Counted from the stretch's first letter, positions 1-40,136 are shown. The stretch: DNA of 40,136 nt from Actinomycetes bacterium (GCA_021803085.1 JAJZMD010000178.1:1-40136); one strand, 5' to 3'. The notes: generated from the sequence alone by a model not told the origin. Numbers and translations: made by a program.

Positions 1-1
1 C

Positions 2-937
2 CAGGTGATGGTCGAAGAGGGTCGGGTCCGGCCGGGCGAGCTCGTCGTCGGCACCGATTCCCACACGACCACCTATGGGGCGGTCGGCGCGGCGGGCTGC
101 GGGATCGGCAGCTCGGAGATGGCGTACGCGCTCGCGACGGGCAGGCTCTGGTTCAAGGTTCCCGAGACCGTGCTCGTCGTGTTCGAGGGTCGGCTCGCCT
201 ACATGGTCACGGCGAAGGACCTCGTCCTGTACCTCATGCGGGAGGTCGGATCTGCCGAAGCGCAGTACCGATCGGTGGAGCACGGGGGAGCCGGCACCGA
301 CTCGCTGTCGCTTTCCGAGCGGATGACGATCGCGAACATGGGCGTCGAGATGGGGGCGAAGTTCTCGCTGTTCCCGGCCGATGGAGCCCCGACGATGCGC
401 TCCGGTGCCCGCTACGTCGCGACCCACACCGTCGACCTCGGCGCGCTCTCGCCCCAGGTCGCCGTGCCCCACCACGTGGAGAACGTCGTCGACGTGGGCG
501 AGGTCGCTGGGCTCCGTCTCGACCAGGTGTTCCTCGGCTCGTGCACGAACGGCAGGCTCGAGGACCTCCGTATTGCGGCCGCGATCCTGCGTGGCCAGAA
601 GATCGCTCCCCGAGTGCGCATGATCGTCACGCCTGCTTCGTCGAGGGTGTACGAGCAAGCCGCCGGAGAGGGCATCCTCGCCGATCTGTCGGCAGCCGGG
701 GCGATCGTGGAGGGACCCGGCTGTGGTCCGTGCTTCGGCGGCCACCTCGGGCTGCTCGCCGCCGGCGAGCGGTGCCTCGGGACCCACAACCGGAACTTCC
801 GAGGCCGCATGGGAAGCCCGGAGGGCGAGATCTACCTCGGATCTCCAGCAACCGCTGCCGCGTCGGCGCTCGCCGGGGCGATCGCCGATCCCCGCGAGCT
901 CGCGGTACCCACCGAGGCGGAAGAGGTGGCGACGTGA
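2..937 (+). CDS. Aconitase-family hydro-lyase large subunit, LeuC/homoaconitase-like (5' partial)
   Basis: Large subunit of a [4Fe-4S] hydro-lyase of the 3-isopropylmalate dehydratase/homoaconitase type, which shifts the hydroxyl of a 2-alkylmalate through a dehydrated intermediate. The window edge cuts it: about 310 codons are seen where whole proteins have about 420, so roughly the N-terminal quarter is missing. Visible are a TDSHT motif near the edge and the three iron-sulphur cluster ligands, the Cys of SCTNGR (codon at 542) and the pair in GPGCGPC (codons at 722 and 731). The small-subunit gene follows with a GTGA overlap, so the two are translated together. The family is certain. The substrate is not: the downstream DRE-TIM enzyme, PrpF isomerase and 2-oxoacid oxidoreductases suggest a catabolic or chain-extending role rather than leucine synthesis. 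Homoaconitate, methylcitrate, citramalate or dimethylmalate are all possible. Confidence 0.9.
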   Translation, partial: QVMVEEGRVRPGELVVGTDSHTTTYGAVGAAGCGIGSSEMAYALATGRLWFKVPETVLVVFEGRLAYMVTAKDLVLYLMREVGSAEAQYRSVEHGGAGTDSLSLSERMTIANMGVEMGAKFSLFPADGAPTMRSGARYVATHTVDLGALSPQVAVPHHVENVVDVGEVAGLRLDQVFLGSCTNGRLEDLRIAAAILRGQKIAPRVRMIVTPASSRVYEQAAGEGILADLSAAGAIVEGPGCGPCFGGHLGLLAAGERCLGTHNRNFRGRMGSPEGEIYLGSPATAAASALAGAIADPRELAVPTEAEEVAT

Positions 938-1455
938 CGGGATCGTCCGGCGGGGGGATCCGCTTCTGCGGCAGGGCCTGGCTCTTCGGGCCCGATATCA
1001 GCACGGACATGCTCTCGCCGGGCCAGTACGTGCACGATCCGCCGGAGGTCCGGCTCCGCCACGTCCTCGAACCGGCGCGCCCGGAGTTCGCCTCGCAGGT
1101 GCGCCCGGGCGACATCGTCGTCGCCGCGGCGAACTTCGGTTGCGGGTCGAGCCGGGAGTCGGCGCCCCAGCACCTGAAGGATCTCGGCGTCGCAGTCGTG
1201 CTGGCCGACTCCCTTGCGCGGATCTTCGCACGCAACGCGATCGCGCTTGGCCTTCCCGCGCTGAGCTGCCCCGGCGTGAGCACGGCGGTACGCGATCAGG
1301 AGATCGTGGAGGTGGACGTCGAGGCGGGCGAGGTGGTCGTGGGGGAAGGCCGGACGGTGCTGCGAGCTGACCGTATCCCCGAGCCGATGCTCGACGTGCT
1401 GCGCCTCGGTGGTATCGAGCCGCTGCTCGCGGCGCTCGCCGCCGGGAGGCGGTGA
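934..1455 (+). CDS. Aconitase-family hydro-lyase small subunit, LeuD-like
   Basis: Swivelling-domain subunit (173 aa) that partners the large subunit to form the active dehydratase; it carries substrate-recognition residues and no metal cluster. The start is GTG at 934, inside the TGA of the upstream gene, which gives a protein of normal LeuD length; the open frame runs further upstream but only antisense-like sequence lies there. Seen in the protein are an AWLFGPDISTDML segment matching the family's N-terminal signature and the highly conserved NFGCGSSRESAP loop around residue 70, followed by a typical IFARNAIALGLP stretch. It is the last gene before a 325-base gap that contains a hairpin and a promoter, so it probably ends a transcription unit with its large subunit. 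Family assignment is firm; substrate is open for the same reasons as its partner. Confidence 0.9.
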   Translation: MTGSSGGGIRFCGRAWLFGPDISTDMLSPGQYVHDPPEVRLRHVLEPARPEFASQVRPGDIVVAAANFGCGSSRESAPQHLKDLGVAVVLADSLARIFARNAIALGLPALSCPGVSTAVRDQEIVEVDVEAGEVVVGEGRTVLRADRIPEPMLDVLRLGGIEPLLAALAAGRR

Positions 1456-1513
1456 CCCGGGCAGGACCCGGTAACTGGGCAGGACCGGGCAAGACCGCCG
1501 CTTCGTCGACCAT

Positions 1514-1532
1514 CCGGCGCGTCGGGCGCCGG
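1514..1532 (+). terminator. GC-rich hairpin after the dehydratase genes
   Basis: A perfect 7-bp inverted repeat (CCGGCGC / GCGCCGG) with a 5-base loop lies 58 bases after the LeuD-like stop and before the next promoter. There is no T-run, which is common for actinobacterial terminators, so it is a candidate only. Confidence 0.4.
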
Positions 1533-1569
1533 GTGCCGCCGGCAATGACGGTGCCGGAGGGCCGCTCAC

Positions 1570-1599
1570 TTGACTGACCGGACAGTCCAGGCATAAGAT
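1570..1599 (+). promoter_or_regulatory. Candidate sigma-70 promoter for the long catabolic operon
   Basis: TTGACT at 1570-1575 and TAAGAT at 1594-1599 are separated by 18 bases, a good match to a housekeeping promoter in an otherwise very GC-rich gap. Transcription would start near 1606, leaving a leader of about 175 bases before the GTG at 1781. The next fourteen genes on this strand are tightly packed or overlapping, so this is the best single candidate for their common promoter. The rest of the 1456-1780 gap holds the hairpin at 1514-1532 and no convincing gene. Confidence 0.5.
1572..1587. promoter_or_regulatory. Candidate operator palindrome overlapping the -35 box
   Basis: GACTG-ACCGGA-CAGTC is an inverted repeat with 5-bp arms and a CCGG centre. 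It overlaps the -35 hexamer and the spacer of the promoter, where a TetR- or GntR-type regulator bound as a dimer would block transcription. No regulator gene is present in the window, so this is inference from position and symmetry. Confidence 0.35.
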
Positions 1600-1780
1600 C
1601 AACCCGCGCGCTATACGTAGACCGACAGACTCGTCTGGCTCTGGTCGGCCAGGCATACGGGGTGCGGGCGTGCATGCCGGCCACCGGGTACGAAGAGCCA
1701 GGGAGGGTGACGAGGACGCGGTGACGCAGGCAGCGATTGTGCAGCGCTCGGAGCCTACGGGCAGGTGGGGAGGTGACCCT

Positions 1781-3124
1781 GTGGGACGTGACGAGCAGGG
1801 GATGACCGGTTCGAAGAGCACCGGGGCACGGTCGGCTCGACCACCGTCCCCGGCTGCGGAGGCCTCGGCGCCATCCGACCTCATCTACGACTGGAACGGC
1901 CAGCTGCCCTGCTCGTTCTCGCTCGACGTGCCGGCGGCCATCGAGCTCAACGACGAGACGCTGCGCGACGGGCTCCAATGCCCCTCGGTGCGGCAGCCTT
2001 CCCTCGTCCAGAAGCAGGCGTTCCTCCGCACGCTCCCTCAAATCGGCGTCGACGCCGCCGACATCGGCTATGCGGGAGCGAGCGAGCAGTCGTTCGAGCA
2101 CGTCGTCGGGCTCGCCCGGACGATCGCCGATGAGCGCCTTCCCATCAGGCCGAACTGCGCGGGACGGACCCACGTGAAGGACATCGACGCCATCGCCGAG
2201 GCGCAGCAGCGCGCCGGCGTTCGCATCGACGCTGCGCTCTTCATCGGGTCGAGCCCGATCCGCCAGTGGGTGGAAGGCTGGGACGTCCCGAGGCTCGTCC
2301 AGACGATCGAGGACGCGATCTCCTACGCGGTACGCGCTGGGCTCGAGGTGATGTTCGTCACGGAAGACACCACCCGGGCGCGCCAGAAGGACATCGCAAC
2401 GATGTACCTCGCAGCTGCAGGTGCCGGCGCGACCCGCTTCTGCATTTCGGACACCGTCGGCCAGGCGACGCCGGGCGGCGTGCAGCAGATCGTGCCGTTC
2501 CTCGCTGGCGAGCTCGCCGCGCACGGATTCGGAGAGGCCCTCGTCGACTGGCACGGTCACCGTGATCGCGGGCTGGACGTCGTGAACGCCCTTGCGGCGC
2601 TGTCCGCCGGTGCGCGGCGGGTACATGGCTGCGCGCTCGGCATCGGCGAGCGGGTTGGCAACACCGCGCTCGACCTCGTGCTCGTGAACATCGCCCTGCT
2701 CGGATGGAAGGAGCTCGACCTCCTCGGGCTTCCCGCCTACTGCCAGGTCGCGAGCGAGATGACCGGCGTGCCGATCCCGAGGAACTACCCGGTGGTGGGC
2801 CAGGACGCCTTTGCGACGAGCACTGGGGTCCACGCGGCCGCAGTCGCCAAGGCGTACGAGAAGGGCGACGCGTGGCTGGCGGACCGCGTCTACAGCGCGG
2901 TTCCGGCCTCGCTCGTCGGGCGCAGCCAGGAGATCTCGATCGGTCCGATGAGCGGGAAGTCGAACGTCGTCTACTGGCTGCGGACGCACGGTTTCGATCC
3001 GACGACCGAGCGGACGACGGCCATCCTCGAGGCCGCGAAGTGCTCCTCCCACGTGCTGAGCGATGGCGAGGCGACCAGGATCGCCCGGGCCGCAGGGCGC
3101 CGGCGCGTGAAGAAGGCCGGCTGA
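1781..3124 (+). CDS. DRE-TIM metallolyase, homocitrate/2-isopropylmalate synthase-like
   Basis: Claisen-type enzyme (447 aa) of the family that joins an acyl-CoA to a 2-oxoacid to make a 2-alkylmalate, or in relatives cleaves such products. The barrel begins with NDETLRDG (Asp58, Arg62, Asp63), giving metal-binding Asp and catalytic Arg. The second metal motif, normally HxHND, reads HGHRD (His258, His260, Arg261), an Asn-to-Arg change. GIGERVGN and a late SGKSNVV segment are also family-like. No separate C-terminal leucine-feedback domain of standard length is obvious. The GTG at 1781 is chosen because GGGGAGGTGA lies 4 bases before it; ATG at 1802 is an alternative and the frame is open up to 1670. 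It opens the long operon, 1 base ahead of IorA. The exact acceptor 2-oxoacid, and even the reaction direction, cannot be read from sequence. Confidence 0.85.
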   Translation: MGRDEQGMTGSKSTGARSARPPSPAAEASAPSDLIYDWNGQLPCSFSLDVPAAIELNDETLRDGLQCPSVRQPSLVQKQAFLRTLPQIGVDAADIGYAGASEQSFEHVVGLARTIADERLPIRPNCAGRTHVKDIDAIAEAQQRAGVRIDAALFIGSSPIRQWVEGWDVPRLVQTIEDAISYAVRAGLEVMFVTEDTTRARQKDIATMYLAAAGAGATRFCISDTVGQATPGGVQQIVPFLAGELAAHGFGEALVDWHGHRDRGLDVVNALAALSAGARRVHGCALGIGERVGNTALDLVLVNIALLGWKELDLLGLPAYCQVASEMTGVPIPRNYPVVGQDAFATSTGVHAAAVAKAYEKGDAWLADRVYSAVPASLVGRSQEISIGPMSGKSNVVYWLRTHGFDPTTERTTAILEAAKCSSHVLSDGEATRIARAAGRRRVKKAG

Positions 3125-3125
3125 G

Positions 3126-4985
3126 ATGGCCGAGACGACGAGGCTCGCCCTGCTCTCAGGCAATGAGGCTCTCGCCCTCGGCGCGTACCACGCCGGTGTC
3201 GAGGTGGCGACCGGCTACCCGGGGACGCCGAGCACCGAGGTGCTCGAGCACCTCGTCCGGATCTCCGAGGCGGGCGAGGTCGACGCCGACTGGTCGACGA
3301 ACGAGAAGGTGGCCCTCGACGTCGGCATCGGTGCCGCCCTCGCCGGCAAGCGGGTGCTCGTGACGATGAAGCACGTCGGCGTGAACGTGGCGATGGACAG
3401 CCTGATGACGAGCGCGTACATCGGCGTGAAAGGCGGTCTCGTCCTCATGACCGCCGACGACCCGGGAATGCACAGCTCCCAGAACGAGCAGGACAACCGC
3501 TACCTCGGCCGCTTCGCCGGCATTCCGGTCTTCGAACCCGCTGACAGCCAGGAGATCTACGACTTCGTTCAGGTCGCGTTCGAGGTGAGCGAACGCTTCG
3601 ACGTCCCCTGTCTCCTGCGCACCACGACCCGCACCTCGCACGCCCGATCGAAGGTGGAGGCCGGAGCGCGGGTCGTACGTGCCGTGGAGCCGTCGTTCAC
3701 GCGTAACCCGGCGAAGTACGTCATGCTGCCCGCCTTCGCCCGCGAGCGTCACGTCGTCCACCTCGATCGTCTCGAGGCGCTCCAGGCCTATGTCGAGGAG
3801 CACCCGCTCACGGTCGAGGAGCTGCGCTCGCGCGCCCTCGGCGTCGTCACCGCGGGGATCTCGTACCACCACGTGCGCGAGGTGCTGCCCGAGGCGAGCA
3901 TCCTCAAGCTCGGGATCGAGTTCCCGGTTCCGGTCGAGCGGATCCGGCGCTTCGCGGCCAAGGTCGAGCGGCTTCTCGTGGTCGAAGAGCTCGAGCCCTA
4001 TCTGGAGGAGGAGATTCGCCGCATCGGCATCACCGTCGAGGGGAAGCGCTGGTTTCCCCGCGTCGGCGAGCTCTCGGCCGCCGTCGTGCGCAAGGGCTTC
4101 GTCGAGGCCGGCGCGCTGCCTGCGGGCGACGGTCCGAGCGCGCGCCTGCCGGTGCCGGGCGTCGGGAACAGACCCCCGGTGCTGTGCCCCGGCTGCCCGC
4201 ATTCGACCCCGTTCCTCGCGCTGGGTGAGCTCGACGCGATCGTCTCTGGCGACATCGGCTGCTACACCCTCGCCGCCGCACCGCCGCTCTCCTCGATGGA
4301 CACCTGCCTCGCCATGGGGTCGAGCATCGGCATCGCGACGGGGCTTGCCGTCTCGGGGCTCTCGAAACAGCCGATCGTCGCGACGATCGGTGACTCGACC
4401 TTCCTCCACGGGGGCATCCCCCCGTTGCTCGATGCCATCCACCGCCAAGCGAACATGGTCGTGCTCATCCTCGACAACGGGACGACGGCGATGACCGGGG
4501 GCCAGCCGCACCCGGGGATCGCGTACGACATCCGCGGCCGCGCGGCGCCCGCTGCCGACATCGCGGCGATCTGCCGCGCCGCCGGCGTCACGTCGGTGGT
4601 GGTCGTCGATCCCTACGACGTCCCGGCGACCCGTCGGGCGCTGCGCGCGGCGATCGCCCACAGGGGGGTCTCCGTCGTCGTGACGAGCAGGGTGTGCGTG
4701 GAGTCGCCCGTGAAGAGCCGGGGCCCCGTCTACACCGTCCTGAGCGATCGGTGCGACGGCTGCCAGGCGTGCATGAAGGTCGGTTGTCCGGCGATCTCCT
4801 GGGACCTGGCGACCATGTCGACACCCCCGGGAGTGAAGATCGACCCAGCAGTCTGCTCAGGATGCACGATCTGTGCGCAGCTATGCCCCTCTCGAGCGAT
4901 CGTGTCGGTGCGCGACGCGAAGGCGGACGACGCGAAGGTGCTCAGCCTCGCTGCCGCTCCAGCGGAGGCAGGGTCGGCTCGATGA
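3126..4985 (+). CDS. iorA: Indolepyruvate ferredoxin oxidoreductase alpha subunit-like (IorA)
   Basis: Catalytic subunit (619 aa) of an aryl-pyruvate-type 2-oxoacid:ferredoxin oxidoreductase, which decarboxylates a 2-oxoacid to an acyl-CoA and reduces ferredoxin. The order is a pyrimidine-binding domain, a transketolase-like middle domain, a thiamine-diphosphate domain with IGDSTFLHGG (near residue 422), then two [4Fe-4S] motifs at Cys543/546/549/554 and Cys577/580/583/587. This architecture and length are those of IorA. ATG at 3126 follows the previous stop by one base, and its last four bases overlap the start of the IorB-like gene. Known members use indole-, phenyl- or hydroxyphenylpyruvate; the presence of two aromatic-type acid-CoA ligases in the same operon agrees with an aryl substrate, but that is inference. 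Confidence 0.9.
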   Translation: MAETTRLALLSGNEALALGAYHAGVEVATGYPGTPSTEVLEHLVRISEAGEVDADWSTNEKVALDVGIGAALAGKRVLVTMKHVGVNVAMDSLMTSAYIGVKGGLVLMTADDPGMHSSQNEQDNRYLGRFAGIPVFEPADSQEIYDFVQVAFEVSERFDVPCLLRTTTRTSHARSKVEAGARVVRAVEPSFTRNPAKYVMLPAFARERHVVHLDRLEALQAYVEEHPLTVEELRSRALGVVTAGISYHHVREVLPEASILKLGIEFPVPVERIRRFAAKVERLLVVEELEPYLEEEIRRIGITVEGKRWFPRVGELSAAVVRKGFVEAGALPAGDGPSARLPVPGVGNRPPVLCPGCPHSTPFLALGELDAIVSGDIGCYTLAAAPPLSSMDTCLAMGSSIGIATGLAVSGLSKQPIVATIGDSTFLHGGIPPLLDAIHRQANMVVLILDNGTTAMTGGQPHPGIAYDIRGRAAPAADIAAICRAAGVTSVVVVDPYDVPATRRALRAAIAHRGVSVVVTSRVCVESPVKSRGPVYTVLSDRCDGCQACMKVGCPAISWDLATMSTPPGVKIDPAVCSGCTICAQLCPSRAIVSVRDAKADDAKVLSLAAAPAEAGSAR

Positions 4986-6019
4986 CCCGGGTCAACGGGT
5001 CGAATGGCAAGGTGCCGGCGCGCACGCCGCCAGCAAGGCTCGAGTCGGGCAACCTCGTCGTGGTCGGCGTCGGCGGGCAGGGCGTGATCCTGGCCAGCAA
5101 CCTCGTCTCTCAGGTGCTCCTCGACGCCGGGTACGACGTGAAGAAGTCCGAGGTCCACGGCATGTCCCAGCGTGGCGGCACGGTCGTGAGCCATGTGCGC
5201 TTCGGGCCCGAGGTCCACTCGGTGATGGTGGAGCCAGGCTCAGCTGACTGGATCGTCGCGTTCGAATGGGAAGAGGGCTTGCGCTCCCTTTCCTACCTCA
5301 AGCCGAACGGCGTCGCGCTCGTGAGCACGGAGCGCAGGATCCCTCCCGCGGCGATGCTCGATCATCGTGATCAGTCGCTCGAGTACCCGGCACTTGGCGA
5401 GGTGCCGTTCGGGGTGCTCGCGCTCGACACCTTCGCCGTCGCCGGCGACGCCGCCGCGGCGGTACCGGCGGTCGCCCAGACGGTGCTCCTCGGCGCGCTG
5501 TCGGTCCTGCTTCCCTTCCCGGTCGAGGCGTGGCAGGCGTCGATCAACGCCTGGGTGCCCCGCAAGGCGTTGACCGGCAACCTGAGAGCGTTCGAGCGCG
5601 GGCGGGCCCTCGCCCCGGAGGTGAGAGCGGCGGAGGCCGCGGCGAGGACGGTGGCGAGGACGGTGGAGCCTGGGCCCGAGGTCGTGCCGAGCGCTTCCGC
5701 GTCGCCTGTTGAGCACGACGGAGCGAAGCGCTCCCGCGACGGGGTCGCGGAACGCCTACTGCCGGTGGTGCGCATCGAGCGGAGCTGGTGCAAGGGCTGC
5801 GATATCTGCGTGGCCATGTGCCCGGAGAAGTGCCTCGTCCTCGACGAGCTCGACGTCGCGGTCTTCGCCCGTCCGGAGCGGTGTACGGGCTGCCAGCTGT
5901 GCGCCTTGCTCTGTCCTGATCTCGCGATGGACGTCCTTTGGGTGCCTGCCGACGATCTCACCGGCTGGCTTTTCGCCAACGAGGAGGACCGTGTCCGAGC
6001 GGCAGCTGACCCAAGGTAA
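4982..6019 (+). CDS. IorB-like gamma-domain subunit fused to a two-cluster ferredoxin (KorD-like)
   Basis: A 345-aa chimera. Residues about 23-215 match the beta subunit of indolepyruvate ferredoxin oxidoreductase (COG1014 gamma domain, with GVGGQGVILASNLV near the N terminus and EVHGMSQRGG). After a linker rich in Ala, Glu and Pro, residues about 260-345 form a 2[4Fe-4S] ferredoxin domain with Cys270/273/276/280 and Cys301/304/307/311, like the small delta/KorD subunit of 2-oxoglutarate ferredoxin oxidoreductase. ATG at 4982 overlaps the IorA stop as ATGA. The next gene, korA, starts inside its last 29 bases. KorD genes normally sit beside korA/korB, so the fusion joins the Ior and Kor enzymes physically and perhaps electronically. 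Domain calls are firm; the effect of the fusion is inference. Confidence 0.88.
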   Translation: MTRVNGSNGKVPARTPPARLESGNLVVVGVGGQGVILASNLVSQVLLDAGYDVKKSEVHGMSQRGGTVVSHVRFGPEVHSVMVEPGSADWIVAFEWEEGLRSLSYLKPNGVALVSTERRIPPAAMLDHRDQSLEYPALGEVPFGVLALDTFAVAGDAAAAVPAVAQTVLLGALSVLLPFPVEAWQASINAWVPRKALTGNLRAFERGRALAPEVRAAEAAARTVARTVEPGPEVVPSASASPVEHDGAKRSRDGVAERLLPVVRIERSWCKGCDICVAMCPEKCLVLDELDVAVFARPERCTGCQLCALLCPDLAMDVLWVPADDLTGWLFANEEDRVRAAADPR

Positions 6020-7139
6020 CGAGGCATGCGCCCGTGCCGCATTGGCGGCGGGGTGCACGTTCTTCGGCGGCTACCCGATCTCGCCCTCGTCAGAGATCGC
6101 AGAGCACCTCGCTCGCGAGCTGCCCAAGCGCGGCGGCGTGTTCATCCAGATGGAGGACGAGCTCGCATCGATGGGCGCGGTCCTCGGAGCTTCGCTGGGC
6201 GGCCGGCGAGCGATGACGGCGACGTCAGGGCCGGGCTTCACGCTCATGCAGGAGCATCTTGGGTACGCGTCGTTGGCGGAGATCCCCTGCGTGGTGGTCG
6301 ACGTGATGCGCGGCGGTCCGAGCACGGGACTTCCCACCTCGCCCGCCCAGGGCGACGTGATGCAGGCGCGCTGGGGCTCGCACGGAGACCGGGCGACGAT
6401 CGCGGTGGCGCCGGGAAGCGTCCAGGAGGTCTACACCCTCACGATCGAGGCGTTCCGTTTGGCCGAGACCCTCCGCACGCCTGTCGCCGTGCTCTACGAC
6501 GAGGTGATCGGCCACATGCGCGAGGGGGTGGTGCTTCACGAGCCGACCTCGGAGGAGCTGGGCCTGCGCTCGGGGCCGCGTGGGCCGTTCTCGCCGGACT
6601 TCCTCCCGTACGAGCCGGACGAGAAAGGGGTCGCGAGAGTTCCCGACTTCGGGCGCGGGTACCGCTTCCACGTGACCGGGCTGATGCACGACGAGCGCGG
6701 GTATCCCACCTCGGACCACGCGAAGGTCGAGCAGCTGCTCGCGCGCCTCGAACGCAAGGTCGACGCCGCAGTCGACGCGGTCGCGCCCGAGCTCTACCGT
6801 CTCGAGGATGCGAAGATCGTGGTCGTCGCCTACGGCATCGTCGCCCGGACGGCGCGAGCCGCGGTCGACGCGCTGCGCGCCGAGGGTGTGCCCGCCGGGT
6901 TGCTGCGCACGCGCCTTCTGTGGCCGATCCCTGCGGCCGCGCTCGCCGACGCGATCGGGCATGCTGACCTCGTCGTCGTGGCCGAGATGAACCGGGGTCA
7001 GTGGGCGTTCGAGGTGGAGCGGCTCGCGGGCCGCCACGTTCAGCTCGCCCCGTACTTGAAGGCGGGCGGAAGCGTGATCACGGCGGAGGAGCTCGTGGCC
7101 CACGTGCTTCGCGTGTCGACGAAGGGAGCCAGGGTCTGA
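5991..7139 (+). CDS. korA: 2-oxoacid:ferredoxin oxidoreductase alpha subunit (KorA-like)
   Basis: Alpha subunit (382 aa) of a 2-oxoglutarate-type ferredoxin oxidoreductase, holding the pyrimidine-binding and domain II segments. It opens with a QGNEACARAA segment, then GGYPISPSSEI and MEDELASMGAVLGASLGG, both characteristic of KorA. GTG at 5991 is the start, with GAGGAGG 3 bases upstream inside the previous gene; the frame is open much further upstream, but that part lies over the ferredoxin domain and is a shadow. It overlaps the IorB-ferredoxin gene by 29 bases and the korB start by one base (TGATG). Homologues act on 2-oxoglutarate, branched-chain 2-oxoacids or phenylglyoxylate, so the product could be succinyl-CoA, a branched acyl-CoA or benzoyl-CoA. 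Confidence 0.88.
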   Translation: MSERQLTQGNEACARAALAAGCTFFGGYPISPSSEIAEHLARELPKRGGVFIQMEDELASMGAVLGASLGGRRAMTATSGPGFTLMQEHLGYASLAEIPCVVVDVMRGGPSTGLPTSPAQGDVMQARWGSHGDRATIAVAPGSVQEVYTLTIEAFRLAETLRTPVAVLYDEVIGHMREGVVLHEPTSEELGLRSGPRGPFSPDFLPYEPDEKGVARVPDFGRGYRFHVTGLMHDERGYPTSDHAKVEQLLARLERKVDAAVDAVAPELYRLEDAKIVVVAYGIVARTARAAVDALRAEGVPAGLLRTRLLWPIPAAALADAIGHADLVVVAEMNRGQWAFEVERLAGRHVQLAPYLKAGGSVITAEELVAHVLRVSTKGARV

Positions 7140-8080
7140 TGAGTCTCGATGTCGTGAGCAGACCGCCTGCCGACGTTCCCCAGGGTGGCACCGTCGCCCC
7201 GGAAGCGCGAGCCGACGATGTCCTGGCTGCTGCGCGCGGCGCCTCGTGGCCGGGAGCGAGCGCCGAGAAGCACTTCCTTCGCTACGGGATGATGCCGCAC
7301 ATGCTCTGTCCGGGCTGCGGGCACGGGATCGTGCTCGATGCAATGCTGCGGGCCCTGGCTCGGCGCTACGAGACGCTCGACGACGTCGCCTTCGTCGCTG
7401 GCATCGGCTGCTCGAGCCGGGTCGTGGGCTACGTGGACGCCTGCACGCTGCACACGACCCACGGGCGGCCGCTCACCTTCGCGACCGGTCTCAAGCTCGC
7501 CCGGCCCGACCTCGAGGTCGTCGTCGTCACCGGTGACGGCGACGGCCTGTCCATCGGGGGAAACCACCTGATCCACGCGGCACGACGCAACATCGATCTC
7601 ACCTGCGTCCTCTTCAACAACGAGATCTACGGGATGACCGGCGGCCAGCTGGCGCCGACCACGATCCCCGGGGCGTACACGTCGACCTCGCCGAAGGGCA
7701 ACCACGAGCAGCCCTTCGATGCCGCTCGCCTGGTCGAGGCAGCAGGAGGGACCTTCGTCGCCCGTGCGCAGAGCTTTCGCACCCGTGACTTCGAGGAGAT
7801 CTTCCTTCGCGCCCTCGAGCACAAGGGTTTCTCCTTCGTCGAGGTGATGACGGACTGCACCGAGTACTTCGGGCGCACGAACCGCCTCGGCAACGGCGCC
7901 GACCTTCTGTTCAGCCAGGCGAGGGCGGACGTGGCGATCGAGGCCGACCTCGCCGGGCGGCCGACGCTGCAGGAGGTGCCCGCCAGGCCGGTGAGACCGG
8001 TGATGGAGATGGGCGTGCTCCACGAGAGCCGGCGCCAGACGCTGGAAGAGGCGATGGGGCTCGTGGAGGCCGGGTCGTGA
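7139..8080 (+). CDS. korB: 2-oxoacid:ferredoxin oxidoreductase beta subunit (KorB-like)
   Basis: Thiamine-diphosphate-binding subunit (313 aa) that works with KorA and the gamma subunit. CPGCGHG (Cys57, Cys60) and GDGDGLSIGGNH (from residue 132), followed by FNNEIYGMTGGQ, are the standard ThDP/magnesium signature of KorB. The first 40 or so residues are a low-complexity extension ahead of the usual KorB start. ATG at 7139 shares its A with the korA stop, and the 3' end overlaps the next start as GTGA, so the three subunits are translationally coupled. No iron-sulphur motif of the pyruvate-oxidoreductase type follows the ThDP domain, so electrons must leave through the ferredoxin domains encoded upstream. 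Confidence 0.9.
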   Translation: MSLDVVSRPPADVPQGGTVAPEARADDVLAAARGASWPGASAEKHFLRYGMMPHMLCPGCGHGIVLDAMLRALARRYETLDDVAFVAGIGCSSRVVGYVDACTLHTTHGRPLTFATGLKLARPDLEVVVVTGDGDGLSIGGNHLIHAARRNIDLTCVLFNNEIYGMTGGQLAPTTIPGAYTSTSPKGNHEQPFDAARLVEAAGGTFVARAQSFRTRDFEEIFLRALEHKGFSFVEVMTDCTEYFGRTNRLGNGADLLFSQARADVAIEADLAGRPTLQEVPARPVRPVMEMGVLHESRRQTLEEAMGLVEAGS

Positions 8081-8691
8081 GCTGGCGCGTCGACGTGCGG
8101 TGCACGGGCTCGGGCGGCCAAGGCATCGCGCTGGCGGCGGTGGTGCTCGCCGAGGCAGGCCTCGCCGGCGGGTTTGAGGTCGCCCTCACCCAAGAGTACG
8201 GTCCCGAGGCACGGGGCGGCGCGAGCCGTGCCGACGTCGTGATCTCCGATGAGGAGATCTCCAATCCCCAGTGCGGCGTTCCGGGGATCCTGCTCGCCTT
8301 GCACGACAAGGCATGGCGAAAGTTCGCGACGGGCACGCCTGCCATGATGGCCTCGCTCGCCTCCGGCGCGACGGTCGCGGTCGTCGACCGAGACCGCGTC
8401 GTCGTCGACCCCGCCACGCCTGGCGTCCTCGTGCTCGGCTTCGAGTCGGTCGCCCGCGACGAGCTGCGCGCGAAGGTCGTGGCGAACATGCTCGCGGTCG
8501 GGGCACTCGGACGGCTGATCGGTCGCTTGGACGCCGAGCTCGTCGAGACAGCGGTGTCGACGCGCTCGCCCGGCGCGTTTCGCGAGCTCAACGTCGTCGC
8601 CTTCCGACGCGGCTGGGCGATGATGCACGACCTGCTCGCCGCGGCGTGCGCCGAGGAGGTGAGTGCCGGTGTCGCGGGCGCGCGTGCTTGA
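8077..8691 (+). CDS. korC: 2-oxoacid:ferredoxin oxidoreductase gamma subunit (KorC-like)
   Basis: Gamma subunit (204 aa) of the same Kor enzyme; the domain binds the CoA/acyl transfer part of the complex. It starts at the overlapping GTGA (GTG 8077) and shows TGSGGQGIALAAVVLAEAG and QEYGPEARGGASRADVVIS, the two best conserved stretches of the COG1014 family. Together with korA and korB it forms a complete catalytic set, while a ferredoxin (delta) subunit is absent here and is found fused to the IorB-like protein instead. The last 23 bases overlap the CoA-transferase gene, whose ribosome-binding site lies inside this gene. Confidence 0.88.
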   Translation: MSWRVDVRCTGSGGQGIALAAVVLAEAGLAGGFEVALTQEYGPEARGGASRADVVISDEEISNPQCGVPGILLALHDKAWRKFATGTPAMMASLASGATVAVVDRDRVVVDPATPGVLVLGFESVARDELRAKVVANMLAVGALGRLIGRLDAELVETAVSTRSPGAFRELNVVAFRRGWAMMHDLLAAACAEEVSAGVAGARA

Positions 8692-9910
8692 CGGCGTTCG
8701 CGTGCTCGACCTCTCCCAGGGGGCAGCCGGGCCTCTCGCCGGCATGGTTCTCGGTGACCACGGTGCCGATGTCGTGAAGGTCGACCCGCCCGGGGGGGAG
8801 TGGGGGCGCGGCCTCGGACCCCCCTTCGTGGGGGGGGATGCGGCTGCCTACTTCGGCATGAACCGGAACAAGCGGTCCATTGCGATCGACTTGAAGGACC
8901 CGGAGGGGGCGGCAGTGGCGCGCGCGCTCGCCTGTCGCTCGGACGTCGTGCTCCAAAGCTTTCGCCCAGGCGTGTGCGAGCGTCTGGGCCTCGGCTACCC
9001 GGCGCTCGCTGCGAACGCGCCGCGCGTCGTCTACTGCTCGATCTCTGCCTTCGGACAGGACGGGCCGTGGCGTGACAAGCCCGGGGTGGACGGCGTCGTG
9101 CAGGCGATGAGCGGGATCATGTCCGTGACCGGCGAGCCCGACGGCAGCCCCGTCAAGGTGGGCGTACCCGCCGCCGACACGATGGGCGCGATGGCGGCGG
9201 TGCAGGGGATCCTCCTCGCGTTGTTCGCACGCGAGCGCACCGGCCGCGGCCAGCGGGTCGAGGTCTCGTTGTTCGACGCGATGCTGATGTTCCAGACTGT
9301 GCCGCTCTCGATGTTCCTGGCGAGCGGCGACTCGCCGGGTCGGCACGGGAGCGCCGCACCGTACGCGGCGCCCAACGAGGCGTTCCCGACCGCCGATGGC
9401 CACATCATGGTCGCCGCGTACTGGCCGGACCGCTGGAAGTCGCTGCTCGAGGCTCTCGGGTGCCCCGAGCTCGGGGAGGATCCGCGCTTCGCCACAGGAG
9501 TGGCGCGTGTGGAGCACCGCGTGGAGATGAGGGCGGAGCTCGAGAAGAGGTTCCAGGAGCGGTCGACCGCCGAGTGGCTCGAAGTGCTCGAGGCCGCGGA
9601 CGTGCTGTGCGCCCCGATCAACGACTACCGCCACCTCCTGGCCGAGCCCTCGATCAAGGCAGATGAGCGGTTCCCCCGCCTCGTGCACCCAGAGGTGGGT
9701 CCGGTGCCCGGCGTCGCGACGCCCGTACGGCTGTCGGAGAACCCGGCACGCGCCGAGCACGCCGCGCCGCTGGTGGGCGAGCATACGATCGAGATCCTGC
9801 GCGAGCTCGGTCTCGACGACGCCCGGATCGGCGAGCTCGTGCACTCGGGTGCCGTCGTGCAGTGGGAGCGCGCCTCCACGGGCGCGTCGGCGGTGGGGAG
9901 GGAGCGGTGA
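8669..9910 (+). CDS. CaiB/BaiF family (type III) CoA-transferase
   Basis: Formyl-CoA/carnitine-type CoA-transferase (413 aa) that moves CoA between two carboxylic acids through an enzyme-bound aspartyl thioester. The N-terminal Rossmann part has [21 protein letters not shown] in two overlapping segments; the catalytic Asp170 sits in [10 protein letters not shown], at the position of Asp169 of formyl-CoA transferase. Start: GTG at 8669 is preferred because GGAGGTGA lies 6 bases upstream; GTG at 8663 is in frame but too close to that site. The gene lies between the oxoacid oxidoreductase and a beta-oxidation set, so a role in loading a di- or hydroxy-acid with CoA (for example from succinyl-CoA) is likely. 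Lyase or racemase activity also exists in this family. Confidence 0.88.
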
Positions 9911-9972
9911 AGTCCGATGTAAGCCAGGCAGGCAGGGGCGCTGCAGGGGAGGACCGTCGAAGGAGGAGCGAC

Positions 9973-10755
9973 ATGCACGAGCCGATCGAGGTCAGGCGTT
10001 CCGGAGCGGTTGCCCAGGTGACGATCAACCGCGAGTCGGCGCTCAACGCGCTCACCCCCGAGATGCTCGCAGACCTGCGCAGCAGTTTCGCAGAGCTCGA
10101 CCGCGACGAGGAGTGCCGGGTCGTGGTACTTGCTGGTCAGCCGCGTGCCTTCTCGGTCGGTGCCGACTTGAAAGGGCGCGTCGCAGAGTACGACGCGGGC
10201 GGCGGGCGAGATCCCCTCGGCGAGGTGATCCGCGGGCTCTTCGGGGACATCGAGCGAATGGGAAAGCCGGTGATCGCGGCGATCGCCGGCTATGCCCTCG
10301 GCGGCGGCCTCGAGCTCGCCCTTGCGTGCGACCTGCGCGTCGCCGACACGACGGCGTCCTTCGGCCTCCCTGAGGCGAAGGTCGGGAGCATGCCGGGTGC
10401 GGGGGGTACGCAGCGTCTCACGCGTCTGGTCGGCCCGGCCGCGGCGATGGAGCTCATGTTCCTCGGCGAGCGGATCGACGCGGAGGCTGCGCTGCGGATC
10501 GGCCTCGTGAACCGCGTCGTGCCGGAGGGGATGCTGGGGGAGGAGACGGGGCGCTTGGCTGAGCTGATCGCGACGCGAGCGCCCCTGTCGATCTCGTGCA
10601 TCAAGCGATCGGTGCACGTCGCGCTCGGCAGCGACATGCAGACGGGCCTCGACTTCGAGAGCCAGTGCCACGCGTTCTTGCGGGGGACGAAGGATCGTGA
10701 GGAAGGGATGCGAGCATTCGTCGAGAAGAGGGAGCCGCGCTTCACCGGCCGGTGA
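9973..10755 (+). CDS. Enoyl-CoA hydratase/isomerase (crotonase family)
   Basis: A 260-aa crotonase. Both catalytic acids of classical hydratases are present with the usual 20-residue spacing: Glu114 in GGGLELAL and Glu134 in [15 protein letters not shown], so hydration of a 2-enoyl-CoA is the best call rather than a specialised isomerase or decarboxylase. ATG at 9973 has AGGAGGA 5 bases upstream, and the gap of 62 bases after the CoA-transferase holds no other gene. It sits before an SDR and a thiolase, which would give the three central steps of a beta-oxidation turn. The acyl chain is unknown. Confidence 0.9.
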
Positions 10756-10797
10756 GCGACGACCCGGGGGTCCTTCCCGGAGAGAGAGGTGAGCGGC

Positions 10798-11544
10798 ATG
10801 GGAGTCGCCGGGCGGGTCGCCGTGGTGACCGGGAGCGGCCAGGGGATCGGCCAGGGGATCGCGCGGCATCTCGCCGCCCATGGGGCCAAGGTGGTCCTGA
10901 ACGACGTGGACGAGTCCCGGGTCGAGGCGGCAGCCGCGGCGCTCTCGGCCGAGGGCGGCGAGGTGGCCTACGTGGCGAGCGACGTCGCGACCTCCGACGG
11001 GGCCGGGGCGCTCGTCGACCAGGCGCTCGCCACCTTCGGGGCGGTGGACATCCTCGTCAACAACGCCGGGGTGGCGCGCGACAAGTGGCTCGTCAAGATG
11101 ACCGAGGAGGACTGGGACCTCGTGATGAGCGTGAACCTGCGTTCCCAGTTCCTCTGCACGAAGGCGGCGGCGCCGCACATGATGGAGAAGCAGCACGGGC
11201 GGATCGTGAACATCGCGTCGCGCGCATGGCTCGGAGGTCCCGGGCAGGCGAACTACAGCGCCTCGAAGGGCGGCGTGGTCTCGCTCACGAGGACCTGCGC
11301 TCTCGAGTTCGCCAAGTACCAGATCACCGCGAACGCCATCGCGCCGGCGCTCGTCGACACGCCGCTGTTCCGGAGCCTGAAGGAAGACGTGCAGGAGCGG
11401 CTGATCGGCACGATCCCCGTCGGGCGGATCGGCGGCCCCGAGGAGATCGCAGCCGCGGTCGGCTTCTTCGCCGCCGACGAGTCGTGGTACGTGACCGGGC
11501 AGCTGCTCTACGTGTGCGGCGGGCGGAGCATCGGGGCGTCGTGA
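10798..11544 (+). CDS. Short-chain dehydrogenase/reductase (FabG-like, 3-hydroxyacyl type)
   Basis: NAD(P)-dependent classical SDR of 248 aa. The cofactor motif TGSGQGIG is at residues 11-18, NNAG follows, and the catalytic set is Ser141, Tyr153 and Lys157 in YSASK. The spacing between Ser and Tyr is 12, one shorter than in E. coli FabG. Start ATG at 10798 has GAGAGGTGAG just upstream; an in-frame GTG at 10789 is less well placed. By position it should oxidise the 3-hydroxyacyl-CoA made by the hydratase, with the thiolase next. Substrate and NAD versus NADP preference are not clear; an aspartate after the second strand (LNDVDES) hints at NAD. Confidence 0.87.
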   Translation: MGVAGRVAVVTGSGQGIGQGIARHLAAHGAKVVLNDVDESRVEAAAAALSAEGGEVAYVASDVATSDGAGALVDQALATFGAVDILVNNAGVARDKWLVKMTEEDWDLVMSVNLRSQFLCTKAAAPHMMEKQHGRIVNIASRAWLGGPGQANYSASKGGVVSLTRTCALEFAKYQITANAIAPALVDTPLFRSLKEDVQERLIGTIPVGRIGGPEEIAAAVGFFAADESWYVTGQLLYVCGGRSIGAS

Positions 11545-11610
11545 TCGCGTACGAGCGCCCGGGAACTGGGCGGCTGATCGAGCCCACATCGAGAAAGAGA
11601 TGACAAGGCC

Positions 11611-12045
11611 ATGGTGAGCACGGAAGCGGCGACGGCGGTGATGAAGCGCCCGTACGAGGTGGAGGACGGACTCGTGCGACTGCGCGCGGGAAGGTGTCCT
11701 GCGTGCAATGCCGTGTACTGCCCTGCGCGCCTCGTCTGCGACGGCTGTGGTCACCGGGGGCTCGAAGAGATCCTGCTCGCCCCCCGGGGGAAGATCTACA
11801 CCTTCACGACTGTGCACCAGTCGACGCCGGAGTTCCAAACGCCCTACCACCTCTGCTACGTCGACTTCGACGAGCAGGTGCGCGTGATGCTGCCTGCCGC
11901 AGGCGAGGAGCGGCCGAGGATCGGCGAGGACGTGGAGATCGTGCTCGGGACCGGCCCCCGACTCGTCGGCACAGAGCCCGAGGAGGGCCCGCACGCGCTC
12001 ATGGTCGCAGGGCCCGCGACAGGGAGGGACGAAGACGATGTCTGA
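11611..12045 (+). CDS. DUF35 zinc-ribbon/OB-fold protein, thiolase partner
   Basis: A 144-aa protein with a rubredoxin-like zinc ribbon (CPAC and CDGC, residues about 31-49) followed by an OB-fold with the FTTVHQ strand typical of the ChsH2/DUF35 family. In archaea and actinobacteria these proteins bind a thiolase or acyl-CoA hydratase and complete its CoA site. Its 3' end overlaps the thiolase start by 8 bases, the normal arrangement. The start is ATG 11611; the ribosome-binding site there is weak, and ATG 11641 is an in-frame alternative. It adds no catalytic residues of its own. Confidence 0.85.
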   Translation: MVSTEAATAVMKRPYEVEDGLVRLRAGRCPACNAVYCPARLVCDGCGHRGLEEILLAPRGKIYTFTTVHQSTPEFQTPYHLCYVDFDEQVRVMLPAAGEERPRIGEDVEIVLGTGPRLVGTEPEEGPHALMVAGPATGRDEDDV

Positions 12046-13180
12046 CGTGTACGTGGTCGGAGCGGGAATGACCCCGTTCGGGAAGCATCCTGACAAGACC
12101 GCTGCCGAGCTCGGGGCGGCGGCCGTGCTCGAAGCGCTCGACGACGCGGGCGTGTCGCTCGGGGAAATCGAGGCCGCCTGGGTCGGGAGCGTGTTCCAGG
12201 GGATGGCGATGGGCCAGCGCGCGCTCGGCGAAGGCGGGATCTCGGGCATCCCCATCACGAACGTCGAGAACGCGTGCTCGAGCGGCTCGACGGCGATCTG
12301 GGGAGCTGCCATGTCGATCAAGGCCGGCATGTACGACGTCGTGCTCGCGCTCGGCGTCGAACATCTGACCGGGGCGTTCCGCGGCGCCTTCACCCCCGAC
12401 GAGAGCGATGTCGAGGCTCAGCGGGGCCTGACGATGCCCGCCGTCTACGCCATGCGCGCCCAGCGGCATTTCGCCCAGTACGGGACCACCTCGGAGCAGC
12501 TGGCGGCGATCTCGGCGAAGAACAAGCGCAACGCGGTGGCCAACCCGCTCGCGCAGTTCAAAAAGCCCGTCAGCGTCGACGAGGTGCTGGCGTCGCGGAT
12601 GATCGCCGACCCCCTCCATCTCCAGGAGTGCGCGCCCGTGAGCGACGGGGCGGCCGCCGTCGTGCTCGCGAGCAAGAGAAAGCGGGCAGCGCTCGGCGGA
12701 AGCCGAGCGGTACGACTCGCGGCGTCCACGCTGAAGAGCGGGCGCGCCGAGGTCGGCCTGAAGGACATGACGGTCGAGGATCTCACTTGGCGCGCCGCCG
12801 AAGAAGCCTACGAGCGGTCCGGAATCAGTCCGAGCGACATCCGCTTCGCGGAGGTGCACGACTGCTTCAGCATCGCCGAAGCGCTGCGGGTGGAGGGCCT
12901 CGGCCTCTTCCCGCACGGGGAGTACCCGGCACGCGTCGTCAAAGGGGAGGCCGACCTCGACGGACGGCTACCTGTGAACGGGAGCGGCGGCCTGCTCGGC
13001 AAGGGCCATCCGCTCGGCGCCACCGGCGTCGCCCAGGTGGTCGAGGTGGTGCGCCAGCTCCGTGGGGAGGCCGGCCTACGACAGATCCCCGGAGCGCGCG
13101 TCGGGCTCGCCCACTGCAGGGGCGGTAAGGCCCAGGGGGTCGAGGGCACGGCCTGCACCGTCAACATCCTCACGGTCTAG
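12038..13180 (+). CDS. Thiolase (SCP-x/acetyl-CoA acetyltransferase family)
   Basis: Thiolase of 380 aa of the SCP-x-like group that works with DUF35 proteins. The nucleophile Cys80 lies in ENACSSGSTA; EVHDCFSIAE carries the conserved His, GHPLGATG the glycine-rich CoA loop, and HCRGG near the C terminus replaces the usual second Cys motif, as in this subgroup. ATG at 12038 is preceded by AGGGAGG inside the DUF35 gene. It should cleave a 3-oxoacyl-CoA to acetyl- or propionyl-CoA, closing the hydratase-SDR-thiolase sequence. The chain length accepted is unknown. Confidence 0.88.
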   Translation: MSDVYVVGAGMTPFGKHPDKTAAELGAAAVLEALDDAGVSLGEIEAAWVGSVFQGMAMGQRALGEGGISGIPITNVENACSSGSTAIWGAAMSIKAGMYDVVLALGVEHLTGAFRGAFTPDESDVEAQRGLTMPAVYAMRAQRHFAQYGTTSEQLAAISAKNKRNAVANPLAQFKKPVSVDEVLASRMIADPLHLQECAPVSDGAAAVVLASKRKRAALGGSRAVRLAASTLKSGRAEVGLKDMTVEDLTWRAAEEAYERSGISPSDIRFAEVHDCFSIAEALRVEGLGLFPHGEYPARVVKGEADLDGRLPVNGSGGLLGKGHPLGATGVAQVVEVVRQLRGEAGLRQIPGARVGLAHCRGGKAQGVEGTACTVNILTV

Positions 13181-13184
13181 GACG

Positions 13185-14384
13185 ATGGCGGTCGTAGCGG
13201 ACAGGGCGAGGGCAAGTACGTCGCCAAACTGGCGCGAAGAGGGCGAGCTCGTCGCGGTGGCGTGCTCGCTCATGCGCGGCGGCACCAGCAAGGCGGTGTT
13301 CCTCGACGAGGCGGTCGTGCCCTCCGATCCCGACGAGCGGGCGCGGTTCCTCCTCGCGTTGATGGGCAGCCCCGATCCTCGCCAGATCGATGGTCTGGGC
13401 GGCGCGGACCTGCTCACGAGCAAGGTGGCGATGATCGGCCCGCCGAGCGTTCCCGGCGCCGACCTCGACTACACCTTCGCCCAGGTGAGCGTACGGGACG
13501 CTCGGGTGGACTACGACATCAACTGTGGCAACATCTCGGCAGCGGTCGGTGTCTACGCGGTGGAGCACGGTCTCGTCGCCGCGCACGGCGAAATGGCGAC
13601 CGTGCGAATCCACAACGTCAACACCCGGCGTGTCTTCTACGCGGAGGTGCCGGTGGCGGCCGGGCACGCGCGCGTCGAAGGGGCGTGCCGGGTCGACGGC
13701 GTGCCGGGCTCGGGTGCCGAGATCCTCCTCGACCTGCGCGAGACGATCGGCACGGTGACCGGCGAGCTCTTGCCGACCGGGTCGGCCATCGACACCCTCG
13801 AGGTCCCCGGTCTCGGGCACGTCGACGTGTCGATCGTCGACATCGCCTACCTGTGCGTGGCCGTCCGCGCGAGCGCCCTCGGCATCGCCGAGGGTGACCT
13901 CCCGGTGCTGCCCGGCGACGACCTGCTCAGCGCCGTGGACCGGCTCCAGCGCGCGGCGGCGCGCCACCTCGATCTTGCCGAGGGGACGCTCGTGCCGGTG
14001 CCAATCCTCGTGAGCGAGCCCCACGACTACCGGACCCTGGTCGGGGAGGAGGAGGTCGCGGCGGGCGACCTCGACGTCGTCGCGGAGGTGATCGGCGGCC
14101 AGCCCCTCGCGCTTCACAAGGCGTTCCCCGGAGGTGCTGGCGTGACCCTCGCCGTCACGGCGCGCCTTTCCGGGAGCGTCGCTGCCGTGCCCGGGTATGG
14201 CGGGCCGGTGCGGATCGGGCACCCGAGCGGGTGCACCGTCGTCGACGTCGTGCTCGGCACGGGGCCGGACGGCAAGACGTCCGTCGAAAGGGCGGCGTAC
14301 AGCCGCACTGCGAGACGGCTATTGGACGGCACGGCGTACCTGAAGAAGGCAGCGCTGCGCCCGGTACCCGAGGGGGTGGCATGA
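13185..14384 (+). CDS. PrpF-family isomerase (methylaconitate/methylitaconate isomerase-like)
   Basis: A 399-aa protein of the PrpF (DUF453) family, two diaminopimelate-epimerase-like folds that move a double bond or isomerise cis/trans in unsaturated di- and tricarboxylates. Family hallmarks seen: RGGTSKAVF (Lys36), YDINCGN (Cys114), GHPSG and TARRLLDGTAY near the end. Known members are 2-methylaconitate isomerase, 3-methylitaconate delta-isomerase, 4-oxalomesaconate tautomerase and aconitate isomerase. ATG at 13185 begins 4 bases after the thiolase stop; its 3' end overlaps the ligase start as ATGA. Such isomerases feed aconitase-family hydratases, and one such pair (LeuC/LeuD-like) sits at the start of the window, so the two probably act on the same acid. 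Which acid is not known. Confidence 0.85.
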   Translation: MAVVADRARASTSPNWREEGELVAVACSLMRGGTSKAVFLDEAVVPSDPDERARFLLALMGSPDPRQIDGLGGADLLTSKVAMIGPPSVPGADLDYTFAQVSVRDARVDYDINCGNISAAVGVYAVEHGLVAAHGEMATVRIHNVNTRRVFYAEVPVAAGHARVEGACRVDGVPGSGAEILLDLRETIGTVTGELLPTGSAIDTLEVPGLGHVDVSIVDIAYLCVAVRASALGIAEGDLPVLPGDDLLSAVDRLQRAAARHLDLAEGTLVPVPILVSEPHDYRTLVGEEEVAAGDLDVVAEVIGGQPLALHKAFPGGAGVTLAVTARLSGSVAAVPGYGGPVRIGHPSGCTVVDVVLGTGPDGKTSVERAAYSRTARRLLDGTAYLKKAALRPVPEGVA

Positions 14385-15745
14385 TCCTTCAGCCCGAGTT
14401 CGAGTCCCTGCCGCGGCCTCAGCTGCAGGCCCTGCAGGCGGAGCGCCTCTCGGAGGTCGTCCGCTACGCCTATGAGCGGGTGCCCTTCTATCGCGAGCGC
14501 CTCGACGATCTGGGTCTCAAGCCTGATGAGGTCAGCGGGACCGACGATCTCACGCTCGTGCCCTTCACGCGAAAGTCCGACCTGCGTGACCATTACCCCT
14601 TCGGCATGTTCGCGGTCCCCATGTCCGAGGTGGTCCGCATCCACGCTTCGACGGGGACCACGGGCCAGCCGACCGTGGTCGGCTATACGCGCCACGACCT
14701 CGAGATCTTTGCCACCGTCTGCGCCCGCACCCTTGCCGCGGCAGGGGCGCAGCCCGGGATGATCCTGCACAACGCGTATGGCTACGGGCTGTTCACCGGG
14801 GGTCTCGGCTTTCATCATGGGGGCGAGCATCTTGGCCTCGCGGTCCTGCCGATCTCCGGCGGGGGAACGGTCCGCCAGGTCGACCTCATGCTCGACTTCC
14901 GCCCCGAGGTCCTCGCGTGCACGCCGAGCTACGCGCTCACCCTCGCCGAAGAGCTGGCGCGCCGGGGAGTGTCGCCAGAGGACGTGCCCATCCGCATCGC
15001 GATCCTCGGCGCGGAGCCGTGGACCGAGTCGATGCGGGCCGAGGTCGACCGGCTGCTCGGCGCTCGTTCGACGAACGTCTACGGCTTGTCCGAGATCGTG
15101 GGGCCTGGCGTCGCCTCCGAGTGCACCGAGGAGCGAGCGGGCTCCCACGTCGCCGAGGACCACTTCCTTGCTGAGGTCGTCGATCCCGAGACGGGTGCCG
15201 TGCTTCCCGAGGGCCAGGCCGGCGTGCTCGTGGTGACGACGCTCACGAAGCAGGCGCTTCCGCTGCTCAGGTACTGGACGGGGGACGTCACGAGCCTGTC
15301 GTCAGAGCCCTGCGCGTGTGGGCGCACCCTGGTCCGGATGGCGCCGCTCAAGGGTCGCACCGACGACATGCTCATCGTCCGTGGCGTGAACGTCTACCCG
15401 ACGCAGATCGAGGCGGTGATCGGGTCCTTCGCCGAGCTGACGCCGAACTACCGGCTCGTGGTCTCGAGGCCCGGCCGCCTCGACGAGCTGTGCGTAGAGG
15501 CGGAGCTGAGCACGGCGTTCCTCCTCAAGGTCGTTGCCGAGACACCGGGTGAGGTTGCCAAGACGTTGTGCGAGGAGCTCGTGGATGCGAACCACGCGCT
15601 GAGGTCCGTGCGCGAACGGCTGGCTCAGGCGATCAAGACGACGGTCGGCGTGAGCGTGAAGGTCCGCCTCCTCGAGCCCGGGGCGGCTCCCCGGTCAGAG
15701 GGCGGAAAGATCGTGCGCGTGGTCGACGAGCGCCAGCTCGTCTAA
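14381..15745 (+). CDS. Phenylacetate-CoA ligase-type adenylate-forming enzyme (PaaK-like)
   Basis: AMP-forming acid-CoA ligase of 454 aa with the short PaaK architecture. Visible motifs are the phosphate loop STGTTGQPTVVGYT, NVYGLSEIVGPG (adenine binding), YWTGDV, and the hinge KGRTDDMLIVRGVNVYPTQIE, which is diagnostic for PaaK. A CAC/CG pair near residue 310 belongs to the zinc-binding-like loop often found in this group. ATG at 14381 overlaps the PrpF stop. The enzyme would activate a free aryl-acetic or related acid, either an imported substrate or the acid left by a 2-oxoacid. It is not part of a paa oxygenase cluster here, which argues against the aerobic phenylacetate route. Confidence 0.87.
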   Translation: MILQPEFESLPRPQLQALQAERLSEVVRYAYERVPFYRERLDDLGLKPDEVSGTDDLTLVPFTRKSDLRDHYPFGMFAVPMSEVVRIHASTGTTGQPTVVGYTRHDLEIFATVCARTLAAAGAQPGMILHNAYGYGLFTGGLGFHHGGEHLGLAVLPISGGGTVRQVDLMLDFRPEVLACTPSYALTLAEELARRGVSPEDVPIRIAILGAEPWTESMRAEVDRLLGARSTNVYGLSEIVGPGVASECTEERAGSHVAEDHFLAEVVDPETGAVLPEGQAGVLVVTTLTKQALPLLRYWTGDVTSLSSEPCACGRTLVRMAPLKGRTDDMLIVRGVNVYPTQIEAVIGSFAELTPNYRLVVSRPGRLDELCVEAELSTAFLLKVVAETPGEVAKTLCEELVDANHALRSVRERLAQAIKTTVGVSVKVRLLEPGAAPRSEGGKIVRVVDERQLV

Positions 15746-15746
15746 G

Positions 15747-15762
15747 CCGCAGGCGCCTGCGG
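15747..15762. promoter_or_regulatory. 16-bp perfect palindrome between the two ligase genes
   Basis: CCGCAGGCGCCTGCGG lies one base after the PaaK-like stop. It could be a short hairpin that partly terminates transcription, or a protein-binding site for separate control of the last ligase gene. No T-run follows it. Confidence 0.35.
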
Positions 15763-15852
15763 GCGCCTAGTGTCCCTCGACGTTCACACCGATGGATGGT
15801 CGTCGGACGTGCAGGACGTGCACGGATGAGCGTGGGGCAAGGAGGGGCTGCG

Positions 15853-17421
15853 GTGCCGGAACCGTTCAATGCCAGCGTGTACCTGGTCGATCGCCACGTC
15901 GAGGCCGGCGACGGCGACCATGTGGCGATTCGCTGCCAGGAGGGGGAGATCACCTACGAGTCGCTGCTCGCGCGCATCTGCGACGTGGCGTCGGGGCTGG
16001 AGGTGCTCGGCGTGCGGCCCGAGGATCGCGTGATTCTCGTCATGGCGGACAGTCCCGAGCTCGTCGTCGCGTTTCTCGGGGCGATGCGCCTCGGCGCGGT
16101 GCCGATCCCCGTGAACACGATGCTCACGTCCGCCGAGCTGTTGAAGCTCGCTGAGAACAGCCGGGCACGCTTCGCGGTGACGAGTGGCTCCTTCAGCGCG
16201 AAGAGCGCGGTGCTGGCCGACGCGGCCCCCGAGGTCGAGCACCTCGTGGTGGTAGGCGAGTCGCTGCCAGAGGTCGGCACGGCCGAGGTGCATGCGTGGA
16301 AGGAGGTGATGACGGGTACCGGCGCCTTCAAGGCACCGTATGCAACCTGGGACGAGTCGCCCGGGTTCTGGCTCTACACCTCCGGGACGACGGGCCGCCA
16401 GCGTGGGGCGGTCCATCGCCACGTCGACATGAAGGTGACCGTCGAGACCTATGCCGACACCGTGCTGCGGCTCAGACCCTCGGACCGGTGCTTCTCGATC
16501 GCGAAGCTGTTCTTCGCCTACGGCCTCGGCAACAGCCTCACGTTCCCACTGGCCGCCGGCGCGAGCACGGTGCTCGACGCCGAGCCGCCCGCACCCGCAT
16601 CGGTGCTCGGCACCCTTCGGAGCCATGAGCCCACGCTCTTCTTCGGGGTGCCCACCTTCTATGCGGCGCTGCTCGCGTCCGATCTCCCCGACGACACGTT
16701 CAGGAGCGTTCGCTACGCGGTTTCGGCCGGCGAGCCGCTGCCGGCGCCATTGTTCCACCGGTTCAAGGATCGCTTCGGCGTCGAGATCCTGGACGGGATC
16801 GGCTCGACCGAGGCACTGCACATCTTCATCTCGAACAAGCCCGGGATGATCCGCCCCGGCACGACTGGCACGCCCGTCGAGGGCTACGAGCTGCGCCTGG
16901 TCGATGACGACGGCAACGTCCTCGAAGGCGCCGCAGTCGGTCATCTCGAGCTGCGCGGCGACTCCACGGCCGTCGGCTACTGGTGCGACGCAACGAGCAC
17001 GCGCTGGTCGTTCCGGGGCGACTGGCTGCACACGGGAGACGTCTACTCGCGCGCAGAGGACGGCTATTACACCTACCTTTCACGGTCCGACGACATGATC
17101 AAAGCCGGCGGGATCTGGGTGTCGCCCGCTGAGGTGGAGTCGGTGCTGCTCGAGTGCCCCGGCGTCTTGGAAGCCGCGGTCGTCGGCTTCCTCGATGACG
17201 AGGATCTCGAGAAGCCCGCAGCTTTCCTCGTCCCCCTGCCCGGCGAGCACCTCGAGGTGGACGCGGTGGCCGAGTTCTGCCGGGAACGCCTCGCGCCCTT
17301 CAAGCGCCCGCGCAGGATCGTGGTGACCGAGGAGCTGCCGAAGACGGCAACGGGGAAGATCCAGCGCTTCAAGCTGCGCGTGCTGGTCACCGAGGCGACG
17401 CGGACGCCGCCTCCCGCTTGA
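15853..17421 (+). CDS. Benzoate/4-hydroxybenzoate-CoA ligase family protein
   Basis: AMP-forming ligase of 522 aa matching the benzoate-CoA ligase group: FNASVYLVDRHV at the N terminus, YTSGTTGRQRGAVHRH phosphate loop, GIGSTEALHIFISN, WLHTGD, and the C-terminal PKTATGKIQRF with the catalytic Lys. These sequences (N-terminal and STEALHIF segments especially) are typical of aryl-CoA ligases rather than acetyl-CoA synthetases. GTG at 15853 is chosen because AAGGAGGGG lies 5 bases upstream; ATG at 15826 is an in-frame alternative with a poorer site. It is the last gene of the operon, ending 60 bases before a hairpin shared with the convergent transporter operon. Aromatic substrate is likely but unproven. 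Confidence 0.85.
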   Translation: MPEPFNASVYLVDRHVEAGDGDHVAIRCQEGEITYESLLARICDVASGLEVLGVRPEDRVILVMADSPELVVAFLGAMRLGAVPIPVNTMLTSAELLKLAENSRARFAVTSGSFSAKSAVLADAAPEVEHLVVVGESLPEVGTAEVHAWKEVMTGTGAFKAPYATWDESPGFWLYTSGTTGRQRGAVHRHVDMKVTVETYADTVLRLRPSDRCFSIAKLFFAYGLGNSLTFPLAAGASTVLDAEPPAPASVLGTLRSHEPTLFFGVPTFYAALLASDLPDDTFRSVRYAVSAGEPLPAPLFHRFKDRFGVEILDGIGSTEALHIFISNKPGMIRPGTTGTPVEGYELRLVDDDGNVLEGAAVGHLELRGDSTAVGYWCDATSTRWSFRGDWLHTGDVYSRAEDGYYTYLSRSDDMIKAGGIWVSPAEVESVLLECPGVLEAAVVGFLDDEDLEKPAAFLVPLPGEHLEVDAVAEFCRERLAPFKRPRRIVVTEELPKTATGKIQRFKLRVLVTEATRTPPPA

Positions 17422-17481
17422 TGGAGGGAGGCCGCGGGTCAGGCGCGCTGTAGGTACGGTGTGGGATCGAAGCATGCCGAG

Positions 17482-17516
17482 CTCACGCGGCGCCTCCCGC
17501 CCGGCCGCCGCGTGAG
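17482..17516. terminator. Bidirectional terminator hairpin between catabolic and liv operons
   Basis: An 11-bp perfect inverted repeat (CTCACGCGGCG / CGCCGCGTGAG) with a 13-base loop. It overlaps the stop codon of the livM-like gene and lies 60 bases after the last ligase, so it can end transcription from both sides. No T-run is present on either strand. Confidence 0.6.
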
Positions 17517-18631
17517 GGCACCGTGTCTCCGTCGGCTGGTGCAGCGTGTGCGCCGTTCGCCTCCACGGTCGCTGGCGCGAGGACGGGTCCTGTGACCGTG
17601 CCTGCCGAAGGGCGAAGCGTTGCGCGGCGCTCGAGCCTCGCCGGCACGAGGCGCTTCGTGAGGCGGGAGGCGAGGCCGACGACGCCGTCCGGCATGAGCC
17701 TGAGGAGGGTGATCAGGATCAGCGCATAGACGCCCTCGGAAAGGACGTTCGGGAGCTGGGCCGGGAGTGACGGCCCCGTGCCGAGCGAGGTCAGCACCTG
17801 CGCGATGACCGTGACCACCGCCGCTCCGACGAACGCGCCCGAGACCGTCCCGAGACCTCCGACGACGACCATGATGACGAACTCGATCGAGAGCATGACC
17901 GAGAAGGCGTCGGGGGAGATGTAGGCAAGGAAGAAGGCGTAGATCGCGCCGGCGAGACCGGCGTAGGCCGCGGACAGCGCGAAGTCCCTGAGCTTGTAGC
18001 TGACGACGCCGACCCCCGCGGCCGCAGCGGCCGACGGGGACGTGGCCATCGCGCGCAGCCCTCTCCCGGGCCTCGACCTCGTGATGTTCCGGCTCACGAG
18101 GAGCACAGCGGCGGCGACGATCCAGACGAAGTAGGCGTACGAGCGGTAGCCGGAGATCGCGATCGGGCCGAGCGTCAGCGCAGGGATGTTGGTGAGCCCG
18201 ATCGCACCGCCGGAGAAGCTCGGCGTCTGGCTCAGCACCGAGAGGAAGATGAGCTGCAGGGCGAGCGTGCCGAAGGCGAGCGCGTGCCCTTCGAGCCGGA
18301 GCAGCAGGGCGCCGACGGCAGCGGCGACGGCGGCGGTCAACACCACCGCGGCGACGAGGGCGACGAGGGGCGGCCAGCCGTGGATCGCCAGGATCGCGGC
18401 GGTGTAGGCGCCAAAGCCGTAGAAGGCGCCCTGGCCGAGCGAGACCTGCCCGGCGTAGCCCATGAGGAGCGAGAGGCCCGCGACGACGATGGTCGCGAGG
18501 CCGATTGTGACGTAGGTGATGAGGTTCGGGGCGCTCAGAACCTGAGGAAGGACGAGCGTCGCCGCGCCGATCACGAGAACGCCGACGGTTGCTGGCGGGT
18601 TCGCACCGAGGAGGTTGCGCGGGCGTCTCAT
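17483..18631 (-). CDS. livM: Branched-chain amino acid-type ABC transporter permease (LivM)
   Basis: Inner-membrane permease of 382 aa in the LivM group. It has about ten hydrophobic segments, the GYAGQVSLGQGAFYGFGAY stretch and a MVVVGGLGTVSGAFVGA segment that are characteristic of LivM, plus a polar Ala/Pro-rich C-terminal tail of about 50 residues. ATG at 18631 overlaps the stop of LivH as ATGA. It forms the channel with LivH. In bacteria that break down aromatics, Liv-type systems import benzoate- or phenylacetate-like acids as well as amino acids; the neighbouring ligase operon makes that plausible here, but the sequence alone does not show the substrate. Confidence 0.9.
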   Translation of the reverse strand: MRRPRNLLGANPPATVGVLVIGAATLVLPQVLSAPNLITYVTIGLATIVVAGLSLLMGYAGQVSLGQGAFYGFGAYTAAILAIHGWPPLVALVAAVVLTAAVAAAVGALLLRLEGHALAFGTLALQLIFLSVLSQTPSFSGGAIGLTNIPALTLGPIAISGYRSYAYFVWIVAAAVLLVSRNITRSRPGRGLRAMATSPSAAAAAGVGVVSYKLRDFALSAAYAGLAGAIYAFFLAYISPDAFSVMLSIEFVIMVVVGGLGTVSGAFVGAAVVTVIAQVLTSLGTGPSLPAQLPNVLSEGVYALILITLLRLMPDGVVGLASRLTKRLVPARLERRATLRPSAGTVTGPVLAPATVEANGAHAAPADGDTVPSRGGRAGGAA

Positions 18632-19485
18632 ATCAGCTTCGCAGCCTGCTGGCGACGTTGGGACTGCCACAGCAGCAGCAGGATCATGAGGGCGAGGGCG
18701 ACCGCCGTCTCGTTCGCCTGGGACCAGTAGCCGGCGACGAGCTCCTCGGCGATCCCGAAGATGAGCCCGCCCGCCAGGGCGAGAGTTGGGCTCGTGAGCG
18801 AGCCGACGATCGCGGCGGCGAAGCCGAGGATGGCGAGGTTCACGTCGCTGTCGTACGTGATGGGGAAGAGCGGCATGATCAGGACGCCGCCGACGCCGCC
18901 GAGCGCGCCCCCGATGGCGAAGGAGAGCAGGCCCATTGCCTTCACGTTGATGCCGGTGAGGCGCGCCGCGTACGGGTTGGACGCACAGGCGGTCATGGCC
19001 TTGCCGACGTAGGTGCGGTCGAGGAGCAGCCACAAGCTGGCAAGGACGACGAAGCTGACGCCGATCAGCAGGAGGTACTGCGGCTGGACGAAAATACCTC
19101 CGAAGCGCAGGTCATGGCCGCTCAAGCCGGAGTAGGTGAGCGGCGTCGTCCCCCACACAAGCATCGCGATGGCCTCGCTCAGGAGTGCCAGCCCGATCGT
19201 GGTGATGAGCGAGGCGATGGTCGACATCCTGCCGAGAAGCGTGACGACCCCGAACAAGAGCCCGATCGCCGCGCTTGCGAGCACCGCCAGCACCTCGGAC
19301 AGGCCCTGGGGGACGCCGGCGCCGAGAAGCGAGTAGGCGATGAAGCCGCCGAGCACGACGAAGGCTCCTTGGGCGAAGTTGACCACCTTGGTCACGCGGT
19401 AGATGACCACGAACCCCGTCGCGAGCAGGGCGAAGAGGAAGCCGCGCGAGACGCCGGTCACGAGGTACTGAAGCAGCACGCTCAT
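18628..19485 (-). CDS. livH: Branched-chain amino acid-type ABC transporter permease (LivH)
   Basis: Second permease (285 aa), LivH group, with about eight membrane helices. The VNFAQGAFVVLGGFIAY segment and the late AAIVGSLTSPTLALAGGL segment are the usual LivH signatures (a gate region and the C-terminal GGxxS-like turn). ATG at 19485 overlaps the LivF stop by four bases, so all four genes are translationally linked in the order G-F-H-M on the minus strand. Length and helix pattern are normal. It pairs with LivM and both nucleotide-binding proteins. Confidence 0.9.
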   Translation of the reverse strand: MSVLLQYLVTGVSRGFLFALLATGFVVIYRVTKVVNFAQGAFVVLGGFIAYSLLGAGVPQGLSEVLAVLASAAIGLLFGVVTLLGRMSTIASLITTIGLALLSEAIAMLVWGTTPLTYSGLSGHDLRFGGIFVQPQYLLLIGVSFVVLASLWLLLDRTYVGKAMTACASNPYAARLTGINVKAMGLLSFAIGGALGGVGGVLIMPLFPITYDSDVNLAILGFAAAIVGSLTSPTLALAGGLIFGIAEELVAGYWSQANETAVALALMILLLLWQSQRRQQAAKLI

Positions 19486-20174
19486 GTCGCGACATGTCCT
19501 CCCAGGTAGGCGCTCCGCACGGCTGGTTCGTCGCGCAGGAGCGCCGATGGCCCATGGGTGGCGACCCTCCCGGTCTCCAGGACGTACGCGCGTGCGCAGA
19601 GCTCGAGCGCGAGACGCGCGTTCTGCTCCACGAGCAGCACGGAAAGCCCTGTCTCGGCGTTGAGCCGCACGAGGTACCGTCCGATCTCCTGCACGACGAT
19701 GGGGGCGAGGCCCTGCGAGAGCTCATCGATCGCGAGCACGTCCGGCCCCGCCATGAGCGCCCGCCCGATCGCCACCATCTGCTGCTCGCCGCCGGAGAGA
19801 TAGCCGGCCTTGCGCCGCGAGAGGTCTCGCAGTTTCGGGAACAGCTCGTAGATCCTTGCCGGGTCGCGCGAGGAGGCCTTCCACGCGCCGAGTCGCAGGT
19901 TGTCGTCGACACAGAGGTCGAAGAAGAGCTCCCTGCCCTCGGGGACGTGGGCGAGCCGGCCTGCGCACCGGATGGTGCCCGCGCTCGGCGCGAGGATGCC
20001 CGAGAGGGTGTTGAGCAGCGTCGTCTTGCCTGCCCCGTTCGCGCCGATGAGCGCGACCATCTCGCCGCGACCCACCTCCAAGCTGACGTCCTCGAGGGCG
20101 ATCGCGGCGCCGTAGCGCACGACGAGCCCGTCAACCGAGAGGATCGGCGCCGTCGCAGCACCGGTGCCGTTCAT
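19482..20174 (-). CDS. livF: ABC transporter ATP-binding protein (LivF)
   Basis: Nucleotide-binding subunit of 230 aa. Walker A is GANGAGKTT, the signature is LSGGEQQM, Walker B is VLAIDE with an Ile/Asp/Glu ending, and SVLLVEQNARLAL is the LivF-specific switch region. ATG 20174 is taken as start, with GTG 20180 as a near alternative; neither has a strong ribosome-binding site, but the LivG stop is only seven bases away, so re-initiation can explain translation. Small insertions are absent and the length is standard. Confidence 0.9.
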   Translation of the reverse strand: MNGTGAATAPILSVDGLVVRYGAAIALEDVSLEVGRGEMVALIGANGAGKTTLLNTLSGILAPSAGTIRCAGRLAHVPEGRELFFDLCVDDNLRLGAWKASSRDPARIYELFPKLRDLSRRKAGYLSGGEQQMVAIGRALMAGPDVLAIDELSQGLAPIVVQEIGRYLVRLNAETGLSVLLVEQNARLALELCARAYVLETGRVATHGPSALLRDEPAVRSAYLGGHVAT

Positions 20175-20181
20175 GCGCACG

Positions 20182-20961
20182 CTACCGGCTGATGGCGCCG
20201 TCGTCGGCTGGGACCGATCCGAGGTAGGCGACGATCACGGCCTCGTTGGCCCGCACCTCCGCCGGGGACCCTTCAGCGATGACGCGGCCCATGTCGAGCA
20301 CCGTGACGCGGTGGGCGACACGGCTCACGAACCCGATGTCGTGCTCGACGAGCAGCATCGTGAAGCCCTCCTCGCACAGGCGGGCGAGGAGCTCGCTCAG
20401 CTCGCGGCGCTCCTCGCCGCGCAGTCCCGCGGCCGGCTCGTCGAGCAGGAGGAGCTTCGGGTTCCCGCAGAGCGCCCGGGCGATCTGGAGCGCGCGCTGG
20501 CGGCCGAGCGGGAGAGACTCAGCGGGGACGTCCGCCCACGGTTCGAGGCCGGTGCGTGCAATGGCGCCGCGCGCGCGCTCACGGATCTTGGGCTCCTCCC
20601 GGAAGTGGCGCGGCAGGCGCAGCGCCGCCTCGACGAACTCGTGGTCGGTCCAGGAGTGCGCACCGACCATCACGTTCTCGAGGGTCGTCATGCCGCGGAA
20701 GAGGTGGACCGTCTGGAAGGTGATGGCGATCCCGAGGCGGGCGCGCGCCGCGGGGCGGAGCCGCTCGATCCGTCGTCCCTCGAAGTTGATCGAGCCCGCC
20801 TCGGGCCGGAGATGGCCGGCAACGAGGCTGAAGAGCGTCGACTTGCCGGCGCCGTTCGGCCCGATGAGGCCTCGCAGCTCACCCGCGTCGACCGACAGCG
20901 AGACGCCGTCGACGGCTCGCACAGCGCCGAAGGTCTTCACCAGGCGCTCGAGCTGGAGCAC
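20182..20961 (-). CDS. livG: ABC transporter ATP-binding protein (LivG)
   Basis: Nucleotide-binding subunit of 259 aa, LivG type. Walker A is GPNGAGKST; the signature is LPLGRQRALQIARAL, the LivG variant of LSGGQ; Walker B is LLLLDEPAAGL, a LivG hallmark; the H-loop is VEHDIGFV. The frame is open to 21081, but GTG at 20961 fits best: GGAGG lies 8 bases upstream and the product then has the normal LivG length. GTG 20967 is too close to that site. It is the first gene of livGFHM. No binding protein (LivK) is found on either side within the window. Confidence 0.9.
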   Translation of the reverse strand: MLQLERLVKTFGAVRAVDGVSLSVDAGELRGLIGPNGAGKSTLFSLVAGHLRPEAGSINFEGRRIERLRPAARARLGIAITFQTVHLFRGMTTLENVMVGAHSWTDHEFVEAALRLPRHFREEPKIRERARGAIARTGLEPWADVPAESLPLGRQRALQIARALCGNPKLLLLDEPAAGLRGEERRELSELLARLCEEGFTMLLVEHDIGFVSRVAHRVTVLDMGRVIAEGSPAEVRANEAVIVAYLGSVPADDGAISR

Positions 20962-21678
20962 AGACACCCCCTCCGCCCCGTTTCCCGAACCGATCCTGTT
21001 CGCCGGCCGAGCTGCGCTGTGGTCCGAAGCTTCCCGCTTCGGACCGCCACGAGCGGGTTCCCGCAGCCGGTCGCAGACCAAGCGTCCCCGTGACCGTTTC
21101 GGTGGACGAGCTTCTACAACGTATTGAATGTCACTTTAGGTATGGAACCTTACTCCGGGTCAAGTCAGGGCGTCCATGAGAGAGCTCGGCGCGGCGGCCC
21201 TTGCCGTCTCGAGCTTCTTGAGGTCTCGGTCCTGCTTCGCCTCGCGTCGCGCGCCACCGTGCCAAGGACCCGGTAGGGCGGCGGGCGCCGTGCGGCGCGC
21301 GCGGTCCAAGGGGCGCCGGCGGCCTTGGTTCGCCACGGCGCCCATGCCCGATCTGACGGAGCCGAACCCCGAGGTCCGCGCAGGGCGAGACCTGCCGCTG
21401 CGTCCGCGGGCCGGGCGGGTGCCGGATCGAGTGAAGGAAGGAAAAGGAAGGAAAAGGAAGGTAGGAAGAGGAGGACCGTGACCGGTCTGGGAGACCTTGC
21501 AGCACCCGCCCTCGAGCCAGCCGAGGGCCCTGGGAAGTGGGCGACTGTGGGGTGCCGCCCAGCAGCAGGACGCGGGGCATCTCCTGGTCAGAGCCGGCAT
21601 CCCCGGTTGACGGCTCAGGATGCTTCTGCTACGAAAAGGTGACGAGCTGGTCGAGGCAACTACCGCGGAGGTCATGGC
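20962..21678. other. 717-base spacer upstream of livG and of the surface-protein gene
   Basis: No convincing gene: short frames here have no recognisable protein and no ribosome-binding site. The minus strand has TTGACC (complement of 21158-21163) and TACCTA (complement of 21137-21142) 15 bases apart in an AT-richer patch, a weak candidate promoter for livGFHM. A polypurine repeat lies at 21433-21476. From about 21590 to 21630 nested inverted repeats (GAGCCG/CGGCTC, GCATCC/GGATGC) suggest a structured leader for the downstream + strand gene, but it matches no riboswitch class I recognise. Confidence 0.4.
21433..21476 (+). repeat. Polypurine tract with 10-bp tandem repeat
   Basis: Forty-four bases with only purines on the + strand except one T. 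The core is two exact copies of GAAAAGGAAG (21441-21460), flanked by degenerate copies on both sides, so about four 10-bp units. It is very unlike the surrounding GC-rich sequence and lies about 200 bases before the surface-protein gene. Confidence 0.8.
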
Positions 21679-24138
21679 ATGGGAGCGTTGGTTGGAATGC
21701 GTGTGCGGGCATTGTGCGGGGCGGCTCTGGTGGTGGGCTCCTTGAGCGGTCTGGTCGCCTCGCAGACCGAGGCGGGGGCGGCCACGACGCCCGGTGTGCT
21801 CCACGTCGCGCCAGGCGGAGCCACATCGGGAAACTGCATTACAGCGACACACCCGTGCGGGACCCTAGGGTTCGCGCTGTCACAGGCGGCCTCCACCAAC
21901 ACCATCCAGCTGGCGGCTGGGACGTACAAGGAGACGTCGGACCCAAGTGGCACGTCCAACACCATCACGAAGGCTGTGACGGTCGAAGGCGTCGTGACAC
22001 ATCCGACGACAGCGGTCGTCACAGCGACGGGTGAGCCGTTCGGCCTGGTCGTGAACGCCAGCACAAGCGTGGTGGAGGACCTCACCGTCGAGAACGCCGG
22101 GCGCTCCGGCGTGCTGGTGTCTCCGAAGACAACAGCCGCCGCCCCCGCCACCGTCGCCAACGTGAAGGTGCTGACAGATCACATCGTGACAAACGACAAG
22201 TGCGCGACGACAGCGACACTCCACAAGACGGCAGCCACAACGTTCTGCAAGACACCGACACCCGAGAGCGACTTCGGCGAGGGTCTCCACCTCGTGAGCG
22301 TCTCGCACTCGACAGTCCGGGGGAACGTCGTCTCGAAGAACTGGGGCGGCATCCTGGTGACCGACGAGCTCGGGCCGAACTTCACAAACACGATCGCGAC
22401 AAACCAGGTGTCGACAAACCCCGGCGACTGCGGGATCACCCTGGCCAGCCACAACCCCGGAGCGGTGCACACGAGCGGGGCGACAATCGGCAAGCCCGAC
22501 CCCACAGCGGGTGGTGTGTACAACAACACCGTCAAGGGCAACACCGCCAACAACAACGGCGCCGCGGGCCTGCTGGCGGCGACGCCCTTCCCCGGCACCG
22601 GCGTGTACACAAACACCTTCGAGACAAACACGGCCGATGGCAACGGCCTGGCCGGCATGACGATCCACAGCCACGCGCCGTTGCAGGACACGAGGGGCAA
22701 CAAGGTGCTCCACGACACCTTCAAGAACGACGCGCTCCACGGGAGCCCGTCCCGCGGCCCTGGCACAGTGACAGCACGGGTAGCCCAGACCATCGGGGTC
22801 GAGGTCTTCGCCGCCGCCGGACCGACAGACGTCGCCGGCACCGTCATCACCGGCAACACGATCTCGACAGTGTTCTACGGCATCTGGCTGTCGCCGGGCG
22901 TGCTCCATGTGGCGACGATCCAGACAAACACGATCAGCGTGAGCGCCGGCGGGACCCAGGTCTACGCACAGCCGGCGTCGATCACGACGGTCTACGGCCA
23001 GACAGCCGACGCCACCGCGGCGGCCGAGTTCTCCCGGGCCTTCCCCTCCACAAGGGGCTCGTGCCCCGCGACCCGCTCCGCGGTCGTGGCGACCACAAAG
23101 GTGTACCAGGACGCGCTCAGCAGCCAGTTCCTCGCCCAGTCCCTCACAACGGGGACCCTCCTCACCCCGACCGAGAGCCTGTCCCCGGTGACCGCCACGG
23201 CGCTCAAGGACGAGGGCATCGCGACCGTCTACGTGGTAGGCGGGCCCCTTGCGATCACCACAACAGTGGTGAAGTCGATCGAGGCCCTCACAGCCTACGA
23301 GTGCGGCGGGAAGGCCCGTGGGGCCACCACAGGGAAGATCGCGGTCGAGCGCATCTCGGGCACAACCCAGTACGGGACGGCCGAGGCCGTGGCCGAGCAC
23401 GTCGGCAGCGCAGCCGCCAAGTCCTTCGCCGGCGCCTACGCCACGACGAACGCCGCAGGCGGCAACGGCAAGTACAACGACACCCCGGGGACCGGCACCG
23501 CCGCGCCGACGGGCTCGGTGCCGACGGCCATCCTGGCCTCCGGCGTGGAGTTCCAAGACGCGCAGTCGGCCAGCGTGATCGCCTACCGGACAAAGCTCCC
23601 GCTGCTCCTCACCCCTGCGACGACGCTGTCCACAACAGCGGTCGCAGCCATCGAGAAGCTCGGAGTGAAGCAGGTGATCCTGATGGGCGGCACACTGGCG
23701 GTCACCAACACAGTCGAGCAGGCCCTCGTCGCGAAGACCGGCGTCTCGGTGCTCCGGGTCGCAGGGAAGGACTACACCGACACCGCAGCACAGCTCGCAC
23801 GCTTCGAGGTGGCGGGGGCGACAGCCGGTCTCGGCTGGACACCAGGGCACCGGATCATGGTCGCCCGGGGGAACGGCTTCACTGACGGGCTCTGCGGCGC
23901 GGTGCTGGAGAATGCCGGCAACGTCTCGACAGGCGCGACCGGCACCGCGCGTCCGCTGCTCCTGACCGAGACATCGACAGTGGTGGGCACCTACCTCACC
24001 ACATTCTTGAAGGTGACAGGTCACACAGGGATCGGCAAGACACCGGCGAAGACGGTCACGGCCCTCACCGTCCTCGGCGGGCCGCTCGCGGTGAGCACAG
24101 CGGAGATCGCCGCGATGGAGACAGCGCTCGGCGGCTGA
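21679..24138 (+). CDS. Secreted beta-helix protein with cell-wall-binding repeat 2 units
   Basis: An 819-aa exported protein. A signal peptide (basic MRVRALCG, hydrophobic core, AGA cleavage near residue 34) is followed by about 390 residues of right-handed parallel beta-helix type, full of short NT/NN/TGNT turns, and then three CWB2 (PF04122) repeats ending at VVGGPLAI, LMGGTLAV and VLGGPLAV near residues 521, 667 and 798. CWB2 units attach proteins non-covalently to the cell wall; beta-helix domains bind or cleave polysaccharides, but no catalytic pair is recognised. ATG 21679 has GGAGGT 6 bases upstream. Threonine codons are unusual: ACA is common here (11 of 17 in 22021-22260) and almost absent in the metabolic genes. 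Function beyond a surface location is unknown. Confidence 0.85.
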   Translation: MGALVGMRVRALCGAALVVGSLSGLVASQTEAGAATTPGVLHVAPGGATSGNCITATHPCGTLGFALSQAASTNTIQLAAGTYKETSDPSGTSNTITKAVTVEGVVTHPTTAVVTATGEPFGLVVNASTSVVEDLTVENAGRSGVLVSPKTTAAAPATVANVKVLTDHIVTNDKCATTATLHKTAATTFCKTPTPESDFGEGLHLVSVSHSTVRGNVVSKNWGGILVTDELGPNFTNTIATNQVSTNPGDCGITLASHNPGAVHTSGATIGKPDPTAGGVYNNTVKGNTANNNGAAGLLAATPFPGTGVYTNTFETNTADGNGLAGMTIHSHAPLQDTRGNKVLHDTFKNDALHGSPSRGPGTVTARVAQTIGVEVFAAAGPTDVAGTVITGNTISTVFYGIWLSPGVLHVATIQTNTISVSAGGTQVYAQPASITTVYGQTADATAAAEFSRAFPSTRGSCPATRSAVVATTKVYQDALSSQFLAQSLTTGTLLTPTESLSPVTATALKDEGIATVYVVGGPLAITTTVVKSIEALTAYECGGKARGATTGKIAVERISGTTQYGTAEAVAEHVGSAAAKSFAGAYATTNAAGGNGKYNDTPGTGTAAPTGSVPTAILASGVEFQDAQSASVIAYRTKLPLLLTPATTLSTTAVAAIEKLGVKQVILMGGTLAVTNTVEQALVAKTGVSVLRVAGKDYTDTAAQLARFEVAGATAGLGWTPGHRIMVARGNGFTDGLCGAVLENAGNVSTGATGTARPLLLTETSTVVGTYLTTFLKVTGHTGIGKTPAKTVTALTVLGGPLAVSTAEIAAMETALGG

Positions 24139-24145
24139 GCCGGCA

Positions 24146-24181
24146 GGCTGGCTGGTCGGCTGTCTGGCTGACCAGCCAGCC
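24146..24181 (+). terminator. Strong hairpin after the surface-protein gene
   Basis: A perfect 12-bp inverted repeat (GGCTGGCTGGTC / GACCAGCCAGCC) with a 12-base loop starts 8 bases after the stop. It has no T-run but is the most stable simple hairpin in this part and can serve as terminator. Confidence 0.65.
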
Positions 24182-24272
24182 ATTGGCTGTCCCGCCGGAG
24201 GCGGCCGCCGTTCCGATCCGTCGCGGGCTTGTACGCGTGCCGGCGACGCGCGGCCTGTGGGATTGGGCGGCG

Positions 24273-24815
24273 CTACGCCGCCGCCGGCTCGTTGCGCCGG
24301 AGCAGCGCTCCTGCCAGCGCGATCACCGCCGCGATCAGGCCGACGATCGCGCCCCACTCCAGGCTGGCGCCTGTGGGCGTCGTGGCGACGCCGATGATGA
24401 CGAGGAGCAGCATGACGCCGGTCGCGCCGAGGAGCGCCTGCCAGTGGGGAACGGGAAGCCGGACATCGACAGCGGCGAGGGCTGCGAGGTACCCGACCGT
24501 CGCGAGGGCGAGGAGCAGGGTGATGTACATCCATCCGTGCCACAGCCCGTCCACGCTGAACCCGAACACCCCTGTGCCGTACCAGGGCAGCAGCAACGCG
24601 ATGAACAAGACGAGCGATCCCACCCCGACGATGCGGTCGCCGCGCGTGAGGCGGGCGAGCTTGAAGGTGATGGTCTTCGGTCCCGACCCTGCCCCTGCAC
24701 GCGCCGTGGCGACCTCGGAGTCTCCAGCACCCGCCGGTGCGTCGACCAGGGTGCCGCAGGCCGCGCAGCGCGCGTCTGCCGCATTCAGCTCAGCACCACA
24801 ATTACGACAGCTCAC
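24273..24815 (-). CDS. Zinc-ribbon membrane protein of unknown function
   Basis: A 180-aa protein with an N-terminal zinc ribbon (CRNC and CAAC within the first 25 residues), an Ala/Gly-rich linker and four hydrophobic helices (about residues 62-80, 92-115, 125-145, 152-170 from this start). Such zinc-ribbon plus membrane-domain proteins are widespread in Actinomycetota and have no fixed function. GTG 24815 is preferred: AGGAG is 6 bases upstream and the protein then begins MSCRNCG, a typical ribbon start. GTG 24839, eight codons earlier, also has a GAGGA and cannot be excluded. It converges on the surface-protein gene, with the 24146-24181 hairpin between them. Confidence 0.75.
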   Translation of the reverse strand: MSCRNCGAELNAADARCAACGTLVDAPAGAGDSEVATARAGAGSGPKTITFKLARLTRGDRIVGVGSLVLFIALLLPWYGTGVFGFSVDGLWHGWMYITLLLALATVGYLAALAAVDVRLPVPHWQALLGATGVMLLLVIIGVATTPTGASLEWGAIVGLIAAVIALAGALLRRNEPAAA

Positions 24816-25371
24816 TGTTCGCTCCTGTCCAAGGCTCACAATGCGTCCTCACGCTCTGGGGAGCCCGGTCAGCCACTGGAACGTGGTGAGCTCGCCGTGA
24901 CCGCACGTGAGCACGTATGTCTTGACGATCAGTTTCCTGACAATCGGGTTAGTGACGCCTCCTCCGGCGTCCTCGTTGGTGATGTGGCTGTTGCCGTGTA
25001 CGCACCGTCTACTCCGTCGCCGTTCGTCCAAGCGCCCGCTCCTTGGCCCCTGGTAATCCCGGTCATGCAGCAAAAGTAGCGGTTGGCGTGCTCGACGGTC
25101 TGGATCCCGCCGGGTCGGGCTCGACGATCTCAGGTTGCCTTCGTCGTCCTCCTTCGTCGTCGAAGTCAGCCTCGACGATCGGGTGTCGGGGGCGAGGGGG
25201 GAACGACGAGGGCCCGGGATCCTGGGACCGCTGCCCGTAAACCGTCACGGCGGCCTGCGGCGCGCCGCCGGGGATGTCCGTCCGCTTCCCCTGCCGGGCA
25301 TGGAGCGGGCACGTCTCGGGGACCGCGTCTACCCGCCGGCGTGGCGGTGACCGGACCTCCGGGGATCGCGT
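24816..25371. other. Spacer with no convincing gene
   Basis: About 550 bases between the zinc-ribbon gene and the methyltransferase, both on the minus strand. A 74-codon minus-strand frame at 24849-25073 has acceptable codon use in its second half but no ribosome-binding site and no recognised relatives; it is a weak candidate for a small gene or a remnant. Short runs of TCGTCG and repeated CTCGACGATC words lie near 25118-25180. The end of the spacer holds the first copy of a 43-bp tandem duplication. Confidence 0.4.
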
Positions 25372-25408
25372 CTACCCGCCGGCGTGGAGGTGACCGGACC
25401 TCCGGGGA
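25324..25408. repeat. 43-bp tandem duplication across the methyltransferase stop codon
   Basis: Two copies, 25324-25365 and 25367-25408, differ at one of 42 positions, with a period of 43 bases. The second copy contains the stop codon and last codons of the methyltransferase; the first lies just outside. Because 43 is not a multiple of three, the duplication probably arose at the 3' end without lengthening the protein. Confidence 0.9.
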
Positions 25409-26139
25409 ACGTCCGGCTCCTCGGGCCTGCGGCCGCCGTAGATCACGAGATCGAGCTGCTTCCAGTACACGTCGATGCCCTCGAAGCCGGCCAGCCGCAG
25501 GAAGTCGAGCTGGGGTGCGAGCGCGATCATGTAGCGGACGTGGTTCTCGTGCCGGACCTTCTCCTCCGGCGTGGGATGCTCGCGTCTCGTGGCGGCCTCG
25601 GGATCCTGGCGGTCACCGGCTCTCAGCCAGGCGGTCGCCACGACCGGGTCGTCCGTCGTGACCGGGTCGTAGTTCAGATACCAGCCGCCGGGTGCGAGGT
25701 GTTGCCAGACCTCTGCGAACAGCTCGCGCTTGCGCCGGTCGGGAAGGTGGTGCACGCACAGGGAGCTGATCACCGCGCCGACGCCGGCCGGCACCTCAGG
25801 GGGCCAGTCACCGTGGGACAAGTCGAGCTCCACGTACTCGAACCGGCCCGCGTAGCCCGAGAGCATGCGCCGGCCCTCGGCCGCCATCTGCGCCGAGTAC
25901 TCAGCCAGGACGGCCTCGGACCGGGGGAACCTGTCGAGGACCACCTGGGCCGCAGTGCCGGTGCCGGCCCCGAGGTCGACGAAGGTGAACGCCTCGTCGT
26001 ACGCGAACGGCAGGAGGTCTGCCATGAGCCGACGCTGTTCGGCCCGGCGCCGCTCACGCTCTGTGGCGGTCGCAACCCACTGGGCAACCATCCGGTCGGA
26101 CTTCCATACGCCCTCGTTGGTGTCGGGGCCGTCGAGCAT
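25372..26139 (-). CDS. Class I SAM-dependent methyltransferase
   Basis: A 255-aa methyltransferase. Motif I is VDLGAGTGT (residues about 54-62), followed by an acidic end of strand 2 (LAEYS), motif II-like VELDLSH and the post-motif ISSLCVHHL, which matches the UbiE/trans-aconitate-type group. The C-terminal part has DVYWKQLDLVIYGG, frequent in small-molecule methyltransferases. ATG at 26139 has no ribosome-binding site; a TATTCT box (complement of 26147-26152) sits 7 bases upstream, so a leaderless transcript is possible. It is divergent from the tungstate/molybdate binding protein with a shared, AT-richer 130-base spacer that includes GTGCGT/ACGCAC arms (26176-26181, 26201-26206). Substrate unknown. 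Confidence 0.8.
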   Translation of the reverse strand: MLDGPDTNEGVWKSDRMVAQWVATATERERRRAEQRRLMADLLPFAYDEAFTFVDLGAGTGTAAQVVLDRFPRSEAVLAEYSAQMAAEGRRMLSGYAGRFEYVELDLSHGDWPPEVPAGVGAVISSLCVHHLPDRRKRELFAEVWQHLAPGGWYLNYDPVTTDDPVVATAWLRAGDRQDPEAATRREHPTPEEKVRHENHVRYMIALAPQLDFLRLAGFEGIDVYWKQLDLVIYGGRRPEEPDVPRRSGHLHAGG

Positions 26140-26269
26140 GGCCGGAAGAATATCGGAGCCGTCACGAACCCGCGTGTGCGTCCATTTTGTTCGAGTTCGT
26201 ACGCACTATCCACTGTAAATACCAAGAACTGTTGCAGATGCGTCCGCGGGCCGACTAACGTGCGCACCA

Positions 26270-27193
26270 ATGGGGAACCAGTCGAGAGGCCCAACGTGCC
26301 CTCAGATCGGTGTCCGTGCCGCCAGCGCTGCCTTCAGCGCGCTCCTCGTGGCGGCGGGCTCGCTCGCGGCCGTGGTCGGGCCTCCCCCGGCAGGGGCAGC
26401 CACGAAGCATGCAGGAACCGTCATCGTGCTCACCGCCGGGTCCCTCGAGACGATCATGAAGACAGCCGTCGAGCCGGGGTTCCACAAGGCGACCGGGTAC
26501 ACGGTGACAGACATCCCGGGCGGGTCGACAGGGCTCGCGCAGGACATCAAGGGGGGCATCCACAGGGCGGACGTCTTCTGGAGCGCAGCGCCCACATCGG
26601 ACAGGCTGCTGATGGGTGCGAAGAACGGCAACTGGGTGACCTGGTACCTCACGTTCGCGACCACGTCCCTCGTTCTCGGGTACGAGCCGAAGGACAGGTT
26701 CGCGTCCGCGATCAGGCACGGGCCGTGGTGGAAGGTGGTCACCGAGCCGGGGTTCCGGATCGGGCGGACCAACCCCGTTACAGACCCGAAGGGGCGGCTG
26801 ACCGTCGACGCCCTGAGGAAGGCGGCGCGCCAGCATAAGGATGCTGCGCTCGCAGCCATCGTCGAGGACGAGGCCACCGTGTTCACAGAGACAAGCCTCG
26901 TCGGGCGACTGCAGGCCGGTCAGCTCGACGCGGGGTTCTTCTACGCGGTCGAGGCCGCGGCCGCGCACTTCCCGACGGTGCCGCTCGCCGGCGTCGGCGA
27001 GAAGGCGGACTACACGCTGACCGTCGTGGCGAAGGCTCCCCATCCTGCGGCCGCCGACGCCTTCGTCGCCTGGCTGCTGTCGCCGGCCGCGAAGAGGCTG
27101 CTCGCAGCCCACGGCCTGGACGAGCTAGGCAAGCCGGTGCTGGCGGGCAAGAAGTCGGAGGTCCCGGCGAGCTTGAAAAAGGTCGTCGGGTAG
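26270..27193 (+). CDS. Tungstate/molybdate-type ABC transporter substrate-binding protein (WtpA/ModA-like)
   Basis: Exported binding protein of 307 aa. The signal peptide ends at AGA near residue 44, with no lipobox. The mature part has LTAGSLETIMKTAVEPGF, GGSTGLAQDI, WYLTFATTSLVLGY and GRTNPVTDPKGR, the pattern of the WtpA/ModA oxyanion-binding proteins, with Ser/Thr residues in the first loops (AGSLE, GGSTG) suited to holding an oxyanion. ATG 26270 has no clear ribosome-binding site. Its stop overlaps the start of the permease-ATPase gene (TAGTG). Tungstate or molybdate would serve pterin-dependent enzymes; tungsten enzymes often work with ferredoxin, which fits the first operon, but sulphate or another anion is not excluded. 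ACA threonine codons are moderately frequent here too. Confidence 0.8.
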   Translation: MGNQSRGPTCPQIGVRAASAAFSALLVAAGSLAAVVGPPPAGAATKHAGTVIVLTAGSLETIMKTAVEPGFHKATGYTVTDIPGGSTGLAQDIKGGIHRADVFWSAAPTSDRLLMGAKNGNWVTWYLTFATTSLVLGYEPKDRFASAIRHGPWWKVVTEPGFRIGRTNPVTDPKGRLTVDALRKAARQHKDAALAAIVEDEATVFTETSLVGRLQAGQLDAGFFYAVEAAAAHFPTVPLAGVGEKADYTLTVVAKAPHPAAADAFVAWLLSPAAKRLLAAHGLDELGKPVLAGKKSEVPASLKKVVG

Positions 27194-29082
27194 TGGGCCG
27201 GGGGGGGCTCCGGAGCCCCCTCCCGTGGCTCGGGGTGCTCCTCGTCGTCTACCTGGGCGCGCCCATCGTCTACTTCTTGGTCCGCCTCGCCACTACCCAC
27301 GCGCGCGGCTTTCACACAGCGGGCTTGTTCCCGGCGTTCTGGGTGTCGCTGCAGGGGGCCACCATCGCGACCGCCGCCGTCACGGCGCTCGGTGTGCCGC
27401 TCGCCTACGTCCTCACCCGTCACCGGGGGCCGGTCGTCGCGGTGGTGGGGACGCTCGTGATGGTGCCCCTCGCCGTCCCCCCGGTGATGAGCGGCATCCT
27501 CCTCGTCTACGTGATCGGGCCGTACACGCCGCTCGGGAGCTTCTTCGGCGGGCACCTCTCCACATCTCTCGTCGGGGTGGTGCTCGCCCAGTCGTTCGTG
27601 TCGGCTCCGTTCCTCGTTGTCACCACCCGCGCCGCGTTCGGTGCCGTCGACCCTACGCTGCGCGACACGGCGGCGACGCTCGGCCACGGCACCCTGGCGC
27701 GGTTCTTCAGGGTGGAGGTGCCGGCGGCGGCGCCAGGGATCCGAGCGGGGATGGTGCTCTGCTGGTTGCGAGCGTTCGGCGAGTACGGCGCCACGGTCGT
27801 GGTCGCGTACCACCCGTCGTCGCTGAACGTCTACACCTACATCCAGTTCGCGTCGAGCGGGTTGCCGGGCACGATCGCGCCGACGGCGCTCGCGCTCGGG
27901 ATCGCGGCCGTCGCGGTCGCGGTGAGCCGGCTCGTGGTCGTGCGGCACCGACGGCGTCGCCGCGAGACGGGGGCACTGCCGGTTCCGACCCGGCCTGACC
28001 CGCCGGCGGTCGCCCCGCTCCGATTCGACGTGGGCTGGCGGCTCGGGGAGTTCCACCTGTCGGTGGCCCACGACGCCAGGGCGCTCCGGCTGGCCGTGCT
28101 CGGGCCCTCCGGTTCGGGCAAGTCCGCGCTCCTGCGCTGCCTCGCCGGGCTGTACGGCCCTGGGCCGGGACCCGTCGCCTACGGCGCGCGGCGCGTCGAA
28201 TCGATCCCGGTCGAGCGGCGACGCATCGGGTACGTGGGCCAGGGCTTCGGGCTCTTCCCCCATCTCAGCGTCTGGGAGCAGCTGCTCTTCGCCCGCGGCG
28301 CGGATCCAAGGATCGCGGCGTACTGGCTCGAGGCCCTTCACCTCGGAGGGCTGGAACGCCGCCTGCCCTCCGAGCTGTCGGGTGGTCAGCGACAGCGTGT
28401 TGCCTTGGCCCAAGCTCTCGCCCGCTCCCCCGACGTGTTGCTGCTCGACGAGCCGCTCTCGGCGCTGGACGTCCCGGTCCGCCTCGAGCTCCGCAGGGAG
28501 CTGCGACGCCTCCAGCGTGAGGTCGCCATCTCGACGGTGCTCGTCACCCACGATCCCGAGGAGGCAGCCCTCCTCGCGGACGAGGTCATCGTGATGGTCG
28601 GCGGCCGGGTGTTGCAGCAAGGGACGACCGTCGACGTCTACGACCGCCCGCGCTCGGCACGTGCAGCCGAGCTCCTCGGCGTCCGCAACGTCGCCCCGGC
28701 CACGGTCGCCGGCGACGGCCGGCTGCACTGCGGCGAGGGAGTCCTGCTCCGAGCGGAGACCGGCTCCTTGGCGCCGGGCACCCGCGTGCTGTGGCGGGTC
28801 CGTCCCACCGACGTCTCGGTGTCGGCAGGGAACGAGCCCGAGCAGGATGGCGAGGTGCTCCGCGCACGACTGGAGGACCTGTCCTGGCTGGGCGGGCGAG
28901 TCGAGGCGAGGGTGGCGCTCACGTCAGGCCTGGTGCTCGAGGCGGACGGTGAGGGCCTCGACGGGCTGGCGGTGGGCGCCCCGGTCCAGGTTGCCTTCGC
29001 CCCCGGCGCCGTGCGGGTCTGGGAGGTGGACGTGGAGCAGGACACGACGCGGCCGCCACCGGCGGGCGTCCTTACCGGCTGA
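27193..29082 (+). CDS. Fused ABC permease-ATPase, molybdate/tungstate type (ModB-ModC fusion)
   Basis: A 629-aa single chain. Residues about 10-260 form a ModB/WtpB-type permease with six membrane helices and the coupling loop DTAATLGHGTLARFFRVEVP (an EAA motif). After a basic, Pro-rich linker (about 260-280), residues about 285-500 are an ATPase with Walker A GPSGSGKSALL, signature LSGGQRQR, Walker B LLLDEPLSALD and H-loop VTHDPEE. Residues about 515-615 are a TOBE-type oxyanion-sensing domain (RPTDVSVSAG). The GTG start at 27193 overlaps the binding-protein stop. Permease and ATPase are separate proteins in most known systems, so a dimer of this chain would make the whole transporter. Substrate follows the binding protein: molybdate or tungstate most likely. 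Confidence 0.85.
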   Translation: MGRGGLRSPLPWLGVLLVVYLGAPIVYFLVRLATTHARGFHTAGLFPAFWVSLQGATIATAAVTALGVPLAYVLTRHRGPVVAVVGTLVMVPLAVPPVMSGILLVYVIGPYTPLGSFFGGHLSTSLVGVVLAQSFVSAPFLVVTTRAAFGAVDPTLRDTAATLGHGTLARFFRVEVPAAAPGIRAGMVLCWLRAFGEYGATVVVAYHPSSLNVYTYIQFASSGLPGTIAPTALALGIAAVAVAVSRLVVVRHRRRRRETGALPVPTRPDPPAVAPLRFDVGWRLGEFHLSVAHDARALRLAVLGPSGSGKSALLRCLAGLYGPGPGPVAYGARRVESIPVERRRIGYVGQGFGLFPHLSVWEQLLFARGADPRIAAYWLEALHLGGLERRLPSELSGGQRQRVALAQALARSPDVLLLDEPLSALDVPVRLELRRELRRLQREVAISTVLVTHDPEEAALLADEVIVMVGGRVLQQGTTVDVYDRPRSARAAELLGVRNVAPATVAGDGRLHCGEGVLLRAETGSLAPGTRVLWRVRPTDVSVSAGNEPEQDGEVLRARLEDLSWLGGRVEARVALTSGLVLEADGEGLDGLAVGAPVQVAFAPGAVRVWEVDVEQDTTRPPPAGVLTG

Positions 29083-29135
29083 CGGCCCGGTGGGGCGTCC
29101 TCAAGTTTCGCTCCTCCTTGTAGCGTGCAAGGGCC

Positions 29136-30617
29136 ATGCCGCTGCTCTCCTCCTCCCAAGTCCCGCCGCCCTGGCCCCCGGCGTCCGGCGACCCGGCCGC
29201 GCCGTCCTCGATCGCGCAGCTGTTGGCGGGGGTGGTGGGGGCGGCGCACGTGCTCGCCGACGCCGACGTCGTCGCCGGGTACACGACGGACTGGACGGGG
29301 CGCTTCTCCGGCCCCGCCTCGCTGGTGGTGCGGCCCGGGGCCACGAGCGAGGTGGCCGGCGTCCTCCGAGCCTGCCTCGGGGCGCGCGTCCCCGTGGTCG
29401 TGCAGGGAGGGAACACCGGTCTCGTCGGGGCATCGGTGCCCCCGCCCGCAGGCGCCTCGCCGCCCCCGGCGGTGCTGAGCACCGCCCGGCTCGACCGGAT
29501 CGGGCAGGTGGACGAGGCGAGCTGCCAAATCACGGCCGGGGCGGGGGCCACCCTCGCCGCGGTGCAGGCCGCCGCTCGCGAGGCAGACCTCACGTTCCCC
29601 GTGGACCTCGCTGCGAGGGACTCCGCCACGATCGGAGGGATGGCGGCGACCAACGCCGGCGGTGTCCACGTGCTGCGTCACGGGCCGATGCGCAACCAGG
29701 TCGTCGGTGCGGAAGCGGTGCTGGCCGACGGGAGCGTCCTCACCCACCTCGCGGGTCTCCTGAAGGACAACTCCGGATACGACTGGCCTCAGCTGCTGGT
29801 CGGCAGCGAGGGCACCCTCGGGGTGATCACCGCCGTGCGCCTCCGCCTCGTGCCCCGCCACCCCGAGCGGGCGGTGGCCCTGGTGGGCGTCGAGTCCACC
29901 GCGGACGCGGTCGAGCTGGCAGCCGAGATGCGGAGGCTGAGCGACGGGCTGAGCGCGGCGGAGGTCTTCTACGACGACGGCCTCGACCTGGTGTGCCGTC
30001 ACGGCGGGTTCGACCCGCCGCTGCGCACGAGGCGCCCCGTCTACCTCCTGCTCGAAGCCGTCGGGCGCCGGAGCGTCGTCGACCAGCTCGCGGCCGCTTT
30101 GGCCGAGGCCGACGTGGACGACGCGGCGACGGCGTTGTCCGGCGACGAGGCGGGCGTCGCCCGGCTGTGGGCGTACCGGGAGCGCCACTCCGAGGCCGTC
30201 TCGAGGATCGGGGTGCCGCACAAGCTCGATGTGACGGTGCCCGTCTCGGCGCTCGCCGACTTCGAACGTGCGGTGCGCGGCCTCGTGGCCGAGGGTTGGC
30301 CCGGGTCCACCCTGGTCCTCTTCGGGCATGTCGTCGACGGGAACCTGCACGTGAACGTCGTCGGGCCGCCGCCCGAGGACGAGTCGGTCGACGGGGCGGT
30401 CCTGGAGCTCGTGGCGAGCTTCGGTGGCAGCATCAGCGCCGAGCACGGGGTCGGGCGGGCCAAGACCCCATGGCTCGGCCTGTCCCGGACCCCTGCCGAG
30501 CTGGCGACCATGCGGGTGATGAAGGACGCGCTGGACCCGGCAGGCATCTTGAACCCCGGGGTGCTCTTGCCCGCGCGCCGCAACGCGCGCGGAGACGACG
30601 ACCGGATCGACGGGTAG
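29136..30617 (+). CDS. FAD-linked D-2-hydroxyacid dehydrogenase (D-2-hydroxyglutarate dehydrogenase-like)
   Basis: Flavoprotein of 493 aa in the GlcD/D2HGDH/D-lactate dehydrogenase family, oxidising a D-2-hydroxyacid to the 2-oxoacid and passing electrons to an electron-transfer flavoprotein or quinone. The FAD domain shows VVQGGNTGLVGASVP, then NAGGVHVLRHGPMRNQVVG and VGSEGTLGVIT; the C-terminal domain has FGHVVDGNLHVNV and AEHGVGRAK, the metal- and substrate-binding histidines and glutamate of this group. It lies 6 bases before a SerA-like gene. In bacteria such as Pseudomonas, SerA makes D-2-hydroxyglutarate and a partner of this family oxidises it back, so that role fits best; glycolate or D-lactate are alternatives. 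The first 30 residues are Pro/Ser-rich, and the true start may be slightly downstream. Confidence 0.85.
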   Translation: MPLLSSSQVPPPWPPASGDPAAPSSIAQLLAGVVGAAHVLADADVVAGYTTDWTGRFSGPASLVVRPGATSEVAGVLRACLGARVPVVVQGGNTGLVGASVPPPAGASPPPAVLSTARLDRIGQVDEASCQITAGAGATLAAVQAAAREADLTFPVDLAARDSATIGGMAATNAGGVHVLRHGPMRNQVVGAEAVLADGSVLTHLAGLLKDNSGYDWPQLLVGSEGTLGVITAVRLRLVPRHPERAVALVGVESTADAVELAAEMRRLSDGLSAAEVFYDDGLDLVCRHGGFDPPLRTRRPVYLLLEAVGRRSVVDQLAAALAEADVDDAATALSGDEAGVARLWAYRERHSEAVSRIGVPHKLDVTVPVSALADFERAVRGLVAEGWPGSTLVLFGHVVDGNLHVNVVGPPPEDESVDGAVLELVASFGGSISAEHGVGRAKTPWLGLSRTPAELATMRVMKDALDPAGILNPGVLLPARRNARGDDDRIDG

Positions 30618-30623
30618 GCGGCG

Positions 30624-31883
30624 ATGAACGAGGAGTCGGCCCGCGACGCGCGCCGGGCGCTCTTGCTCGAGAACATCCATCCCGACGCGGTCTGTCTGCT
30701 CGAGTCGGCGGGGTTCGAGGTGGAGACGAGCGAGCGGGCGCTCGCGGAGGCCGAGCTGTGCGAGCGGCTGGCCGACGTGGACGTGCTCGGCATCAGGTCC
30801 CGCACGCAGGTGACCGAGGGCGTGCTCGAGTCGGCGCCCCGGCTCTTGGCGGTCGGCGCGTTCTGCATCGGCACCAACCAGGTCGATCTCGTCGCGGCGG
30901 CCCGCCGCGGCGTCGCGGTCTTCAACGCGCCCTTCTCGAACACGCGCAGCGTGGTGGAGCTGGCCATCGCCGAGATGATCGCCCTCACCCGGCGCCTCAC
31001 CGACAAGAGCAGCGCCATGCACGCCGGCGTGTGGGACAAGTCGGCCGCGGGCAGCCACGAGATCCGCGGGCGGCGGCTCGGCATCGTCGGCTACGGCAAC
31101 ATCGGGAGCCAGCTCTCGGTGCTGGCGGAGACCCTCGGGATGGGGGTCTGGTTCTACGACACGGCGGACAAGCTCGCCCTCGGCAACGCCCGGCACTGCG
31201 GGACCCTCGAGGAGCTGCTCGAGTCGGTGGACATCGTGACCCTGCACGTGGACGGCAGACCGACCAACCGCCAGCTGTTCGGCGAGCACGAGCTGTCCCG
31301 GATGCGCCCCCGGAGCCTGTTCCTCAACCTGAGCCGGGGGTTCGTGGTGGACCACGCGGCGTTGCGTGCCCATCTCGTCTCGGGGCACCTGGCGGGCGCG
31401 GCGATCGACGTCTTCCCGCACGAGCCGGCCAGCAGCTCGGAGCCGTTCGTCTCCGAGCTGCAGGGGTTGCCCAACGTCATCCTTACCCCGCACGTGGGCG
31501 GGTCCACGGAGGAGGCGCAGCAGGACATCGGCAACTTCGTCGCCGGCAAGCTCGTCCGCTTCGTGGGACAGGGGGCCACGTCGCTCAGCGTGAACCTCCC
31601 GCGGGTGGACGTGCACGAGCCGCCCGGCGCGTGCCGGCTCCTCTACGTCCACCGCAACGTGCCCGGCGTCCTGGCCGACGTGAACTCTCTGATCGCCGAC
31701 CACGGGCTCAACGTGGAGGGGGAGCTGCTCGGCACCCTGGGCGACCTCGGCTACGTGGTCACCGACATCTCGGCAGAGCCGCCCGAAGGCTTGGTGAAGG
31801 GGCTCGAGGCGCTCGGGGCCACGGTGCGCCTCCGGGTGGTGGAGGGGAGCCGTCCCCCCCTCATCCCGGGGACCAGCTCTTGA
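30624..31883 (+). CDS. serA: D-3-phosphoglycerate dehydrogenase, E. coli SerA-type with ACT domain
   Basis: NAD-dependent 2-hydroxyacid dehydrogenase of 419 aa, the first enzyme of serine synthesis. The nucleotide fold has GIVGYGNIGSQ, and the catalytic triad Arg238, Glu267 and His290 has the same spacing as Arg240/Glu269/His292 of E. coli SerA. An ACT domain (YVHRNVPGVLADVNSLIADHG in two overlapping parts) makes up the last 80 residues and normally binds serine. The type and length match the short SerA that can also reduce 2-oxoglutarate to D-2-hydroxyglutarate. ATG 30624 follows the flavoprotein stop by 6 bases, so the two are co-transcribed. Its 3' end overlaps the convergent pyruvate-kinase-like gene by 23 bases. 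Confidence 0.9.
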   Translation: MNEESARDARRALLLENIHPDAVCLLESAGFEVETSERALAEAELCERLADVDVLGIRSRTQVTEGVLESAPRLLAVGAFCIGTNQVDLVAAARRGVAVFNAPFSNTRSVVELAIAEMIALTRRLTDKSSAMHAGVWDKSAAGSHEIRGRRLGIVGYGNIGSQLSVLAETLGMGVWFYDTADKLALGNARHCGTLEELLESVDIVTLHVDGRPTNRQLFGEHELSRMRPRSLFLNLSRGFVVDHAALRAHLVSGHLAGAAIDVFPHEPASSSEPFVSELQGLPNVILTPHVGGSTEEAQQDIGNFVAGKLVRFVGQGATSLSVNLPRVDVHEPPGACRLLYVHRNVPGVLADVNSLIADHGLNVEGELLGTLGDLGYVVTDISAEPPEGLVKGLEALGATVRLRVVEGSRPPLIPGTSS

Positions 31884-33801
31884 GCCGACGGAGCAGCGGC
31901 ACCTTCTTCTGCTGGTGGGTCTCGGCCCGGCGCAGGATGTCGTCGAGGGCGACGACCGCGTCGACGATGAACGGTCCCTTGTTGAGCATGACGCACTCGG
32001 CCCGGGCGCCCATCACCGCGTCGGACACCTCGGGCCTGGACGGCTGGCCGGTGCGGGCCATCTGGTCGAGGACCTGGGTCGCCCAGACCACCGGGACGTG
32101 CGCCGCGTCGCAGAGCCAGAGGATCTCGTCCTGGACCTCGGCGAGCCGCTCGAACCCGCACTCGACGGCGAGGTCGCCCCTCGCCACCATGACGCCGACC
32201 CTCTCGTTCGACATGCCGGCGAGCAGGAGCTCCGGGAGGTGCTGGAAACCGCTCGCGGTCTCGATCTTGAGCACGACCCCGGGATCTCGGTGGCCGAGAC
32301 GCTCGAGGCGCCGCTGGAACCCTTCGATGTCGGACACCCGCTGCGCGAAGGAGAGCCCTGCGAGGTCCGCGTGCTCGGCGATGAACGCCACCGTTGCCTC
32401 GTCCTCGTCCGAGATGGCCGACAGGTCCCGGGCGCCGTCGGGGAGGTTGATGCCGCGTGCGGCTCTCAAGTTGACCCCGTTCGCCGGAGCGACGGTCACT
32501 TCCACGTCGATCTCGTCGTCGCGGACCGCCCGGACTCGGCCTCCGATCTTGCCGTCGTCGAACCAGACCTGATGACCGGGACGCGCGGCCCGCAATGCCT
32601 CCGGGAGGGTGCAGCCGATCCGGAACCATGACTCGCCGCCATGAGGACCCCTGCGAGGCAGCGGTGTGGCCGGAGCCAGGTCGCTGGTGAGCGTGATGAC
32701 GTCGCCGGGCCGTACCCGGAGCGCCTGCTCGATCGGTTGGAGCGCGCCGATCCGCGTCGTGCCCTGCGGGCCGGAGATCGCGAGGCCGGGTTCGACGTAC
32801 GTGGTGTCCCACACGTCCACGGTCGCCGACGACGTCCCGACCGTGACGACCTCGAGCGACCGGGGGGAGCGCCGGGTGTCGCGCATGCCGAGGCGGTCGC
32901 CGGGGCGGAGCTGTGAGAGCCAGTGGACGTCGACGGGGATGACGGGGCCGTAGGTGAGGTCTCCCGGTGCCCCGCGCGTCGGCTCGCCGTCCCCGGCGAG
33001 GACCGCGTGCGCAGGGCTCAGCGGGACGCCCCTCGCGTCGCGACGCGGGCGGAGGCGCACCACGGCGGGCCCGTCCGCGATGGGCCCGGTGCGGAGCTTC
33101 GGCCCGGGCAGGTCCATGAGGATCGGACAGGCACGCCCGGCCTCGCTCGAGGCCTTCCGGATGTGGGCGACCATGCGCTCCCAGTCCTCGGGGCCGTCGT
33201 GGGCGCAGTTGATGCGCGCGCAGTCCATGCCCGCCTCCACGAGCCGGCGGGCGATCCGCGGGTCGTCGGCCGCCTCGGTCGACATCGTGACCATGATGCG
33301 GGTGGAGCGGCCCTCCGGAGCCGGGCCCATGAGTTGGAGCGCGTTCTCCTGGAGGGTGCGCCGACCCTCCCCGAAGGCGACGGCGGACTCCGTCCTCCGG
33401 CCTTCGCGCTCGCCGGAGAGGGCACGGAGGACGTCGATCACCTGCTCGACCGATCGCATCACGTGCTCCTCCGCGCGGCCGAGCGAAGAGACGCCCAGCT
33501 CGGCGAGCGAGGCCTGCAAGGGCCGGATGTCGTGGCTCCGCAGCGTGAGGTAGTCGACCAGGTTCTGCGCGCTCCGGCGGTGATGCGGATGCACACGGTC
33601 GAACGCGCCCAACGACGCGACGTGCCGAGCCCGCATCTCGTCGCGCAGCGTCTCGAGCTCGCGGATCAGCCTCTTCGGTGTCGGCATCGTCTCGACGCGC
33701 TCCGGGGTCGTGCCCTCCGGGCCCGCGTCCTCCAGGCCCGCGTCCTCCGGGGTCCGGGCGGGTCGCCCTGCCTTCGGCCTCGTTGTCGCTCGAGCGGTCA
33801 C
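31861..33801 (-). CDS. Divergent pyruvate-kinase-family protein with N-terminal helical domain
   Basis: A 646-aa protein. Residues about 1-40 are a low-complexity linker; about 40-165 are a helical domain with HHRRSAQNLVDYLTLRSHD and LGVSSLGRAEEHVM, found in a divergent set of bacterial pyruvate-kinase relatives. The catalytic barrel keeps MVTMSTEA, RINCAHD, DLPGPKLRTG, the Lys of VVLKIETASGF, VMVARGDLAVE and ATQVLDQM, so metal, phosphoenolpyruvate and potassium-type sites look intact. The B-domain region is long (about 200 residues). The usual SGET sequence is NKGP, and the C-terminal allosteric domain is absent. GTG 33801 is preferred (GGGAG 8 bases upstream); ATG 33687 or 33879 are possible. 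Pyruvate kinase activity is likely but not assured. Confidence 0.75.
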   Translation of the reverse strand: MTARATTRPKAGRPARTPEDAGLEDAGPEGTTPERVETMPTPKRLIRELETLRDEMRARHVASLGAFDRVHPHHRRSAQNLVDYLTLRSHDIRPLQASLAELGVSSLGRAEEHVMRSVEQVIDVLRALSGEREGRRTESAVAFGEGRRTLQENALQLMGPAPEGRSTRIMVTMSTEAADDPRIARRLVEAGMDCARINCAHDGPEDWERMVAHIRKASSEAGRACPILMDLPGPKLRTGPIADGPAVVRLRPRRDARGVPLSPAHAVLAGDGEPTRGAPGDLTYGPVIPVDVHWLSQLRPGDRLGMRDTRRSPRSLEVVTVGTSSATVDVWDTTYVEPGLAISGPQGTTRIGALQPIEQALRVRPGDVITLTSDLAPATPLPRRGPHGGESWFRIGCTLPEALRAARPGHQVWFDDGKIGGRVRAVRDDEIDVEVTVAPANGVNLRAARGINLPDGARDLSAISDEDEATVAFIAEHADLAGLSFAQRVSDIEGFQRRLERLGHRDPGVVLKIETASGFQHLPELLLAGMSNERVGVMVARGDLAVECGFERLAEVQDEILWLCDAAHVPVVWATQVLDQMARTGQPSRPEVSDAVMGARAECVMLNKGPFIVDAVVALDDILRRAETHQQKKVPLLRRLKSWSPG

Positions 33802-33926
33802 AGGTGGATCTCCCGGGATCGTCGCGTCGGGCTTCCGCGCGCGATGCTTGGCGACGGGGGGGCAGGCGAGTAGAGGCATTGGACCCCGACGAGCGGGAGT
33901 GCCGATCGCGAAGGCGGGCCGGTCTC

Positions 33927-34403
33927 GTGAGGAACGACACGAGCGTGCAGACCGACGACGAAGGGCTTCAGGTGGTGCTCGAAGGACACGAGCCCGATGG
34001 GACCACGTGGTCGGTCGGCGTCCGTCCGGATCCGACCTGTGACGACGGGCTCTACACCTTCGTGCGCCGGACCGCGGCCGACGGGCGCTCGGCGCGATCG
34101 GGCATGGGCGGACCGAAGCTGTACGGCGACGACGTCGTGAACGTCTGGGCGGGCAGGAGCGACGGCACGCCACCGTTCATTCTCATTCGGGGGATCCCGT
34201 CGATCGAAGAGGCCGCGGTCCAGACCACGGGAGGGAAGATCATCCATGTCACGCTCTCGCCGGAGATCGAGGAGTTCGGGATGCGCTTCGGTGCCGCGGC
34301 CCTCCCGAGAGACGACCCACCCGAGACTCTCACCGTGCGACTTGGTGACGGACGCGTGATCGAGGGCGAAGTCCCGTGGCCCAGACGTCCACCGGACCCT
34401 TGA
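33927..34403 (+). CDS. Hypothetical protein
   Basis: A 158-aa protein with no family I recognise. From GTG 33927 it reads in high-GC third positions throughout, with GLQVVLEGHEPDGTTWSVGV, a central WAGRSDGTPPFILIRG and a C-terminal TVRLGDGRVIEGEVPWP strand, which looks like a small all-beta domain. There is no signal peptide or membrane segment. A conserved-looking GGPKLYGDDVVNVWAG segment lies near residue 60. It is divergent from the pyruvate-kinase-like gene, 125 bases away, and convergent with the toxin gene. The start is uncertain: GTG 33945 is also in frame, and the open frame extends upstream into non-coding-like sequence. Confidence 0.55.
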   Translation: MRNDTSVQTDDEGLQVVLEGHEPDGTTWSVGVRPDPTCDDGLYTFVRRTAADGRSARSGMGGPKLYGDDVVNVWAGRSDGTPPFILIRGIPSIEEAAVQTTGGKIIHVTLSPEIEEFGMRFGAAALPRDDPPETLTVRLGDGRVIEGEVPWPRRPPDP

Positions 34404-34487
34404 TCCGTCGTCCGTGACCCATGTTCCCTGTCCGCGCGAGGGCCCCGACGTCGTGCGCATCGATCGCCGATGGCGCGCGCCGTCCGA

Positions 34488-34889
34488 TTACGGGACCGCA
34501 CGGATGCGAGGAGTCAGCCACTCGACGACCTCATGCTCGCTCCAAGTGCCGCCGGCGACGTCGAGCATCAGGAGTTCCCCCTCGTCGACCGACGGGTAGG
34601 GCGACCACTCCCAGTCGTTCAGCTCGATGAAGACCCGCAGGGCCACCCAGGCTGCCCGCTTGTTGCCGTCGGGAAGAGGATGGTTCTTCGTGAGGCGAGT
34701 CACGAGAACCGCCGCCTTGTCGACGAAGTCGGGGTAAAGGTCGGTCTCGCCCCAGCCGGCCTGTGGGGCGTGGAGTGCCGAGTCGGCGAGGTCGAGGTTC
34801 GTGACCTGGATGGCCGTCTCGATGTCGAGGCCGGTCACCTCCGTCACGATGGCCAGGTAATCGGCGAGATCCAGGTAGTAGACGATCAC
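34488..34889 (-). CDS. Doc-type toxin (Fic/Doc family)
   Basis: A 133-aa protein with the Doc motif NHPLPDGNKRAAW (His70 to Arg78). In classical Doc the sequence is HPFxDGNKR; here Phe is Leu, but the catalytic His, Asp, Asn, Lys and Arg are present. Doc phosphorylates elongation factor Tu and stops translation. The start ATG 34889 overlaps the antitoxin stop (ATGA), the usual antitoxin-first arrangement. The N terminus MIVYYLDLADYLAI fits Doc, and the length is normal. It lies between an unknown gene and an exonuclease, with no plasmid or phage gene nearby, so a chromosomal stress or addiction module is likely. Confidence 0.85.
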   Translation of the reverse strand: MIVYYLDLADYLAIVTEVTGLDIETAIQVTNLDLADSALHAPQAGWGETDLYPDFVDKAAVLVTRLTKNHPLPDGNKRAAWVALRVFIELNDWEWSPYPSVDEGELLMLDVAGGTWSEHEVVEWLTPRIRAVP

Positions 34890-35095
34890 CGAGCAAGGCG
34901 CTCGAGCAGCTCCCGGTCCTCTCGTATGATCCGACGGACTCTGGCCTTGAAGGCGGGGTCGCGCCGACGACGTTCAACCGCCTCGGCGAGTGCCCGCCGG
35001 ACCGTCTCGTTGAGGCTCACGCCCTCGGCCCGAGCCAGAGCCTCGGCGTCGGCTGCATCCTCGTCGGAAAGCCGCACCGTGAAGTTCTTGGGCAT
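34886..35095 (-). CDS. Ribbon-helix-helix antitoxin for the Doc-type toxin
   Basis: A 69-aa protein. NFTVRLSDEDAADAEALARA is a CopG/Arc ribbon (residues 4-10) and first helix, followed by GVSLNETVRRALAEAV as the second helix of the ribbon-helix-helix DNA-binding domain. The remaining 25 residues are basic and acidic and probably wrap the toxin. Its gene overlaps the toxin gene, and a palindrome covers its start codon, so autoregulation is likely. Classical Doc toxins are paired with Phd-type antitoxins; this pair uses a ribbon-helix-helix protein instead. Confidence 0.8.
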   Translation of the reverse strand: MPKNFTVRLSDEDAADAEALARAEGVSLNETVRRALAEAVERRRRDPAFKARVRRIIREDRELLERLAR

Positions 35096-35105
35096 GGTGT
35101 CATGC
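35092..35105. promoter_or_regulatory. Candidate operator over the antitoxin start codon
   Basis: GCATG-GTGT-CATGC, a perfect inverted repeat with 5-bp arms, covers the ATG of the antitoxin gene. Ribbon-helix-helix antitoxins bind such short palindromes as dimers of dimers, so this is a plausible autoregulatory site. Position and symmetry are the only evidence. Confidence 0.4.
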
Positions 35106-35251
35106 TACCGCCGCACCAAGGTGAGTTACTAGCGGACGTCTCGATCGTTGCCGTCGCGGACCGGGCCTCGTGTCCCCGGGAAGTTGCGCCCTTTCGTTGT
35201 GCCCTTTTCCGCCCCCCGGTCCGAAAAGCCCTGGTGTGGGACGCTTGCGCC

Positions 35252-36139
35252 ATGGACGTGCACCTCGTCGACGGCACCTACGAGCTGTTCCGTCACTACT
35301 ACGGGTCTGCGGCTCGGCGCGGCGCGCCGTCGGGGACGGCCGCGACGCGAGGGGTGCTGACGACCGTCGTCGCGCTGCTCGAGGAGGGCGCGACGCACGT
35401 CGGCGTCGCGACGGATCACGTGATCGAGTCGTTCCGCAACGAGCTGTGGCCGGGGTACAAGACCGGCGAGCAGGTCCCATCCGAGCTGCTGGGCCAGTTT
35501 GCGCCGCTCGAGGAGGCGCTCGAGTCGCTCGGCGTCGCGGTCTGGCCGATGGTCGAGCTCGAGGCCGACGATGCGCTGGCGTCGGCGGCGGCCGTCGCGG
35601 GAGCAGACGGTCGCGTCGGGCGCGTCTTCATCTCCACGCCGGACAAGGACCTTGCGCAGTGCGTCGTCGGCGAGCGGATCGTCCAGGTCGACCGGAGGCG
35701 CAAGCTCGTCATCGACGAGAGCGGCGTCCTCGCGAAATTCGGGGTCCGCCCGAGCTCGATCCCGGACTGGCTCGCGCTCGTCGGCGACGCCGCCGACGGG
35801 TTTCCCGGGGTCAAGGGCTGGGGTGTGCGTTCGGCATCGGTCGTGCTCGCGCGCTATGGCCACCTCGAGGAGATCCCCGCGAGCTCCACGGAATGGGACC
35901 CCGAGATCAGCCGTGTGATGGGTCGTGCAGAGCGGCTCGCGGCCGAGCTCGCGGCATCGCGCGAGCTCGCAGACCTCTTCAAGGTACTCGCCACGCTCCG
36001 GGTCGATCTGGCGCTGCCCGGCGGCGTGGACCGGCTGGCGTGGCGCGGGCCGCTTCCGGGCTTTGCGGCCGTCGCCGACGCGATGGGCGCCCCGGGGCTC
36101 GTCCAGCGTGCGGAGGCCGTTGCCGAACAGCGCGAGTGA
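35252..36139 (+). CDS. 5'-3' exonuclease/flap endonuclease family protein
   Basis: A stand-alone nuclease of 295 aa related to the N-terminal domain of DNA polymerase I. It shows LVDGTYELFRHYYG (metal-binding Asp), VIESFRNELWPGYKTG, VELEADDALASAA with the paired Asp residues, FISTPDKDLAQCV, VGDAADGFPGVKGWG (the helix-hairpin-helix with its Asp) and a C-terminal helical part. All acidic residues of the two metal sites appear present. ATG 35252 is the start; the frame is open upstream but only GTG and TTG codons lie there. It is divergent from the toxin-antitoxin pair and converges on the damaged DNA ligase gene, so the module may be a remnant of a small repair region. Substrate could be flaps or RNA primers. 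Confidence 0.82.
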   Translation: MDVHLVDGTYELFRHYYGSAARRGAPSGTAATRGVLTTVVALLEEGATHVGVATDHVIESFRNELWPGYKTGEQVPSELLGQFAPLEEALESLGVAVWPMVELEADDALASAAAVAGADGRVGRVFISTPDKDLAQCVVGERIVQVDRRRKLVIDESGVLAKFGVRPSSIPDWLALVGDAADGFPGVKGWGVRSASVVLARYGHLEEIPASSTEWDPEISRVMGRAERLAAELAASRELADLFKVLATLRVDLALPGGVDRLAWRGPLPGFAAVADAMGAPGLVQRAEAVAEQRE

Positions 36140-36165
36140 GCCGGCCCGCCCGCCCGCCCGCCGGC
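36140..36165. terminator. Hairpin with four C-triplets between convergent genes
   Basis: GCCGGC at 36140-36145 and 36160-36165 flank four CCC triplets separated by single G residues (36145-36159). On the minus strand this reads as four G-triplets with one-base loops, a textbook G-quadruplex motif, and also offers a bidirectional hairpin terminator for the 29-base convergent spacer. Confidence 0.45.
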
Positions 36166-36168
36166 CGC

Positions 36169-37118
36169 TCACCCGCCCGCGGCGAAGACCGTCGACAGCT
36201 CCGCCGGGACCGGGGCGTCCAGCTGCTCGTAGGTGCACGACGCGGGGTCGCGGTCGGGTCGCCAGCGCCGGAACGTGGTGGCGTGGCGGAAGCGGTCGCG
36301 TTGGAGATGGTCGTAAGCGACTTCGCAGACCCGCTCGACGCGCAGCGGTTCCCAGGAGAGGTCCTTCCCGGCGTTCCACCGGCTCTGCGCGCCGGGCATC
36401 CGGGCCCCCGCGTGCTCAGATGCTCGGCCCAGCCCCGCCACGGATGCCCGTCCAGCGCGTCTTCGCGCAGCGAGGCGAGCTCTTCGGCGAACGCCCGCCG
36501 CTGCGCGGCGGCAAAGCTGGACGCGACGCCGACGTGGTGCAGGGCGCCGCGCCCGTCGAAGAGCCCGAGGAGCAGCGAGCCCACCCCTCCGTCCTTGTGC
36601 CACCGGAAGCCCGCGACCGCGCAATCCGCGGTCCGTTCGTGCTTCACCTTCAGCATGGCCCGCTCGCCTTCGCGATAGCGGAGATCGGCCGCCTCGAGCT
36701 TGGCTCGGCGGCGCGCGTACGGCTCGGATCGGACGTCTTCGTCTCCGACGGCTAACAGATCGAAGGCGACGAAGGACGCGGGGGTCGTCTCGGCGAGGAG
36801 CCTCACCCTCGAGGCTGCGGTGTGGATCCGTTGCGTCAGGGCGTCGAAGTCCAAGCCCTCCGCACCTGCGATCACCACCTCGCCGTCGACGACCGCCCGG
36901 GTGGGGATCTCCCTCAGCAGCGGGCCGACGAGCTCGGGGAAGTAGCGGGTGAGCGGGCGCTCGTTGCGGCTGCCCAGCTCGACGCCTTCGGCGTCCCGGA
37001 ACACGATGCAGCGGGAGCCGTCCCACTTCGGCTCGAAGTAGAGCCCCTCTGCGTCGGGCAGCTCGCGGACGAGCTTCGCCAGCATGGGGGAGACGGGAGC
37101 AGGGACCGGGAGGCTCAC
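36169..37118 (-). pseudogene. ATP-dependent DNA ligase, frameshifted
   Basis: A LigD/LigC-type ATP-dependent ligase broken by one frameshift. The first part (37118 down to about 36410) has the nucleotidyl-transferase motif KWDG with Lys31, DGEVVI, AFDLL and MLKVKHERTADCAVAGF. In the C5 run at 36405-36409 the frame changes: the OB-fold part continues in another frame as GARMPGAQSRWNAGKDLSWE and RFRHATTFRRWRPDRDP, ending at 36169. One extra base in the C run would restore a continuous protein of about 316 residues, the normal size. All visible motifs are intact otherwise. So this is either a recent pseudogene or a homopolymer error in the sequence. The start is GTG 37118, 6 bases after the polymerase gene upstream, which suggests an original operon. 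Confidence 0.8.
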
Positions 37119-37124
37119 CGCGGC

Positions 37125-38041
37125 TCAGCTTGGCCTGCGCGCCCGGCTGGGTGCGACCCTCACCGGTTCGTCGGGAGCCTTCGGGTACTCGGGGGGCCAC
37201 GGGGCGTCCGGGAGGCCCGAGGCGCGGTCGGCGGCTGCGAGCTCGAGCAGCGGGTCGAGCGACTGCGGCTCCGCAGCGATGCCCTCCCAGGGATCGCCGA
37301 GCGCCGAGAGGCGGGCCGGGACCGTCGCGAGGGTCAACGCCTCCGGATCGATCTCGTCGAGCTCCTCCCAGCCGAACGGCGTGGAGACATGGCCGGTCGT
37401 GCGCGGCCTCACGAACCACGCGCCGAAGACGGTCTTGTGCGGCGCGTTCTGGTTGAAGTCGACGAACACGCGGGGGCCCCGTTCCTCCTTCCACCAGCTC
37501 GCGGTCACGAGCTCCGGGTGTCGGCGCTCGAGCTCTCGGGCGAGCGCCACGGCGGCCGCCCTGACGGCTGTCGAGTCCCAGCGTGGTCGGAGCCGCACGT
37601 ACACGTGGATGCCGCGGCTGCCCGTCGTCTTGGGGTAGCCCACGATCCCGAGCTCCTCGAGGATCGCATGCGTGTGCCGGGCGACTCGCCGCGCGTCGTC
37701 GAACCCGGTGCCGGGCTGCGGATCGAGGTCGATCCTTAGCTCGTCCGCGTGGGCCGCGTCGCTCGCGCGGTAGGGCCACAGATGGAGCCCGAGGCAGCCG
37801 AGGCTCGCCGCCCACAGCACGTGCGCGACGTCCGCGACCACGAGGGCGTTCGAGCGCGTGCCGTTCGGCGTCGAGACGATCGTGGTCTGCACCCACTCGG
37901 GCACGCCTGGGGGACGCGCTTTTGGAAGAACGACTTGCCGCCGGCACCGCCGGGGAAGCGCTCGAGCAGCGCGGGGCGCCCGCCGGCGGGCCTGGCGCGC
38001 TGCGGATGGGGGGCCTCCACGTCGGAGTACCGGGCGTACCA
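37125..38041 (-). pseudogene. LigD-type polymerase/primase domain, truncated and frameshifted
   Basis: A non-homologous end-joining polymerase (primase-polymerase fold) that has lost its start. The C-terminal 290 or so residues read cleanly: ALVVADVAHVLWAASLGC, RIDLDPQPGTGF with the two catalytic Asp, GSRGIHVYVRL with the active His, and VFVDFNQNAPHKTVFGAW with the third Asp. In front of this, in a different frame, is GRPALLERFPGGAGG and SFFQKRVP, joined through a G5 run at 37909-37913 where one extra base would restore the frame. Upstream of about 38041 similarity stops, about 25-45 residues short of a full N terminus and just where the IS607-type element begins. A further indel near 38010 cannot be excluded. 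Confidence 0.75.
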
Positions 38042-38116
38042 CGACGACGAGTGGGGGCTCGGAACTGCTCGCCGGTATCCTCACAGACGTGAGCGAACGT
38101 ATGTACGCTAGAGCGC

Positions 38117-38695
38117 GTGAAGCTCGCCGCGTAGGCCCGTTCGTACGGCGTCCACCCCCAGACCGCCTATCGGTGGTTCCGCGAGGGCACGATGCCGGTG
38201 CCCGCACGCAGGCTCCCGTCCGGCACGATCGTGGTCGAGCAGGGTCATGCCCAAGCATCCAGCGGTCGGACCGTCGTCTATTGCCCGGTGAGCTCCCACG
38301 ACCAGCGAGAGGATCTCGAGCGCCAGGCCGGCCGCGTGAGCCTGTGGGCGAGCGAGCACGGGCTGTCGGTCGACGAGGTCGTGGCCGAGGTGGGTTCTGG
38401 TCTCTGTGCGAAGCGCCCGCTGCTCGCCCGGCTGCTCGCCGACGCGAGCGTGACGCGGATCGTCGTCGAGCACCGGGACCGCCTGGTGCGCTTCGGTGTC
38501 GAGCACCTCGGAGCCGCCCTCTCGGCCCAGGGTCGCGAGATCCTCGTCGTCGATGCGGGCGAGGTGGACGACGACCTCGTGCGCGACATGACCGAGGTGC
38601 TCACCTCCTTCTGCGCTCGCCTCTACGGGCGCCATGGGGCGCGCAACCGAGCGCTCCGGGCGATCACGACGGCGAAGAACGGCGAAGCTGCCTGA
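38117..38695 (+). pseudogene. IS607-type serine recombinase (TnpA), inactivated
   Basis: From GTG 38117 the frame reads VKLAA, an amber codon at 38132-38134, then ARSYGVHPQTAYRWFREG, the MerR-like DNA-binding helix region, and PARRLPSGTIVV. The amber is where relatives have Trp (TGG), so a single change explains it. The recombinase domain follows: the active-site stretch usually read as YARVSSHDQ is YCPVSSHDQ, with Ser kept but the conserved Arg lost, as if a base was gained and another lost within ten bases. Later GSGLCAKRPLLARLL, VVEHRDRLVRFG and AEVDDDLVRDM-like segments are normal. Restarting at ATG 38192 would give a protein without its DNA-binding domain. Full length would be 192 aa, the family norm. 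Confidence 0.8.
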
Positions 38696-40116
38696 TGCTC
38701 GTCCACCAGGCGTTCCGCTTCGAGCTCGACCCGAGCACTCGGACCCGGTCCGCGCTCTCCTCGCACTGCGGGGCGAGCAGGTACGCGTTCAACTGGGGTC
38801 TCGGACTGGTAGAGGACCAGCTCGCGGCGACGCGCACGCTGGGAGTCCTCGCTCTCCGCCAGGGCGCGAGCACGAAGGAGGCGAGCGCGTGGGCTCGCCA
38901 GGTCACGGGTCCGGTCCCGTGGTCGCTCCCGGCGCTGCGCAGGGAGTGGAACCGCCAGAAGACGGCGGTCGCCCCCTGGTGGAAAGAGAACTCGAAGGAG
39001 TCCTACTCATCCGGCCTCGACGCACTCGCCAGAGCGTTGAAGAACTTCAGCGATCAGAAGCGGGGGACCCGAACCGGGGCTTCGGTCGGCTTTGCTCACA
39101 AGAAGAAGCGTTGGGCCCGCCGGAGCTGTCGATTCACCACCGGGGCCATCACCGTCGTCGACGACCGACACGTTCAGCTCCCGCGCTTGGGGTGCATCCG
39201 CACCAAGGAACCAGCCGTGAAGCTCCGTCGCCTCCTCGATCGAGGCCAGGCCCGCATCCTCTCGGCCACCGTCTCTGAAGGGGCCGGGCGGTGGTTCGTC
39301 TCTTTCACCTGCGAGGTGGAGCGCCAGGACCTGCCCGCGACCGATCCCGCTGCAGTGGTCGGGATCGACCTCGGGGTCAAGCACCTCGCGGTGCTGTCGA
39401 ACGGCGCGGTGATTCCGAACCCGAAGGCGCTGGGCCGCTACGAGCGCCGCATGCGCCGGCTCCAGCGGGCGGCCTCCCGGCGCCTGAAGGGCTCACGACG
39501 CCGGGCTCGGACGAAGGTGCAGTTGGCCCGGTGCCACCGCAAGGTGGCGGGCACCCGTCGGGATGTCCTGCACCAGCTCACGACCCGCCTGGCCACCACC
39601 TACGGCGTGGTGGTGGTCGAGGACCTGCACGTAAAGGGCATGACGGCGGCGCCCAAGCCGGCCGAGAACGGGGACGGGACCTACGCCCGAAACGGCGCCC
39701 GAGCCAAGGCCGGGCTCAACCGGGCCGTGTTGGACACCTCGCCGGCCGAGCTCCGCCGCCAGTTGACGTACAAGCTCGCCTGGCACGGCGGCCGCCTCGT
39801 CGTGGCCGGCCGGTTCTTCCCGAGCTCCAAGCTCTGCTCGTCGTGTGGAGAGACGAAAGTCAAGCTCTCCCTCGCCGAGCGCTCCTACCGCTGCGAGCAC
39901 TGCGGTCTCGTCATCGACCGCGACCTGAACGCAGCCCTCAACCTCGCCGCCTACGGGCGTCGAGCGCTGTCCGTCGCCGGGAGTGGCCCGGAGACACAAA
40001 ACGCGCGTGGAGGGGCACACCCCCGGCTTCGGCCGGACGCCCCGATGAAGCGCGAAGACGGCACCGGGAGACCGGGCAGGACCGTCACCGCCTCGTCGCA
40101 AGGCGAGGCTGCCTGA
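38695..40116 (+). CDS. tnpB: TnpB, IS607-associated RNA-guided nuclease
   Basis: A 473-aa TnpB. The RuvC-like residues are Asp225 in VGIDLGVKHLAV, Glu309 in VVVEDLHVKGM and Asp410 in DRDLNAALNL, with a zinc finger Cys381/384 (CSSCG) and Cys400/403 (CEHCG). The N-terminal wedge part has CGASRYAFNWGL. All catalytic and zinc residues are intact. The C-terminal 60 residues are a basic, low-complexity tail common to actinobacterial TnpB. ATG 38695 shares its A with the recombinase stop. TnpB proteins of this family cut DNA next to a short target-adjacent motif, guided by an RNA from the 3' end of the gene and the element's right end; that RNA would lie around 39950 to beyond the window edge but cannot be delimited here. 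It stays intact although its recombinase is broken. Confidence 0.9.
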   Translation: MLVHQAFRFELDPSTRTRSALSSHCGASRYAFNWGLGLVEDQLAATRTLGVLALRQGASTKEASAWARQVTGPVPWSLPALRREWNRQKTAVAPWWKENSKESYSSGLDALARALKNFSDQKRGTRTGASVGFAHKKKRWARRSCRFTTGAITVVDDRHVQLPRLGCIRTKEPAVKLRRLLDRGQARILSATVSEGAGRWFVSFTCEVERQDLPATDPAAVVGIDLGVKHLAVLSNGAVIPNPKALGRYERRMRRLQRAASRRLKGSRRRARTKVQLARCHRKVAGTRRDVLHQLTTRLATTYGVVVVEDLHVKGMTAAPKPAENGDGTYARNGARAKAGLNRAVLDTSPAELRRQLTYKLAWHGGRLVVAGRFFPSSKLCSSCGETKVKLSLAERSYRCEHCGLVIDRDLNAALNLAAYGRRALSVAGSGPETQNARGGAHPRLRPDAPMKREDGTGRPGRTVTASSQGEAA

Positions 40117-40136
40117 CCATGCTCACGTTTGTGCAC

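Follow-up and report, generated by a model that had tools for sequence, protein, structure and literature searches.

The stretch of DNA analysed here (the window, 40,136 nt) comes from an uncultivated actinobacterium and carries a run of 16 collinear plus-strand genes (positions 1-17421). The core of this run, which excludes two ligase genes at its end, is well supported as a real module, and so is its association with benzoyl-CoA reductase. We put at about even odds (a probability near 0.5) that the 14 core genes, from leuCD to prpF, form a catabolic module that feeds (4-hydroxy)benzoyl-CoA to anaerobic ring reduction; in this scheme we infer every substrate, the order of the steps and the direction of IorAB.

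Profile searches found every gene family named in an earlier note on this DNA, all on the plus strand. The note had described a run of fourteen genes; we confirmed the run and counted 16 genes in it. As the note said, most neighbours overlap or lie within 66 bases of each other. There are two exceptions: leuD and the DRE-TIM gene are separated by 346 nt (214 nt if an earlier GTG start is used), and the PaaK-like and second ligase genes by 80 nt with the chosen ATG (50 nt with an earlier one), gene starts having been picked by us from candidate start codons. Every motif that we looked for in the genes of the window itself was present. IorA and KorA pass their NCBIfam cut-offs; several other subunits are best matches below equivalog cut-offs.

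The run is more than a chance assembly, because its gene order and strand are kept in near relatives and its core recurs in clustered form across a class of Actinomycetota. Seven core genes have one history in common, with pairwise-distance correlations (r) of 0.86 to 0.97 among them; against bcrC or hcrA the same genes gave 0.54-0.81, and bcrC against hcrA gave 0.39. The DRE-TIM gene adjoins iorA in 27/31 fetched class loci, and the two are fused in one open frame in three assemblies (L017 and L018, 96% identical, and L019, 85%). No homologue of an isopropylmalate-type dehydrogenase was found in 47 class stretches, nor in L015, L016 and L018, and an acyl-CoA dehydrogenase homologue of the type seen in NC10 relatives occurred in the fetched stretches of one of the 31 class genomes. 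Two of the checks suggested in the earlier note, for conserved synteny and for a linked dehydrogenase, came out in favour of a unit.

The link to benzoyl-CoA reductase lies outside the window and was therefore invisible to the earlier note. Among 395 genomes of the class, 32 with and 363 without the DRE-TIM enzyme, BcrC was present in 30/32 of the former versus 3/363 of the latter (Fisher's p = 2.8e-39, a value that ignores shared ancestry), and in 17 of these 30 genomes both genes share a contig. Two DRE-TIM genomes yielded no BcrC match, and three BcrC genomes (one with a weak match) had no DRE-TIM enzyme; the DRE-TIM gene is missing from G007 (completeness 71%) and G111 (completeness 100%), which do have genes of the BCR type. 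A single contig of G442 unites leuCD to prpF, hcrCAB, had, oah, dch and bcr within ∼26 kb. Had (441.2 bits) and Oah (562.2 bits) of this island exceed their cut-offs; Dch (208.4 bits, cut-off 292.5) and BcrC (238.6 bits, cut-off 421.15) are best-family matches below theirs. The bcr genes are likewise linked with Dch, Had and Oah in G430. In the window genome, BcrC-, BcrB-, BcrA/D- and Hcr-like genes are located on a different contig, C140.

The DRE-TIM metallolyase-superfamily synthase (1802-3124, 440 aa) has an HMGL-like domain (PF00682) as its sole reported domain, and among solved structures it is most similar to isopropylmalate and homocitrate synthases. It contains the RD, HxH and GxGExxGN motifs, which we take to be catalytic in the DRE-TIM condensing group, and R55, D56, H251, H253 and E283 are identical in 35/35 loci compared. 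The five positions of its selectivity pocket read A/M/V/C/H. The Ala occupies the position of Ala73 in HphA (benzylmalate synthase) and is the only one of the five that equals HphA; Met/Val replace the Arg/Thr that homocitrate synthase has at its side-chain positions, and also stand in place of the Glu/Ser signature of 2-isopropylmalate synthase, which is absent from the pocket; the His, which takes the place of S242, is a feature resembling homocitrate synthase. Because at least 66 of 70 relatives in other phyla share these residues although they have no such cluster, the pocket leaves an aromatic substrate unproven. We propose that the enzyme condenses arylpyruvate with acetyl-CoA in the manner of a 2-benzylmalate synthase.

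The leuC-like large subunit (2-937), an aconitase-family protein whose 5′ end is missing at the contig edge, scored 408.7 bits with NF001614 (cut-off 385), matched PF00330, and has three conserved cysteines at positions 181, 241 and 244 of the partial protein. Its leuD/dmdB-like small subunit (934-1455) belongs to the LeuD/DmdB family (TIGR02087, 149.5 bits, cut-off 108.95), and together they are a putative 2-benzylmalate dehydratase. The PrpF-family delta-isomerase (13185-14384) is closest among solved structures to 3-methylitaconate isomerase (270.8 bits; next 187.5), its best NCBIfam model being 4-oxalomesaconate tautomerase (276.1 bits, cut-off 440). Its LTSK and NCGN residues, the Lys and Cys motifs of 3-methylitaconate delta-isomerase, are retained in 30/30 loci compared; we propose an arylmethylmaleate/arylitaconate isomerase.

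Two ferredoxin-dependent oxidoreductases follow the DRE-TIM gene. IorA (3126-4985) reaches the equivalog score for the indolepyruvate:ferredoxin oxidoreductase alpha subunit (TIGR03336, 680.1 versus 650.9 bits), and did so in 9/21 genomes and in 0/10 genomes of the same genus without the operon. IorB (4982-6019; PF01558 plus Fer4) scored at best 181.9 bits within the IorB family, under the cut-off of 237, and ends in a two-cluster ferredoxin domain with two CxxCxxCxxxCP motifs. The second enzyme is encoded by korA, the 2-oxoacid:ferredoxin oxidoreductase alpha subunit (5991-7139; NF006412, 511.5 bits, cut-off 411), korB (7139-8080), whose best NCBIfam model, 2-oxoglutarate:ferredoxin oxidoreductase beta (NF007207), was matched below cut-off (254.5 of 364 bits), and korC, the gamma subunit (8077-8691; PF01558; NF006323, 114.9 bits, cut-off 235). 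No Pad-type subunits were found among korABC (score/cut-off in bits: korA versus PadG, 79.8/700; korB versus PadI, 35.6/700; korC versus PadE, 29.6/300). An excerpt of PMC9973337 names KorAB as the enzyme that provides the benzoyl-CoA reductase of Thauera with electrons.

The remaining core genes resemble the bbs operon of anaerobic toluene degradation (BbsEF, BbsG, BbsH, BbsCD, BbsAB), which likewise combines a type III CoA-transferase, a hydratase, an SDR and a DUF35-thiolase pair. The thiolase (12038-13180) has benzoylsuccinyl-CoA thiolase BbsB as its best solved relative (266 bits; next 236.5), and a generic NCBIfam model (346.5 bits) ahead of BbsB (292.8 bits, cut-off 750). Its DUF35/OB-fold Zn-ribbon partner (11611-12045; PF01796, PF12172) matched BbsA as its sole NCBIfam model (47.4 bits, cut-off 250), and 6esq (46.3 bits) and BbsA (45.3 bits) tied among solved structures. 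The SDR dehydrogenase (10798-11544, YxxxK present) is, among solved structures, level with yeast hydroxyacyl-CoA dehydrogenase (247.5 bits) and BbsD (246.3 bits; next 216.5), with FabG as its best NCBIfam model (272.4 bits, cut-off 296). The enoyl-CoA hydratase (ECH; 9973-10755; PF00378, 225.9 bits) has both conserved glutamates and generic best NCBIfam matches below cut-off. BbsD- and BbsH-like roles are proposed for SDR and ECH, respectively. The CaiB/BaiF-type CoA-transferase (8663-9910; PF02515, 431.6 bits) is closest among solved structures to succinate-hydroxymethylglutarate CoA-transferase (275.7 bits, versus 160.2 and 138.6 for the BbsEF subunits; NCBIfam succinate-glutarate CoA-transferase, 320.6 bits, cut-off 750), and is a candidate succinyl-CoA:arylitaconate CoA-transferase. 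The curated NCBIfam models thus do not label the tail genes as bbs. The run has one CaiB gene and one SDR where bbs has the two-subunit BbsEF and two SDRs; a second SDR (BbsC), a second BbsEF subunit, a BbsG acyl-CoA dehydrogenase and a gene the size of benzylsuccinate synthase are all absent from the run.

Both aryl-CoA ligases lie outside the core module. Homologues of the PaaK-like arylacetate-CoA ligase (14381-15745; TIGR02155, 564.1 bits, cut-off 646.3) and of the benzoate-CoA-ligase-family enzyme (bcl, 15826-17421; TIGR02262, 548.1 bits, cut-off 375.25) occurred in the fetched stretches of 8/31 and 4/31 class genomes, respectively, and in neither the G430 nor the G442 island; a 78% identical homologue of the latter enzyme (L141) adjoins bcr genes in G063. 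Convergent with the run, a minus-strand Liv-type ABC transporter (livM, livH, livF, livG; 17483-21081), with subunits below NCBIfam cut-offs, is a possible aromatic-acid importer; such genes also adjoin the cluster in L105 and L107.

In the route we favour, the PaaK-like ligase would activate an arylacetate and IorAB would interconvert arylacetyl-CoA and arylpyruvate, which could alternatively derive from Phe or Tyr. The DRE-TIM enzyme would join acetyl-CoA to arylpyruvate to give 2-(aryl)methylmalate (benzylmalate), LeuCD would dehydrate this to arylmethylmaleate (benzylmaleate), and the PrpF-type isomerase would shift the double bond to yield arylitaconate (benzylidenesuccinate, phenylitaconate). 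CaiB may then move CoA from succinyl-CoA onto arylitaconate, for hydration by ECH, oxidation by SDR and cleavage by DUF35-thiolase to aroyl-CoA and succinyl-CoA, while KorABC, oxidizing 2-oxoglutarate, would supply reduced ferredoxin to the 4-hydroxybenzoyl-CoA and benzoyl-CoA reductases. This route is balanced for carbon (R-CH2-CO-COOH + acetyl-CoA → R-CO-SCoA + succinyl-CoA). One point against the route is that reductive carboxylation by IorAB would consume ferredoxin needed by ring reduction.

Several known systems share parts of this scheme. The excerpted text of PMC10818641 describes the bbs sequence, with succinyl-CoA as donor and the same products, benzoyl-CoA and succinyl-CoA; there the unsaturated acid stems from toluene plus fumarate, whereas we propose benzylmalate as its source. 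Phenylpyruvate homologation by HphA/HphCD (2-benzylmalate synthase, isomerase) shares the first two proposed steps, but an HphB-type dehydrogenase is not linked in the run, whose context is catabolic. Nicotinate fermentation shares the 3-methylitaconate isomerase likeness and the LeuD/DmdB family, in the reverse of the direction proposed here and with a dimethylmalate lyase in place of the DRE-TIM enzyme. That lyase is of the isocitrate-lyase type and is linked to a B12 mutase; annotation of the run turned up neither gene. Anaerobic phenylacetate oxidation via phenylglyoxylate (Pad) would likewise connect phenylacetate and benzoyl-CoA, but the run has no Pad-type dehydrogenase and the korABC scores are far below the Pad cut-offs. 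The Thauera-type class I benzoyl-CoA pathway (Bcr, Dch, Had, Oah, Kor) provides the island neighbours in relatives; the Bcr and Hcr subunits do not reach their NCBIfam equivalog cut-offs, and the core set adds a further module to this pathway.

The most credible alternative, although unlikely, is an elongation of arylpyruvate by the DRE-TIM enzyme, LeuCD and a dehydrogenase of the isopropylmalate type, after which IorAB would oxidize the lengthened 2-oxoacid to 3-arylpropanoyl-CoA and ordinary beta-oxidation would yield benzoyl-CoA. Such a set would be formed in NC10 relatives (Methylomirabilota), where the same DRE-TIM enzyme and IorAB stand beside the dehydrogenase: L038, L039 and L050 carry Iso_dh, leuCD, DRE-TIM, acyl-CoA dehydrogenase and iorA, L048 (whose contig begins within leuC) has this set minus Iso_dh, and all four genomes possess HGD-D and Hcr-like genes. 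An Iso_dh homologue lies within ∼3 kb of the DRE-TIM gene in 12/70 other-phyla relatives, directly upstream on the same strand in seven. Within the class, however, elongation is opposed by the dehydrogenase counts given above (0/47 and 1/31), by the single leuB-model match in one-contig genome G095 (108.5 bits, likely isocitrate dehydrogenase), and by PrpF and CaiB being left without a role. Next in credibility, and again unlikely, the set would use the same chemistry on dicarboxylates of the pimelyl or glutaryl type once the ring has been opened, e.g. converting glutaryl-CoA via 2-oxoadipate to two succinyl-CoA. The strong co-occurrence with BcrC and the likeness of CaiB to dicarboxylate CoA-transferases would suit this, and 3-hydroxypimelyl-CoA could be a substrate of SDR and thiolase; yet the DRE-TIM pocket lacks the homocitrate synthase Arg/Thr, IorA is of the indolepyruvate type, and G007 and G111 manage BCR-type genes without a DRE-TIM gene.

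The earlier note had instead run the front end from an acid, isomerized by PrpF and hydrated by LeuCD, to a 2-alkylmalate that is cleaved (or made), with its 2-oxoacid oxidized to acyl-CoA. Its 2-alkylmalate theme, its link to anaerobic aryl-acid metabolism and its placing of PrpF near methylitaconate isomerase all stand, and our search of the open-access literature (PMC), like its authoring model, found no description of a pathway with this gene set. The cleavage direction itself, in which the DRE-TIM enzyme would split a 2-alkylmalate formed from an itaconate-type acid and IorAB would oxidize the 2-oxoacid set free, we regard as improbable. PrpF and LeuCD do resemble the nicotinate-fermentation pair, and the DRE-TIM/IorA fusion suits the handing of a 2-oxoacid to IorA, but the closest solved relatives of the DRE-TIM enzyme are condensing synthases, its homologues elsewhere adjoin Iso_dh genes in a synthase arrangement, CoA ester hydrolysis makes the condensation hard to reverse, and CaiB, ECH, SDR and DUF35-thiolase would have no substrate. 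The reverse order, from DRE-TIM synthase through LeuCD dehydration and PrpF isomerization to a bbs-type end giving aroyl-CoA and succinyl-CoA, fits the evidence better. Very improbable is an oxidative TCA branch made of a Re-type citrate synthase, aconitase-like enzymes and KorABC to reduce ferredoxin for BCR: the DRE-TIM and LeuCD superfamilies do include such activities and KorABC is in the run, but an ordinary citrate synthase was found in 17/18 tested genomes (the exception being G068), long aconitases occur in carriers including G000, G095 and G133, and PrpF, CaiB, ECH, SDR and thiolase are left unexplained. Leucine biosynthesis or an unrelated assortment is close to negligible. LeuCD- and LeuA-like families are present, but contig C230 of the window genome, likely its leu locus, groups another PF00682 gene with a leuB-like gene and an aconitase-family gene as long as leuC; this locus, the Met/Val pocket and the lack of a linked Iso_dh in the class stretches led us to reject a 2-isopropylmalate synthase for leucine. 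The common history of the core genes and their conserved clustering speak against both readings.

If the proposed route from arylpyruvate to aroyl-CoA is true, the module may represent an undescribed, oxygen-free conversion of aromatic acids to benzoyl-CoA.

Sixteen genes lie on the plus strand at 1–17421 of the window, which forms contig C66 (1–40136) of a draft genome of 4.25 Mb, split into 296 contigs; their families were assigned with NCBIfam and Pfam. The first gene, leuC, is truncated by the contig edge. In two near-relative loci titled Actinomycetes bacterium (L015 and L016) the same locus extends further upstream, where L016 holds a periplasmic binding protein and a TetR regulator. At the far side, a Liv-type transporter is convergent with the run, likewise in loci L105 and L107. 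The order DRE-TIM, iorA, iorB, korABC, caiB, ech, sdr, duf35, thiolase, prpF, paaK was maintained in four related genomes (G061–G064), and in a fifth, G065 (locus L019), the run was visible as far as caiB, where the contig ends. As in the window, bcl follows paaK in G061 and G062; a second ech-like gene takes its place in L108 (G063) and L110 (G064). The run recognized in the earlier note is real, and with this order maintained and clustering recurring across stretches of the class, it is a conserved module beyond what the window alone shows. Three loci carry a second SDR gene upstream of leuC, 40–41% identical to the window SDR (L017:1421-2212, L019 at 2.2 kb and L162 at 15.7 kb). The second SDR may pair with the first, in the way that BbsC and BbsD are partners in the toluene (benzylsuccinate, bbs) pathway.

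We searched 395 evenly drawn genomes of the class of Actinomycetota that holds the window genome, scoring at most four candidate places per genome, for the DRE-TIM enzyme (E 1e-80 or better) and for the benzoyl-CoA reductase (Bcr) subunit BcrC (TIGR02263, E 1e-20 or better). The DRE-TIM gene was found in 32/395 genomes, spanning eleven family labels, and BcrC (never above the equivalog cut-off) in 33/395; 30 genomes had both. DRE-TIM without a BcrC match was seen in G238 and G422, and BcrC without DRE-TIM in G111, G413 and G311, the last a weak match (E 4.7e-21). Fisher's test gave p = 2.8e-39, a value that describes the association and does not test independent events, because the genomes are related. 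In 17 of the 30 genomes both genes lay on the same contig, separated by ~9 to 34 kb.

Stretches were fetched for 31 of the 32 DRE-TIM genomes (the window itself excluded, and L019, judged to be the same genome, used for G238); many stop early, at contig edges or chosen limits, and gene absences there carry no weight. The DRE-TIM gene was adjoined by iorA in 27/31 and by caiB instead in G095 and G301, while in G365 and G370 the contig ended at DRE-TIM or soon after. DUF35 and thiolase genes were present in 29 of these genomes, prpF in 27, hcrA in 22, bcrC in 17, had in 14, dch in 11, paaK in eight and bcl in four, and in five the fetched stretches contained the complete 14-gene core, leuCD to prpF. 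Twelve other genomes of the same genus comprised two with both the operon DRE-TIM gene and a PF06050 pair (G008, G009), two with PF06050 pairs and no DRE-TIM gene (G007, G010) and eight, 58–92% complete, with neither. Among the ten handles G063–G070, G000-type carriers (those like the window genome) excepted, only G065 had the DRE-TIM gene without a PF06050 match. IorA exceeded the IOR cut-off in nine of 21 genomes searched, all of them DRE-TIM carriers, and in none of ten same-genus genomes that lack the DRE-TIM gene.

Pairwise protein distances among carriers (18–27 genomes per gene) were correlated at 0.86–0.97 for DRE-TIM, iorA, korA, thiolase, prpF, sdr and caiB. The same seven genes gave 0.54–0.81 with bcrC or hcrA, and bcrC gave 0.39 with hcrA. 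The core thus has a common history, in which its island neighbours take part to a lesser degree. Collectively, we put the probability that the run forms a conserved module linked with the anaerobic metabolism of benzoyl-CoA at roughly 90%.

Core and ring-reduction genes adjoin in an island of ~26 kb in total, found on contig C4 of G442 and contig C67 of G430. Its first arm reads leuD, leuC, sdr, ech, caiB, korCBA, iorBA, DRE-TIM, and the divergent arm duf35, thiolase, prpF, hcrCAB, had, oah, dch and lastly the bcr genes. Neither island block contained a homologue of the window acid-CoA ligases, and in locus L166 a TetR gene sits between caiB and korC. In G442, Had (441.2 bits; cut-off 338.65) and Oah (562.2; 464.45) scored above their cut-offs, while Dch (208.4; 292.5), HcrA (871.5; 994.55) and BcrC (238.6; 421.15) were best matches below theirs. 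The window genome itself carries BcrC-, BcrB- and BcrA/D-like genes together with a 4-hydroxybenzoyl-CoA reductase (Hcr)-like enzyme on contig C140. An FrhB gene (coenzyme F420-reducing hydrogenase beta-like) or homologue lies beside Hcr genes in that contig (L139:16086-17570), in L144 of G007 and in L017:8507-9700, and beside Bcr genes too in the window genome and G007; its product could provide F420-linked electron input to ring reduction.

Several window enzymes resembled those of the toluene pathway when compared with solved structures. The closest for the thiolase was benzoylsuccinyl-CoA thiolase BbsB (266 bits; next 236.5). The SDR matched yeast hydroxyacyl-CoA dehydrogenase (247.5) and BbsD (246.3) about equally, above FabG types (216.5), and DUF35 an archaeal protein (46.3) and BbsA (45.3). 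PrpF was closest to 3-methylitaconate isomerase (270.8; next 187.5), the DRE-TIM enzyme to isopropylmalate synthase (110.5) and homocitrate synthase (105.9), and CaiB to succinate-hydroxymethylglutarate CoA-transferase (275.7; BbsEF 160.2 and 138.6). In contrast, the names from NCBIfam were generic: for the thiolase, a general thiolase model (346.5) outranked BbsB (292.8, cut-off 750); SDR was best matched by FabG (272.4), ECH by generic hydratases and PrpF by 4-oxalomesaconate tautomerase (276.1, cut-off 440). Motif residues were retained in the seven enzymes checked, wherever alignments extend to them. Because families are unevenly represented among solved structures, the resemblance to bbs enzymes counts as a supported lead, short of an assignment.

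For the DRE-TIM pocket we used five selectivity positions given in a 2026 paper for the cyanobacterial 2-benzylmalate synthase HphA (PMC12961565), mapped with MAFFT via homocitrate synthase 6ktq, the columns being chosen by motif. At these positions the window enzyme carries Ala, Met, Val, Cys, His, compared with Ala, Asp, Ala, Met, Ser in HphA, His, Arg, Thr, Ser, His in homocitrate synthase and Leu, Glu, Ser, Asn, Glu in isopropylmalate synthase; for 3rmj, gap placement in our alignment gave Ile against the Leu reported in that paper (PMC12961565). The window residues recurred in 35/35 cluster loci, four loci of Methylomirabilota relatives (NC10) and L021 (below), and at each position in 66 to 70 of 70 cluster-free relatives. 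These residues speak against a side chain that bears a carboxyl group and would suit a large neutral one, but they are not island-specific and so do not fix the substrate of the DRE-TIM family as a whole.

We could write only one order that gives DRE-TIM, LeuCD, PrpF, CaiB, ECH, SDR and DUF35-thiolase all substrates and yields aroyl-CoA. The DRE-TIM enzyme would condense arylpyruvate with acetyl-CoA to arylmethylmalate, which LeuCD and PrpF would convert via arylmethylmaleate to arylitaconate; CaiB would form arylitaconyl-CoA, ECH and SDR the hydroxy and oxo thioesters, and DUF35-thiolase would release aroyl-CoA and succinyl-CoA. IorAB would either feed arylpyruvate by reductive carboxylation or drain it to arylacetyl-CoA; IOR is reversible and the synthases are irreversible. 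From arylitaconyl-CoA onward the route matches the bbs sequence (PMC10818641); entry past the BbsG step would account for the lack of a BbsG-type dehydrogenase in the run. BbsEF takes succinyl-CoA as CoA donor (PMC10818641), and the closest relatives of the window CaiB act on succinate and other dicarboxylates. There is precedent for KorABC supplying the electrons of benzoyl-CoA reductase (PMC9973337). Chances are even that this coherent, testable route from arylpyruvate to benzoyl-CoA operates. Somewhat more tentative is the full claim of a new pathway, in which Actinomycetota with class I benzoyl-CoA reductase would lengthen arylacetate or arylpyruvate with acetyl-CoA for beta-oxidation, via benzylmalate and phenylitaconate to aroyl-CoA and succinyl-CoA, and an IorA/DRE-TIM fusion would tie the condensation to the reductive carboxylation of arylacetyl-CoA.

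That fusion is a single stop-free open frame of ~1070 aa in L017:9953-13162, L018:3493-6741 and L019:9046-12255. The L017 and L018 frames are 96% identical and that of L019 is 85% identical to both, so the three assemblies perhaps record a single event; an arylpyruvate common to IorA and DRE-TIM would fit such a fusion. Between leuD and the DRE-TIM gene, L017 and L019 carry a molybdenum hydroxylase, part of one also opening the L018 contig. Its large subunit in L017 matched 4-hydroxybenzoyl-CoA reductase alpha at 783.6 bits (480.3 for the next family), short of the cut-off of 994.55.

The opposite direction, cleavage of a 2-alkylmalate, had been entertained in the earlier note, and nicotinate fermentation employs a dimethylmalate lyase and a mutase. 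This direction lost ground to a synthase, because isopropylmalate-type dehydrogenase (Iso_dh) homologues adjoin family members: one lay within ~3 kb in 12/70 cluster-free relatives, directly upstream on the same strand in seven of the 12, at 59–63% identity to the NC10 one. Iso_dh was second there to an M20-peptidase homologue (16 loci) as commonest neighbour, and no operon common to the 70 was found. In NC10, loci L038, L039 and L050, and L048 in part, have an upstream Iso_dh and leuCD, and their DRE-TIM and iorA genes are separated by one for an acyl-CoA dehydrogenase. This set could perform true elongation, and a second version of the pathway may exist in Methylomirabilota. Dedicated elongation within the class is disfavoured, with no linked dehydrogenase found and no homologue of the NC10 Iso_dh in 47 class stretches (L162–L208). 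Leucine biosynthesis was rejected, a likely leu locus lying elsewhere in the genome, and Re-citrate synthase is disfavoured, 17 of 18 genomes tested having an ordinary citrate synthase.

L039 additionally encodes a second, pyruvate-type oxidoreductase (PorC, a GltD-like protein with a ferredoxin domain, PorA). This GltD-like gene, with its PorC- and PorA-like neighbours, prompted us to consider a Pad-type phenylglyoxylate dehydrogenase for the NC10 loci, rejected as NCBIfam favours pyruvate-type subunits. In one NC10 genome (G067) the PrpF gene adjoins an aspartate-dehydrogenase-like gene, a different context. Outside both groups, L021 (Armatimonadetes title) holds leuCD, DRE-TIM, iorAB and korABC in unchanged order at 35–59% identity, with an acyl-CoA dehydratase activase/BcrD-like gene upstream; its genome carries HGD-D genes alongside one that is Had-like (245.1 bits, under the cut-off) and a hydratase with Dch as second-best model. 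In two Gemmatimonadota-titled loci (L037 of G452, L045 of G455) the DRE-TIM relative is the sole PF00682 match of the genome.

Elsewhere in the window, 21679–24138 encodes a surface-type protein that combines a right-handed beta-helix with three CWB2 cell-wall-binding stretches. Consecutive genes at 26270–31883, for a solute-binding protein, a fused ABC permease-ATPase, an FAD-linked oxidase and an ACT-domain 2-hydroxyacid dehydrogenase, perhaps serve hydroxy acid uptake and oxidation. A TnpB/IS605 OrfB-type gene lies at the contig end (37858–40116), its 3′ end overlapped by an Rfam Transposase-2 RNA match (40047–40113, 63.4 bits). The genome has a second PrpF-family gene on contig C108 (13461–14519, 326 bits).

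Searches of open-access PMC, which lacks most subscription papers, found no recognizable description of the gene set or route. For UBA5794 actinobacteria of marine sediments, the presence of bbsA and bcrBC in the genomes has been interpreted as toluene degradation (PMC12008989); if our reading is true, bbs-like genes next to those of benzoyl-CoA reductase do not have to signal toluene. The route is a concrete prediction, testable with a handful of purified enzymes, and if true would be a further entry to the benzoyl-CoA pathway, made of leucine-type, itaconate-type and toluene-type enzymes.
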